From Ianthella basta (Eukaryota > Porifera > Demospongiae > Verongiida > Ianthellidae), in contig OZ025889.1 of assembly GCA_964019415.1 (NCBI GenBank), positions 843,501-907,500 on the forward strand: a stretch of DNA of 64,000 nucleotides, in the 5' to 3' direction. Position 1 is the first letter of the stretch. Each line of letters starts with the position of its first letter. Shown piece after piece: positions 1-64,000 of the stretch. The position numbers were made by a program, and so were the translations under genes. Under the pieces are notes generated by a model, which made no database searches, was not told where the DNA came from, and was given only the letters and a program-made list of their open reading frames with translations.

Positions 1-89
1 GCTCATCTTGCTCAATTGGTTCCTTCTCTTCGCCCAAAGCAGTCATGTTAACCGCAGTACCAATGTCCAGCACAAAGGGAAAAGCCGCA

Positions 90-100
90 GGGGAATCCCC
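90..100. promoter_or_regulatory. NF-kappaB-type site upstream of KLHDC2-like gene 1
   Basis: The palindrome GGGGAATCCCC fits the kappaB consensus GGGRNWYYCC and sits 27 bp before the ATG at 128. Equivalent sites precede the other kelch genes of the window. The same alignment position in gene 2 holds a degraded version. Binding is inferred. Confidence 0.55.
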
Positions 101-127
101 TGTGTAAATGGCTATCATCATCACAAC

Positions 128-2284
128 ATGGCCGTCGCAGCTAAGGATTTCTTTCAAATGTACAGCAGAAATGCCGGCGGCGGAGCAATATGTGAAGAAA
201 GGTTGTACATTTGGGGAGGACACTCATCGAGAAGAACAACATCGGTAGAAGAGTTTGGTGCCTCTTCAGACGAGAGTGATGGAGAGGCCGAACCCGAGGT
301 GATGGTAATTCCTTTCGACTTTCCCAAGGAAGACGACCCTGATAGTGTGATAGACGTTTACGACATTGCGGACAAGCTGTGGTGGCACTATCCGACGCAC
401 GGTGATGTGCCGCGGGTGGGCCTCGGTCCTCAATTGTGTGTAGTCGATCGCTCCCTCTACCTGTACGGCGGATGGAATAAATACAACTTCAGTTCTGATC
501 TGTATCGACTCGACCTACACACGTACGAGTGGAGGATGGTTGCCCTGACCAACGACGTGAAGCCCACCCCTGTGTACCTTACAACACTTATAGTCTATGA
601 AGGAGTGATCTGTACCTTTGGCGGAGTTGGCTTAGCAGTCTCTGCAGAGAAGCTGGAAGAGTGTGAAGCGGAGTACCATCAATATAGTACCATACCTAAA
701 CTTTGGGGCTGGAACAATGAGTACCACGAGTTCAGCATTAAAGAGCGTAAGTTAGCTACTTCTACTCCAACACTCTGACTGCCATTGCATTGTGTACGTT
801 AGTTCCCATACGCTGCAGTGTATCCAATAGTCTACACTGCACAGGTTTGCAATGTGAAACATCTAATAGTCAAGACTGCATGTTTCAACAAGATGTGTAG
901 GTTTCACTGAAAGAGTGAGATCATTGTCTGCTTCATTTCCGCAAGTGACACACAAGTGGCTCTCACTCCTCTCTTCTTGCTTCCCAGGTTGCTGGACGGC
1001 TTACAAAGTGGCCAACCGCCCACCACCTGTCAGTGCTATGGACATGGTGATGGTTGACAACCACCGTGCCATCCTTTATGGAGGTGGGACAAGAGCAGGC
1101 AGGCTCCGTCGTGTGTTCCTGTTCAATCTTCAGACAAGGGTGCGAGACACATGTGACTAGCCAGTAAAGTGTGAACTGTCTTATCATTATACATCTTTTC
1201 GCTGTATTTATAGGAGTGGCTTGAGCCAGCACGCCCACCAGATGACCCAGCCATCCCTTGGCCAAGCCAAAGAGTATTCCACACTCTGTCTTGCCTTCAT
1301 GAGCCCAGTACAGTGGGGAAGATGGTGTACGGCCAACCAATACACCAGAAGGTGCTTCTTCTTGGAGGAAAATCTGAAGGTGACTGGATCTCACATGAGG
1401 AGTGGCTGTTAGAAATTGTGGAAGACAACATTACTTGGAAGAAGGTAGCTTAAAGAGTACACAGCTTGTCACAAGTTTAGGTATAGCATTTTAAACCCGA
1501 ATTATAATTCAGTGATTAATTTATTGATTATGTTTTAGGTTCCATTTATTTGTGGCACTGGTGCTAAATATAATTATGTATTTTATGACAAATTTTCCTG
1601 ACAGCTTATGAGAGTAGCATTGGCTTCTTCTTTGTCTTCAGCTCAACCTGGGTTTTAAGCCTCCTCGCTCTTGGCACATTGCCTGCACACACTACCCCTC
1701 CATGGGCCAGAGTGAGGTGCTGCTGTTTGGAGGAAATGTGCATGTCAAGCCTGGTGAAAAGCCAAGAGTAGAGACAGCAGACCTGCGAATACTGAGCTGG
1801 GGTGGGTTGCAAGTTTTTTTTACACAAAATTAATTGGTATGATTTCCCACATACTGATCATGATGTAAGCTTCCTACTCGTTAAGCCCTCTGCCAATTCT
1901 TACTTACTCAATGCAAGGATGCAAATGCGGTCGACCACTCAGCACTGATCCATGCAGCATTGTAGCTATTCAGAGTGATAATGTTGATATTGATGTTAAC
2001 GGCATCATTCATGATTGTGTTGTGGTTATGAAGCAATGCTTCTAACGTGGGTTACCACACACAAGAGTGAACATGACAGGGAGGGTATACACTTCTTGTA
2101 CCCATGCACAGGTGTTCCCAGACTCAGTGAGCTGTGTTTGCAGGCTACCACTGTGCTGCAAGATGGCTACCTGCAGTCTCTAGTGAGCAGGAATGTGCTT
2201 CCAGAAGCACTGGCAGCAGCAGTGAGGGACCACAGGAGGAAGATGAGGGTCTACAAGCCTCAGGCTATTGTCCTTCCTGGATGA
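128..2284 (+). CDS. KLHDC2-like kelch protein 1 (putative CUL2-EloBC C-degron receptor)
   Basis: Five exons: 128-746, 988-1139, 1214-1444, 1642-1801 and 2112-2284, joined in phases 1,0,0,1 to 444 aa. Kelch blades are recognisable by LYIWGG, LYLYGGWNKY, GVICTFGG, AILYGG, KVLLLGG and EVLLFGG, each followed by a W- or Y-containing strand. GWNNEYHEF matches the GWND segment of human KLHDC2, and PRSWHIACTHYP matches its PRLWHTACA. The last exon encodes RLSELCLQAT, a BC-box-like helix for elongin C, as at the end of KLHDC2. The family delivers proteins with particular C-termini to CUL2 ubiquitin ligases. The start at 128 is chosen because all paralogues begin at this MAV; the frame is open further upstream. 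Blade 1 carries an acidic SSDESDGEAE insertion. Uniquely among the four left-arm copies, the product ends in Gly. Confidence 0.85.
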
Positions 2285-2301
2285 AAACTAGCTCTGCAGT
2301 C

Positions 2302-2307
2302 AATAAA
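2302..2307 (+). terminator. Poly(A) signal AATAAA of kelch gene 1
   Basis: AATAAA lies 18 bp after the stop codon of the gene ending at 2284. The same hexamer occurs at the same distance after gene 2. Confidence 0.6.
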
Positions 2308-2894
2308 CACAATCATCTAGTGCATGTATAGATGATACACCTGTGCATGCATGTCATATATATGTACCATTAACAACCAGCCACCATCACTGTCAGATGC
2401 TGGCATGCATGCAGCCTATACACTGCATGTGGCCTGTGATCATCATTGTGTGCCACACTGGCAACATTACACCAGAGCAGGGAAGCCCGCCAAAGGTGGG
2501 CTTTCCTGCTTGAACAGAAATGTACTAATGGCTCTCAGAATTTCATTGAACCGGCCAACAATTGCAATTACCTCAGACTGCCACAGGGGTTATAAAAGAT
2601 GCTTATGTCATAAAGATAACCAAACAACATAAAAAGTTCAGCAATGGTCTAAACAATTCAGTGACTGGACAACATGTGAATATAAATACATGAATAATAT
2701 ACAATGTAGTGAAGTTGACTGTTGAACTCAGAGAAGGTACGTGGAATTAAATGATTGCATGCCTTGTGATCATTTCCTTCTACAGTGTGTCTCAGTCTAA
2801 GTTGTACTAAAGCTGCTTAGTCTTGTCTGTATACCCCAAAGAAGGCTATTTCCACCCCATACTCGCCTCTGTCCTGTCCAGTTGCACTGTCCAT

Positions 2895-3480
2895 TCCTTC
2901 AGATCTGAAGGATGCTGCCATGCAGACAAAGGTGGCGCATTGGACCTGACTCCAACTCAAAGCTGAGTATCCGACATTCAAACTCTGCTGAACTGGAGTA
3001 CATCAGAACCTGCAACCGAGGTGCAGGTACATAACTGTTTGTACATGCATGATTGTGCACCACAGACATGCACACACACATGCACACACACACACTTACG
3101 TGCATGTGTACACATGCACATACACATACACACACACATACACATGCACACACTTGCCTGCACACATGCATACATACATATTAGTATACATATGAATTAT
3201 AGGCAACAGACAGCACAACAACTATCTGGTGAGCTTACATCAAGTGCTTGTGGCAGAAGAGGGGCAAAGACAATATCGATCTGCTGTCCACTCTGAACAC
3301 GTGTGCCTATTCAGAGGCTGGTAGACACAAACGTACAAAGACATGGAGGCTCCACGAAGCAGCTCCTGACCCAGTGAACTGTAGCAGATGCTCTGGTCCT
3401 GTACGCTGGGTGGATCAACATCCATCTCATTACTGTCTGCAGGGTCCACTGCCACAGCATGCAGGTGGACTGGCTGTTGA
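2895..3480 (-). pseudogene. Relic of a ZU5/UPA-death gene
   Basis: On the minus strand, 3455-3240 reads NEMDVDPP, then ELLRGASMS, CVYQP and EWTAD in order. This is the order of the end of the ZU5 exon in the intact genes (TMEVDQP, ALNKASMS, RVYQP, WWTAD). Further on, about 3010-2895 contains EFECRILSFELESG, resembling the start of the next exon (FECYSTVFHLELQT). No ZU5 core or death domains remain, so this is a decayed fragment. It lies between kelch genes 1 and 2, where the alternating pattern predicts such a gene. Similarity was judged by eye. Confidence 0.5.
3063..3180. repeat. CA-rich microsatellite
   Basis: Interrupted CA/TG repeat, which seems to lie in the position of an intron of the decayed ZU5-death gene. 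Confidence 0.7.
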
Positions 3481-4640
3481 AATATGATCTACCAGTGGTG
3501 CTTCCACTTCTGCAAGTACTGCACTTATGTTGACGGGGCTGTCTTCAGATGAATGTGAGGATGAATTACCTTTTCAAAACTCTCAGAGAGTGAGAGCTTA
3601 CGGAGGTCACTGACCAAAGGAGGGAGGAGGAGAATTGACAGTTTTTGATTGAGAAGAATCCGCCAATATTTACCGCCCGCTAAATTGTATAACCATTCAG
3701 GCATAAGACTTATACCTAATCGCTAAGGGTAATTCACCGATTTGCCAAAATTTGCACAATTTGCCAAAATGCCACCAACATTTCCCGCCATACAGAATAT
3801 TAGTCAAACTGTACTGTCTGTCATTAATTTTAGTGTTCTATTTTGAATAGTAAAATGTTCTTTTTTGAATAGTAAGTGTCTCCATGGGTGGTCTAGGATC
3901 ATGCCCCCCAATTAAGGAAAATTGTCTTTTAGGCCATCTGAGATTCATTCTGAATCAATCTGATACAGTAGGTATAGGACGTTACTGCCATTTTCACTGC
4001 AATCAGCAAGCATTCTAGGGGATGCTGGAGTATTTGGTGGAGAGGAAGTTTCTTCAAAATAGGTGGAACCCTTGTCACACACTAGTGGCATTAATTCATT
4101 GTTGCATGATTGTGCTATTGTTGAATAAACTAGCTTAAACCTGAACAATTGATTCAGAACACTGTATTATTACTTACTTATAAGTATAAGATGTGTGTAC
4201 ATACATGTTGCTGGGCTCCCATGCAGACCAGCGTTAAATTAGCTGATGGGACTCTCCTGTTAATAACTAATAATATCAATGTCAATGACATATAATATCA
4301 AAATTGAATATGTAACAACGCAATGCAGTGGGAAATGAGCACCACTTTGAGTTTCATAGTGAAAGTCAACATTGCATGTCATTGATCAGTGATGTACGTT
4401 AAACAGTGTGCAATAACTATAAATGATTGAAACAGTACGTGTAAATGTGCAGGAATCCAGGTTCTACACAGATATAATTTGGTGTACCACAAGCTTAAAA
4501 CTTCTGGCAGGCTTCCAAACTAGTACAACTGTACGCTACAGTCGTTGTCACTGCATGATTTGTTGCTTGCAGGGCATATATTATAAGCTCCTTAATCCCA
4601 TGTTCAGCCCAGACGCGTCCAGCGAAGGGAAAAGTCGAAA
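3481..4640. other. Gene-free stretch between ZU5 relic and kelch gene 2
   Basis: AT-rich sequence with short frames only. I see no splice-consistent exon or named repeat. Confidence 0.5.
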
Positions 4641-4650
4641 GGGAGTCCTC
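4641..4650. promoter_or_regulatory. Degraded kappaB-like site upstream of kelch gene 2
   Basis: GGGAGTCCTC aligns with the kappaB palindrome of gene 1: both follow a shared GAAGGGAAAAG block. It has one mismatch to GGGRNWYYCC and lies 20 bp before the ATG. Confidence 0.35.
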
Positions 4651-4670
4651 AGGACAACTGATATCACAAC

Positions 4671-7600
4671 ATGGCTGTCACAGCTAAGGACTTCTTTCGA
4701 ATGTACAGCAGAAATGCAGCCGCCGGAGCAATATGTGAAGAAAGGCTGTACATTTGGGGAGGACAGTCATCGAGAAGAACAACATCGGTAGAAGAGTTTG
4801 GTGCCTCTTCAGACGAGAGTGATGGAGAGGCCGAACCCGAGGTGATGGTAATTCCCTTCGACCTCCCCAAAGAAGACGACCCTGATAGTGTGATAGACGT
4901 TTACGACATTGCGGACAAGCTGTGGTGGCACTATCCGACGCACGGCGATGTCCCGCGAATGGGTCTAGGCCCTCGATTATGTGGTGTCGACCACTCCCTC
5001 TACCTGTACGGCGGATGGAATAAATACAACTTTAGTTCGGATCTGTATCGACTCGACCTACACACGTACGAGTGGAGAATGGTTGCCCTGAGCAACAACG
5101 TGAAGCCCACCCCTGTGTATCTCACAACACTTGTGGTCTATGAAGGAGTGATCTGCACCTTTGGTGGAGTTGGCCTAGCAGTCTCTGCAGAGAAGCTGGA
5201 AGAGTGTGGAGCGGAGTACCATCAATATAAGGCCATACCTAAACCTTGGGGCTGGAACAATGAGTACCACGAGTTCAGCATTAAAGAGCGTAAGTTAGCT
5301 ACTTCTACTCCAACACTCTGACTACATGTCACTGCATTGTGTATATTAGTTCCCGTACACTGCAGTGTATTCAATAGTCTACACTGCACAGGTTTGCAGT
5401 GTGAAACATCTAGTCAAGACTGCATGATTCAAGATGTGTTAGTCTCGTCCCCAGCCCACCACTTCTGCTAACAAATGGCCGCGGAAAGGTGGTCTGGTAT
5501 CTTTGGGCCGATTCCTTGGCTCGCCTCGACGCATCTCGACTATGTTGCATGGCCAATCAGATCGCCGCTTGATCACGTGCCTACCGAAACCACGCGTGCG
5601 CCTCGTAGGTGAACATATATGGGATGACTCTCAAATGTTCTTTTTGGATCTGGATCATGCCACAGAATTAACTGGATCCCAATTGTGGACTATCCATAAT
5701 CCAAGAAAGAACACTTACACCTTGAGACTCCTCCCTATTCAGCTTCACATACAAGGTTTGTGCGTGGTTTTTGGTAGACACATGACCAAGCAGCAATCTG
5801 ATTGGCCAAAATTATTTGGGATGGCGAGATTAAAGAAATCAGCTCAAACATACCAGACCACCTTTTCCACAGCCATTTTGTTAGCGGAAGTGGTGGGCTG
5901 GGAACGAGACTAAAGATGTGTAGGTTTCACTGAAAGAGTGAGATCATTGTCTGCTTCATTGCTGCAAGTGACACACAAGTGGCTCCCACTCCTCTCTCTT
6001 CGTTCTCTGCAGGTTGCTGGACGGCTTACAAAGTGGCCAACCACCCACCACCTGTCAGTGCTATGGACATGGTGATGGTTGACAAACACCGTGCCATCCT
6101 TTATGGAGGAGGGTCAAGAGCAGGCATTGTCCGTCGTGTGTTCCTGTTCAATCTTCAGACAAGGGTGCGAGACACATGTGACTAGCCAGCAAAGCGTGAA
6201 CTGTCTTATCATATATACTCCTTTTCACTGTGCTTATAGGAGTGGCTTGAGCCAGCACGCCCCCCAGATGACCCAGCCATCCCTTGGCCGAGCCGAAGAG
6301 TATTTCACACTCTGTCTTGCCTTCATGATCCCAGCACAGTGGGAAAGATGGTGTACAGCCAACGGATACACCAGAAGGTACTTCTTCTAGGAGGAAAAGA
6401 TAAAATTTATCTTATCTCACATGAGGAGTGGCTGTTAGAAATTGTGGAAGACAACATTACTTGGAAGAAGGTAGTTTAAAGAGTACACAGCTTGTCACAT
6501 GTTTAGGTATAGCATTTTAAACCCTAATTATAATTCAATGATTAATTAATTGATTATGTTTTAGGTTCCATTTATTAATGGCATTTGGTGCTAAATAATT
6601 ATGTATTTTATGAGAAATTTTCCTGACAGCTTATGAGAGTAGCATCGGCTTCACTTCTTTGCCTGCAGCTCAACCTGGGTGTTAAGCCTCCTCGCTCTTG
6701 GCACATTGCCTGCACACACTACCCCTCCATGGGCCAGAGTGAGGTGCTGCTGTTTGGAGGAAATGTGCATGTGAAGCCAGGTGAAAAGGAGAGAGTAGAG
6801 ACAGCAGACCTGCGAATACTGAGCTGGGGTGGGTGGATGCATTGGCACTTATTGCAAGTTTTTTTACACAAACTGTTATACAGTAGAACCTCACTTAACC
6901 AGGCACCATGGGACTGGGCAGTGCCTGTAGCTCAGAAATGACCGTATCTTAGAAATACCAACACTACAGATTAAATGTATAATTATATCAGAATACACAG
7001 TGAAAAAATAGCAAGACTTAGTGACAATACAGATTAAATGCAATGTAATTACAATAATTGCAATTAAGCTGTAATACAGTACTCATGGTACTGTACTGTA
7101 ATACAGTACATATAGTACTGTACATGTAATACAGTACATACACATAAGTAAAAGTTTTTTTAAAAACTGAAAAAAATTTGTAGATAAACCTTTTTTTATA
7201 AATTCTTTTTTGCCTGCCCAGTAGAGATAAGTGCCCGTAACTAAGAGGTCCAGATAGGGGAGGTTCTACTGTAATTTCCCATGCACATACAGATCATGAT
7301 GTAAGCTTCCTACTCTTTAAGCCCTCTGTCAAATCTTACTTTTACCCAATGCAAGGACTGAAGTGTGCAAATGTGGTCACTCAGCACTGATCCATGCAGC
7401 ATTGTAGCTATTCAGAGTGATAATGTTGATATAGATGTTAATGGCATCATTGTGTTGTGGTTATGAAGCAATGCTTCTGACATGGGTTACCACACACAAG
7501 AGTGAACATGACAGGGAGGGTATACACTTCTTGTACCCATGCACAGGTGTTCCCAGACTCAGTGAGCTGTGTTTGCAGGCTACCACTGTGCTGCAAGATG

Positions 7601-7719
7601 GCTACCTGCAGTCTCAAGTGAGCAGGAATGTGCTTCCAGAAGCACTGGCAGCAGCAGTGATGGAGCACAGGAGGAAGATGAGGGTCTATAAGCCTCAGGC
7701 TATTGTCCTCCCTGAATGA
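4671..7719 (+). CDS. KLHDC2-like kelch protein 2
   Basis: Exons 4671-5289, 6013-6164, 6240-6470, 6669-6828 and 7547-7719 give 444 aa, with the same exon sizes (619, 152, 231, 160, 173 nt) as gene 1. It is the closest relative of gene 1: MAVTAKDFFRMYSRN against MAVAAKDFFQMYSRN. Distinctive differences are a KDKIYLIS stretch in exon 3 where gene 1 has KSEGDWIS, and a C-terminal PE. Its introns took two transposon insertions that gene 1 lacks: a 473-bp MITE in intron 1 and a 391-bp TA-flanked MITE in intron 4. The duplication of genes 1 and 2 therefore predates both insertions. The reading frame is intact. Confidence 0.85.
5440..5912. mobile_element. 473-bp MITE with 9-bp target-site duplication (MULE-like)
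   Basis: The termini are TAGTCTCGTCCCCAGCCC and its near inverse GGGCTGGGAACGAGACTA; the inverted repeat extends about 40 bp. It is flanked by AAGATGTGT at 5431-5439 and 5913-5921. The paralogous intron of gene 1 has the uninterrupted site CAAGATGTGTAGG near 890, which proves insertion. A 9-bp duplication is typical of Mutator-like elements. No transposase is encoded. Confidence 0.9.
6881..7271. mobile_element. 391-bp TA-flanked MITE
   Basis: It begins CAGTAGAACCTC and ends GGGGAGGTTCTACTG, flanked by TA (6879-6880 and 7272-7273). It is absent from the paralogous intron of gene 1. TA duplication and these termini suggest the Tc1/mariner/pogo group. The interior is AT-rich and non-coding. Confidence 0.75.
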
Positions 7720-7738
7720 AAACTATATCTCTGCAGTC

Positions 7739-7744
7739 AATAAA
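7739..7744 (+). terminator. Poly(A) signal AATAAA of kelch gene 2
   Basis: AATAAA 20 bp after the stop at 7719, in sequence conserved with gene 1. Confidence 0.6.
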
Positions 7745-8106
7745 CACAATCATCTACTGCATGATACACCTGTGCATGCATGTCATATATGTGTACCATT
7801 AACAACCAGCCACCGTCACTGTCAGATGCTGGCAGCCTACACTGTGGCCTGTGATCATCATTGTGTGCCATGCCACACTGGCAACATCGCACCAGAGCAG
7901 GGAAGCCTGCCAAAGGTGGGGTTTCCTGCTTGAACAGAAATGTACTAATGGTCAGAATTTCATTGAACCAACAATTGCAATTATCTCAGACTGTCACAGG
8001 GATTATAAAAAATACTTATCACAAAATACACAAACAACATAAAACTTTAGCAGTGGTCTAAAAAATCAGCAAATGATTGGACAACATGAGTGTGAGAATG
8101 GAAGAA
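7745..8106. other. Short intergenic spacer between convergent genes
   Basis: The 3' flank of kelch gene 2, homologous to the 3' flank of gene 1 (2308-2660), running up to the stop codon of the convergent ZU5-death gene. Confidence 0.6.
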
Positions 8107-9666
8107 CTAGTGTCTTGCACTAGCAAGATTCTGTACAAAATTGCTGAGGTAGAAAATGGCGTCACCTGTTGCACCTGTACCTCTGGAAGTTAGCTGAAGT
8201 GCAGCCATAAGTCTGTAGTAAGTGATGTCAGAAGGGTTCAGGGTGCGTCCGACCCATTTGAGGAGCATTTGGTGGCAAGGTTCACTCGGCTCCTGCTGAT
8301 TTTCAGATGCTATGTCAATTGCTGCAATGTCTGAGTCTGTCAGGCCAAGCATCCTGCCCACCATCCTCCATACACACACAAGCTTCGGGGACAGGCATAG
8401 GAACAGGGCATCCCGCTCAGCCCTACCAGGTGAAATGATTCTCTTCTCCTCTATGCTACATGATAGTGTTAGATAGGGGTGGTTCACACGCAACCAAGCA
8501 ATGAAGCGAGTTGAAATGCTGTCATTTCCCTCTGCCAGAGTTTCAGAAGTAACCAAGTTGAATGACTGCAGGTAGCTTCGTAGAATGGGGACCAGGTCAT
8601 CTGATCTACCAATGTCATCTAGGCTCACTAGTACCTTGCCAAATGTGAGTGCCTGTGCAGTGTCCCTTGCACGTCTGAACATCTCATAAGCTCTCTCCCC
8701 AACATTGAGAGCACTCCCTGCAGTGTAGCCCGACATGACTTGATCTATCGTGAGAGGTTGGAGACCGAGAGAACTTCCAAGAGTGACCAACTGGTCTCCT
8801 GGTATCATGATGGAGAGCAGGGCAAGGACATAGCAGTCTCTTTCCCACCGTAGGGTTAAGGGGGTGGGAGGGGTTGGAGGGAGGGGCTCTGGAGGGGTAC
8901 CCTGCATGTGATCTAAGGCAGTGTGTCCTGCACGACAGGGATATATGCAGTAGTTAATACAATGTATATACATGGGTATACATACAATACTGTAGTTACA
9001 TGTATGTATCTACTGTACTAGGACCACAATGTATGGATCTTACCAAAGAGTACAGATGTACAGTCTAATCACACAGGCAAACATATATAATAGCATGTTC
9101 CATACAGTACTGTAATTGCATTACAAAGGCATTCAACTAAGGCCACACATCCTACAATTCAGCACACATACACACTGTATAAAATGGAATGGTAAGACCG
9201 TTTAACAACAATTGCGTCGCCTGGCTTGCTTACCACATGACTGAAGCCCTGTTGGGCCATTTGAATCCAAATTGCTACAAACCGCACTCTGTGTTGCTTC
9301 ACTGTTCACAGTTCTCGGTCGATCTGCTTGACAGGTGAGGTAGCAGTGAGCTGTAGGCCAAGAGCCCTCCACTGTTACTGGGTATTGGAGGGGGAGGGAG
9401 GCTCCACTGTTGTGCACTGTGACCAGTGACTTTGGGAGGAGGTCGGACAATTTGGACATGTCTTCATTCAGCAACTGAGTCACAGTTGTGAGGTGCTCCA
9501 GCAAAATCTACAAGTGTTGAAAGACAAGCAATATTAAAATGGCTGACTCACTTCACCACAAATACACACACAATTATATGCACAAATGCATACACACACA
9601 CACACACAAGCACACACACACATCACCACACCACACACATGGGTACACACACACGCATGCATGCAT

Positions 9667-9717
<51 letters not shown>

Positions 9718-11537
9718 CCACTCCCACACTCCATATTCACCTCTTTTGTGCTCAGTTCCACTCTCCACTCTTGAATTGAGGAGGGCTCACTGTGCAATCG
9801 AATCAGTTGTAGATGCACTTCCAGGCGAAAGGACACAGTGTCAATCTCACTTCTTGCACGCCTTCGGCACACTGCCAAATCCTATATATGTAAACCAGAA
9901 ATAAGTGAGTCTGTTAAAAAGCACAAGGTGCTGCCTGGAGTCAGTAGTCAATAAACAGTGCACATTCACCAATGACTGTGTTTTAGGTTAGCACTGTGTA
10001 TGCACTGTGTAGGTAGCCAAGCAGCAGTGTACTGTGTGGACATTGTGTACTGACAGTACCTTAAGCGCTCTGGGAAGGAGTGGAACAAGGACAATCTCAG
10101 CCATCCACCTCACCATCTTGTCTCTCCCTGCAGGCTGACAGACACACGCAATGATAGACAGGTATGCCGACGTTTCGTTGACGGGCTCTTGTTGTAATGC
10201 TGTGCTGGATGCAGTGTTGACTGGTGCACACTGATCTACTTCCATTGCCTCTTCATCACCGCAACCATCACTTGCATCTTGGCGTAGGAGTACTTGGTCA
10301 ACATGGGCATCTTGGCGAACAAGTGCTTGGCGCTGTTCTTCAACTGATGCTTTGTTACTTTCTTCAACTGATGCCTCGCTACTGGCGTTCTGCATTTCAA
10401 TGAGCGTTGTTCTTTTCTCTGCTGCACTGGAGCATGTTGCTGACTCCATCACCTCCTGCTTCACCTTCTTGCAGCGGACATGAGGACTGCCAGACTTATC
10501 ACTGTCAAAACTGTCTGAAATACTCAGTTTGTGCAGAGACTCTCTCACACAAGATGCAGTAGTCAGCCTCTTTCTTACATGAGACACAGTAGTCTGCTTC
10601 TTTGTGGTACCAAACCTCTTCTTCGGTGCGTCTATGGCACAGAACTTGCTGAAGTGGCGTAGAGGAAGGTTGACATACGGGTAGCCATCACTGAAAAGGG
10701 CCTGCTCCTCCACCTCCACCTTCCCTCTCCTTTCGGACACGACAAAGGCTGTGGAGTAATCTTTTAGTGAGCATCCTCCAAATGACAAGCAATGTGGCAG
10801 TTCAATCCACACATCAGAGTGGAACTTCACTCCATCTGAGGCATCTACCAACTTGGCCTCAAACTCAAACACACCACTGCAAAGGACAGAGCCTTCAAAC
10901 ATGGAATGGGAGAGGAATTGATTAATTTCTGCCTCCACTGTTACCAGCCGAAAGGATACCTCCACTTGCTCCTCCCCCAAAATGGCTCCAGCAGGGATGT
11001 ACACTGTCACTCCATAGACAGGTGAGTACAGGACACCACCAGTGGAGGAGAAAATGGCCAACGGGTTGTCATCAAGGGGACAGTGGTACTTGAATGGAGG
11101 CAAGGATGCTGTGGCTAACTCCGCACCTTGTGAAGAATCTACAGGCAGATGATGACGTTGCATTAAACAAAACACGCACACACATGCAAATTATATAACA
11201 TGAAGTTATGTACTGCAATTAGAGCTATGCAGTTAGGCAGTATGACTACACAAAGTGATACACAAGAGCATAAAGTAATGAAACAACACAACTGATGTAT
11301 TATGCTAGTGAATATTTATAATGTAGAGCATGTGATGTGTGTTTATTGGCAACATTACCACCTTGGTTAGGGTGTGTGACACTGAATCTTCTATGCTACC
11401 GGTATTGTAATGATTGCATAATACTTATGATGATGTCATAAAATTTAAAAATGCATACTTACACACATGTACGTACATGCACACACACAGACATACACAT
11501 ATGCATGCGCACATGCATGCACACACACATACACGCA

Positions 11538-11571
<34 letters not shown>

Positions 11572-11580
11572 CACACACAC

Positions 11581-11654
<74 letters not shown>

Positions 11655-11658
11655 ACAC

Positions 11659-11741
<83 letters not shown>

Positions 11742-12136
11742 GACGTACCAGTAACCATTTCACTTGCAACATGCTCTTCTTCCAACCTCTTCACGTCTAC
11801 TCCTGTAGCCTTGGTCAATGCTGAAAACAGCATATTATGGTTCTGTACGGCTGGCGCAGACTCCTTCAGAGCCAGAAGGAAACCTCGACGGAGTGCTTGC
11901 GACTTCTTTCGCGTTAACAAGGCTGGAAATGCTACCGCTGCATCGCCCTTCGTTTTCGTCTTCAATACTTCTTGACGTTTCTCACTGATTAACTGATATT
12001 TTACTAAAGTGGGCAATATAATGTCCCAATCCGTGTGTTGTAGGACAGTATCGTACATATCGCTGCGTAGAACCTGTGCCAGCCGATCATCTTGCTCCGG
12101 GCTCAGTTGTTTGGATACAGCATCCTTGCCCGCCAT
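8107..12136 (-). CDS. Death-fold/ZU5/UPA/death-death protein 1 (CARD-like N-terminus)
   Basis: Minus-strand exons 12136-11749, 11138-10060, 9881-9741, 9507-9234 and 8927-8107 join in frame to 900 aa. Residues about 10-105 form a helical CARD-like death fold (DDRLAQVLRSDMYD, FLLALKESAP). About 155-305 is ZU5: GGVLYSPVYGVTVYIPAGA, WIELPHC, then LRHFSKF with the HF/S autocleavage triad of PIDD and NLRP1. A charged linker follows, then a divergent UPA (LIRLHSEPSSIQEW, VEGSWPTAHCYLTC). Two death domains end it: LGSSLGLQPLTIDQV and VWRMVGRMLGLTDSDI. Such proteins act in apoptosis and inflammasome-like signalling. Its N-terminal domain is unlike those of the right-arm paralogues and sits on its own exon. 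It starts 132 bp from divergent kelch gene 3. Confidence 0.8.
9583..9716. repeat. CA microsatellite in intron 3
   Basis: Mostly CA dinucleotides, ending 25 bp from the 5' splice site at 9740 of the minus-strand ZU5-death gene. Long Thr-His or Cys-Val frames here are artefacts. Confidence 0.9.
11469..11739. repeat. CA microsatellite in intron 1
   Basis: About 270 bp of CA repeat with a CTCTCTCTC interruption. On the coding (minus) strand it reads (GT)n and begins about ten bases inside the 5' splice site of exon 1. Confidence 0.95.
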
Positions 12137-12268
12137 TAGTACGCACTACATCCGCCACTTACCCCCACTTGAAGCTAGAATACACATACTAAAAACAGTG
12201 GGACGGGCACACCACTTGTGCGGATATAGAATTCAAAGGGGATTTCCCACTGATTACGTCATGTGAAC
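12137..12268. promoter_or_regulatory. 132-bp bidirectional promoter with kappaB and CRE-like sites
   Basis: This is all the DNA between the ATG of the minus-strand ZU5-death gene and that of plus-strand kelch gene 3. It contains GGGGATTTCCC at 12238-12248, a perfect kappaB site, and TTACGTCA at 12254-12261, a CRE/ATF-like site. Shared control of both genes is inferred. Confidence 0.65.
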
Positions 12269-14798
12269 ATGGCCGTCTCACCAAAGGACTTTTTTCGATT
12301 GCACACCAGAAATGGTGGCTGTGGTACAATATACAGGGGACGGATGTACCTTTGGGGAGGCCAGTCATCTAGAAGGACAACTTCGGCCGAAGAATTTGGC
12401 GCAGATTCAGACGACAGTGACGGAGAGGCGGAGAGCAAGGAGATCGTTCTCCCGGTCGACCTCCCAGAAGAAAACGATCCCGATAGTGTGATGGATGTAT
12501 TTAACATTGAAGACAAGTTGTGGTGGCACTACCCGACACACGGCGATGTGCCTCGAATGGGTCTTGGCTCCCGCATGTGCGTCGTCAAGGGCTCCCTCTA
12601 CCTGTGCGGCGGGTGGAATAAATACGACTTTAGTTCGGATCTGTACCGACTCGACCTAAACACGTACGAGTGGAGGATGGTTGCCCTGAGCAACGACGTG
12701 AAGCCCACCCCTGTGTATCTCACAACCCTTATGGTCTATGAAGGAGTGATCTGCACCTTTGGTGGAGTTGGCCTAGCAGTCTCTGCAGAGAAGCTGGAAG
12801 AGTGTGGAGCGGAATACCATCAATATAGTACCATACCTAAACTTTGGGGCTGGAACAATGAGTACCACGAGTTCAGCATTAAAGAGCGTAAGTTACTTCT
12901 CCAGCACTCAGACCTTTGTATATTTGGTTCTATGGCTTGCACTCAGCTGTCCAAAGCTGAGAAAATATGCAGGTTCACTGACAGAGGGGCATCATTGTTC
13001 TTAGTTTGCTAACACCCACTCCTCTCTTCTTGCTCCCCAGGTTGCTGGACAGCTTACAAAGTGGCCAACCGCCCACCACCTGTCAGTGCTATGGATATGG
13101 TGATGGTTGATGACCACCGTGCTGTCCTTTACGGAGGTAGGACAGCAGAGGGCAGGCTCTGTCGTGTGTTCCTGTTCAATTTCCAAACAAGGGTGAGGCT
13201 CTTTAACAAGGCAGCAAAGATTGAAGCTGTACTAGCTTACATACTGAGAACACTAGTTACTATTTCAGCATCCACCCAAGAGAATACTGGGTCTGCCTGT
13301 GTGGCTGTATCGTATGTCCCATTAGGAGCTCTAGTGTTCCCTAAAGGGGTCTGGTGGCCATGCTTTATTGCAGGAAGATGTCAGATTCCTGGCATCACAT
13401 GACTCCCCCAAGATTGAGTCTGATGCAATCACGTTTCTGTCATTTTTATTACAATTAGCAAACAATTTGTTGCAGGGGGAGGTTCCCCTACTTTCTCAGT
13501 AGACTGATCCGTGGCAGCAATGGTCCTGTTTGTCTGCATGTAGGTGTGGCTTGAGCCGGCACGCCCCCCAGATGACCCAGCCATCCCTTGGCCTAGCATC
13601 AGGTCATTCCACACTCTGTCTTGCCTTCATGAGCCCAGCACAGTGGGGAAGATGGTGTACGGCCAACCAGTACACCAGAAGGTGCTTCTTCTTGGAGGAA
13701 AACATGACGATGACTGGATCTCACATGAGGAATGGCTGTTAGAAATTGTGGAAGACAACATTACTTGGAAAGAGGTACCTACCTAGCTATCATATGTGGT
13801 TATTTGGGGGGGGGGGGGGAATTTTGCACACTTAGCATTTATCGTTCACTGACTGCTCTTACTAATACCTTCAGGTTTTTCTTTCATCTGCAGCTCAACC
13901 TGGGTGTTAAGCCTCCTCGCTCTTGGCACATTGCCTGCACACACTACCCCTCCATGGGCCAGAGTGAGGTGCTGCTGTTTGGAGGAAATGTCCATGTCAA
14001 GCCTGGTGAAATGGAGAGAATGGACTATGCTGACCTGCAAATACTGAGCTGGGGTAGGTGGGTGCTTATTATTGTAAATGATACAATACAACCATATGCA
14101 TACAAGTTTTTGTGGGATATTGTTTTTGCGAATTTTACAAGTTAGTGGACATCCACGAAAAGAAAATCACGAATCTCCCTTCTGCCATCAGACATTAGGA
14201 CATTAGAACTGTGAAAGGAAGTTTAGAAATCCTCTGGCAAGGGGCATCTGTGAAAAATGTATGTGTCTTGCAATAATTTGTACACATATGTAATTATGGA
14301 ATACCGGTAGATTAAGGGGTGCTATGGTAACTTAGCCTGGTAGTGGGGTACATTATGAGTGGTGAACATTTATTCATGTCAGTCCTCATACTTACCTGCC
14401 TATTGAACCTTAGCACAGGGAACATTGTGTGTGTGTGGCACCTTGGACATGCGTTGTTGTTTGCATTCACTGCTACTAGTACAAATAGCAGTATTTTTTG
14501 TTGTTCCTAATGTGCTATGACAAGAGTACTCTTGGCTATGGTAACAAAGTCTTTCAAATTTCTGTCTAGTGACATTAATGCAAGAGTGCACACAATAGGA
14601 TACTCCTTCTTGTACCTGTTCACAGGTATTCCCAGACTCAGTGAGCTTTGTTTCCAGGCTGCCACTGTGCTGCAAGATGGCTGCCTGCAGTCTCTAGTGA
14701 GCAGAAATGTGCTTCCAGAAGCACTGGCAGCAGCAGTGAGGGACCACAGGAGGAAGATGAGGGTCTACCAGCCTCAGGCTATTGTCCTCCCTGAATGA
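12269..14798 (+). CDS. KLHDC2-like kelch protein 3
   Basis: Exons 12269-12887, 13041-13192, 13544-13774, 13894-14053 and 14626-14798 give 444 aa. The N-terminus MAVSPKDFFRLHTRNGG marks the gene 3/4 subgroup. The acidic blade-1 loop reads DSDDSDGEAESKE. Kelch blade 2 reads LYLCGGWNKY, a Tyr-to-Cys change against the other copies. Exon 3 opens with GTG (Val) where the paralogues have GAG, using the acceptor TGTAG. A GTG codon two codons before the ATG is in frame, but the ATG matches the paralogues. It shares its promoter with the ZU5-death gene on its left. It was duplicated with flanking DNA to produce gene 4, and the two are almost identical through intron 4. Confidence 0.85.
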
Positions 14799-15297
14799 AA
14801 TTAGGTGTTGTAAAGCATCTTCTTTCAATGTTGCATCTGTACATACATAGACGTATTTAAGCGATTCTCCCAATTTATGAATTAATCTCTTTAAATTACA
14901 CTCTGGCAACCAGAAAAGTTTTTTCTCAGCAAGACAATGTACATTGTTCATCTCATTTTAATCATCATTGTGTTATGTATTTGTAGGCATGCATCTTAAG
15001 AGCTACGTAGTATAATGACATGCAGTTTATTACCCTATATTTCACATATTAAATACATACTACACAGTGTCTGTGTATGTGTGGGTAGTTGGTACACAGT
15101 ACAAGATACAAAGGGTTAAACGAGTCCCATCTCTTCCAGTAAGTTCTGAGACACTCTGGGGTTTTCAGTCTCCTGTGAACACACAAATATCAGCCAATCA
15201 GAAGACAGTCACCAGCATAATTATTGTGAATCAATAAAATACTGCAATAGCAGAATGCATCTACAAACACCACTCATCACAACAAACAACACACTGC

Positions 15298-15300
<3 letters not shown>

Positions 15301-15383
<83 letters not shown>
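15301..15383. repeat. CA microsatellite at 5' splice site of truncated AP1S exon 5
   Basis: Pure CA tract, (GT)n on the coding strand, beginning exactly at the 5' splice site. The homologous tract in the intact gene is more than twice as long and interrupted. Confidence 0.9.
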
Positions 15384-15385
<2 letters not shown>

Positions 15386-15534
15386 CTTGTAGCATGTCTG
15401 CTGATGCAATGGCTTTATTGACTTGCTTCTTGCTTGTCTCTTGTACCATTCCTCCCAACAGAAACTCGTCCAACACAAAGTAAGCCTGCATGAGGTAAAG
15501 AGTGATTGAGAGTTATAGTATGCCAGCATGTGCG

Positions 15535-15621
15535 CGTGTGTGCGTGTGTGTGTATGTGTGTGTGTGTGTGTGCATGTGTTTGTGTGTGCATGTGTGCATG
15601 TGTGTGTGTGTGTGTGAGTGT
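15535..15621. repeat. GT microsatellite
   Basis: Interrupted GT/GC/AT repeat in intron 4 of the truncated AP1S copy. The counterpart in the intact gene is at about 20239-20300. Confidence 0.8.
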
Positions 15622-16387
15622 GCATAATTAATTCTCAGCTGAATAAAATACCTTTTTAAAGTTGAAAATGATGTCCAATTCACACACCTGAAGAAACGAG
15701 TAATAATCAGTGATCAATGGATAACACAACACTGAAAACAGCTAGTGCAAGCATTTGGAACACCAGAGTTACAGAACCGTATGCCACACACATGTACGCA
15801 AACATACGTACAGGTACACACACAGACTCACACACACGTACACAGAGACTCACACGTACACACACACTCGACTCACATTCCCAAAGTACTTGTCCAGTAG
15901 CTCCACAAACCTGTGAATCACTTCAAGTGTAACGAGCTCGTTGTCTCCTGGCTCAATGGCAGCCAGGAAGTACAGGCTAGCATACCTAAAAACGAAAACA
16001 ACAACAACAACAACAACAAAAAACAGCAACCAGCTAACAGCAATATACATAAAACAGGACCACCACTATTAAACATACGTACAGATTGTCAAAATTACAG
16101 CAAAACTAACTTGGATCAGTCCTAGAGTCCCCCTCTACACACATTACTACGCATACACAATCCCACATCCTTCAAACATGATCTTCAATGAATACTAGAG
16201 TGCTTGTCACACAATACAAAGAAGGCTATCCTTGCGACAATGTCTACCTCTCTAAGTCACTTCCTGATCTCCACCCCCCCCCCCCCATCCCCCTCAACCC
16301 GTACCTCTTGTAGATCACTTTAAGGTCCTTGTACACGAGGATATTGCACATCTTGGACCGCCTTGCCAGCACGGTCGAAATAAGCTC

Positions 16388-16398
16388 ATTTCACTTGC

Positions 16399-16456
<58 letters not shown>

Positions 16457-16463
16457 GACGTAC
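16388..16463. other. Duplication junction: AP1S exon 2 fused to CA repeat
   Basis: Immediately after the AP1S homology comes ATTTCACTTGCAAC, then a CA tract (about 16402-16454), then GTGACGTAC and the death-fold exon. The same 14-mer recurs at 16475-16488 inside that exon, so the breakpoint jumped back over the microsatellite. Confidence 0.8.
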
Positions 16464-16842
16464 CAGTAACCATTTCACTTGCAACATGCTCTTCTTCCAA
16501 CCTCTTCACGTCTACTCCTGTAGCCAATGCTGATAGCAACACATTATGGTTCTGTACGGCTGGCGCAGACTCCTTCAGAGCCAGAAAGAAACCTCGACGG
16601 AGGGCTTGCGTCTTTCGCGTTAACAAGGCTGGAAATGCTACCGCTGCATCGCCCTTCGTTTTCGTCTTCAATACTTCTTGACGTTTCTCACCGATTAACT
16701 GATATTTTACTAAAATGGGCAATACAATGTCCCAATCCGTGTGGCGTAGGACAGTGTCGTACATATCGCTGCGTAGAACCTGTGCCAGCCGATCATCTTA
16801 CTCCGGGCTCAGTTGTTTGGATACAGCATCCTTGCCCGCCAT
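16464..16842 (-). pseudogene. Death-fold first-exon copy with premature stop
   Basis: Duplicate of exon 1 of the ZU5-death gene at 8107-12136. The start MAGKDAVSKQLSPE is kept, but the next codon, CAA (Gln) in the parent, is TAA here. Two small in-frame deletions distinguish it as well (RKTQAL for RKKSQAL; ALATG for ALTKATG). No ZU5, UPA or death-domain exons follow. Downstream lies the CA repeat and the truncated AP1S, so it cannot encode the parent protein. Confidence 0.9.
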
Positions 16843-16973
16843 TAGTACGCACTACATCCGTTATTCCCTCCACTTGTAGCTAGAATACACATACTAAAAA
16901 CAGTGGGACGGGCACACCACTTGTGCGGATATAGAATTCAAAGGGGATTTCCCACTGATTACGTCATGTGAAC
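16843..16973. promoter_or_regulatory. Duplicated promoter of kelch gene 4 with kappaB site
   Basis: Copy of the bidirectional promoter at 12137-12268. GGGGATTTCCC at 16943-16953 and the following TTACGTCA are unchanged, although the minus-strand partner has become a pseudogene. Confidence 0.6.
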
Positions 16974-19407
16974 ATGGCCGTCTCACCAAAGGACTTTTTT
17001 CGATTGCACACCAGAAATGGTGGCTGTGGTACAATATACAGAGAACGGATGTACCTTTGGGGAGGACAGACGTCTAGAAGGACAACTCAGGCCGAAGAAT
17101 TTGGCGCAGATTCAGACGACAGTGACGGAGAGGCGGAAATTGTTGTCCCGGTCGACCTCCCGAAAGAAGAGGACCCTGATAGGGTGATAGATGTATTTGA
17201 CATTGGAGACAAGCTGTGGTGGCACTACCCGACACACGGCGATGTGCCTCGAATGGGTCTTGGCTCCCGCATGTGCGTCGTCAAGGGCTCCCTCTACCTG
17301 TACGGCGGGATGAATAAATACAACTTTAGTTCGGATCTATACCGACTCGACCTAAACACGTACGAGTGGAGGATGGTTGCCCTGAGCAACGACGTGAAGC
17401 CCACCCCTGTGTACCTCACAACACTTATGGTCTATGAAGGAGTGATCTGCACCTTTGGTGGAGCTGGTCTGGCAGTCACTGCAGAGAAGCTAGAAGAGAC
17501 TGGTGCAGAGTACCATCAGTACAGTACCACACCAAAACCTTGGGGCAGGAACAATGAGTACCACGAGTTCAGCATTAAAGATCGTACGTTACTTGTACTC
17601 CAACACTCTGATGTATCATCGTGTGGCTAGTTTTGTATATTTAGGTTCTATTACTTGCAGCACTCACAAGTTTGGCAGTAGCCAAAGCTGAGGAAACGAA
17701 CAGTTTCACTGACAGAGGGGCTCTAAGTTTGCTAACGCTTGCTCCTTTCTTCCTTCTCTGCAGGTTGCTGGACAGCTTACCAAGTGGCCAACCGCCCACC
17801 ACCTGTCAGTACTATGGATATGGTGATGGTTGACAACCACCGTGCTGTCCTTTATGGAGGCAGGACAGCACGACCAGGCAGACAGGAGACTGAATGGCTC
17901 CGTCGCATGTTCCTGTTCAATTTCCAAACAAGGGTGAGGCACCTTTGGCAAGTCAACAAGGAGTGTATATATACGTAGCTGTCTTTGTGTGCTTGTAAAT
18001 ACTGGTGCACACTCGAGGCTGTCTGGCCATATAAGCATACTTGTACATGTACACTGTGTATGTAACTTGTGCCATTGTCATGTATATTGTATAATATAAA
18101 GTAAGTGATGATGAACAGTCGGCACTGCTCCAAACCCTGCATGTAGGAGTGGCTTGAGCCAGCACGCCCCTCAGATGACCCAGCCATCCCTTGGCCAAGC
18201 CAAAGAGCATTCCACACTTTGTCTTGCCTTCATGAGCCCAGCACAGTGGGGAAGATGGTGTACGGCCAACCAATACACCAGAAGGTGCTTCTTCTTGGAG
18301 GAAAACATGACGACGCCTGTATCTCAAATGAAGAGTGGCTGTTGGAAATTGTGGAAGACAACATTACTTGGAAAAAGGTTTGGAAATAGGTGTTAACATT
18401 ATATTTCATTGCTTATATATCTTGGTAAAGTGTAAGTGTGCATGATTGAATGTTCACCGACTGCTCGTACTAATACCTTCTGCTTTATTTTTCTATCTGC
18501 AGCTCAACCTGGGTGTTAAGCCTCCTCGCTCTTGGCACATTGCCTGCACACACTACCCCTCCATGGGCCAGAGTGAGGTGCTGCTGTTTGGAGGAAATGT
18601 CCATGTCAAGCCTGGTGAAATGGAGAGAATGGACTATGCTGACCTGCAAATACTGAGCTGGGGTAGGTGGGTGCTTATTATTGTAAATGATACAATACAA
18701 CCATATGCATACAAGTTTTTGTGGGATATTGTTTTTGCGAATTTTACAAGTTAGTGGACGTTCACGAAAAGAAAATCATGAACCTCCCTTCTGTCAACAG
18801 ACATTAGGACATTAGAACTGTGAAAGGAAGTTTAGAAATCCTCCGGCAAGGGGCATCTGTGAAAAATGTATGTGTCTTGCAAAAATATGTACACATACGT
18901 AATTATGGAATACCGGTAGATTAAGGGGTGCTATGGTAACTTAACCTGGTAGTGGGGTACCACTGGAGTGGTGAACAGTTATTCATGTCAGTCCTCATAC
19001 TTACCTGCCTATTGAACCTTAGCACAGGGAACATTGTGTGTGTGTGGCACCTTGAACATGCGTTGTTGTTTGCATTCACTGCTACTAGTACAAATAGCAG
19101 TATTTTTTGTTGTTCCTAATGTGCTATGACAAGAGTACTCTTGGCTATGGTACCAAAGTCTTTCAAATTTCTGTCCAGTGACATGAATGCAAGAGTGCAC
19201 ATGATAGTAAACTCCTTCTTGTAACCGTACACAGGTGTTCCCAGACTCAGTGAGCTGTGTTTTCAGACTGCCACTGTGCTGCAAGATGGCTGCCTGCAGT
19301 CTCTAGTGAGCAGGAATGTGCTTCCAGAAGCACTGGCAGCAGCAGTGAGGGACCACAGGAGGAAGATGAGGGTGTACAAGCCTCAGGCTATTGTCCTCCC
19401 TGAATGA
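16974..19407 (+). CDS. KLHDC2-like kelch protein 4
   Basis: Exons 16974-17583, 17764-17933, 18147-18377, 18503-18662 and 19235-19407 join in frame to 447 aa. It is the tandem duplicate of gene 3 but diverges in two places. The acidic loop is three codons shorter (GEAEIVVPVDL). The blade in exon 2 carries six extra codons (RPGRQETE, between GGRTA and WLRRMF). The blade-2 motif reads LYLYGGMNKY, with Met for Trp. The donor of exon 1 is GTACGT and that of exon 3 is GTTTGG, both weaker than in the paralogues. All frames are open. Confidence 0.83.
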
Positions 19408-19640
19408 AATTAGGTGTCGTAAAGCAGCTTCTTGCAATGTTGCATCTGTACATACATTGATGTATTTAAGCAATTCTCCCAATTTATGAATTAATCTCCT
19501 TAAATTACATTCTGGCAACCAGAAAAAAGTTTTCTTCTCAGCAAGACAATGTACATTGTTCATATCATAAATTTTAATCATCATTGTGTTATGTATTTGT
19601 AGGCATGCATCTTAGAGCTACGTAGTATAATGACATGCAG

Positions 19641-19646
19641 TTTATT
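19641..19646 (-). terminator. Poly(A) signal AATAAA of AP1S
   Basis: AATAAA on the minus strand, 76 bp beyond the AP1S stop. It is conserved in the truncated copy at 15025-15030. Confidence 0.5.
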
Positions 19647-19722
19647 ACCCTATATTTCACATATTAAATACATACTACACAGTGTCTGTGTATGTGTGGG
19701 TAGTTGTACAAGATACAAAGGG

Positions 19723-21349
<1,627 letters not shown>

Positions 21350-21446
21350 TGTGCCTTTGGTACAATTGGGGAAGCCCCTGTTATTAGTCAGACGTGCTCT
21401 CGACGCGTGCTTTCATTTTGCGTGTCCGTTCATTGAGCTTGAGAGC
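21350..21446. promoter_or_regulatory. Bidirectional promoter of AP1S and ZRSR2
   Basis: Only 97 bp separate the two divergent start codons, so the genes must share promoter sequence. No kappaB site is seen, unlike in the kelch promoters. Confidence 0.6.
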
Positions 21447-24400
21447 ATGGACATGACTGCTCCAGCTGATCAGGAGACTGGACCTGTTCTCGCGTCGGAC
21501 AAATGGAAGAGTTTAAGGTGCGCGCTAGGTGGTAGAAGGTATTGGTAAGCGTTCACTGTACCTGTGTCCCTTTTGCTGCTCTACAGCCACGCGGAGAGGA
21601 GGAAATTCTGCAAAAAGAGGCGAAGGCACCACAAACGGGTGTCTCTAGCTCGTGAGAGAGAAGCAGAAGAAAGAGAAGGTGAACAGGGACAGGACATGCA
21701 AAGTATTCAAACCCTCAAACATTATCTCGTATTGTTAGCACAGCATAGGATGTGAAGATTAGCTGGTTTCAATGCATAGCATGTTTTGAGATGATGTTCT
21801 CTTGTTCTGTTCCTACAGCTCTGAGGAAGCTACAAAGCAGTCCGGGATACTTGTAAGCTGTTGTAATCTTAACTCAAATTTCATTTTGTGTGCATTTTTC
21901 ATATCCAGGCTGTCAGTAGTGGAAATGTTGCCAGGAGTAACTGTCATACTGTATCTTTCAAATTCCTTCCTTGGCACATCTTACCAGATCTTACCAAATC
22001 TTACCTTGTTGTATCTTGTCTGTTCATGGTACACTGTACGTAGCTGATAGGATGCTGGTTAATATTACCATTTATGTTTTCTAATCTATTCATGGTATAT
22101 TTGTGATTGTACGAAGACTTTTGTATTGTTGTGTGTTTGCAGTGACAGGTTGAAGGAGGAGGCAAGGCTTGAGGAAGAGAGAGAGAGGAAGGAGGAAATT
22201 GAGAGGTAACTATCTATTTCACATCTGTTATTGTATGCTACAATTCTGTGTGATGCACTCACTTCAATGTGGAGCTACCTACATATACCCACATCCCGAT
22301 AATGGTATTTATTAGTGTGATCTTTCCTAAGTGTATTCATTGGATGAGGTCAGGTGGAGGTCATGTGACCATCCTTTCAGCTCTGGTTTTGTAGCAGAAC
22401 AGTACCAGATGTACGTATCAATATTTACCCACACTTGAGCAGTGGGCCACACCTGCATGAGCAGTGGGCCACACTTGAGCTTATTTATTCAGTTTGTGAG
22501 CATTTGTGATGTGGTGCAAAATATATGTCATGCTCTTGAGAGTTGTGCAGTGTTTTTTGCTTTTGTCACTTTGCTGCTTTCTACTGTTGCAGGCAGTACC
22601 AACATGAGCTGTGGTTGAGGCGCGAGACGCTAGCTCAGGTGGAGTTTAGGAAGAAGAAACAAGCTGAGGAAAGGGTGGCTAAAGCCAGGGAGGAGAGGGA
22701 GGTGTGTGGATAGAAATTGTGTCACAGTGTCACCACCTGACCCCTAACCTGTCCCTGCTGTCCCCCTGTCCCCCTGTCCCTCTACCTGTCCCCCTGTCCC
22801 CCTGCCCCCCCTGTCCCACCACCTGTCCCCCTGTCCCCCCACCTGTCCCCCTGTCTCTCCACCTGTCCCCCTGTCCCCCCTGTCCCACCACCTGTCCCCC
22901 CGTCCCCCCTGTCCCCTGTCCCTCCACCTGTCCCCCTGTCCCCCTGTCCCTCCACCTGTCCCCCCTGTCCCCTCACCTGTCCCCCTGTTCCTCCATTTGT
23001 CCCCCTGTCCCCCCTGTCCCTCCACCTGTCCCCCCACCTGTCCCCCCTGTCCCTCCACCTGTCCCCCCTTCCCCCTGTCCCTCTACCTATTCCCCTTGTC
23101 CCCCCTGTCCCACCACCTGTCCCCCTGTCCCCCCGTCCCCCCTGTCCCCTGTCCCTCCACCTGTCCCCCTGTCCCCCTGTCCCTCCACCTGTCCCCCCTG
23201 TCCCCTCACCTGTCCCCCTGTCCCTCCATTTGTCCCCCTGTCCCCTGTCCCTCCACCTGTCCCCCTGTCCCCCCTGTCCCACCACCTGTCCCCCTGTCCC
23301 CCCGTCCCCCTGTCCCCCTGTCCCCCGTCCCCCCTGTCCCCTGTCCCTCCACCTGTCCCCCTGTCCCCTGTCCCTCTACCTGTCCCCCTGTCCCCCCTGT
23401 CCCACCACCTGTCCCCCTGTCCCCCCTGTTCCCTGTCCCACCACCTGTCCCCCTGTCCCCCTGTCCCTCCACCTGTCCCCCCTGTCCCCTCACCTGTCCC
23501 CTGTCCCTCCATTTGTCCCCCTGTCCCCCCTGTCCCCCCACCTGTCCCCCCTGTCCCTCCTGTCCCCCCTTCCCCCTGTCCCTCTACCTATTCCCCCTGT
23601 CCCCCCTGTTCCTCCTGTCCCCCCACCTGTCCCCCTTGTCCCTCCACCTGTCCCCCTGTCCCCCTTGTCCCTCCACCTGTCTCTCTGTCCCCCTTTCCCT
23701 CCACCTGTCCCCCTGTCCCTCCTGTCCCCCCACCTGTCCTCCTGTCTCCCTGTCCCCCCACTTGTCCCCCTGTCCCTCCACCTGTCCCCCCTGTCCCCCC
23801 GTCCCCCCGTCCCCCTGTCCCCCCACCTGTCCCCCCTTTCCCTCCACCTGTCCCCCCACCTGTCCCCCCTGTCCCTCCACCTGTCCCCCCTGTCCCTCCT
23901 GTCCCCCCTTCCCCCTGTCCCTCTACCTATTCCCCTTGTCCCCCTTGTCCCTCCTGTCCTCCCACCTGTCCCCCTTGTCCCTCCACCTGTCCCCCTGTCC
24001 CTCTGTCCCTCCCGTCCCCCCACCTGTCCCCCTTGTCCCTCCACCTGTCCCCCTGTCCCCCTGTTCCTCCCGTCCCCCCCACCTGTCCCCCCACCTGTCC
24101 CCCCTTTCCCTCCACCTGTCCCCCTACCTGTCCCCCCTGTCCCTCCTGTCCCCCCTGTCCCTCCTGTCCCCCCTTCCCCCTGTTCCTCTACCTATTCCCC
24201 TATTCCCCCCTGTCCCCCTGTCCCTCCACCTATCCCTCCTGTCCCCCCCCCCCCCCCTGTATCCCCTGTCCCCCCGTTCCCCCTGTCCCCCACCTGTCCC
24301 CCTTGTCCCTCCACCTGTCCCCTTGTCCCCCCTGTCCCCCCTGTCCCTCCTGTTCCCCCCCTGTATCCCCTGTCCCTCCTGTCCCCCACCTGTCCCCCTT

Positions 24401-25698
24401 GTCCCTCCACCTGTCCCCCTGTCCCTCTGTCCCTCCCGTCCCCCCACCTGTCCCCCTTGTCCCTCCACCTGTCCCCCTGTCCCCCTGTTCCTCCCGTCCC
24501 CCCCACCTGTCCCCCTTTCCCTCCACCTGTCCCCCCACCTGTCCCCCCTTTCCCTCCACCTGTCCCCCTACCTGTCCCCCCTGTCCCTCCTGTCCCCCTT
24601 CCCCCTGTTCCTCTACGTACCTATTCCCCTCTTCTCCCCTGTCCCTCCTGTCCCCCCACCTGTTCCCCTGTCCCTCCACCTATCCCTCCTGTCCCCCCAC
24701 CTGTCCCTCCACCTGTCCCCCCGTCCCCCCTGTCCCCCCACCTGCCTCCCTTGTCCCTCCACCTGTCTCCTTGTCCCCCCTGTCCCTCCTGTTCCCCCCC
24801 TGTATCCCCTGTCCCCCCGTTCCCCCTGTCCCCCACCTGTCCCCCTTGTCCCTCCACCTGTCCCCTTGTCCCCCCTGTCCCTCCTGTTCCCCCCCTATAT
24901 CCCCTGTCCCTCCTGTCCCCCACCTATCCCCCCTGTCCCTCTACCTATCCCCCTTGTCCCTGTCCCTCCTGTCCCACCACCTGTCCCCCCTGTCCCCCCT
25001 GTCCCCCAACCCGTCCCCCTGTCCCCTGTCCCCCTGTCCCCCTGTCCCTTCACCTGGCCCCCCTTTCTCCCTGGATGTGTGTATTCTGCAGAAACTTATT
25101 CGTGAGGAGTGGGAGGCACTTCAGAGCAAGGAGAAGGAAGAGGACGATAGGAAGGCAATGGAACGGGAGAGGAAAGAGGTGACACGGATGATCCGGGGCT
25201 AGTCCCACCTTCATCCATGTCAATAGCTGTACTGTAGTATCCTCCTTGTTTGTGTGTGTGAAGTGTGAGGGGTGAGGGCGGAGGGGGAGTGAGGGGTGAG
25301 GGAGGGAGTGGGAGAGGTGGGAAGGAGAGAGGAGTGAAGAAGGGAGACTCAGAGTGGTAGAGAGAGTAAAAGGTGCAACGATTTGCGGTAGTAGCATGTC
25401 AGGACTGTCTTACTGTATTCTAAAGGGGCAGGTATTAAATGTGCATACGTCACACATACACACATACGTATCGCATTTGTTTGTGCATCATACCACACAC
25501 AGAATGGTATGTATTGTGTGTATGTATATGCTAGTGGTGTGTGTTGTATTATTGTACTGTGTTGGGTGGCCACCGAGGGCAGTGTCCTGCCTTGGGAATG
25601 AGGGGTGTTTGTCTGTCTTGTTCTCTTTAACTTGCCTCGTTTGCCACACCAGGCACTGCTACAAGAAGCACTCACTCTTGATCAGCAGGAACCTGCAG

Positions 25699-25764
<66 letters not shown>

Positions 25765-28700
25765 ATGCGTGTGTGTGTGTTTGTGTGTGTGTGTGTGGGT
25801 GCGTGCATGCGTGCGTGTGTGTGTGTGTGCATTTGTGTGTGTGTGTGTGTGTGTGCGTGTGTGTGTCTGTATCTGTGTGTGTGTGTGTGTGTGCGTGTGT
25901 GTGTGTGTGTGCACGTGTGTTGTAGGTACATACAAGTGCATTATATGACTACTATGATGTGCTGGTCATTCCCTCATGTCTCCCTTCTCCTCTCTTCTTC
26001 ATCCTTTCTCCCCCCCCCCCCCAGTCCTGGAGGAACCCCCTTGCTCCCACTAGTGGCAATGCATCAGACACTCACTCACAGTCTTCAATGGACTACGGCA
26101 CTGAAAGGGTTAGTTATAGGCACATTCCTTCTCTCACTGTTACAGCACATTCCCATACGTGTGATGCTGTTTGTGCTCAGCATACAAATATTCATGTCTC
26201 CTATGGCCTGTGCTGTGTGTTTGCTGTTGTCCTTCTCCTTCCCTTTTCTCTCTGAAGGATGCAGTTCACTGTTCATTTTTCCTCAAGACAGGAGCTTGCA
26301 GATTTGGAGACAGGTAGTGTGTGGGGTGTGGGGTGTGGGGTGTGGGGTGTGGGGTGTGGGGTGTGGTGTGTGGGGTGTGGGGTGTGGGGTGGGGTGGGGT
26401 GGGGTGTGGTGTGTGGGATGGGGTGTGGTGTGGTGTGTGGGGTGTGGGGTGTGGGGTGTGGGGTGGGGTGTGGGGTGTGGGGTGTGGTGTGTGGGGTGTG
26501 GGGTGTGGGGTGTGGGGTGTGGTGTGTGGGGTGTGGGGTGTGGGGTGTGGGGTGTGGGGTGGGGTGGGGTGGGGTGTGGTGTGTGGGATGGGGTGTGGTG
26601 TGGTGTGTGGGGTGTGGGGTGTGGGGTGTGGGGTGTGGGGTGGGGTGGGGTGGGGTGTGGTGTGTGGGATGGGGTGTGGTGTGGTGTGTGGGGTGTGGTG
26701 TGTGGTGTGTGGGGTGTGGGGTGTGGGGTGTGGTGTGTGGGATGGGGTGTGGTGTGGTATGTGGGGTGTGGTGTGTGGGGTGTGGGGTGTGGTGTGTGGG
26801 ATGGGGTGTGGTGTGGGGTGTGGGGTGTGGTGTGTGGTGTGTGGGATGGGGTGTGGTGTGGGGTGTGGGGTGTGGGGTGTGGGGTGTGGTGTGTGGGGTG
26901 TGGTGTGTGGTGTGTGGGATGGGGTGTGGTGTGGTGTGTGGGGTGTGGTGTATGGGGTGTGGTGTGGGGTGTGGTGTGTGTGGTGTGTGGTGGGGTGTGG
27001 AGTGTGGTGTGTGGGATGTGGTGTGGGGTGTGGGGTGGGGTGTGTGGGGTGTGTGGTGTGGGGTGTGGTGTGGGGTGTGTGGTGTGTGGTGTGTGGTGTG
27101 TGGGGTGGTGTGTGGTGTGTGGTGTGTGGTGTGGGGTGTGGTGTGTGGTGTGTGGTGTGTGGGGTGTGGGGTGTGGTGTGTGTGGGTTGTGTGGGGTGGT
27201 GTGTGGTGTGTGGGGTGTGGTGTGTGTGGTGTGTGGTGGGGTGTGGAGTGTGGTGTGTGGGGTGTGGTGTGTGTGGTGTGTGGTGGGGTGTGGGGTGTGG
27301 TGTGTGGTGTGTGTGGGTTGTGTGGGGTGGTGTGTGGGGTGTGGGGTGTGGGGTGTGGTGTGTGTGGTGTGTGGTGGGGTGTGTTTGTGTGGTGTGTGCG
27401 GTGTGTGGGGTGTGGGGTGTGTGGGGTGCAAGGTGGGATGTCTGTGCAAGCAAAATATTCCAGGCTTAATAACATAGCTGGTTGAGTCCTAATGCCCCAA
27501 CGTTTCTTGTCATTTTCAACTATGTAAAGTGGGTTTACACTCACTGAATGTTCTCCTCCCCCCTCCACCAGGTGCTCCCGGTCCCACCCCCGTCTCACCT
27601 CCAGCTCCACCTTGCTCATCCCCAACATGTTCCAAGACATTTCCCTTGTGGAGCAGGCCCTGGAGGACAGGGACAATGACGTGTCGTTGGAGGTAAGTTA
27701 GGGGCGGGGAGGGAGGGGAGGGGAGAGCAGGGGAGGGGAGGGGAGAGGAGGGGAGGGGAGGGGAGGGGAGGGGAGGGGATGAGAGGGAAGGGTACGATGT
27801 GTGTAGGGTGGTGCTTCCGGACCAATGGGTTGTGTTCTTTCCCATCCTGCCCAGTTTGAAGAAGGAGAGTTGTATGAACGGTTTAAGGCATTTTATGACG
27901 ATGTTCTGCCTGAGTTTCAGAGGATAGGGAAAGTTGTACAGTTTAAGGTGTGTGTGTGGGGAGGGAGGGGAGGGGGAGGGGTGTCATTTGTATGTGTGCA
28001 TGTACGTAAGTATATGTGTTTGTGTTTAGTGCTATTTTCAATGTGCATAATGGGATATGTCACAGTGATGTATGACTGCACTGCCCCGTTCTCTGCTCTG
28101 CCCTCATACTTAAGGTGTGTTGTAACCACGAGCCCCACCTCAGAGGGAATGTCTACGTTCAGTTTAGCAGGTACAACAACATGGCTGTCCATCTGCCTGT
28201 TCTTCCTACCTCTCCCCTGTCTGTCCATCACCTCCCTCCCCCTCCATCCCTCCCTCTCTCTCCCTCTCCCTCCATCCCTCCCTCTCTCTCCCTCTCCCTC
28301 CATCCCTCCCTCTCCCTCCCTCCCTCTCCCTCCCTCTCTCCCCATTCCTCCCTCCCCCTCTCTCCCCCTCTCTTCCCTCCCTCTCCCTCCCTCCCTCTCC
28401 CTCCCCTTCCCCTCCCCCCTCTCTCCCTCCCTCCCCTCCCTCTCCCTCCCCTTCTCCCTCCCCCCTCTCTCCCTCCCTCCCCTCCCTCTCCCTCCCTCTC
28501 CCTCCCTCCCTCTCCCTCCCTCCCTCTCCCCTCCCCCTCCAGTGAGGAAGAGTGTACCAATGCTTACAAAGCCTTCAATGGTCGCTGGTATGCAATGAGG
28601 CAGCTCTCTTGTAGGCTCTGTCCTGTGGTCAAATGGAAGACAGCCATTTGTGGTTAGAGTGGGCATACACGACTAGCATAGAGTGATGCAGGCAGTGTTG

Positions 28701-30028
28701 GGAGTGTGTGTGTGCATTAACTGTGATACATCCGAAGGTTCATAACAATTCTAGATGTTTAGGCATCTTTTAGCCTCCTTCATCAGTGAATCTCCCTTCA
28801 CTGATACCCTGAGGAAGGTAGCTCAAAACTACCAAACATTAGTAGTTTTGAGCTACCTTCATCTGAAATTGTTATGAACGTGGCTAGCATGAACGAATCT
28901 AAGCTGGCATTAGGTGAGTGTTGGGGTGGGGTCATACAGCTGTGACATGGTGTGCTCTTCTTACGTGAGTCTCTCCGCTTGTGGCTACCGTGGTCTTGGT
29001 AGGTCAGTTTCTGCGGCGATGCTGCCCAAAGGGGAAGAAGTGTAACTTCCTGCATGTATTCAGTAACCCTGGTAACGCCTTCTGGAGAGCAGACAGGGAT
29101 CTCCCCCCTCCTCCATCAATAGAGGACCGCCACAAGTTCGTGTGTTGGGTGTGTAGGGGGTGAGAAGGGTGTGTGGTTTGACGTGTGACTGTGTTAGTTG
29201 AAGTGTCCTGCACTGTGTTGGCACTCTCTTCACAGGTGGAGTGAGAGGAGGGGGAGTGAGTATAGGCAGCATCGGCGAAGTGTCAGCCCCCGGAGGACAA
29301 GGAGGCGGAGTCACAGACACGCCTCCTCCTCCTCCTCCTCCAGGAGTCGTAGAAGGAGCTGTTCTAGATCTGGCAGTGATAGCAACAGTGACATGGAAGC
29401 TGACACTCCTTGCCACAGGTGAAGGGAAGGAGCCTAGAGACTAACCTCTTCAGTGGGGAGAGGAGGGGCTAACCTGCTAGGTGGGGGAGGGCTCTGGCCA
29501 CCGCACTGTGGTGGGGGAGGGCTCCGGCCACCGCACTGTGGGGGAGAGGGGGTGTAATGCCCCTGTGGTGAAGCTTATACACAGCCATAATGTACTGTGT
29601 ACTAAAGCACACTGTATCAGTGTACTGAAGTGTGCCAGTATTGTGATGTGTGTGAAGATGGTAACTGTATACATCATATTATCTCTGTTCTGTGTAGGAG
29701 TGAAAAGGCTGGTAGTTCTCACCGGAGCAGCTCTGTCACTAGTGACCACTCCTCACGAGAGCGTAAGAGGCGATCCTCGCAAACGCATGATGACAGTTTC
29801 CATGGCAACCACAGACACAAGCATCATGATAGCCATCATTCGAATTCACATCATAGAAAGCGTGACTCCAGCCATCTGTCTAATGAAAATGGTGACCAAC
29901 GAAAGGAGAAAAGATCAAAGAGAAAGAAGCACAAACGTAGTCATGACGATGGCTCTCCTGAGGGCACACAAGATCGCAGACGTAGTCACGACAATGCTTC
30001 TCCCGAGAACACAATGGACAATAACTGA
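21447..30028 (+). CDS. ZRSR2: U2AF35-related splicing factor ZRSR2
   Basis: Sixteen exons: 21447-21517, 21587-21678, 21819-21852, 22143-22205, 22593-22701, 25092-25178, 25653-25700, 26025-26108, 26258-26313, 27572-27692, 27855-27947, 28115-28170, 28543-28652, 29003-29159, 29236-29418 and 29698-30028, giving 564 aa in one frame. Order: Lys/Arg-rich N-terminus; Glu/Arg coiled coil (exons 2-6); CCCH finger CSFFLKTGACRFGDRC split by intron 9; U2AF-homology RRM (DVLPEFQRIGKVVQFK, LRGNVYVQFS, FNGRWYAMRQLSC); second CCCH finger (CCPKGKKCNFLH); then an RS domain. ZRSR2 recognises 3' splice sites, chiefly of U12-type introns. None of its own introns shows a U12 donor. The end of exon 14 is ambiguous (29159 or an earlier GT in the same phase). 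Confidence 0.93.
22738..25070. repeat. 2.3-kb C-rich minisatellite in ZRSR2 intron 5
   Basis: Degenerate tandem units built from CCCCCTGTCCCTCCACCTGT. The + strand is almost only C and T with regular G. The Pro/Cys/Ser frames spanning it, up to 832 codons, are artefacts of repeats without stops. Confidence 0.97.
25701..25922. repeat. GT microsatellite at ZRSR2 exon 7 donor
   Basis: A (GT)n tract starting exactly at the 5' splice site of exon 7. Confidence 0.95.
26314..27430. repeat. 1.1-kb GGGGTGTG minisatellite in ZRSR2 intron 9
   Basis: Units of GGGGTGTG, GGTGTGTG and GGGTGGGGTG begin two bases inside the 5' splice site and fill the intron that splits the first zinc finger. G-runs are on the coding strand, so the pre-mRNA could form G-quadruplexes. 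Confidence 0.97.
27699..27785. repeat. GGGGA-rich repeat in ZRSR2 intron 10
   Basis: Short tandem GGGGAGGGGAGAGG units just inside the 5' splice site. Confidence 0.85.
28203..28541. repeat. CCCTCCCTCT repeat in ZRSR2 intron 12
   Basis: A pyrimidine-only tract that runs directly into the 3' splice site of exon 13 and forms a giant polypyrimidine tract. Confidence 0.93.
28738..28879. repeat. Nested foldback element in ZRSR2 intron 13
   Basis: Outer arms GTTCATAACAATT and AATTGTTATGAAC enclose a perfect 19-bp hairpin (28814-28832 with 28842-28860, loop 9 nt) around GGTAGCTCAAAACTAC. Probably a small foldback transposon. Confidence 0.75.
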
Positions 30029-30150
30029 CACATGACACTTCAGCTTGGCTGCTACAGTTTGTACATGCATGCTTTTTAATTGTCTCAACAAAATTTAATA
30101 TGATCTCCTTGGTTGGTTGTGACCAGCCATGATCTTTTGGAGGGATTGAG
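30029..30150. other. 122-bp spacer between convergent stops
   Basis: ZRSR2 (+) and kelch gene 5 (-) end tail to tail here, and their 3' UTRs probably overlap. No clear AATAAA is visible for either. Confidence 0.5.
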
Positions 30151-32438
30151 TCATTGCTGCCGTGAACGAGGTGGAATAGTCCACCCATAGCCTACTCCAA
30201 ACAGGAACTGGGTGCTGTCACTGCCGTCCTCCTTCCCAACCAGGGGGCGTGACCTGACAGGCATTACAGGATAGTACCTCTTCTTCCTAGCGTGCTCCCT
30301 CACCTCCTCCTCCAGGGCAGGGCTCAACTCTTGCTTCAGGCATCCTGACAGCTGGTCCAAGTGGTCTGCTATCACATCCAGTGACAGGGAGCGCAGAGAG
30401 GGGAAGTCAGAGCCTGCAGTAAGTGGAGGAGCACTTGCTGCACACACTATATATACTGTACAGGCTATATTATAATGTATGGAGTTGAACTGTAATGTGT
30501 ATAATTTATGTATGTACACTCACACATACCCTCCATAATTATATTGTTTCCATGCCATGGGAATGTATGCATGTAGCATATGTTTATGCATATACGTAGG
30601 CTTACACGACATGCATAATATATACTCAGACAGTGTTTTATAGGCTCACCCCACTGCAGTATTCTGAAGTCTCCCCTCCACTTCCTCAGGCCAGTCTTGG
30701 GGCACTTCACAATGTCACCCAGTCTCGGTGTGCTGGAGGGGAAGTTCCCTCCAAACACTAGCAGCTGCACCACATTGGACCCAGATGGACGGTAGCAGGT
30801 GGCTGTGTGCCAGTAACGTGGAGCCAGGGGCACCCACACCTACAGGGAGGACATCAGCTACAACAGCTGGTCAGAACAGCACAACTATCAAGTAATTTGC
30901 ATGGAACACTGCCACACAGTTTATATTCATGCATCTATACAACGCATGCATGACATCCACACTCCCTCACCTCCTTCCAGGAGACCTTTTGTAAGTCCTT
31001 GTTGAGAGTGAAAATGCCTGCTTCATCTGCCACGGTCTGCTTGGTGTCTCTCCCCCAGAGCAGAAAGATGCTCTGCCTCACATCACCTTCACCCTCACCC
31101 CACACACTGTCTGGGTCCACTAGAGTACAGAGAGGGTGGAAAGTGCGAGGAAGGGGCCATGGGACATCGCCACCAGCTGGCTTTGAGACAAGATGGAATG
31201 ACTGGAATATACAGGGGGAGGGGGGAAACGGAGGTAGGATGAATTGGGCATTGGCTGACCCTTAAACTCTGGATACCCTCCATTGATATCAGTTATGTTC
31301 TGAACATACTCCATGCATGCACATGCACACACACACACAACCACTCCCACACGCGTACCCTTCTCGCCAAGTCCACTACATGCAGCAGATTCGATATAGC
31401 TCTCCCAGAGGTGCCTCCATACATCACTGCTCTGTGCGAGTCAAAGCGCACCATACAGTGGCCGCCAGTGGGAGGAGGACGACCATCAACATCACGCACA
31501 GCCTCCCAGTGACCTATGTTCAACAATAAAGGGGTATCAAAATACCTGGAACCTGTCTAAGATGGTCACTGTCAGTGTGTAAGGCAGCCATCTCTCTAAA
31601 ACAGCCAGCGTCCCTAGCCCCAAATAGCACTGAACCATTGCAATCTACCTCTGTAGAGCAGCCACCTCTCTATAAAGGTCAGTTAGAAATGGCCCATGTG
31701 GTTGTCTTAGACAGGTTTCACTATTTGCATGTTTACTATAGGTACAATTCTTATACATTATCCATATCCACACACACACGAGAGCTGACCTTCACTGACA
31801 AGAAACTCATGATACTCGTTGTTGTGCCCGTAGTCCTGAGGCATCTCTTCGTACGAAACGTATTCTGAACCAGCCTCATCACGCTTCTCGTCCGACACTC
31901 GCAAACTGACTCCGCCGAAGACAACCAGACGATCCTTGTACGGGACGATAGAAGTGCGATAGACTGGTGTGGGGCGTACTGCGTTCGTCGGCTCCATCTT
32001 CTCCCACACCATGGTTGACAGTTGAAGGCGACGCAGGTCGGAGGTGAAGTTGAACTCGTTGTAGCCAGCATACAAGTAGAGGTAGCCAGGACCGTGTACG
32101 CACATTGCAGCGCCGTAGTCTGGAGGCGGAACGTCGCCCTTTGTGCTGTACTGGTACCACAGCTTGTCGTGTACGTCGTACACGTCTATCAGGTTCTTCT
32201 CCGTGTGGGGTAGGTTCCTTCTAACACGGAATATTCCCGGAGGAACTCCGCCGGGTGTGGTTGGGGCAGGGGGCTCATCTTCAGAGTCGGACTCGTCCGA
32301 GCTATCATCCTCCATCCGTTCTGTCACAACTACAATACCTCCCCAGCAGTAAAGGCGCCCTTCGTGTAAGATAGCGCAATGTGCTCTTCGCTCAAACAAA
32401 AACAGATGGTCCTCTGGTGTGGCACTAGCAACCGCCAT
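30151..32438 (-). CDS. KLHDC2-like kelch protein 5
   Basis: Minus-strand exons 32438-31790, 31513-31359, 31201-30971, 30839-30650 and 30413-30151 give 495 aa. Intron phases (1,0,0,1) and the 231-nt third exon equal those of the left-arm genes, so both arms share one ancestor. Right-arm features: N-terminus ATPEDHLFLFERRAHC, a loop [14 protein letters not shown], blade [20 protein letters not shown], and PRYWHTATCYRP. The BC-box-like helix is [14 protein letters not shown], nearer to human KLHDC2 than the left-arm version. A tail of about 40 residues, with YYPVMPVRSRP, follows and has no counterpart on the left. The start is the Met aligned with the paralogues; an in-frame ATG lies four codons upstream. 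Confidence 0.85.
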
Positions 32439-32450
32439 CTTGAAGAGCAA

Positions 32451-32462
32451 GGGAATTACCCC
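32451..32462. promoter_or_regulatory. kappaB-like site upstream of kelch gene 5
   Basis: GGGAATTACCCC has one mismatch to GGGRNWYYCC and lies 12 bp before the ATG, at the same place as the perfect site of gene 6. Confidence 0.45.
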
Positions 32463-33231
32463 TGTCTGGCCACGTGCATGTGACTGGTTTCAATATGTCT
32501 CCTCAGATAACATAATTATATATAATATCAACGATGACCTGAGATAGCAATTTCAGGCTAGCTGTCTATATATTTATGTGCACATTCAAGGAAAACATAC
32601 ATGCATGCAAGAGCTTTAAGGCTATGTAAGCATCGATGCTTATCAGCAATAGTCTCATCCCAATTAAGACTTTACGAGACTATACCAGCAAGCTACGTGC
32701 ACATGTAGCTATAGTTGGCTGTGCTGTGACCATGATTGGCAACACATTCAGCTAGCTACTTTAGATTAGCTAACATAATAGCTATATATAGCTACCTAAA
32801 AGAGTTGATAGCATAAGGGGCTCATAACTATGTTATCAATTTCGTGGACGCTCCCGCAATTAATGCTAGCTACTTATTTTAACATTTGTACTTGACTTTC
32901 GAACTTTAAATTGCATTGAGAAATATAATAGCTAGCTGAATCCCACAAGTGGAGGTAATTGATTGACTGGCTTGCTTGTGATTGATCATAAATCTCATGG
33001 AGCTCGAGAATGCTTATGAGTGTGTCAAGGTACAGCCACAATTGCAGGTACGTATATGCACTCAATGCATTGAAGGGTGCCAATGCATTTCTGACAATAC
33101 ACAGCTTGGAAACGTAAACATTGCATAATAGTTTACATTGCACATTGTAAAAAGTGGATAAAAGGGCAGCAGTGCTTTAAAACTGTTCATGATTGGGGTT
33201 ACCTGGTGTGGAGATTGAAAAGAACTAGCGT
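32463..33231. other. Gene-free spacer
   Basis: AT-rich, with many TAGCTA motifs. It contains a 33-bp MITE remnant (32650-32682) but no supported exon. Confidence 0.6.
32650..32682. mobile_element. 33-bp MITE remnant, TAGTCT family
   Basis: It begins TAGTCTCATCC and ends ACGAGACTA. Flanks are TATCAGCAA (32641-32649) and TACCAGCAA (32683-32691), an 8/9 match in size and position to a target-site duplication. Confidence 0.6.
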
Positions 33232-36200
33232 CTAGCTTGTACTGGTGAGATTGAGTGCAAAATCTCTGAGGTAGAAAATGGCATCATTTGCTGCACCTGT
33301 ACCTCTGGAGGTTAGCTGAAGTGCAGCCATAAGTTTGTAGTACGTGATGTCAGAAGGGTTCTGGGTGTGCTCAACCCATTTGAGGAGCATTTGGTGGCAA
33401 GGTTCACTCTCCCTGTCATGCTGACTGTTGTGCGCTGCGTCAATTTCTGCAATGTCTGAGTCTGTTAGGCCAAGCATCCTACCTACCATCCTCCATACAC
33501 ACACAAGTTTTGGTGACAGGTACAGGAACAGGCTATCCCGCTCAGCCCTACCAGGTGAAATGATTCTCTTCCTTTCAATACCAGTCAGGGGTATTAGAGT
33601 GGGGTGGTTCACACGCAGCCAAACAAGAAAGCGGTTTGGAAAGTTGCCTACCGCCAGAGTTCCAGAAGTAGCCATGTTGAATGACTGTAAATAACTTCTT
33701 AGAATGGGGACCAGCTCATTGGACCTGTCAATCCCATCGAGGCTCACAAGTATCTTACCAAAGGTGAGTGCCTGTTCCATGATTGCACGCCTGAGCATCT
33801 CATAAGCTCTCTCTCCCACATTGACTGCACTCAATGCAGTGACTTGATCTATCGTGGATTGTTGGAGACCGAGAGATTCTCCAAATGCAGCCAACTGGTC
33901 CTCTGGTACCCTGATGGAGAGCAGAGCTAGGATATAACGGTCTCTTTCCCACTGAATGGCAGCTGTTTGCAGAGGAGAAAAAGGTGTAGGAGGATTGCCT
34001 GAAGGCATGGGCCCCTCAGGAGTTGAACTGGGAAGGCTGGGGCCTATTGCGGAGCCGGAAGTGCTGGCCATGGGACCTGAAGGTGTAAAATACGTGATTA
34101 CATACAAAACATCACTATACAGCTTGCATGGAGCTACGTAAGCTTAAAAGGAGCTCAATGTGAGACGAGTAGACATGCTGTGTTTGGCATTACACAACAG
34201 TGCATATCTCACCATGTTGTGGATGACATTGAGAGCAGTCCAGTGTTTCGTCACTGGCACCTACTTCATCCAACACAGGCTCAGAGGCAAGGTAGCAGCG
34301 GGTGGGAGGATGCGAACTTTCCACTTCTATTGGGTGTCGAAGTGGGAGGGACGTCCCATGGTTTTGTACGGTAGCTGTGGACTTTGGGAGGAAGTCGGCC
34401 ATTTTGGATGAGTACTTTGGTTCACCTAGCAATGGTGCCACCTTTTCAAGGTGTTCAAGTAAAATCTGCGGAATCCAGAACGAGAAAATAAGAGTTAATC
34501 ACTGGCAAAGTAGCTAAGCCTAAGGTACAGTAACTAGCTATTGGATTATATATACATATGCACACACACACCTTCGTTGTACTCAGTTCCACGCTCCATC
34601 CTTGAGTTGGGGGGCCACTCTTAAGCTGAATTAACTGTGTCTGCAGCTCCAGGTGAAACACAGTTGAGTAGCATTCAAACTGGTCCCACTCTTGAAAGTC
34701 AGCCAAGGTCTATGGAAAAGAGTTTACACGGTTGAAAGGAACAAAATTCCCTAATGTGTTGCAAGTGTTTAAGTCAGATTTTCTGCTAATGGCTCTTATA
34801 TTGATGGGATCTATGACAGCAAATCTCTTCCTAGACCATACAAGGCTTGCCCCATTACAGGAGGATCCAGTGTGAATTATACATTTTGCTATAGAATCTT
34901 ACTGCCTCATCTAACATTGCGTGCCCAGTACCCTTCAAAACTTACAGTGGAACCCCGCTGAATGACCACCTTAGAAATAAGACCGCTTTGGTTTTGTCCC
35001 AAATCCATGTATACATGACTTATGGTTCTCAGAATTAAGACCACCTCGAAAATAAGACCGCTTTTCATGGCCCAGATGGTGATCTTGTTTCTGAGGTTCC
35101 ACTGTACATACATATACAGTAGTCCCCTATCGAGAGCCCCCCCTGGTGAAGGACCACCTTGTGTATATATAAGACCGCCTTTGCTAGTCACAGATGCATA
35201 CAGTACATGTACCCGACACCTCCTTTGAGAGACCACCCTTTTGATAAGACCATCTTAGACTGGTCCATTACCTTGTATGTATTGTGCAGATGTGGTGCAA
35301 ACACAAGGTCTGCTGTCCACCAAGGCAACTTGCTTCTCTTCCTGGGTTGATACACCCGTGCCATGATGGACATTGATGCCTTATTGAGGGCCTCTTGTTC
35401 TAATGATGTACTGGTAGCAGGGTAAGCTGGTGTAGGCTGATCTACTTCCATTGTATCGTCGTCATCACCTTGGCTGTCGCTGGCATCTTGGTGATGTTCC
35501 TCCGCTGATGCCTCATTGCTGGCCGTCCTCCTTTCCTGGTATAACCCTCTCCTCTCAGCCGCAATGGAGGTAGGTGCTGCCTCTTGTGACACCAGTCTCA
35601 GTAGTTGGGAGCTGGCATGGGGGCTGGCAGAGGGATGCTCGTCAAAGCTATTGGCAATGCTCAGTCTTTGCATAGCCTTTTGTATATAAGGTGCAGCTTT
35701 AAACCTCTTCTTTTGTGTGTATTTTGTGCCGAACTTGCTGAAGTGGCGTACAGGGAGGTTGAAATACGGGTAGCCCTCACTGAAGAGGGCCTGCTCCTCC
35801 ACCTCCACCTTCCCACTCCTTTCGGACACAGCAAAGGCTGTGGAGTAGTCTTTCAGTGAGCATCCTCCAAATGACAAGCAGTGCGGCAGTTCAATCCACA
35901 CATCAGAGTGGAACATTGTAAACTCCTCTCCATCTGAGGCATCTACCAACTTGGCTCCAAACTCAAACACACCACTGCAAAGGACAGAGCCTTCAAACAC
36001 GGAGTGGGACGTGAGCTCCTGGATCTCTGCCTCATCTGTTATCAACCGAAAGGAGACCTCCACTTGCTCCTCCCCCAAAATGGCTCCAGCAGGGATGTAC
36101 ACTGTCACTCCATAGACAGGTGAGTACAGGACACCACCAGTGGAGGAGAAAATGGCTGATGGGTTGTCATCAAGGGGACAGTGGTACTTGAATGGAGGCA

Positions 36201-36534
36201 AAGATGCTGCGGTTGCCCTTGCAATAGTAGAAAGAATAGATTGCATTGTTTTTGAAAACAGGATATTCCGTTCATTCTTGGTCTCCTCCAGTAGCCGTAT
36301 CACTTCAGTGGCAGACAGTGGTGACGATGTCTCTTCAGAATTGTACATCTTGTGGAAGAGGAGGGTGTTTTTAGTATTTTCATCTGTATTAGGGCGTCCG
36401 AGAAATTTCTTTTCTTTCTTCTTTATCATTTTGTGCAGCTCCAACACAGCTATCAAGGAGTCGGCATCTACACAGGAATTGAAGTCGTTTCGCACTTCAA
36501 GGAGTAACTTTCTTGCCGACACTTCCGCTGCCAT
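33232..36534 (-). CDS. Death-fold/ZU5/UPA/death-death protein 2
   Basis: Exons 36534-35272, 34709-34572, 34465-34213 and 34076-33232 join to 832 aa. The N-terminal death fold (RKLLLEVRNDFNS, KKEKKFL, TLLFHKMYNSEE) and ZU5 share the first exon, unlike protein 1. ZU5 includes VTVYIPAGAILGEEQVEVSF, WIELPHCLSFGG and VRHFSKF, with the HF/S triad intact. An acidic, Ser/Ala-rich linker (SQGDDDDTMEVDQ) precedes the UPA-like part (WWTADLVFAP, LIQLKSGPP). The last exon encodes a Pro/Ser linker and two death domains (ESLGLQQSTIDQV; VWRMVGRMLGLTDSDI). Kelch genes 5 and 6 flank it on the same strand. An in-frame ATG at 36546 is possible but is not shared by the paralogues. Confidence 0.8.
34945..35104. 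mobile_element. 160-bp TA-flanked MITE
   Basis: CAGTGGAACCCCGC at one end and GAGGTTCCACTG at the other, flanked by TA. Reverse-complemented, it matches the element at 44930-45100 along its whole length. A related fragment with GACCACC and AAGACCGC motifs follows to about 35270. Confidence 0.75.
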
Positions 36535-37329
36535 CCTGCCAGACACTGTTAAAACCTAAGCACATAGGTATGTATGTGTATGCAAGGAGAGAATGAACAA
36601 GCTAATGAAGCAGTTCATACAGATACCTTTGCAAAGAAAGAGTTCAGCTGCTGTATACTCTTCTCTGTAAGTTCGTAAACATTAACACACGCCGGTATGA
36701 CAACAAGTACAAGAGGCTAGAAATTGCCATATTATTAGTAAATGATCAGAACTCACAAGTATTCAAGTAATTTTGAGTGGAGGTGACTCAAAGTGGTTTC
36801 GAATAATGATTTTCTGGGAGTCTTTAGTCTCACTTCCGGGAGAGGTAGGAATTTATTACTTCTGCTGACTCATGCTCTGTTATGAATCCCGCCATTTTTA
36901 TTACGTAAGGGTGCATTTTAAGAAGGAGGGGGATTTTCAAAATAGCCTGAGCATTCGTATGTATACTCGTAGCTATATGGCAGGTTTCGGAGAACTTCGT
37001 GCATGGTTCGCGCGGTGCTATTGCTAATTGCAATGCGTACACATGTACATGCTAACATTATAGCTATAGCTACACATGTGTGTAGGCAAAGTTGCAGCAA
37101 TGCTGTTTAGAGTATATTTGTGAAAGAGTGAAACTAAAAGGTTTACAGTGATGCATATTCAATGAACAATTTCACATTAGATGACTCACACTTCAAATCA
37201 TAGAAAAAATACATTGCAATCATCTAAATACTAAAATACGGCTTGAGTAGAGCCGTACACAGCTACCTCACTTCAAAGCACCTGCATCTTCCTACAGGTA
37301 ATGTTTATCGTCACATTGTATATTATACG

Positions 37330-40095
37330 TTATTGACGCACTGGAATCCGTGGCATTACCCAGCCATAGCCAACTCCACACAGAGACTGGGTGCTGTCAC
37401 TGCCGTCCTCCTTCTCTCCCAGGGGGTGGGACCTGATGGGTATTACAGGATAGTACCTCTTCTTCCTAGTGTGCTCCCTCACCTCCTCCTCCAGGGCAGG
37501 GCTCAACACTTGCTGCAGGCATCCTGACAGCTGGTCCAAGTGGTCTGCTATCACATCCAGTGACAGGGAGCGCAGAGAGGGGAAGTCAGAGCCTGCATGC
37601 AGGGGAATATAATTATTCATAATTATAAGAACACTGCACACAGCTAATGCAGTCAATCAAACAGTATAATGCTACTGTGGCACTGCGCATGTTACCTCCA
37701 TGTACATGACATTTCACACAGTGGGAATGCGTCTATTAAAATGATCTGCATTAAATGCCATTCTGTGACTAGGTGCAGAAACGCTGACCTATACGTCTTG
37801 TATACAGTTACTACTTGTGAGCTAGGCTGTACCAAACACACTTACTACAAGTAGCCATGTGTACATAATAGTAGCCCCACCCACCCCACCCCCCACATGC
37901 ATGCATTAAGCTCACCCCACTGCAGTATTCTGAAGTCTCCTCTCCACTTCCTCAGACCAGTCTTGGGGCACTTCACCATGTCACCTAGTCTCGGTGTGTA
38001 TGCAGGCAAGTTACCTCCAAACACTAGCAGCTGCACCGCTTTGGACCCAGGTGGACGGTAGCAGGTGGCTGTGTGCCAGTAGCGTGGGGCCAGGGGCACC
38101 CAAGCCTAAAAAAAGCAGGAAGAGGTACATGCATACATATATAGTATAATAGGCATAACAAGCATAATAAAGCTATTTACATGCCCATGTGCAAGATGCT
38201 GTTACTTGAGGACATACAGATCTATACAATTCAGTCTTTAAACTATACTGTAATCTAGTTCACCATCATACAGTAAACAATACACTCTATATCTGTAGCA
38301 CTCACTTCAGTCCATGACACTCCATGAAGTTCTTTATCAAGGGTGAAGAAGCCTGCCCTGTCAGCCACCTCTACTAGTTCATTACCATACCTACCCCAGA
38401 GGAGAAACACACTCTGTTTCTCCACACCCTCACCCCACACAGTGTCTGGGTTCACCAAAGTGCAGAGAGGGTGGTACATTCGAGGGAAGGGCCAGGAGAC
38501 ATTGTCACCCCCTGGCTTCGGGACACGATGAAATGCCTGATTGGATATCGAAGGAAGCATGAAAGAAAAGTGGCACATCATCTTTGAATGTTTACTTAAA
38601 TGAAGCTGTAATCAAATTATTATAAACCCTGTTGTCATGGTAAAGGGCATCTAATTGCTGCTTTTGAATCTCATAGGCACGCTAGCTGTGCCTTTGCACT
38701 GCAGTCTATTTCATCAAGCTGGGCTCTAACGCTGACACACAACATTTGTGCCTAGGCTCTAAAACGTCTAGCTGGGCTCTAAGACACGCAGTATTCACTC
38801 TGGGAGCACGAATGTCTATAATTAGCACATAAACTACAGTATTTAGATGTGAAGCAGCATTTATTAAACAAATGATACAGGCTTTACAGAAACAGATGTT
38901 ATGTATGTATTGCTTGGTCGTGAAATAACTCAGCTGTCACTGAGCTGTGCTATGATGTACAGGGTGTGACCAATGGAAACACCTGCATGCTGATGAAGGC
39001 TGCATGACCAACCCTTGCATACTGAGACCCTTTTTGAAGACAATCACGCAAACTGATTTTTTTCTCTCAACCATTGTCTTAACTATAATCCTGAAAGATG
39101 AATGATGATACAAAGATACACATGCAGGTAAACACCTTTACTGCTTAACCATTTATGATCTACAATATGCAAACCCTTACCCACCCTAGTATCCAGATCC
39201 ACAACATACAGAGTGTCCAAGACTTCTTCTCTACGAGTACCTCCATACAAGACTGCTCTGTGTGAGTCAAAGCGCATCATACAGTGGCCACCAGTGGGAG
39301 GAGGACGACCAGCAACATCACGCACAGCCTCCCAGCGACCTATGTATGAACAATAGCTTTCAAGATGTACTTATTCTAGGTATAAAGGATGTCATCAGGT
39401 GTGCTCAGAAGGCTAGGTGCTAGCTAACTGCATGCACACTCACTTTTTGTGACATCAAATTCATGGTATTCATTGTTCTGACCATGTTCCCTAGGTAGTA
39501 GTTGGTACACTGTGAATTGTGCGTTGGCTTCACGGAGCTTCTCATCCGACACCTTCACACTGACTCCGCCGAACACAACCAGGCGGTCCTTGTACGGGAC
39601 GATGGAAGTACGAAACACTGGTGTGGGTCGAACTGAGTTCGTTAGCTCCATCTTCTCCCACACCATGGTGGACAGCTGAAGGCGACGTAGGTCGGAGGAG
39701 AAATGGAACTCGTTGTAGCCAGCATACAAGTAGAGGTAACCAGGACCGTGTGCGCACATTGCAGCGCCGTAGTCTGGAGGCGGAACGTCGCCCTTGGTGC
39801 TGTACTGATACCACAGCTTGTCGTGTACGTCGTACACGTCTATCAAGTTCTTCTCCGTGTGGGGTAAGTTCATTCTTGTACGAAATATCCCTGGAGGAAG
39901 GCTGCCAGCAGTGGGAGGGCCAGGGGAGTCATCTTCTTCAGAGTCAGACTCGTCCGAACTGTCGTCCTCCATTCGTTCTGTGACAACAATAATACCTCCC
40001 CAACAGTAGAGAACCCCTTCATGTAGGACGGCGCAATGTGCTCTTCGTTCAAACAAAAACAAACGATCTTCTGGGGCAGGACTAACGTCCGCCAT
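37330..40095 (-). CDS. KLHDC2-like kelch protein 6
   Basis: Exons 40095-39444, 39339-39185, 38536-38306, 38105-37916 and 37592-37330 give 496 aa. Right-arm signature throughout: [62 protein letters not shown]. Exon 3 starts AFHRVPKPGGDNV, where genes 5 and 8 have SFHLVSKPAGGDV. The first junction makes a Ser codon (A+GT), whereas in genes 5, 7 and 8 it makes Gly. Intron 2 (38537-39184) is the longest and holds a block (38626-38823) shared with the intron repeat near 58955. The BC-box helix is [14 protein letters not shown]. Confidence 0.85.
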
Positions 40096-40105
40096 ATTGC
40101 AGAAC

Positions 40106-40116
40106 GGGAATTTCCC
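40106..40116. promoter_or_regulatory. NF-kappaB-type site upstream of kelch gene 6
   Basis: GGGAATTTCCC, a perfect kappaB palindrome, lies 10 bp before the ATG. It may lie in a very short 5' UTR or mark the start-site region. Confidence 0.55.
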
Positions 40117-41886
40117 TAGTCACCTGCTGCTTAGCTACTTTGCTAGCGGCTTGCAAGCCAATTATGATGATACAGAAGAGGCCCCAAGTGACGTTGATGA
40201 TACACTGATACAAAATTCTTGAGCAAGAAACAAATTATGATCATGTCCTCGAATGGATCCAGTTTCTGTTTGCATGCAAAGACACATCACGAATTTGAAG
40301 GGGATGTCCATTTTTATGCTGAACTGACTGTTGCACCTGCCCCCAGCTCCAGCCATGGACACTACGTACAGCACATATCTAGCTAGCTAGCTCATTGTAG
40401 TTGAAATCAGCTTGACTTTTAATATATTTAAACTAAATTTGGTGACCCTTTCAGCTTCTATTGGTCTTGCTCTCCTTGTAACTAATATCTGTATTCAGCT
40501 ATTCATCTGTTTGGTCAACTCTATTCAATCATGATAGGCCTGGCTAGCTAACTGGCTACGTGTAGTAGTGCTAATGGCAATTAATGGTTGTGGTTGTGTA
40601 CAAATGCACAGGTGTAGCTTCCACACTGTGTCAGTGGAAATGAGCGATATAGCAAGAAATGACAGCAGGAGCCAACAACAATGGGTACCCCATGAACATT
40701 GTGGAGTGTCCCTCCCATCACCTCCAAACAGATTGCTGTCTGTTTCACTGGGCGACTTCATAGTAGCCCTAAAGGTCTGCACGGGCTAGCTAGTGACTCA
40801 CCCCAGTCTGAATAAGACTTCACACTGTTAAAAATATGATGTGACCATCACACCAGTCAGTGCTCACACCAAGGGTGTGATCAGTCACACCATTACTTTA
40901 GTGTGACGTTCACACTGACACCAGTATCCGCACTGTCATGCCATTTCTAATAGATTAAGAGACTGTGAAGTAGTTCATAACAAAAATTAAAGATGACTAG
41001 AGTTCATTTGGAATCCTATGCAAGCTATCTAAGTACATAGCTACCCAGGACACAGCTAAGCCTGATGGTATATATGTTGTGTACAATGGGAGAACCTCCT
41101 CAAGCTAAGTATGCCATTTGTGCATTCAAATTGTACCATTAGGTACTTTGCGTGCAGGTGATGCCATATTCCCTGGTGAAGTTCATTGAGGCACCAGATG
41201 CCCAATGTAAATTTGTGGGGGATGCCGTATTCCCCGGCAAAGTTCATTGGGACACCAGATGCCCAATGTTTGTGGGAGATGCCATATTCCCCAGTGAAGT
41301 TCACTGGGGCACCAGATGCCCAATGTTTGCAAGGGATGCCGTATTCCCCGGTAAAGTTCACTGGGGCACCAGATGCCCAATGTTTGCAGGGGATGCTGTA
41401 TTCCCCGGTGAAGCTCACTGGGGCACCAGATGCCCAATTTTTGCAGGGGATGCCGTATTCCACGGGGAAGTTCACTGGGGCACCAGATGCCCAATTTTTG
41501 CAGGAGATGCTGTATTCCTGTATCCCCAATTCCTCCTATATTATATACGCTCCATATAAATGGGAAGCATAGTAGCACAACCACATTAGGATTATTACCA
41601 CGGCAGGTAGCTTTTCCTTAACCTTAATAGATTCTTGCATGCAGGGGAGGGGCATACTCTACAGGAATATGGAGTCTTCGCATGAAAGTCACTAGGAAAT
41701 AATTGATGATTCACTAATGAAAGTTAATAATAATGATATAAATTAGGGAGAGGGATATCAGATTCCTTAACTGTGACACAAGTGAGGAAGAACACAGAAA
41801 GGCACTGTACACGAGTAACCAATAACACTGTAACATCTGCTAGAAGTGCAGTGATTGGGATGAAATGGAATTGGAGAAAGCAAGAA
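40117..41886. other. Gene-free 1.8-kb stretch
   Basis: No exon supported. It contains TAGC-rich DNA near 40380, a CACAC/GTGTG imperfect inverted block near 40830-40920, and the 57-bp satellite at 41159-41515. Confidence 0.6.
41159..41515. repeat. 57-bp tandem repeat, about six copies
   Basis: The unit begins GATGCCGTATTCCCCGG and includes GGGCACCAGATGCCCAAT. It is exactly 57 bp in the central copies and slightly longer in the first two. Because 57 is divisible by three and the unit lacks stops, several frames on both strands stay open. One minus-strand frame repeats HWASGAPVNFTGEYGIPCK. No start, splice or homology evidence supports a gene. Confidence 0.9.
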
Positions 41887-44817
41887 CTAGCATTCAGCAC
41901 TGGGAAGATTCAGCACAAAAGACCTGAGGCAGTAAATGGCATCATTTGCCGCACCTGTACCGCTGGAGATTAGCTGAAGTGCAGCCATAAGTCTGTAGTA
42001 CGTGATGTCAGAAGGGTTCAGGGTGCGTCCGACCCATTTGAGGAGCATTTGGTGGCAAGGTTCACTCTCCCTGTCTTGCTGACTGTTGTGCCCTGCGTCA
42101 ATTGCTGCAATGTCCGAGTCTGTTAGGCCAAGCATCCTACCTACCATCTTCCATACACACACAAGTTTTGGTGACAGGTACAGGAACAGGCTATCCCGCT
42201 CAGCCCTACCAGGTGAAATGATTCTCTTCTCCTCCATACCAGAGAGTGGTATTAGTGTGGGTTGGTGCACATGCAACCAAACAAGAAAGCGCTTTGACAT
42301 GCTGTCATTTCCTTCTGCTGGCGTTCCAGGAGTGGCCATGTCGAATGAATGCAGGTAGCTCCTCAGAATGGGGACCAGCTCGTTGGACCAGTCAATTTCA
42401 CTGAGGCTCACGAGTATCTTGCCAAATGTGAGTACTTGTTCACTCAGACTTGCACGCCTGAACATCTCATAAGCTCTCTCCCCAACATTGAGCATACTCC
42501 CTACAGTGTAGCCCGACATGACTTGATCTATTGTGAGAGGTTGGAGACCAAGAGATTCTCCAAGTGTGAGCAGCTGTTGTTCTGGGATCATTATGGACAG
42601 CAAGGCAAGGACGTAGTAGTCTCTTTCCCACAATATGGTGGTTGTGTGTTGAGGCGGACGGGGGGCAGAGAAGCAGCTTACAGTTGGTGTGGGCCCCACC
42701 ACCGTGGAATGAGAAGGGCTGGGCCCTGGTATGGAGCTGGGAACACTGGATCCTGGTGTTGAGTCAGGACAACCTGAAGATGAAAATGGCTATATATAAT
42801 TATACACTATATTACATATATAATTATGCATTGTAACATTATAGCATACATTGCAGGAGCTTTAATATAGGTGAGTGTCATAATGAGTAGGCATGTACGG
42901 CACATAAATTAATGTGCACTTAGGCTCTTACCATGCTGTCTATAGCTTTGTGAGAGGTCCAGTGTTTTGGCACAGGCAACTGGTCTGAGTTGCACTTTGC
43001 AGTTTTCCTCTTCTCCCAAGACAGGGTCACAGGTGAGGTAGCAGCGGGTGGGAGGATATGACCTTTCCACTTCAATTGGGTGTCGGAGTGGAAGGAACGC
43101 TCCACAGTTTTGTACTGAGGCTGTAGACCTTGGGAGGGAGTCGGCCATTTTCGATGAGCACTCTGATTCATCACCTAGCAATGGTGCCACCATTACAAGG
43201 TGTTCAAGCAAAATCTGTCAAAAACAGAAGAAGGGTAATCACTAGTAATATATACCTATATGGTGCTAGCTATTAACTTGTATACATGCATATACATGCA
43301 CATGCACCTTGGTAGTGCTTAGTTCCATGCTCCATCCTTGAGTTGGTGGGCCACTCTTAAGCTGAATCAATTGTGTCCGCAGCTCCAGGTGAAACACAGT
43401 TGAGCAGCATTCAAAATGGTCCTGCTCTTTAAAGTCGGCCAAAATCTGTACAAAGAAGCATGGTTGAAGAAAGGAATTTGAACCTCTAGTGTGTACATCT
43501 GAATTAATCTACATGTACTAGCTGTAGTGGCTATATAATACACAAACACATTTGCCTTATGCATATGCAAATACACAGTCATACCTTGTATGTATTGTGC
43601 AGATGCGGTGCAAACACAAGGTCTGCTGTCCACAAAGGCAACTTGCTTCTCTTCCTGGGTTGATATACCCGTGCCATGACGGACACTGACGCCACATTGA
43701 GGGGCTCCTGCTGTAATGATACAATGGAAGCTGGGTACTCTGGTGAAGGCTGATTACATCCTATAGTACCCTTCGAATGGCATTGCTCCTCTGCGGATGC
43801 CTTGCTGCTCGCCTTTTCCATTTCTAAGAACAGTGCTCTCTTCACCGTGGCACTGGAGGTGTTTGCTGATCCTTGCACCTCCTGCTTTAGCTGCTTGGAG
43901 CGGACATGAGGACTGGCACAATGCTTCCCACTGAGGCTCCTGGAAATGCATAATTTTTGCATAGCCATTTTCACATTTAAGGCAGCTGCAAACCTCTTCT
44001 TTGGTGTATGTATGACACAGAACTTGCTGAAGTGGCGTACAGGGAGGTTGACATATGGGTAGCCCTCACTGAAGAGGGCCTGCTCCTCCACCTCCACCTT
44101 CCCTCTCCTTTCGGACACAACAAAGGATGTGGAGTAATCTTTTGGTGAGCATCCTCTGAACGACAAGCAATGTGGGAGTTCTATCCACACATCAGAGTGG
44201 AACACGGTAAATTCCAACCCAGCTGGGGCATCTACCAACTTGGCCTCAAATGCAAACACGCTACTGCAAACAACAGAGCCCTCAAACATGGAGTGGGAGA
44301 GGAATGTTTTGATCTCTGCCTCCTCCACTACCAGCCGAAAGGAGACCTCCACTTGCTCCTCCCCCAAAATGGCTCCAGCAGGGATGTACACCGTCACACC
44401 ATAGACAGGTAAGTATAGTACACCACCAATTGAGGAGAAAATGGCTGATGAATTGTTATTAAGGGAGTAGCTGTATTTGAATGGAGGCAACCTTGGCGCC
44501 ATTTCCTTTTCTAATGTAGAAAGAATGGACTGCAACTTTTCAGCAAAGAGAATATTCTTTTCATTTTCGGACTCTACAAATATCTGTATTACGTCAGTCG
44601 TAGACAGTGGTGATGATGTTTCTTCAGAATTGTACATCTTGTGGAAGAGGAGAGTCTTTTTACTAATGTCGTCTGCATCTACAAGAAATTTCCTCTCTCT
44701 CTTCTTTAGCAGTTTGTGCTTTTGAAATACAGGTATCAAGGAGTCTGCATGCACAAAGGAGTTGAAGTCATTTCGCACTTGAAGCAGCAACTTTCTTGCA
44801 GTCACTTTGGCAGCCAT
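41887..44817 (-). CDS. Death-fold/ZU5/UPA/death-death protein 3
   Basis: Exons 44817-43585, 43445-43308, 43214-42932 and 42773-41887 join to 846 aa. It starts MAAKVTARKLLLQVRNDFNSF. The ZU5 domain has the variant GGVLYLPVYGVTVYIPAGA and keeps VRHFSKF. The linker carries Lys-rich stretches and lacks the Asp run of protein 2. The UPA-like region reads LADFKEQDHFECCSTVFHLEL then RTQLIQLKSGPP. Exon 4 adds a longer Pro/Ser segment (PGSSVPSSIPGPSPSHS) before death domains ESLGLQPLTIDQV and VWKMVGRMLGLTDSDI. Gene structure is identical to protein 2. It lies between kelch genes 6 and 7 on the same strand. Confidence 0.8.
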
Positions 44818-44929
44818 TCTGTCCAGATCACCTACACAAGATGTTCAAAATCTGACACAGCTGTCGTGCAATTCATGGTTTGAACAGCTGTAAGGGGTTT
44901 TGCTTGCTATGCACTGACAGTTATCTATA

Positions 44930-45100
44930 CAGTGGAACCTCAGAAATAAGACCACCATCTGGGTCATGCAAAGTGGTCTTATTTTTGAGGTGGTCTTAAT
45001 TCTGAGAACCATATACAATTATGGATTTGAGACTAAATCAAAGCGGTCTATTTCTAAGGCGGTTGCTTTATAGAGGTTGTCGTTTAGTGGGGTTCCACAG
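44930..45100. mobile_element. 171-bp TA-flanked MITE
   Basis: Same family as 34945-35104, inserted in the opposite orientation. It begins CAGTGGAACCTCAG, ends GGGGTTCCACAG and is flanked by TA. It lies just upstream of the start of ZU5-death gene 3. Confidence 0.8.
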
Positions 45101-45256
45101 TATGGTGAAAGTGGTGTTCTATGCAAAAATTAGCCCCTATCACAGGCCAGCGAACCCAGCCATCATGTTCACATGGTCTAAGGGCTATTGAGGTCAATGA
45201 TATCATTACAATTTCTTTTCATTAGGTATGAAATAAAATGGCAGTATACTTGAAGT

Positions 45257-45350
45257 TAGTCTCGTAACCCGACCACTTCCGGCCGCCATTTTGATTTTTT
45301 ATTTTGCCTTTATCAAAATGGTGGCCAGAAGTGGTCTGGGTACAAGACTA
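45257..45350. mobile_element. 94-bp MITE, TAGTCT family
   Basis: Near-complete palindrome with arms TAGTCTCGTAACCCGACCAC and GTGGTCTGGGTACAAGACTA. Flanks ACTTGAAGT (45248-45256) and ACTTAAAGT (45351-45359) form a 9-bp duplication with one mismatch. Confidence 0.85.
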
Positions 45351-45840
45351 ACTTAAAGTGGAGATTTAAATTTATGGCTCACTTTGTGGTAAACTGGCAT
45401 TTAGGCAGAATTCCAATATGGATGTCAGCAACACGGAGGCATTTGCAAACTGTTATGGCTTACTTGCAATCTTTCTGTACACAATATTGTTGCCTACAGC
45501 ATCCCTCTACAGCTGTTCAATTCATTCAACATCCATCAGGTTGTGTGTTCTGAATTCACTGAAAATCAACAGTTCTCCCATTTCTGTCATTTGTTACAAC
45601 TCACAGCCATGCATGAGCTGAAACTGCTATGACGTCACATACTAGCACCTCATGTTCACCAATAGGTAGGATTGTTCATTGCCCAGTACAGCATATGAAC
45701 TGCTGATGTGGGCCCTCATTGGTTGACACCAGCTGCTAGGTATGATGTCATATGTATGTAATCTGCTTAGGTTGCACTTTGGGCTCTAACAATTATAATT
45801 TGATATTCCCCATATATAAAGTATAGATCTGGGTATGTAC

Positions 45841-46036
45841 CTGATTTTCCCTCGAATGCATAAAGCCAGCGAAGTGGTAGGGTATCCGACACAGCGCTCC
45901 TTTCACCTGTGCGTAAAGGAGCAGCTTCTCTATCGTGCACTCTCCTTCGTCACTCGTTTGTACCAAGAGACGCGGCAATAATTCTATCGCGTATTTAGGT
46001 GAAAGGCGACGGTGTGCGCGAAAACTCCACTTCAAT
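45841..46036 (-). CDS. Possible orphan exon, unknown product
   Basis: A 196-nt open segment bounded by a good acceptor (TTTATAG) and donor (CAG/GTACAT). It reads RLSPKYAIELLPRLLVQT, then ECTIEKLLLYAQVKGALCRI and PYHFAGFM. Codon content looks protein-like and the residues look like a globular helical domain, but I do not recognise it and found no partner exons. It could be a captured exon fragment or belong to a gene with distant exons. Confidence 0.35.
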
Positions 46037-46385
46037 CTATAAACCAGCACAACCTTATGAATACAGTTACTGATTCTTATGCACACAGTTATTGTTACAT
46101 GTAAACGAACGCTATGTACTTTCAATTCGTTATAACTCACAGGAAGTTACTGGTGTTCAGTGGTGACTTCAGGGACAATTCGGATCGCGTTCCTTACGCC
46201 TCACACTTGTGTCAGAGGCAGGGTATTTCTCCTTCGGTACCATCTGTCACCCGTGCCATTATAGAATCAGTCATGTTCTAGAGGAAACTTCTTTAGTCCG
46301 GTCAACGGACCAGAATTGAAGAGCCGACTGAACCGTAGCCGTGTGCGATTGCCACGCAACGGATACGACGATGCAATGATTGCGG

Positions 46386-46465
46386 TAGTCTGGCTAGCTA
46401 GACCGTCTCCTAATGTAAGCGCCGTAGCCCCGGGCGCTTAGTGACGGGTCTATCCAGCAAGACTA
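46386..46465. mobile_element. 80-bp foldback MITE, TAGTCT family
   Basis: Termini TAGTCTGGCTAGCTAGACC and GGGTCTATCCAGCAAGACTA, with a GCGCC/GGGCGC hairpin in the middle. It is flanked by a perfect 9-bp duplication TGATTGCGG (46377-46385 and 46466-46474). Confidence 0.88.
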
Positions 46466-46861
46466 TGATTGCGGCTCGTAGTTATTCCCACTTAGTAAAT
46501 GGGCTGCTTCAGAATATATTTGACAGTGAGGTATATAACAAGGAAATAAAGAACTTGCATTATTTAGCTAGCTAGCTTTATAGCTATCCTTCTTGGAGTA
46601 ATTTACAATCAGGTATATAACTACCACAAATTGCAGCCTTGTTCCATTTTGGTAATTAACACTTGAGCCATCTGTACTGGTAGCAGTGACACTTCACATC
46701 ACAATATCATCCAGTTATAACAATCCACATAGCCAAATACAAGATTGTAACCTATACTACTGTTATTTCAAAATTGAATTTACTTGTTCATTCTATACAT
46801 CCATGCAACTCCATACAGTAAATTCATGTATGCAGATTCAATTCCTATAATTATATTTAAA

Positions 46862-47350
46862 TCATTTACGCACGGATGCCTGTGGCATTGACCACCCATA
46901 GCCAACTCCACACAGAGACTGGGTGCTGTCACTGCCGTCTTCCCTCCCTCCCAGGGGGCGGGACCTGATGGGTATTACAGGATAGTACCTCTTCTTCCTA
47001 GCGTGCTCCCTCACTTCCTCCTCCAGGGCAGGGCTCAACTCTTGTTGCAGGCAGCCCGACAGCTGGTCCAAGTGATCTGATATCACATCCAGTGACAGGG
47101 AGCGCAGAGAGGGGAAGTCAGAGCCTGCAGTACACAAGGGAATGTAACTAAAGCCAAGAGTAACTAAGTGTGAATTTCTATATTAATAGTCACACCTTGA
47201 TTAGTTAATTGTTGTTATTTATGCACCATTGCAGACAACCTATAGCAGCTAATGCTACCAACCAAGCTTACTAGCTGTACATGTCTATATGTAAAGTTAA
47301 ATAATGGCAGCAGTCCACAAGCACACACACACACACATGCACACGCACAT

Positions 47351-47387
<37 letters not shown>

Positions 47388-49600
47388 CACACACGCACAC
47401 ACACACACACGCACACGCGCGCACACACACCCACACACACACGCACACGTGCGCGCACACACACACACATGCTCACACACATGCACGCTTTAGGCTCACC
47501 CCACTGCAGTATCCTAAAGTCTCCCCTCCACTTCCTCAGTCCAGTCTTGGGACACTTCACCATGTCACCCAGTCTTGCTGTATGGGAAGGGAAGTTCCCT
47601 CCAAATACTAGCACTTGCACCGCTGAAGACCCAAGAGGATGGTAGCAGTTCGCTGTGTGCCAGAACCGTGGGGCCAGGGGGACCCAAACCTATAAAATGC
47701 ATGCGTGTGCATAGACCAATCAATCGGCTGCAAGCTGACACTCTCAGCATGCATGCAGATGAATAGATAGCAATACAACTCAACAATTACCCCCGACAGT
47801 GCTATAGTCTACTACACAGGTTCATATATAATCTATTCTCACATACTGGGCAATCTAGATCAAAATTTAATTCCCACAGCTGCATACTGGATGAAATGCT
47901 TGGTGCTAAGACAATATGTAGCTGATATATGATGCAGTAAAGATAACTATGCTAACTATGATGCCGAAAGCTATATAACTGATAACTATGCAATACATTA
48001 ATCCTATGTATAGCACTCACATCAGTCCATGACACATTACAAAGTTCTTTATTGAGAGTGAAGAAGCCTCCTTTGTCATCCACCTCTACTGGGTCATTGC
48101 CATATCGGCCCCAAAGGATGAAAACTCTCTGTTCCTCCACACCTTCACTCCACACAGTATCTGGGTTCACCAGAGTGCAGAGGGGGTAATTCATTCGAGG
48201 GAGGGGCCATGAAGCATTGGCACCCTCTGGCTTTGAGATTTGATAAAATGTCTAGTAATCAGGAATAGAAAATCTTGATTTCATAGCATTAAGTTTCATT
48301 GTGTAGAGCAGAGTAGTAACAATAAACTTAAGCTTAAGACCAGTGGCAACACTAAGCTTTTAAGTCATCCTTAACTATCCCCATTCTCCACTTCATCAAT
48401 ATAGTACAAAGTGTAAACTATAACACATGTAAGATTCCAACAACAGGATTCCAACTTAAGCAACCTAGTCCCGTGTGCCAGACCTCAAGAAATGCATGCA
48501 AAACTGCAGGACTGTCTGGTGTGTGAGATTAAACTCAACCCGGCATGGACAAACAGCCTATAATGGCTAGTGATAGCCAAGTTAACACCCACAACTGTAT
48601 AACAGCTCTATAGCTAGTTGGCACAGGATCGATGCATACATTTACCTAGCTATAGGTTCTTTACCCACCCTAGTCTCCAGATACACAATATATAGACTGT
48701 CCAATACTGTTTGCCCAGAGGTGCCCCCATACATCACTGCTCTGTCTGAGTCAAAGCGCACCATACAGTGGCAACCAGTGGGAGGAGGACGACCAGCAAC
48801 ATCGCGAACAGCCTCCCAGCAACCTGCAGTGGTCATACAGTTTCAAGTGTAGATGCATAAGAGGAACAACAAGCCTGAAACCATGTCAGCACGGGCACCC
48901 AGGGGAGCAACAGCTCATTGCCATGTGCCATGCACAACAGTTCACCTTTACTGACATAAAACTCGTGGTATTCGTTGTTATGGCCAAATTCTGTGGGCAT
49001 CACTCGACGCACTCGTACAGTGAACTGTGCATTAGCTTCACGGAGCTTCTCGTCCGACACTGGTAAACTGATGCCGCCAAACACAACCAGACGATCCTTG
49101 TACGGCAATATGGAACTACGATAGACTGGTGTGGGTCGTACTGAGTTTGTCGGCTCCATCTTCTCCCACACCATGGTGGACAGCTGAAGGCGATAAAGGT
49201 CGGAGGAGAAGTTGAACTCGTTGTAGCCAGCATACAAGTAGAGGTAATCTGGACCGTGTACGCACATTGCAGCGCCGTAGTCTGGAGGCGGAACGTCGCC
49301 CTTTGTGCTGTATTGGTACCACAGCTTGTCGTGTACGTCGTACACGTCTATCAGGTTCTTCTCCGTGTGGGGTAGGTTCCTTCTTGTACGAATTATCCCT
49401 GGAGGGAGGCTACCAGCAGTGGGAGGGCCAGGGGAGTCATCTTCAGAGTCAGATTCATCCGAACTGTCATCCTCCATTCGTTCTGTTACAACGATAACAC
49501 CTCCCCAACAGTAGAGGCGCCCTTCGTGTAAGACGGCGCAATGTGATCTTCTCTCAAACAGAAGTAAACGGTCTTCTGGAGTTGGTATCACCTCCGTCAT
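46862..49600 (-). CDS. KLHDC2-like kelch protein 7
   Basis: Exons 49600-48946, 48823-48669, 48251-48021, 47689-47500 and 47124-46862 give 497 aa. Distinctive residues are [20 protein letters not shown] at the start, [20 protein letters not shown] (Gly-to-Cys and His-to-Asp against gene 5), and [13 protein letters not shown] where the others have YWHTATCYRP. Exon 3 opens [13 protein letters not shown] after the acceptor ACTAG. The BC-box helix reads [14 protein letters not shown]. The in-frame ATG at 49642 lies 14 codons upstream and is not conserved. It is followed directly by kelch gene 8 upstream on the same strand, the only place in the window where two kelch genes adjoin without ZU5-death material between. 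Confidence 0.85.
47327..47485. repeat. CA microsatellite in kelch gene 7 intron 4
   Basis: Interrupted CA/CG repeat ending about 14 bp short of the exon 4 donor (minus strand). Confidence 0.9.
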
Positions 49601-49729
49601 CTCGGGGAGGCAAGTAGCTAGGACTCGCAGTCTAGAGTACACAACCAGCTGACAAACTGTGTAACCACATAGCTACAGGATTGGTTAACGGATGATCTAC
49701 GGCTAAGTCAAAGTACGCACTCTGGGAAA

Positions 49730-49740
49730 GGGGATTTCCC
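49730..49740. promoter_or_regulatory. NF-kappaB-type site upstream of kelch gene 7
   Basis: GGGGATTTCCC, a perfect kappaB site, 129 bp before the ATG. It is followed by GTATTCCCC, an arrangement shared with gene 8. Confidence 0.55.
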
Positions 49741-50312
49741 TACTGTATTCCCCACTGGTTCCGCGTCGACGCGTCTGTGTGGTTGTCAGCCAATAAAATT
49801 TATTTCGCCATACCGAGGTTTAACCAACTCAGCTAAATGATAATAGCAACACTTGCATGCCCTCACTTTAATCCTAATCCTAAGACCCAGTGTTATTAAT
49901 GCAGTCTGTATAGCTACATTCTGTATACGTAGCTATTTAGCTATCCACCACCACCACCTCCACCACCAGCACCACCGCCACCATACAGTCCAAGTGGCTA
50001 TCACTGTAGCTAGTATATGCGGCAGCCAATGGGGAACTCTCTTCAGCATAAATTATTCTGGTCACATTGCTCGACCTGTTCGATCTTGTAACAACTATCT
50101 TTAAAATCTTTCAACGAGCCACCTTCCAGACACACTCCACCTCACAGTTGGTTAACTTCATTCAATGACAGTAGCTATGCATAAATAATATACAACAGAG
50201 CTATAATAATTTATAGTGACAACATTTAGCACTGGGCATGGCTGGATGTGTACATATGCTGTTCTTACATTGTGTTTGTGGAAATGAAAGATAGATGTGG
50301 CAGTGGAAGGCA
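49741..50312. other. Spacer between kelch genes 7 and 8
   Basis: No exon seen. It contains a CCACCA-rich run near 49945-49985. Confidence 0.6.
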
Positions 50313-53300
50313 TTAGTAATGAAAAGGCCATTTACGTTGTGGAATATTCCACCCACAGTCAACTCCAAACAGAAACTGGGTATTGTCACTGCCGTCCTCC
50401 CTCCCTCCCAGGGGGCGGGACCTGATGGGTATTACAGGATAGTACCTCTTCTTCCTTGCATGCTCCCTCACCTCCTCCTCCAGGGCAGGGTTCAACTCTT
50501 GCTGCAGGCATCCTGACAGCTGGTCCAAGTGGTCTGCCATCACATCCAGTGACAGGGAGCGCAGAGAGGGGAAGTCAGAGCCTGCAGTAAGTGGATGAGT
50601 ATGGATAATTTTACTGCATATTAGACATAAGGGCGGATCCCTCAAAGTTCCAAGAATATACACAGTAAGCTACCTCTGGTCATACGAGTATCAGCAAAAG
50701 ACAATCATGCATTCAAATACATACTCCTATTATTATATGTCCCTGCATGGAAACCAGCCACACTAATTCTGTATACATCTTCCCTTGATTAGTGCCATGG
50801 ATACACTGGAAACCTACAGGAAGTAGCAGTTTCTAATTAGGAATGCTAAAGGTTGTGAAGACCCAGTAGGAATTTAAGCTATAAAACATGCGAATTATTG
50901 GGGAAGATGGTGAATGTTGTACGTAATTATACCAATTGTGGTGATGCATGCAAATGTGCACTAGAGTATCTAATAATGCATATGTCAACTTGGTACTACT
51001 GCTCAACAGGGGACAACAAGAGCTGAGATATTAAGATTGAAATCCATTGTCACATATATACAGGAAAGTAAAAGTGGCTCAGCCTTAGTAGGGGCTTGTC
51101 GAGGTTTTCAGCAGAAACTGACCCTAAATATATAGCTTCCAATTTCCATTTCATTTTCATACAAATCCTCAAACTCTTTCACTGTCAGGGTATACATTGT
51201 CATTATATTATATATACCCACTATTTAAATCCTATCTTCCACTGCCATGATGGACTGCAATTAGAGCATGAAGTTATTGTATCATGCAGCCATTCATATA
51301 TATTTACATATACATTGTTGCAGAGCAACTTACAATTATGGATTAACCTGGAATGGCAAGTACTGAGGGAAATTAGGGAATGCAGCAGAGATCAAGCTAA
51401 TGACCTGTGGGTTGAGCTAACTCCCTGTGGGTAAAATTAACGACTTAGTGGTTTGAGTCAATGATGTGGGGTACGTTTGGGAAACTGTGTGGTAAGCTAA
51501 AATGACCTCTGGAATGAGTTCAACTTAACACTGTGATAGCTTCTTCACAGTGGGTTCTTCTTGACTCAATTATGCTTTCAAATTGATGCCTTCAAATCTA
51601 TATTGAGCCAAAGGCCTTTGATGTATGTTGCTCTACAATAATATACATAAATTGTTACACAATCCTGGAGATATTATAGTAGTCAGATGGTCCACCTGGC
51701 CTCGCCGACCAATTAAGTTGCATGACTTTTTGAGATCTGGTGTTTATTTGACATTGTATGGCCATGTATCAATATAAAGTATTGGCCTGTGCATTTTTAC
51801 GCAAACTTTGCACGCATTTTACTCAAGGATAAAGACCTAATTACAAACTCTGTTACTAAATTAAAATTCTTACAACTCCTCCAAATTTCATACACTGCCG
51901 ATCACGTTCCCTCCAGGGAACGTGATCGGATCAAGTGAAGTTGCTGTCATATGGCTTCACATTTGTACATACTTTAACTAGCACTGTACTAAGCACTCCA
52001 ATGAGCTGTAATAAGATACAATTACAATAATTCATTCAAAGAAGAATGTTGACATCTGGCATGGGTGCTGATTTGCATGGATGACTAACCATGGTAATGA
52101 AATAAATTCATTTGGGACTCTAGTATAGCTGTCCTTTGGAAAGGCACACTCCCCACATGATCTCATATATGTATAGGCTCACCCCACTGCAGGATCCTAA
52201 AGTCTCCCCTCCACTTCCTCAGTCCAGTCTTGGGACACTTCACCATGTCACCCAGTCTCGGGGTGCTATAGGGGAAGTTACCTCCAAACACTAGCAGCTG
52301 CACCGCTTTGGACCCAGGTGGACGGTAGCAGGTGGCTGTGTGCCAGTAGCGTGGGGCCAGGGGCACCCAAGCCTACAGGGAGGAACAGCTGTGTGAGTTT
52401 GAAGTGTTCCTGGCAAAGTTATATAGGTGAGTTAATTAGCCAATCACAATTATTACTAAAGTGTCTTCTGAATTTCAGCTTTCAACAGCTGACAGAAGCA
52501 AAAATCATGCACGCGGAGGAAGCACTTTATAGGTGGTCAGGCCACGTCAAGACACTCTTACCTAGATGGCCACATGTACAGGCCAGCAAGTATCTTTGCT
52601 ATACAAAAGAATGGCCAGGCCTAAAAATCTGGTCAGGCCATGGCCTGGGCAGCCTGGGCTGTTCCGCTGGGCATGAACATAGCATCTAGCCACAGTTGCT
52701 TACCTCCTTCCAGGAGACATCTTGTAGGTCCTTGTCAAGAGTGAAAATGCCTGCTTCTTCTGCCACTGTCTCCTCAGTGTCCCTCCCCCAGAGCAGAAAG
52801 ATGCTCTGCCTCACATCACCCTCACCCCACACACTGTCTGGGTCCACTAGAGTACAGAGAGGGTGCAAGGTACGAGGAAGGGGCCACAGGACATCGCCAC
52901 CAGCTGGCTTTGAGACAAGATGGAATGACTGGTATAATAATATAGATAGATAGATAAACAGAGAGTGCAGGCAGGTTACATGAATACGGCATGCATGCAG
53001 GACATAACTTTGCATTGTATGCCTGAGTTGATTCTTTCCACTGCACACAACATACGCACTTGAAATCATGCGACAACGCAGTATCATACATCCTTCTGCA
53101 GTCCTATAGGCATATATGTGCATGCACCTTTTTCTCCAGGTTCACTATATACAGACGATCTGATACCACTGCTCCAGAGATCCCCCCATACATCACTGCT
53201 CTGTGTGAGTCAAAGCGCACCATACAGTGGCCACCAGTGGGGGGAGGACGACCAGCAACATCACACACAGCCTCCCAGCAACCTGAACAGCCAACATTAA

Positions 53301-54006
53301 AAGAGCAGTACATGCACACACACGCACGCACGCATGCACACACACACACACCTGAGAAATCCTTATTGACAAGAAACTCATGATACTCATTATTCTGTCC
53401 ATAGTCCTGAAATTCTTGATACCGAGTATAGTCTGCACCAGCTTTGTGACGCTTCTCATCCGACATTGGCATGCTTTTACCACCGAACACAACCAGGCGG
53501 TCCTTGTACGGGACGATAGAAGTGCGATAGACTGGTGTGGGTCGTACTGAGTTCGTCGGCTCCATCTTCTCCCACACCATGGTGGACAGCTGAAGGCGAC
53601 GCAGGTCGGAGGAGAAATGGAACTCGTTGTGTCCAGCATACAAGTAGAGGTAACCAGGACCGTATGCGCACATTGCAGCGCCGTAGCCTGGAGGTGGAAC
53701 GTCGCCCTTGGTGCTGTATTGGTACCACAGTTTGTCGTGTACGTCGTACACGTCTATCAGGTTCTTCTCCGTGTGGGGTAGGTTTCTTCTTACGCGGAAT
53801 ATCCGAGGAATGCTGCCGACTGTGAGAGAAGCAGAAGAGTCATCTTCTTCGGAGTCGGATGCGTCCGAAATGTAATCCTCCATCCGTTCTGGCACCACAA
53901 CGATACCTCCCCAGCAGTAGAGGCGCCCTTCATGCAAGACGGCGCAATGGGCTCTTCGCTCAAGCAAAAACAAACGATCTTCGGGAGTTGGCCTCACAAC
54001 CGCCAT
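50313..54006 (-). CDS. KLHDC2-like kelch protein 8
   Basis: Exons 54006-53352, 53282-53128, 52928-52704, 52372-52183 and 50581-50313 give 497 aa. Start MAVVRPTPEDRLFLLERRAH. The acidic loop differs (EDYISDASDSEEDDS). Exon 1 ends three codons later than in gene 5 (NKDFSG). Intron 1 is only 69 nt, nearly all GT/GC repeat, and keeps the frame open, so retention would add 23 residues without a stop. Exon 3 lacks two codons (VWGEGDV for VWGEGEGDV). Intron 4 is unusually long (1.6 kb). The tail ends DCGWNIPQRKWPFHY, different from the other copies. The next gene upstream is divergent ZU5-death gene 4. Confidence 0.83.
51898..51929. repeat. Perfect 15-bp inverted repeat
   Basis: Arms CCGATCACGTTCCCT and AGGGAACGTGATCGG are separated by CC, inside intron 4 of kelch gene 8. 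In RNA it would form a stable hairpin. No element boundaries are visible. Confidence 0.85.
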
Positions 54007-54170
54007 CTTAGGGAGGCAAGGGGACTCTGTACGCGCGTCTAACCGTGCACAGCAAGTGGCAGCTCTTTGAAAGGGTGTCTTTCCGATATTATCCAGGATG
54101 ACTTCTGAATCCAAAATACATATATACTTCCTACCATAATTAAACACTTCAACGCTAGAGCACTCACTAA

Positions 54171-54181
54171 GGGGATTTCCC
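54171..54181. promoter_or_regulatory. NF-kappaB-type site upstream of kelch gene 8
   Basis: GGGGATTTCCC 164 bp before the ATG, followed by CGTATTCCC as in gene 7. Confidence 0.55.
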
Positions 54182-55427
54182 TCCCGTATTCCCTATTTCC
54201 TGATTCGATCACGGATTCGATTACGTGTTGCATCGTACACCCCGTAAGACACAACAAGACACGTAACCGGGGGGAACCGGGTAAAACTGGTCCATGTACA
54301 AAGGCGATAGGTAGAGAATGGGGCGTAGTTAGTGGTTAAGGAAGATAACCACTTTGATTATACATACGCTAATAGAAGTGAGTGTTTGGTGCAGAAATAG
54401 CTTTTCAGACGGCCTTCCAGTCAGTTGTTCAGCATCCAGAATTGCTTGCACGATTTTATACGGATTCATACGGAGACTTACAGTATAATTACAGAAGCTA
54501 GTGTAGACATTGATTGAGAGCTACAAGTTTTATACAGATACACTACGTATGTTTATGTATTAGACTCAGGTCCCGGTGACCGTAACCTGAGCGAACTGGC
54601 TGACGGGAACGGACGCGATAACCGACTGTATTCTCACGGTAAGAATTGGCTTCAACCAGGACGCGCTGCCACCCCAACGTCTGCCTGTGTGTGTATGACT
54701 CACTGTGCTTGTGTTCGAGTGTATCCAGGTGGATAACTAGAGTATAAACTAATGTATAATACACTGTATCAGAATTCAGCCACGTCAAAACTCGGACACC
54801 TCGTAAAAACTCGTACGAAAGCCTCTAGGACTTTCAGTGTTGGACTGACACTACCAGCTGTACGGTGCATTCGAGTATGTCAGCCCGAAACTGAAAGCGC
54901 TAGAAGATTTCGTCCGAATTGTAATCACTGACATTCCGAACTTAGCTTAAATTCGGCCTCCCAAGCGTTAAACAGCTTGTGTTCGATGGAGCCGAGGCGC
55001 AGCCTCATCTTGCTGCCCTTGTCGGTACCTCTCAAAGGTGGTTACAATTCTATCTGAGGCTCGTAGCTTAAATACTCCCTGAGAACGAGGTGTCGGTATT
55101 CGTAGGGGGCCAGATTTGGCATGACAGATCACCTGCCTTACAAAATGTCAGTCGCCCTACTTATGATCCATGAGACAATTTGAAACTAACACTTTGTATG
55201 CATGTTGAATGGTCACTGTACTGTAAGATGATTACGTTTGATCTTGAGGACATGTCTTCTATAAGTATGTGAATGAAATTTGTGTTTGCAAAATGTGTAG
55301 CTATATATCTCATGAGAAATGTGGATATGTTTATATTGCAATTGTGTGTATACTGCATACTTTAATTCCATTATCAGCGCCATTTCCAGGTACTGTTTTG
55401 ACACTTTGACAGTTAGCACTCTTCAAT
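54182..55427. other. Intergenic region between divergent kelch gene 8 and ZU5-death gene 4
   Basis: No supported exon. The part at 54560-55130 is richer in CpG than its surroundings. It has an imperfect inverted pair, CGGACACCTCGT near 54794 against ACGAGGTGTCGG near 55086, so it may be an old transposon. I could not match it to an RNA gene. Confidence 0.45.
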
Positions 55428-56741
55428 ATGGCTGCTATGGATCAGCTGACTACCAAGGACTTGCTGTTCCCTGTCAGAAATGCTTTTCATGCTAAAGTGG
55501 ACACCGACTCCCTCATGTCTGCAATGGACCGGAACCAAATGCTAAAGGGGAAAGAGAAGAAGCTATTGAAGCGTGTAGATGAGAGTGCAAGAAGGACCCT
55601 TCTCTTTGACAAATTGTACTCTGCTGAGCAAATGTCTGCAGAGAGTCTGGTTAAGCTGTTTGCAGAGACAGAAAATGAGAAGAATATGCAGTTTTCTGAA
55701 GTACTTCAGTCTCTTCTATCATCAATTCAAAATTCAGCTATAACTGGTTAGCACACTAAATGTATTCTACCTACAGCTAAGGAATGATTATATAATATTA
55801 TACAGTATGTTTTGGGTCAGTTGTCCTGACCAGAAGGTTGCAATCGGTTATCGGTTATAAATTATTAACCTAATGACGTCATTTTTACGTGCCTTTAGTA
55901 TACCCAATTCTGTTGGCGGACGGTGTGCAGGAGATTCAGGGTATTTGGCGAAGGTGGGCGACTTGAATCACTTACTGGTAGTGATTTGACAGTTTTTAGG
56001 GGCTGCCGCAGGCAGCCCCTATATTGTTTTCGTTTTGACATTTTGTTGTATGGCTTCGTGTCCCACTTCCGGTGGTATATATGTTGGTTTATATAATACG
56101 TAAGCTACGGCAGTATAACTGTGCTAGCATTTATATTCTAATGTATTGACCAAAGTATTGAGGATAGGGAATTTATATTGTACGCTATTTATTCGGCTGA
56201 AAGACCGTGTGCGAGGTCAAGGGACTTTCGAAACCAGCTTCTAAACGTCGTCTTAGCGAACTTTGGACGTCCTCTTCCGCTGCCAATCGCGGAACAGACT
56301 CCTACAACACTTCTGGTCGACGGGCAAAGAGACAGCTTCGAGACAGCGCCCAACAGGTCATCGACTTCACCATGCGCCTTCTCGATAATGGCCGCGCCCG
56401 CCTCAGAAGACTTCACTGCGCCGCTTGAAGCACATGACACGAGTAACGTAGAAACTGGTGAGCGCCGTGATATGTTCACGCTAACATTTTCAACTGTCTG
56501 TAGCGTTGAAAAGCTCAGCGCGCACAGTTGCTCTTCAGAACCTGGCCCACGCGTACTGCGCTGTAGCAAACCACGTACGTAGCTTTTGCCATCACAGAAC
56601 ACTAGCTACTCTCGCGACTGTGGGTTCCTTCGTACATTTGTTTCTGTAAATACTCTTTGTAAATGCATGTGCTGCAAGCAGTCACGTGTCTGTGCTGGTG
56701 GAGATTTCTCTGTGCTTGTGTGTGGTGTGTGCGTGCATGCA

Positions 56742-56829
<88 letters not shown>

Positions 56830-59800
56830 AAGGTCACAAAGGTGTATGACACAATATCATGTTTATTGTGAGTGACAGAGCAGCGACCGAAGAGAGCAAG
56901 TATTTTGAGTTGGGGTGGCAGCCCTATGAGTTTATTTAACTCGAAATACTTGTTTCAGTGGTCTGGAAAACAGGTTACAGAAAATCGGGGCACACGATCG
57001 GTACAAGCCTGCTTAGCCCCTGCACTGTCTGTTCACTTATCGTGGAGGTGTTTTTCTCTTGATGCAGAAACGTCCCCACCATTCTTAGCCTTAAATCATC
57101 CAAATACGCTTTATCCCAGTCTTCCTCGTTCCAAACGCCACTGCTTCAACTAGACTTGTAGCTGCCATATGACATCACCAGGTCAATAACCAATAACCGA
57201 TTGCATATATCCAGTCGGGACAGCCGACCCAAAAGTACTGTATAGGACTACATTGTCCACCAGATAGGTGGCTGCATTATGTATGGACAGGTGTAGTAGC
57301 TGTATTGTTTGTTTGTCAAATATGGGAGCTGGCTGCATGCTTGACAACTGTCTTATTTAACATTGACTCTAACTTCCTTTGTACTTTCCATTATATGAAT
57401 TTGAGCATTTTCAATATCATTTCCTGTTCCCCTATCCTCGCAGTAGCTACCACATCTGTTGTAAAAACCATCTCAGCTGCTGAACAGGTTTCTGAACAGG
57501 GTATGTTCATTAATTTTGCAAAACAGTGCATGTGAGTTTTAATTGCAGGTGCTCATATTAATTCATTATTTTTCTTTGGGCAGTGTTGACCACACCATCC
57601 TTGCCTCCATTCAAGTACCACTGTCCCCTTGATGACAACCCTTCGGCCATTTTCTCCTCCACTGGTGGTGTCCTGTACTTACCTGTCCATGGAGTGACGG
57701 TGTACATCCCTGCTGGAGCCATTTTGGGGGAGGAGCAAGTGGAGGTCTCCTTTCGGTTGATAACAGATGAGGCAGAGATCAAAGAATTTCTCTCCCATCC
57801 TGTATTTGAGGGCTCTATTGTTTGCAGTGCTGTTTTAGGGTTCAAAGCCAAGTTGGTAGATGCCCCAGATGGAAAGAAACTTGGCGACTTCCGTTCTGAT
57901 GTGTGGGTTGAATTCCCACATTGTTTGTCATTTGGAGGATACTCACTGAAAGACTACTCCACAGCCTTTGTCGTGTCCGAAAGGAGAGGGAAGGTGGAGG
58001 TGGAGGAGCAGGCCCTCTTCAGTGAGGGCTACCCATATGTCAACCTTCCTGTACGCCAATTCTGCAAATTCTGCGTTGCACATTTGCCAAAGAGGAGATT
58101 CCGGGTGCACATGTGCACCACCAAGAGGCAGGTTGCCGTTTCTCGAGTGAAGAAGGCCATGAAGAAAGTTGATAATTCTGAAAGCATCAGCAATGAGCCA
58201 TCAGCCAGCCCTTGTGCCCACTCCAGGCAGCAGAAGCAGAGGATGATGGAACCATCAACAAGTGTCAATGGAGCAGGGGAGAGGTCTGGATATGTAAGCA
58301 ATGAAAAGAAGAAAACAAGAAGCAAGGGATCAGCAGATAACAAACGTCAAGTATTCATTCACCAGGATTCCAGTGGCAACCACAGTGTTGAGGATGCAGT
58401 AGATATCTACCAGCCTGCACCAGTCAGCACTGCATCCTGTGCAACATTACAACAAGAGCCCCTCAATACGGCATCAGTATCTGTCATGGCCTGTGTATGT
58501 CAGCCTGTTGGCAGACACAAGATGGAGAGGTGGACAGCCGAGATCATCTTTGCTCCACTCCTCCACAAAGCACTCAAGGTATGTGCCTGTTTGCTTAACT
58601 CATACAATACACTACATATACTTCATATCTGCCTATAGCTTGGTCTATTACAACATATCCTTGCTGCTAGACTCACTTTCATGTTGTACAAGTGAAGTTA
58701 GATTGAGCTGCCATTGTCCATTTCACACCTTTGTGTCACCAATGAAATTGCTGCCAACGAAAATCACACAGGTATAATTATCTCAGCTTGCCACTCTATG
58801 GGTATTTATTAACTCAGGTTCTCTTGACATCTATACCTCTGAGACCTACTTACGTAGTCTATGGACCTGTGAGTTCTGGTCAATCCTTCTGATCTGTGCA
58901 ATTATTGCAATAATGAGAAGCTTGGAGTAGTGACCAGACTATAAAACAGTATAGATCCCGTTGTCATGGTAACGGGCGTCTAAATGCTGAAATTAAATCA
59001 CATAGACGCACAGCAAGCATTTCGCGGACAAACATGTAGCCAATAGGACGAGCGCTTGCATCTCGCCAGACCGGCGCCAGTGCATCTAAATCCCAGAGAT
59101 GCACTGTGCGCAGTGGATCTAAATGCCGAACATGTACTGTTTTGTGGCACGCGCGGCGTTCGCGCTGTGTTCTAAATGCAGCTGTGATAGGCAACAGTAT
59201 CTAACGCCACAACATACGATGCACAGGTCGCCTGGCTCACTTGCTTTGTCGAGAAACAGAGAAAAGCCACAATCCGGCTACGAACCAGAGCCGAGAAAGA
59301 ATCCGGTTAGCTACGAGCTGGGAACAGGCTTTGGTTAAAGACATCGCTCTAGGAAACGCTGTGGCTGACGTGACTGACAGTGAGTAAGCTTACGCTTAGC
59401 TGACACGCCGCATCCACTGCCGACCTGTAGGAAACGTCCGCTGCGAGATGAACAGCTCAACTTGGACCCAAATCACACGACGTTTTCTCTGCCACTGTCA
59501 GGAGTAGCTAACTACTTCCGGTAGACGCATGATGACGCAAGGACGAGTACGTAAACTGATTCGCTGCCGGTTCCTCACCCAATAATTTGGGATCTATAAC
59601 ACTTAAATGCTGACCAATCGGTGTCTCTGAAGATTTAGACCACTCGGCACTCGGGCGCTTCGCGCCCTCGAGCCTCGTGCTCTAAATCTCAGAGACACCT
59701 CTTGGTCAGCATTTAACTATTACGTAGCTAGCCCACTGCATTTCATGATTATGTGCATGCCACATATGCATATGATGGCAGCTGAAACCTGGCAACAACA

Positions 59801-60031
59801 TAAATGCAGCCTTACTAGATTTGTAATACAGTAATTTATTATTTGTAAGATTGCTTGCTGTTTGAATATGCATGATTTGTTCTTGTAGGAATTGGCAAAG
59901 TGCCAAAATCGGGTGAAGCATGAAATTTGTGCTGTGTCCTTTCGTCTGGATGTGCGTCTACAACTGATTCAATTGCACAGTGAGCCCTCCTCAATTCAAG
60001 AGTGGAGTGTGGAGTTGAGCACAAAAGAGGT

Positions 60032-60087
<56 letters not shown>

Positions 60088-60178
60088 ATGTGTGAGCGCG
60101 TGCACGTGTGTGTGTGTGTGTGCATGCACATGTGTGTGTGTGTACTGTGTGCACGTGTGTGTGTATGCATGTGCACGT

Positions 60179-60248
<70 letters not shown>

Positions 60249-60277
60249 ATGTGTGCACGTGTGTGTGTATGCATGTG

Positions 60278-60331
<54 letters not shown>

Positions 60332-61734
60332 CATGTGTGCACGTGTGTGTATGCACATGCATGTTGGATGGATAGAAGTGCGAAGGCAGATGTATGCTTA
60401 TACTGGCTTGGTCTCATGCAGATACTGTTAGAGCACTTTACAGTGGTGGCTCAGTTTCTGAAAGAAGACACAACATCCACCACAATGTCCACCTTCCTCC
60501 CAAAGTCCCTGGTCACAGTGCACAACAAGGGAGCCTCCCTTCCCCTCCACCACCCAGTAACAGTGGAGGGCTCCTGGCCCACAGCTCACTGCTACCTCAC
60601 CTGTCAAGTAGGACCACAAAGTGTGAAGAGGGCTGGAGGGAAACCCATGATGGCACAGACTTTAAAGCCAAATGTCCCAACAGAACACCAGTTGCAAAGT
60701 ATGTAAGGAAACAGGGCAAAACACATTTAAATTACAGAGAGACAATGCATGAGGATGTGTTATACTGTTGTACATGTATAGTGTGGTGCACACTCTTCCG
60801 GTCTGTCGATCTCTTGTTACTGTTTTTGCTATGCTATAATTTTATGTACCATTGCATAGCCTGCACATTACATCCTTCCCAATCAGACCCCTACCCCTCT
60901 CATATAGATATCACTGCCTCTGATGCCAATCCGGGTGCTACTCAAGAGCCCCACCCTCCAACCCCTCCCACCCTACGGTGGGAAAGAGACTGCGGTTTCT
61001 TTGCCCTGCTCTCCAGCGTGATACCAGAGGACCAGTTGGTCACACTCGGAGGATATCTTGGCCTTTCACATCTTAAGACAGATAAAGTCATGTCGGCAGG
61101 GAGTGCTCTCAATGTTGGGGAGAGAGCTTATGAGATGTTCAGACATGCATGCAGGAGTGAACAAGCACTCACTTTTGACACAGTACTGGTAGGCCTAGAT
61201 GAAATTGGTAGATCAGATGACCTGGTCCCCATCTTGAGGAGGTACATTCAATCAGAGCTCATGTCACAGTCAATCAAAGCAGATAGTCCTGGAGCTCCAG
61301 CTGAAGCAAACAGTGATCTTCTTCCTTCAGTGCTATTCACCACCTGGTTGCATGCCCACGATCCCACCCTTCTACCACGTGTAAGTCTACCTGGCGTAGC
61401 AAAGGATAGACTCATTCTACCTGAGGAACAAGGAGCACTCTTTAAAGACCTTTCACGAAGGATGGTGTGTGTTTGGAGAATGGTTGGCAGACTGCTCGGC
61501 CTCCCTGACTATGAGATTGAGGCAATTGACATTGAAGGCAGGAGGTCAGGAGACAGAGAGTGTGAATCATGCTACCAACTACTCCTCAAGTGGGTGGAAT
61601 ACAGCCAGCCTTCTGACATCACATACTACAGACTGATGACAGCCCTTGAGCTGATCTCTCTGGGTGGGGGTGCAGCAATGGATGCCACTTTTTACCTCAA
61701 CCATTTTGTACTGCACCTCACCAGTGCAAGCTAA
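55428..61734 (+). CDS. Death-fold/ZU5/UPA/death-death protein 4
   Basis: Exons 55428-55746, 57444-57500, 57584-58578, 59889-60029, 60422-60698 and 60887-61734 join to 878 aa. The N-terminal death fold (KDLLFPVRNAFHAKVD, TLLFDKLYSAEQ) is followed by a small Ser/Val/Glu exon, then ZU5 (GGVLYLPVHGVTVYIPAGA). Where the other copies have VRHFSKF this one reads VRQFCKF, losing both His and Ser of the cleavage triad. The UPA-like region reads WTAEIIFAPLLHKALKELAK, LIQLHSEPSSIQEW and VEGSWPTAHCYLTC. The C-terminus has death domains LGGYLGLSHLKTDKV and VWRMVGRLLGLPDYEI. Intron 1 contains a 1.4-kb inverted-repeat element. A possible poly(A) signal, ATTAAA, is at 61861. It converges with the partial paralogue at the window end. 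Confidence 0.8.
55803..57240. mobile_element. 1.44-kb TA-flanked inverted-repeat element
   Basis: Inverted ends of about 75 bp: CAGTATGTTTTGGGTCAG at left and the inverse of CCGACCCAAAAGTACTG at right. Both continue into GCAATCGGTTAT and end near TGACGTCAT/TGATGTCAT. TA lies at both borders (55801-55802, 57241-57242). The interior holds a GC-rich segment (56200-56580) with three overlapping open frames, unrecognised, and a GT microsatellite. No transposase is seen. Confidence 0.75.
56744..56827. repeat. GT microsatellite
   Basis: Pure (GT)n, inside the inverted-repeat element in intron 1. Confidence 0.95.
58950..59345. repeat. CpG-rich interspersed repeat in intron 3
   Basis: It begins GTTGTCATGGTAACGGGCG, shared with GTTGTCATGGTAAAGGGCA at 38630 in kelch gene 6 intron 2. 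It contains repeated TCTAAATGC motifs. Boundaries are uncertain. Confidence 0.5.
59603..59716. repeat. 114-bp foldback element
   Basis: Arms TTAAATGCTGACCAA and TTGGTCAGCATTTAA, then GTGTCTCTGA/TCAGAGACAC, around a GGGCGCTTCGCGCCC core: a nearly full-length hairpin. Confidence 0.85.
60034..60355. repeat. GT microsatellite in intron 4
   Basis: About 320 bp of interrupted (GT)n starting five bases inside the 5' splice site of exon 4. Confidence 0.95.
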
Positions 61735-62656
61735 GAGATAGACCATTATCTCTCTACATATACACTCATGATCACTTCATCCAATCAATGGATATTTGCG
61801 GTGTGTAATGTCCTGTGGACTATACATTTATACAGATTACCCAATCAGTGATATGGTATAATTAAACTTTCAACAGCTGATGTGCTCACTTCATGCTTAC
61901 ATGTGCTTTGGTACACACAATTTCACTTAATGGCAGATTTGCTTCATAATCATATATATGCATGTGCATGCTGCATTTCATACACAGTATATACGTTTCT
62001 ATAAATTATAGTGGATGCAAGCATCCATGGACAGTATCTTGACTCAACCATGTGCAGCCCCAGCTGTACTGCTAAATTATTTTACTGCATGCATGGCTAT
62101 ATAGTACTTCGTCGAACCCTGCAACTCATATATGAAATTGCCAAACCTCTTGCAAAAAATAGGGTGTCAAGTTTAGCCGCATTTGCCCAGGACCCACCAC
62201 GTGGAGGTACTTGACTTCAGTCCCACAATTTGGCAAGTCTCGCGAGGAGATGCCCCTGGTTGTGCTCCAACGGTCCGGTGGGAAGTGTTGTTCCGGCCGG
62301 AATGGGGCGATCACGAAGACCACACGTGGAATGGGCTGAGTGAACAATGCCAAACCACACCCACACAGCTCCCCAGGCAGTCAAGCTTTCAGCGCAACAG
62401 ATCTAGCTCCAGGCGGTGAGACCATGCCTTCGGTACACCAGTCCCCCATACTACGTATGGCCCATACTAGATGGTAGGCAGACTTGAGATCGGTTACTTT
62501 CTTTCTCACCTCTCTCACCTGGAGTTCGAACCCGAAGCGGTTACGGCAAGCACACTGGGTTCTTACAACACGACCGAAGGAGGAGGTACAATTTGTGCTA
62601 TTTATATATACCTCACTTCATTGCGCCGAGTAAATAAAGATGTGAAAAAACATTTC

Positions 62657-62729
62657 TATCGCTGGGCTTGAACCGGGAACTTTTGATTACAAATCGGCTA
62701 ACTTACTCATCGAGTCTACCGCCACTCCG
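62657..62729 (-). repeat. tRNA-Thr(TGT)-like, probably SINE-derived
   Basis: The minus strand has CCGATTTGTAATC, an anticodon loop like that of tRNA-Thr(TGT), and GGTTCAAGCC, a polymerase III B box, at the right spacing. Acceptor, anticodon and T stems are poorly paired, so this is not a functional tRNA. It may be a SINE head. Confidence 0.35.
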
Positions 62730-62766
62730 TGGGTGATGAATGTAATTTATGCCTATGTCATGTAAT

Positions 62767-63000
62767 CACATGGGTTTGGGTGAACAGTAGCTTTACTGTA
62801 TTGACCCAATCCCATGTGGTTATGCAATCCTCAATGTCATATGACCACATGGGATTGGGTCAACAGTAGCTTCACTGTATTGACCCAATCCCATGTGGTT
62901 ATGCAATCCTCAATGTCATGTGACCACATGGGATTGGGTGAACACTGGATTCACTGCATTGGCACCCAACCCTATGTGGTTATGCAATCCTGTTAGCTTT
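62767..63000. repeat. 79-bp tandem repeat, three copies
   Basis: Units start CACATGGGATTGGGT at 62767, 62846 and 62925. Each unit holds an inverted pair, CACATGGGATTGGGTCAA and TTGACCCAATCCCATGTG, so each can form a hairpin. Confidence 0.9.
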
Positions 63001-63623
63001 TAGCTGTGTTGACCCTATCCTGTGGCAGGTACTGTCCCACCTAAGAGGGCAGGACAGATTATAGGCCAGGTGCAACAACAGTCAACCCAAACAGTGTGTG
63101 TGTGTGGTTAGGACACATTGAGTGTATGCAGTGTGTGGTGGTCCAGTGTGAACAGTCTATGACCACATTAGGGTAGACACTGGGCTGCATGGTAGTGGCC
63201 AGAGGTGCACTGTTAGTGGTAGAGGATGCTGTACCACACTATAAAGTCTTTGATTGATTCAGTGTATCTGCGATTGTGAGTGCGACCTACACACATACAC
63301 ATACAAATAGAGCAAATAGTAAAATTAATAACTCCTTAGAATGAAAACCAGATCATCGATCGGACCTGTCAATTCCATTCTGGTCTGCCATTGACAGACA
63401 TTTGAATTGCAAATTTGACTTTATCAGCTACGTATAAACATGAAATAATAATGGTACAAGAGCATAAAAATGCAAACCACACAAGTATAGACTGTGGACA
63501 AAGATCAGCTGTTAAAATATGTAGGCAATGAAATGACATTGATTGGACTGTATAAAAAACCTGCAATGTTGTTAGTAGACTATGTTCATTGATTGGATGA
63601 AGCATGTGTAGAGAGTTAAAGGT

Positions 63624-64000
63624 CTATCTCCTTGCACTGGTGAGATTCAGTACAAAACGGTTGAGGTAAAAAATGGCATCCAGTGCTGCACCCCCACCCA
63701 GAGAGGTCAGCTCAAGTGCTGTCATTAGTCTGTAGTATGTGATGTCAGAAGGTTGGCTGTATTTCACCCACTTGAGGAGTAGTTGGTAGCACAGTTCACA
63801 CTCTCTGTCTCCGGACCTCCTGCCTTCAATGTCAATTGCCTCAATCTCATAGTCAGGGAAGCCGAGCAGTCTGCCAACCATTCTCCAAACACACACCATC
63901 CTTCGTGAAAGGCCTTTAAAGAGTTTCTTCTGCAGTTTCTCTGGTGAAATGACTCTGTCGTTTGCTATACCAGGTAGACCTACGCGTGGCAAGAGAGTGG
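63624..64000 (-). CDS. Death-domain protein 5, C-terminal part (cut by window end)
   Basis: The last 125 codons of a ZU5/UPA/death-death gene whose 5' part lies beyond the window. VWRMVGRLLGFPDYEIEAID, CYQLLLKWVKY and ITYYRLMTALEL are the second death domain. It is closest to protein 4 (LPDYEIEAIDIEGRRSGDR), so the two form a tail-to-tail recent pair. Compared with protein 4, it has an additional Lys-rich stretch (EKLQKKLFKG). Upstream domains cannot be checked. Confidence 0.8.
   Translation of the reverse strand, partial: TLLPRVGLPGIANDRVISPEKLQKKLFKGLSRRMVCVWRMVGRLLGFPDYEIEAIDIEGRRSGDRECELCYQLLLKWVKYSQPSDITYYRLMTALELTSLGGGAALDAIFYLNRFVLNLTSARR

Follow-up and report, generated by a model that had tools for sequence, protein, structure and literature searches.

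Why do kelch genes of the C-degron-receptor type and ZU5/death genes lie interleaved in the genome of the sponge Ianthella basta? The stretch of DNA analysed here, in the following called the window, comprises 64,000 nucleotides and contains eight uninterrupted five-exon kelch genes, four ZU5/death genes ("sensors") with all their exons, one partial sensor copy and two relics. Do the two families work together, or were neighbours multiplied by accident? And if they cooperate, is it the cut end of the sensor that the kelch protein reads, as an initial annotation had proposed?

The array and its extent

The window is the middle part of a kelch/sensor array of 145 kb. Searches of the whole genome placed all 12 close kelch matches, all 23 matches to a ZU5-exon query taken from a sensor (14 being ZU5 exons) and all 17 death-exon matches on one contig (C22), at the same two loci. 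The second locus is 4 Mb away from the array and again holds a head-to-head kelch/sensor pair. Since three genome-wide searches end on one contig and at two loci, the array is more than a product of chance. The interleaving of the families, already claimed in the initial annotation, thus reaches past the window and recurs as a distant pair.

Segmental copies are found inside the array: 11.7-16.4 kb corresponds to 16.4-21.1 kb (89-95%) and 0.1-2.7 kb to 4.7-8.1 kb (88-93%). A clathrin adaptor small-chain gene is partly included in one segmental copy. At 921-957 kb, five ZU5 exons stand without a kelch exon nearby. Scans of bacterial and archaeal genomes and of viral contigs yielded no relatives, as is expected for an animal gene, and Rfam (at gathering scores) and ARAGORN gave no matches.

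The kelch genes

The kelch models are homology-based predictions restricted to introns with GT donors and AG acceptors. On the forward strand we find K4 (128..2284; 444 residues, C-terminal ...VLPG), K5 (4671..7719; 444 residues), K6 (12269..14798; 444 residues; exons 12269-12887, 13041-13192, 13544-13774, 13894-14053 and 14626-14798) and K7 (16974..19407; 447 residues), a tandem copy of K6. The reverse strand carries m875 (30151..32438; 495 residues), which belongs to a second subfamily, m883 (37330..40095; 496 residues), m892 (46862..49600; 497 residues) and m897 (50313..54006; 497 residues). All eight could be spliced from five exons without internal stops (444-497 residues), in keeping with the initial annotation, which called them intact; internal stops are equally absent from all 12 predicted models of the genome.

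The family assignment as "KLHDC2-like" was also correct. Exon 1 scores above the Pfam cut-off for PF24681 in all eight copies of the window, and K6 matches this family at 4.1e-31. When the PDB was searched with two kelch queries, KLHDC10 was the best natural chain for both. KLHDC2 followed directly behind it with one query; with the other, a designed propeller came out on top and KLHDC2 stood behind a plant nitrile-specifier protein. The alignment with KLHDC2 covers residues 74-366 and runs through blades 2-6, and the Pfam and PDB alignments place the genes with the six-blade propellers of the KLHDC2 family.

The last exon is conserved, with LSELC...LPEAL in all eight copies of the forward-strand type and SLRSLSLDV...L[SN]PAL in all four of the reverse-strand type. 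Compared by eye with the tail of KLHDC2, it resembles a BC box. No SOCS/BC-box family was among the Pfam matches of K6 up to an E value of 5, a search run without KLHDC2 as a control. KLHDC type and BC-box-like tail together suggest that the kelch protein is probably a substrate receptor of a cullin-RING ligase.

The sensors and their presumed self-cleavage

In each of the four sensors an N-terminal exon, a ZU5 exon, two middle exons and a death exon can be recognised. S6 (8107..12136, reverse) consists of an NT2 exon, a ZU5 with RHF↓S (the arrow marking the presumed cut), a linker, two middle exons and a death exon. S36 (33232..36534, reverse; exons 36534-35272, 34709-34572, 34465-34213 and 34076-33232) is the only one that was spliced completely, to 832 residues; in S6 splicing reached the first middle exon. 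S44 (41887..44817, reverse; NT1-ZU5 exon, two middle exons, death exon) and S901 (55428..61734, forward; NT1, ZU5, middle exons, death exon) are located, with splicing incomplete. Between the exons of S6, S44 and S901 frame-compatible GT-AG junctions exist, and several choices are possible. The partial copy at the right edge (63627..64000, reverse) is a death-domain end whose longer frame runs out of the window. The relics are the 3' end of a ZU5 exon (3243..3488, reverse) and an NT2 exon in two frames (16318..16851, reverse), which is divergent from K7 and lacks ZU5 and death exons. Partial copy and relics agree with the initial annotation. Its description of the four genes as ZU5/UPA/death-death held for the exons and for ZU5 and Death, which pass the Pfam cut-off in all four. 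It could not be confirmed for UPA, for which neither Pfam nor PDB profiles nor hhalign gave a match behind the presumed cleavage site, and "death-death" is only partly borne out, since two Death stretches were found in one sensor of the four. A search with PF17217 drew a blank everywhere, the genome's PIDD-like gene included. NT1 and NT2 look CARD-like by eye; they gave no Pfam CARD match, no CARD structure appeared among their PDB-profile matches, and they are not among the 150 CARD matches scored out of 367 candidates in the genome.

The site behind ZU5 reads RHF↓S in 13 of 14 sensors, the exception being S901 with RQF↓C, and the predicted cut end is LPVRHF in ten. PIDD and FIIND proteins are characterised by a ZU5 with HF↓S or SF↓S at its end. 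In the PIDD-like gene of the genome, which has LRR and two stretches of ZU5, HFS stands behind each of these; it is absent from all four other ZU5 frames that were read. The site serine lies 45 residues past the Pfam ZU5 end in S36 and 53-58 residues past that of the second ZU5 of the PIDD-like gene, and in the sensors 129-178 residues separate the presumed cleavage site from the next conserved block. Near-invariance in the sensors, presence in the PIDD-like gene and absence from the other ZU5 frames make self-cleavage plausible; at RHF↓S the ZU5/death protein would probably cleave itself in the way that PIDD does at HF↓S.

Like PIDD1 (LRR-ZU5-ZU5-UPA-DD), the sensors close their ZU5 with HF↓S and carry a death domain farther towards the C-terminus. 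Unlike it, they form a multigene family with a single ZU5, an N-terminal domain of their own, no LRR found and UPA undetected. Like the FIIND proteins NLRP1 and CARD8, they presumably cut themselves between a half with ZU5 and one with a death fold. The described FIIND site, however, is SF↓S, and the sensors terminate in a death domain, not a CARD, with FIIND/UPA undetected.

Divergent pairs

The pairing of kelch and sensor genes is real. Six pairs involve an NT2 exon. In five of them 81-137 bp lie between the two start codons; the remaining one keeps the same start and then runs into a nonsense codon. The sensor of unit 2 has a nonsense codon within its first exon. S6 and K6 are separated by 132 bp (12137..12268), a putative shared promoter. 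Of S4, the window contains just the first codons (1..46, reverse), the remainder lying to the left; if this Met is used, 81 bp lie between S4 and the start of K4, and the upstream in-frame Mets are only 6-9 bp from it. The divergent pair at the distant locus is 100 bp apart. S901 and m897 stand head to head with 1.4 kb between their starts. Five of the 12 kelch genes (K5, K7, m875, m883 and m892) have no intact divergent sensor.

Our preferred reading, held tentatively, is a tandemly amplified gene pair, a six-blade KLHDC-type kelch plus a ZU5/death signalling protein, that forms a probably co-regulated pair of E3 receptor and sensor. The two were probably divergent neighbours before most of the array arose. 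They might be driven by a common promoter, and through the amplification the kelch copies would have stayed intact. In favour of this reading we count the confinement of both families to two loci, the close divergent starts, uninterrupted kelch models under purifying selection, the conserved RHF↓S and, from the comparisons below, the agreement of kelch with NT2 divergence and the variable pocket; the unpaired copies and the nonsense codon in unit 2 count against it. Yet a duplicated neighbour pair stays linked even without any function. Unrelated neighbours could have been passively co-duplicated in a duplication-prone locus, each kept for reasons of its own, and this strong rival is quite possible. 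It accommodates the segmental copies, one of them with its piece of the clathrin adaptor gene, and the presence of sensor-only and kelch-only copies. Head-to-head genes are also reported to be frequent in a sponge genome, Amphimedon having 45% of its genes in this arrangement and 11,379 genes within 1 kb (PMC4773876). It is less at ease with the single dispersed locus, which retained a pair as well, and with kelch models that are uninterrupted in 12 of 12.

Does the kelch protein read the cut end?

The initial annotation had assumed that self-cleavage creates a C-degron ending in HF, that the neighbouring kelch protein binds it and has the N-terminal part degraded, and that the death-domain part is thereby freed. 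The idea has its attractions. The RHF end is almost always there; K1, K2 and K6 retain R236, R241 and S269, the carboxylate anchor of KLHDC2 (R/F-S-R); in KLHDC3 and KLHDC10 the anchor is described in another blade, so it might be sought elsewhere; and an autoprocessing end, that of USP1, is among the reported degron sources of KLHDC2 (PMC10767929). Nevertheless, we consider it very improbable. RHF is near invariant, whereas the anchor differs between copies, nine of 12 having it incomplete; in the window K6 alone has it. The ends described are small ones, GG, GA and its own GS tail for KLHDC2, Gly for KLHDC3 and Gly/Ala for KLHDC10; Phe is unmentioned in the accessible parts of these reports. 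For CARD8, models bury the Phe that precedes the cut, and the two halves remain together, so the new C-terminal end would be hidden. S901 offers RQF, and the five ZU5 exons at 921-957 kb lack a kelch nearby.

Nor did matched specificities of sensor and receptor survive: besides the uniformity of the cut end, kelch and ZU5 divergence disagree over six pairs (r = -0.04). Kelch divergence agreed with that of the adjacent NT2 exon (r = 0.76, reached by 4 of 720 permutations) and less with that of the death exon (r = 0.39, reached by 32 of 720), in a comparison of six matrix pairs in which unit 6, with its alien death exon, weighs heavily. The agreement with NT2 may be due to closeness on the DNA.

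The pocket itself varies. The anchor residues (R/G/T/I, R/W/I/V and S/A/V/T/M) are among the more variable kelch positions. Of the seven pocket positions named in one paper, five are variable in one subfamily, against 110 of the 329 remaining propeller positions (p = 0.049), and six in the other, against 120 of 336 (p = 0.011), a weak test in both cases. Variation is dense in the loops of blades 3, 4 and 5 around the pocket, a comparison set up post hoc from the alignment. Such a pattern might mean that the kelch proteins recognise C-termini of foreign or damaged proteins, the ZU5/death gene either standing beside them independently or acting as their output downstream. We regard this as quite unlikely: selection is purifying overall, with dN/dS values of 0.26 and 0.28 for kelch and 0.35-0.36 for ZU5 and no overall positive selection in 12 sets (0.26-0.53), and an absent anchor could just as well indicate that C-ends are no longer bound. 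Unlikely, too, is an immune module in which co-expressed kelch proteins capture variable foreign or damage-derived ends and thereby alter the ubiquitylation of the sensor, the ligase recognising and the ZU5 protein triggering.

What, then, would the pair do? In the amplified E3/sensor pair that we prefer, the kelch pocket would have diversified for ligands other than the near-invariant RHF end. As the likeliest working mechanism, the receptor would ubiquitylate the ZU5/death protein, or a partner that the latter senses, and so set its amount or release. ZYG11B, a receptor of CRL2, is not a kelch protein, and we know of no pairing of its gene with that of NLRP1. CRL2-ZYG11B is nevertheless reported to trigger NLRP1 by degradation (PMC13379236), so that, as in the proposed pair, a self-cleaving ZU5 protein is the target of a CRL2 receptor; it uses an N-degron, unlike the C-degron idea. 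The CRL2 receptors KLHDC2, KLHDC3 and KLHDC10 share with the kelch genes the six blades, a last exon that by eye is BC-box-like and, in three of 12 copies, the anchor places; the kelch genes differ by the incomplete anchor of the others, an acidic insert near blade 1 and their expansion to a tandem family of 12. A kelch/ZU5-death gene pair was not described in the literature searched, i.e., titles, beginnings of abstracts and few subscription papers.

Should kelch protein and sensor cooperate, they would provide functional degradation with an invertebrate counterpart, receptor and self-cleaving sensor being inherited as one unit, and the origin of E3-triggered death signalling would become directly testable. 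Even otherwise, 12 relatives of C-degron receptors with a varying anchor amount to a naturally occurring series of KLHDC-pocket mutants.

A match of the kelch proteins to the C-termini of the sensors was also considered and rejected. The death-exon ends do not track the pocket residues: they read LFMS next to K1, LLMN next to K2, K3 and K4, LFMN next to KB and SARH next to K6.

Organisation of the Array

The window spans C22:843501-907500. All open frames in 184 kb around it, and in 20 kb at a second locus, were compared with the window's exons. The resulting map begins with four divergent units at C22 814-846 kb, each with a ZU5/death-domain sensor gene on the minus strand and a kelch gene on the plus strand; the last one straddles the left window edge. 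A kelch gene at 848 kb with an adjoining ZU5 relic, unit 6 at 851-858 kb, and a kelch gene at 860 kb with an adjoining broken N-terminal exon follow. Between the latter and kelch 875 lies a core that holds a gene for a clathrin adaptor small chain and one of RRM type, presumably ZRSR-like, whose RRM scores below the Pfam cut-off. To the right are kelch 875, a sensor, kelch 883, a sensor and kelch 892, all on the minus strand, then kelch 897 (minus), divergent from a sensor at 899-905 kb (plus). Sensor copies without kelch genes occupy 907-958 kb. One full divergent pair, unit B, resides with pieces of further kelch exons at C22:4.951-4.960 Mb.

The genome (209 Mb, 96 contigs) yielded 12 matches to the kelch exon, 17 to the death exon (two being adjoining pieces) and 23 to the ZU5 exon (14 ZU5 exons, 7 N-terminal exons and 2 second pieces), all of them on C22 in two loci. 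These queries score best candidates only, and the linkage concerns the close family; at family level, the genome holds at least 150 other kelch matches. By exon map and genome-wide queries, the interleaved array of the initial annotation is real and unusual in structure, with parts of known kinds. To our knowledge, the pairing of kelch receptor and ZU5/death sensor genes is new.

The linkage needs no more than tandem duplication of two neighbours, and passive hitch-hiking of such a pair is a serious possibility. The distant pair is the sole independent sign of kelch and sensor travelling together.

Window 11685-16387 and 16400-21072 form a tandem copy (89-95%) that includes the kelch genes K6/K7 and part of the clathrin adaptor small-chain gene, of which the left copy looks incomplete. 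The core also contains long strand-biased short-repeat arrays, CCTGTCCC-, GTGTGGG- and CCTC-like (window 22748-25073, 26319-27421, 28231-28535). Large open frames therein look like repeat artefacts.

The Kelch Pocket

Homology-built splice models, with GT donor and AG acceptor required, are free of internal stops in all eight plus-type copies (K1-K7 and KB; 444-447 residues) and all four minus-type copies (495-497 residues). K6 was aligned to human KLHDC2 from blade 2 through blade 6; R236, R241, S269 and W270 fall at the places given in the accessible text of PMC11470957, PMC10767929, PMC11377542 and PMC11568203. The first three of these residues anchor the degron carboxylate, a feature called defining in a passage of PMC11568203. 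At the KLHDC2 positions, the anchor is complete in 3/12 copies (RRS in K1, K2 and K6). The other plus-type copies have RWA (K3), GRV (K4), GIV (K5), GRS (KB) and RRA with an adjoining five-residue insert (K7); the minus-type read TIT (m875), TVM (m883, m892) and IVT (m897). Since the anchor blade differs among KLHDC2, KLHDC3 and KLHDC10 (PMC11568203, in part) and blade 6 carries RSWH in 8/8 plus-type copies, C-end binding through another site is conceivable.

The seven pocket positions listed in the consulted section of PMC11377542 are variable more often than the remaining propeller (p = 0.049 and 0.011). Loop dN/dS is 0.53 vs 0.20, a descriptive value only, as the loops were picked after the alignment was seen. 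That the kelch proteins are an independent recognition family is improbable.

Three of the eight plus-type proteins end in PG (K1, K2, K4; K4 at window 2270-2284), five in PE. Self-inhibition by the PG tail is conceivable, because P-G is one consensus end for KLHDC10, and in KLHDC2 and KLHDC3 the protein is held by its own tail (PMC11568203, same excerpt).

Sensors and Their Presumed Cut Ends

The spliced sensor S36 comprises 832 residues: the N-terminal domain NT1, ZU5, the presumed self-cleavage site RHF|S, a serine-rich linker, two middle exons and the death exon. Full splicing is available for S36 only; S6, S44 and S901 have every exon and frame-compatible junctions. The second middle exon occurs in 14/14 sensors, the first in 13/14, weakly in S2, S3, S4 and SB and unclearly in S1. 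The sole PDB matches of the death exons at E up to 0.1 are RIPK1 death domains. Among the Pfam and PDB-profile matches of the sensors, none is to UPA or CARD. On the minus strand, an open frame of 1809 residues (C22:907127-912553, including window 63627-64000) ends in the same death domain; 1684 of its residues, as read from the adjacent segment L013, gave no Pfam match.

RHF|S follows ZU5 in 13 of the 14 sensors; S901 has RQF|C. A PIDD-like gene on C15 (L027 4289-6496) combines LRR with two ZU5 stretches, and HFS follows both; no HFS was found after ZU5 in an ankyrin-repeat frame on C5 or three frames on C21. The motif is thus not a general ZU5 feature in this genome.

The initial annotation proposed that the neighbouring kelch receptor reads the HF end, with matched specificities. 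The idea is reasonable in kind, since an autoprocessed USP1 end is listed among KLHDC2 degrons (PMC10767929) and CRL2-ZYG11B fires NLRP1 via an N-degron (PMC13379236), as far as the consulted parts go. Matched cut ends should vary along with the pockets, yet they are near-invariant (LPVRHF in 10/14, RHF in 13/14) while the pockets differ. KLHDC pockets take Gly, Ala or Ser, the last being KLHDC2's own tail (parts of PMC10767929, PMC11568203). Modelling of CARD8 places the Phe that precedes the cut in the protein interior, and the fragments remain together (PMC3210808); the CARD8 N-terminal part can be lost independently of ubiquitin (PMC9213247; both in excerpt). In its HF form the model is unsupported and highly improbable.

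Over six pairs, kelch divergence follows that of the N-terminal domain NT2 (r = 0.76; 4/720 permutations), less so the death exon (r = 0.39; 32/720) and not ZU5 (r = -0.04; 334/720). This pattern may be an effect of recombination, as NT2 lies about 0.1 kb from the kelch gene and ZU5 1-2.4 kb. Units 2 and 3 are 97% alike in the ZU5 exon, units 1 and 2 in kelch.

Head-to-Head Starts

Start codons are 137 bp apart in unit 1, 100 in unit 3, 81 in unit 4, 132 in unit 6 and 100 in unit B. Unit 4 has further in-frame Mets at 6-9 bp from its kelch start. Unit 2 (C22:825846-826450) has the same start, then shortly after a nonsense codon in the first sensor exon, despite which it is near-identical to unit 1 there. 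By eye, the spacer is alike in units 1, 2, 3 and B and in 6 vs 7, less so in 4 vs 5. Of Amphimedon genes, 45% are arranged head to head, and bidirectional promoters may serve nearly a third (PMC4773876, in part). Such pairs being common, the arrangement counts for co-regulation, not for function. We tentatively prefer a co-regulated E3/sensor pair whose receptors read something other than RHF.

Kelch Genes and a Possible Immune Role

Two sponges exposed to microbial patterns showed kelch-motif genes down and a CARD-domain gene up (PMC6208332, in part); these need not be array genes. Sponge NLRs are treated in PMC12909245. At least 150 CARD matches and at least 150 kelch matches occur in the genome, many on C3 and C2; at 10/79 typed kelch places, a listed CARD match lies on the kelch strand at most 15 kb upstream. 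At C3:9885001-9895000 (L029, 1197-6858), a possible gene is made up of exons for one or two CARDs (the first above the Pfam cut-off, the second below), one exon of no assigned identity and a kelch propeller encoded in a single exon. Exons resembling the CARD-like and the unassigned ones occur at C3:11889001-11898500 (L034). This candidate CARD-kelch receptor family is worth its own study. The host is probably a sponge, as the COX1 protein of the mitochondrial contig has a demosponge look; its gene has nine in-frame TGA, read as tryptophan.
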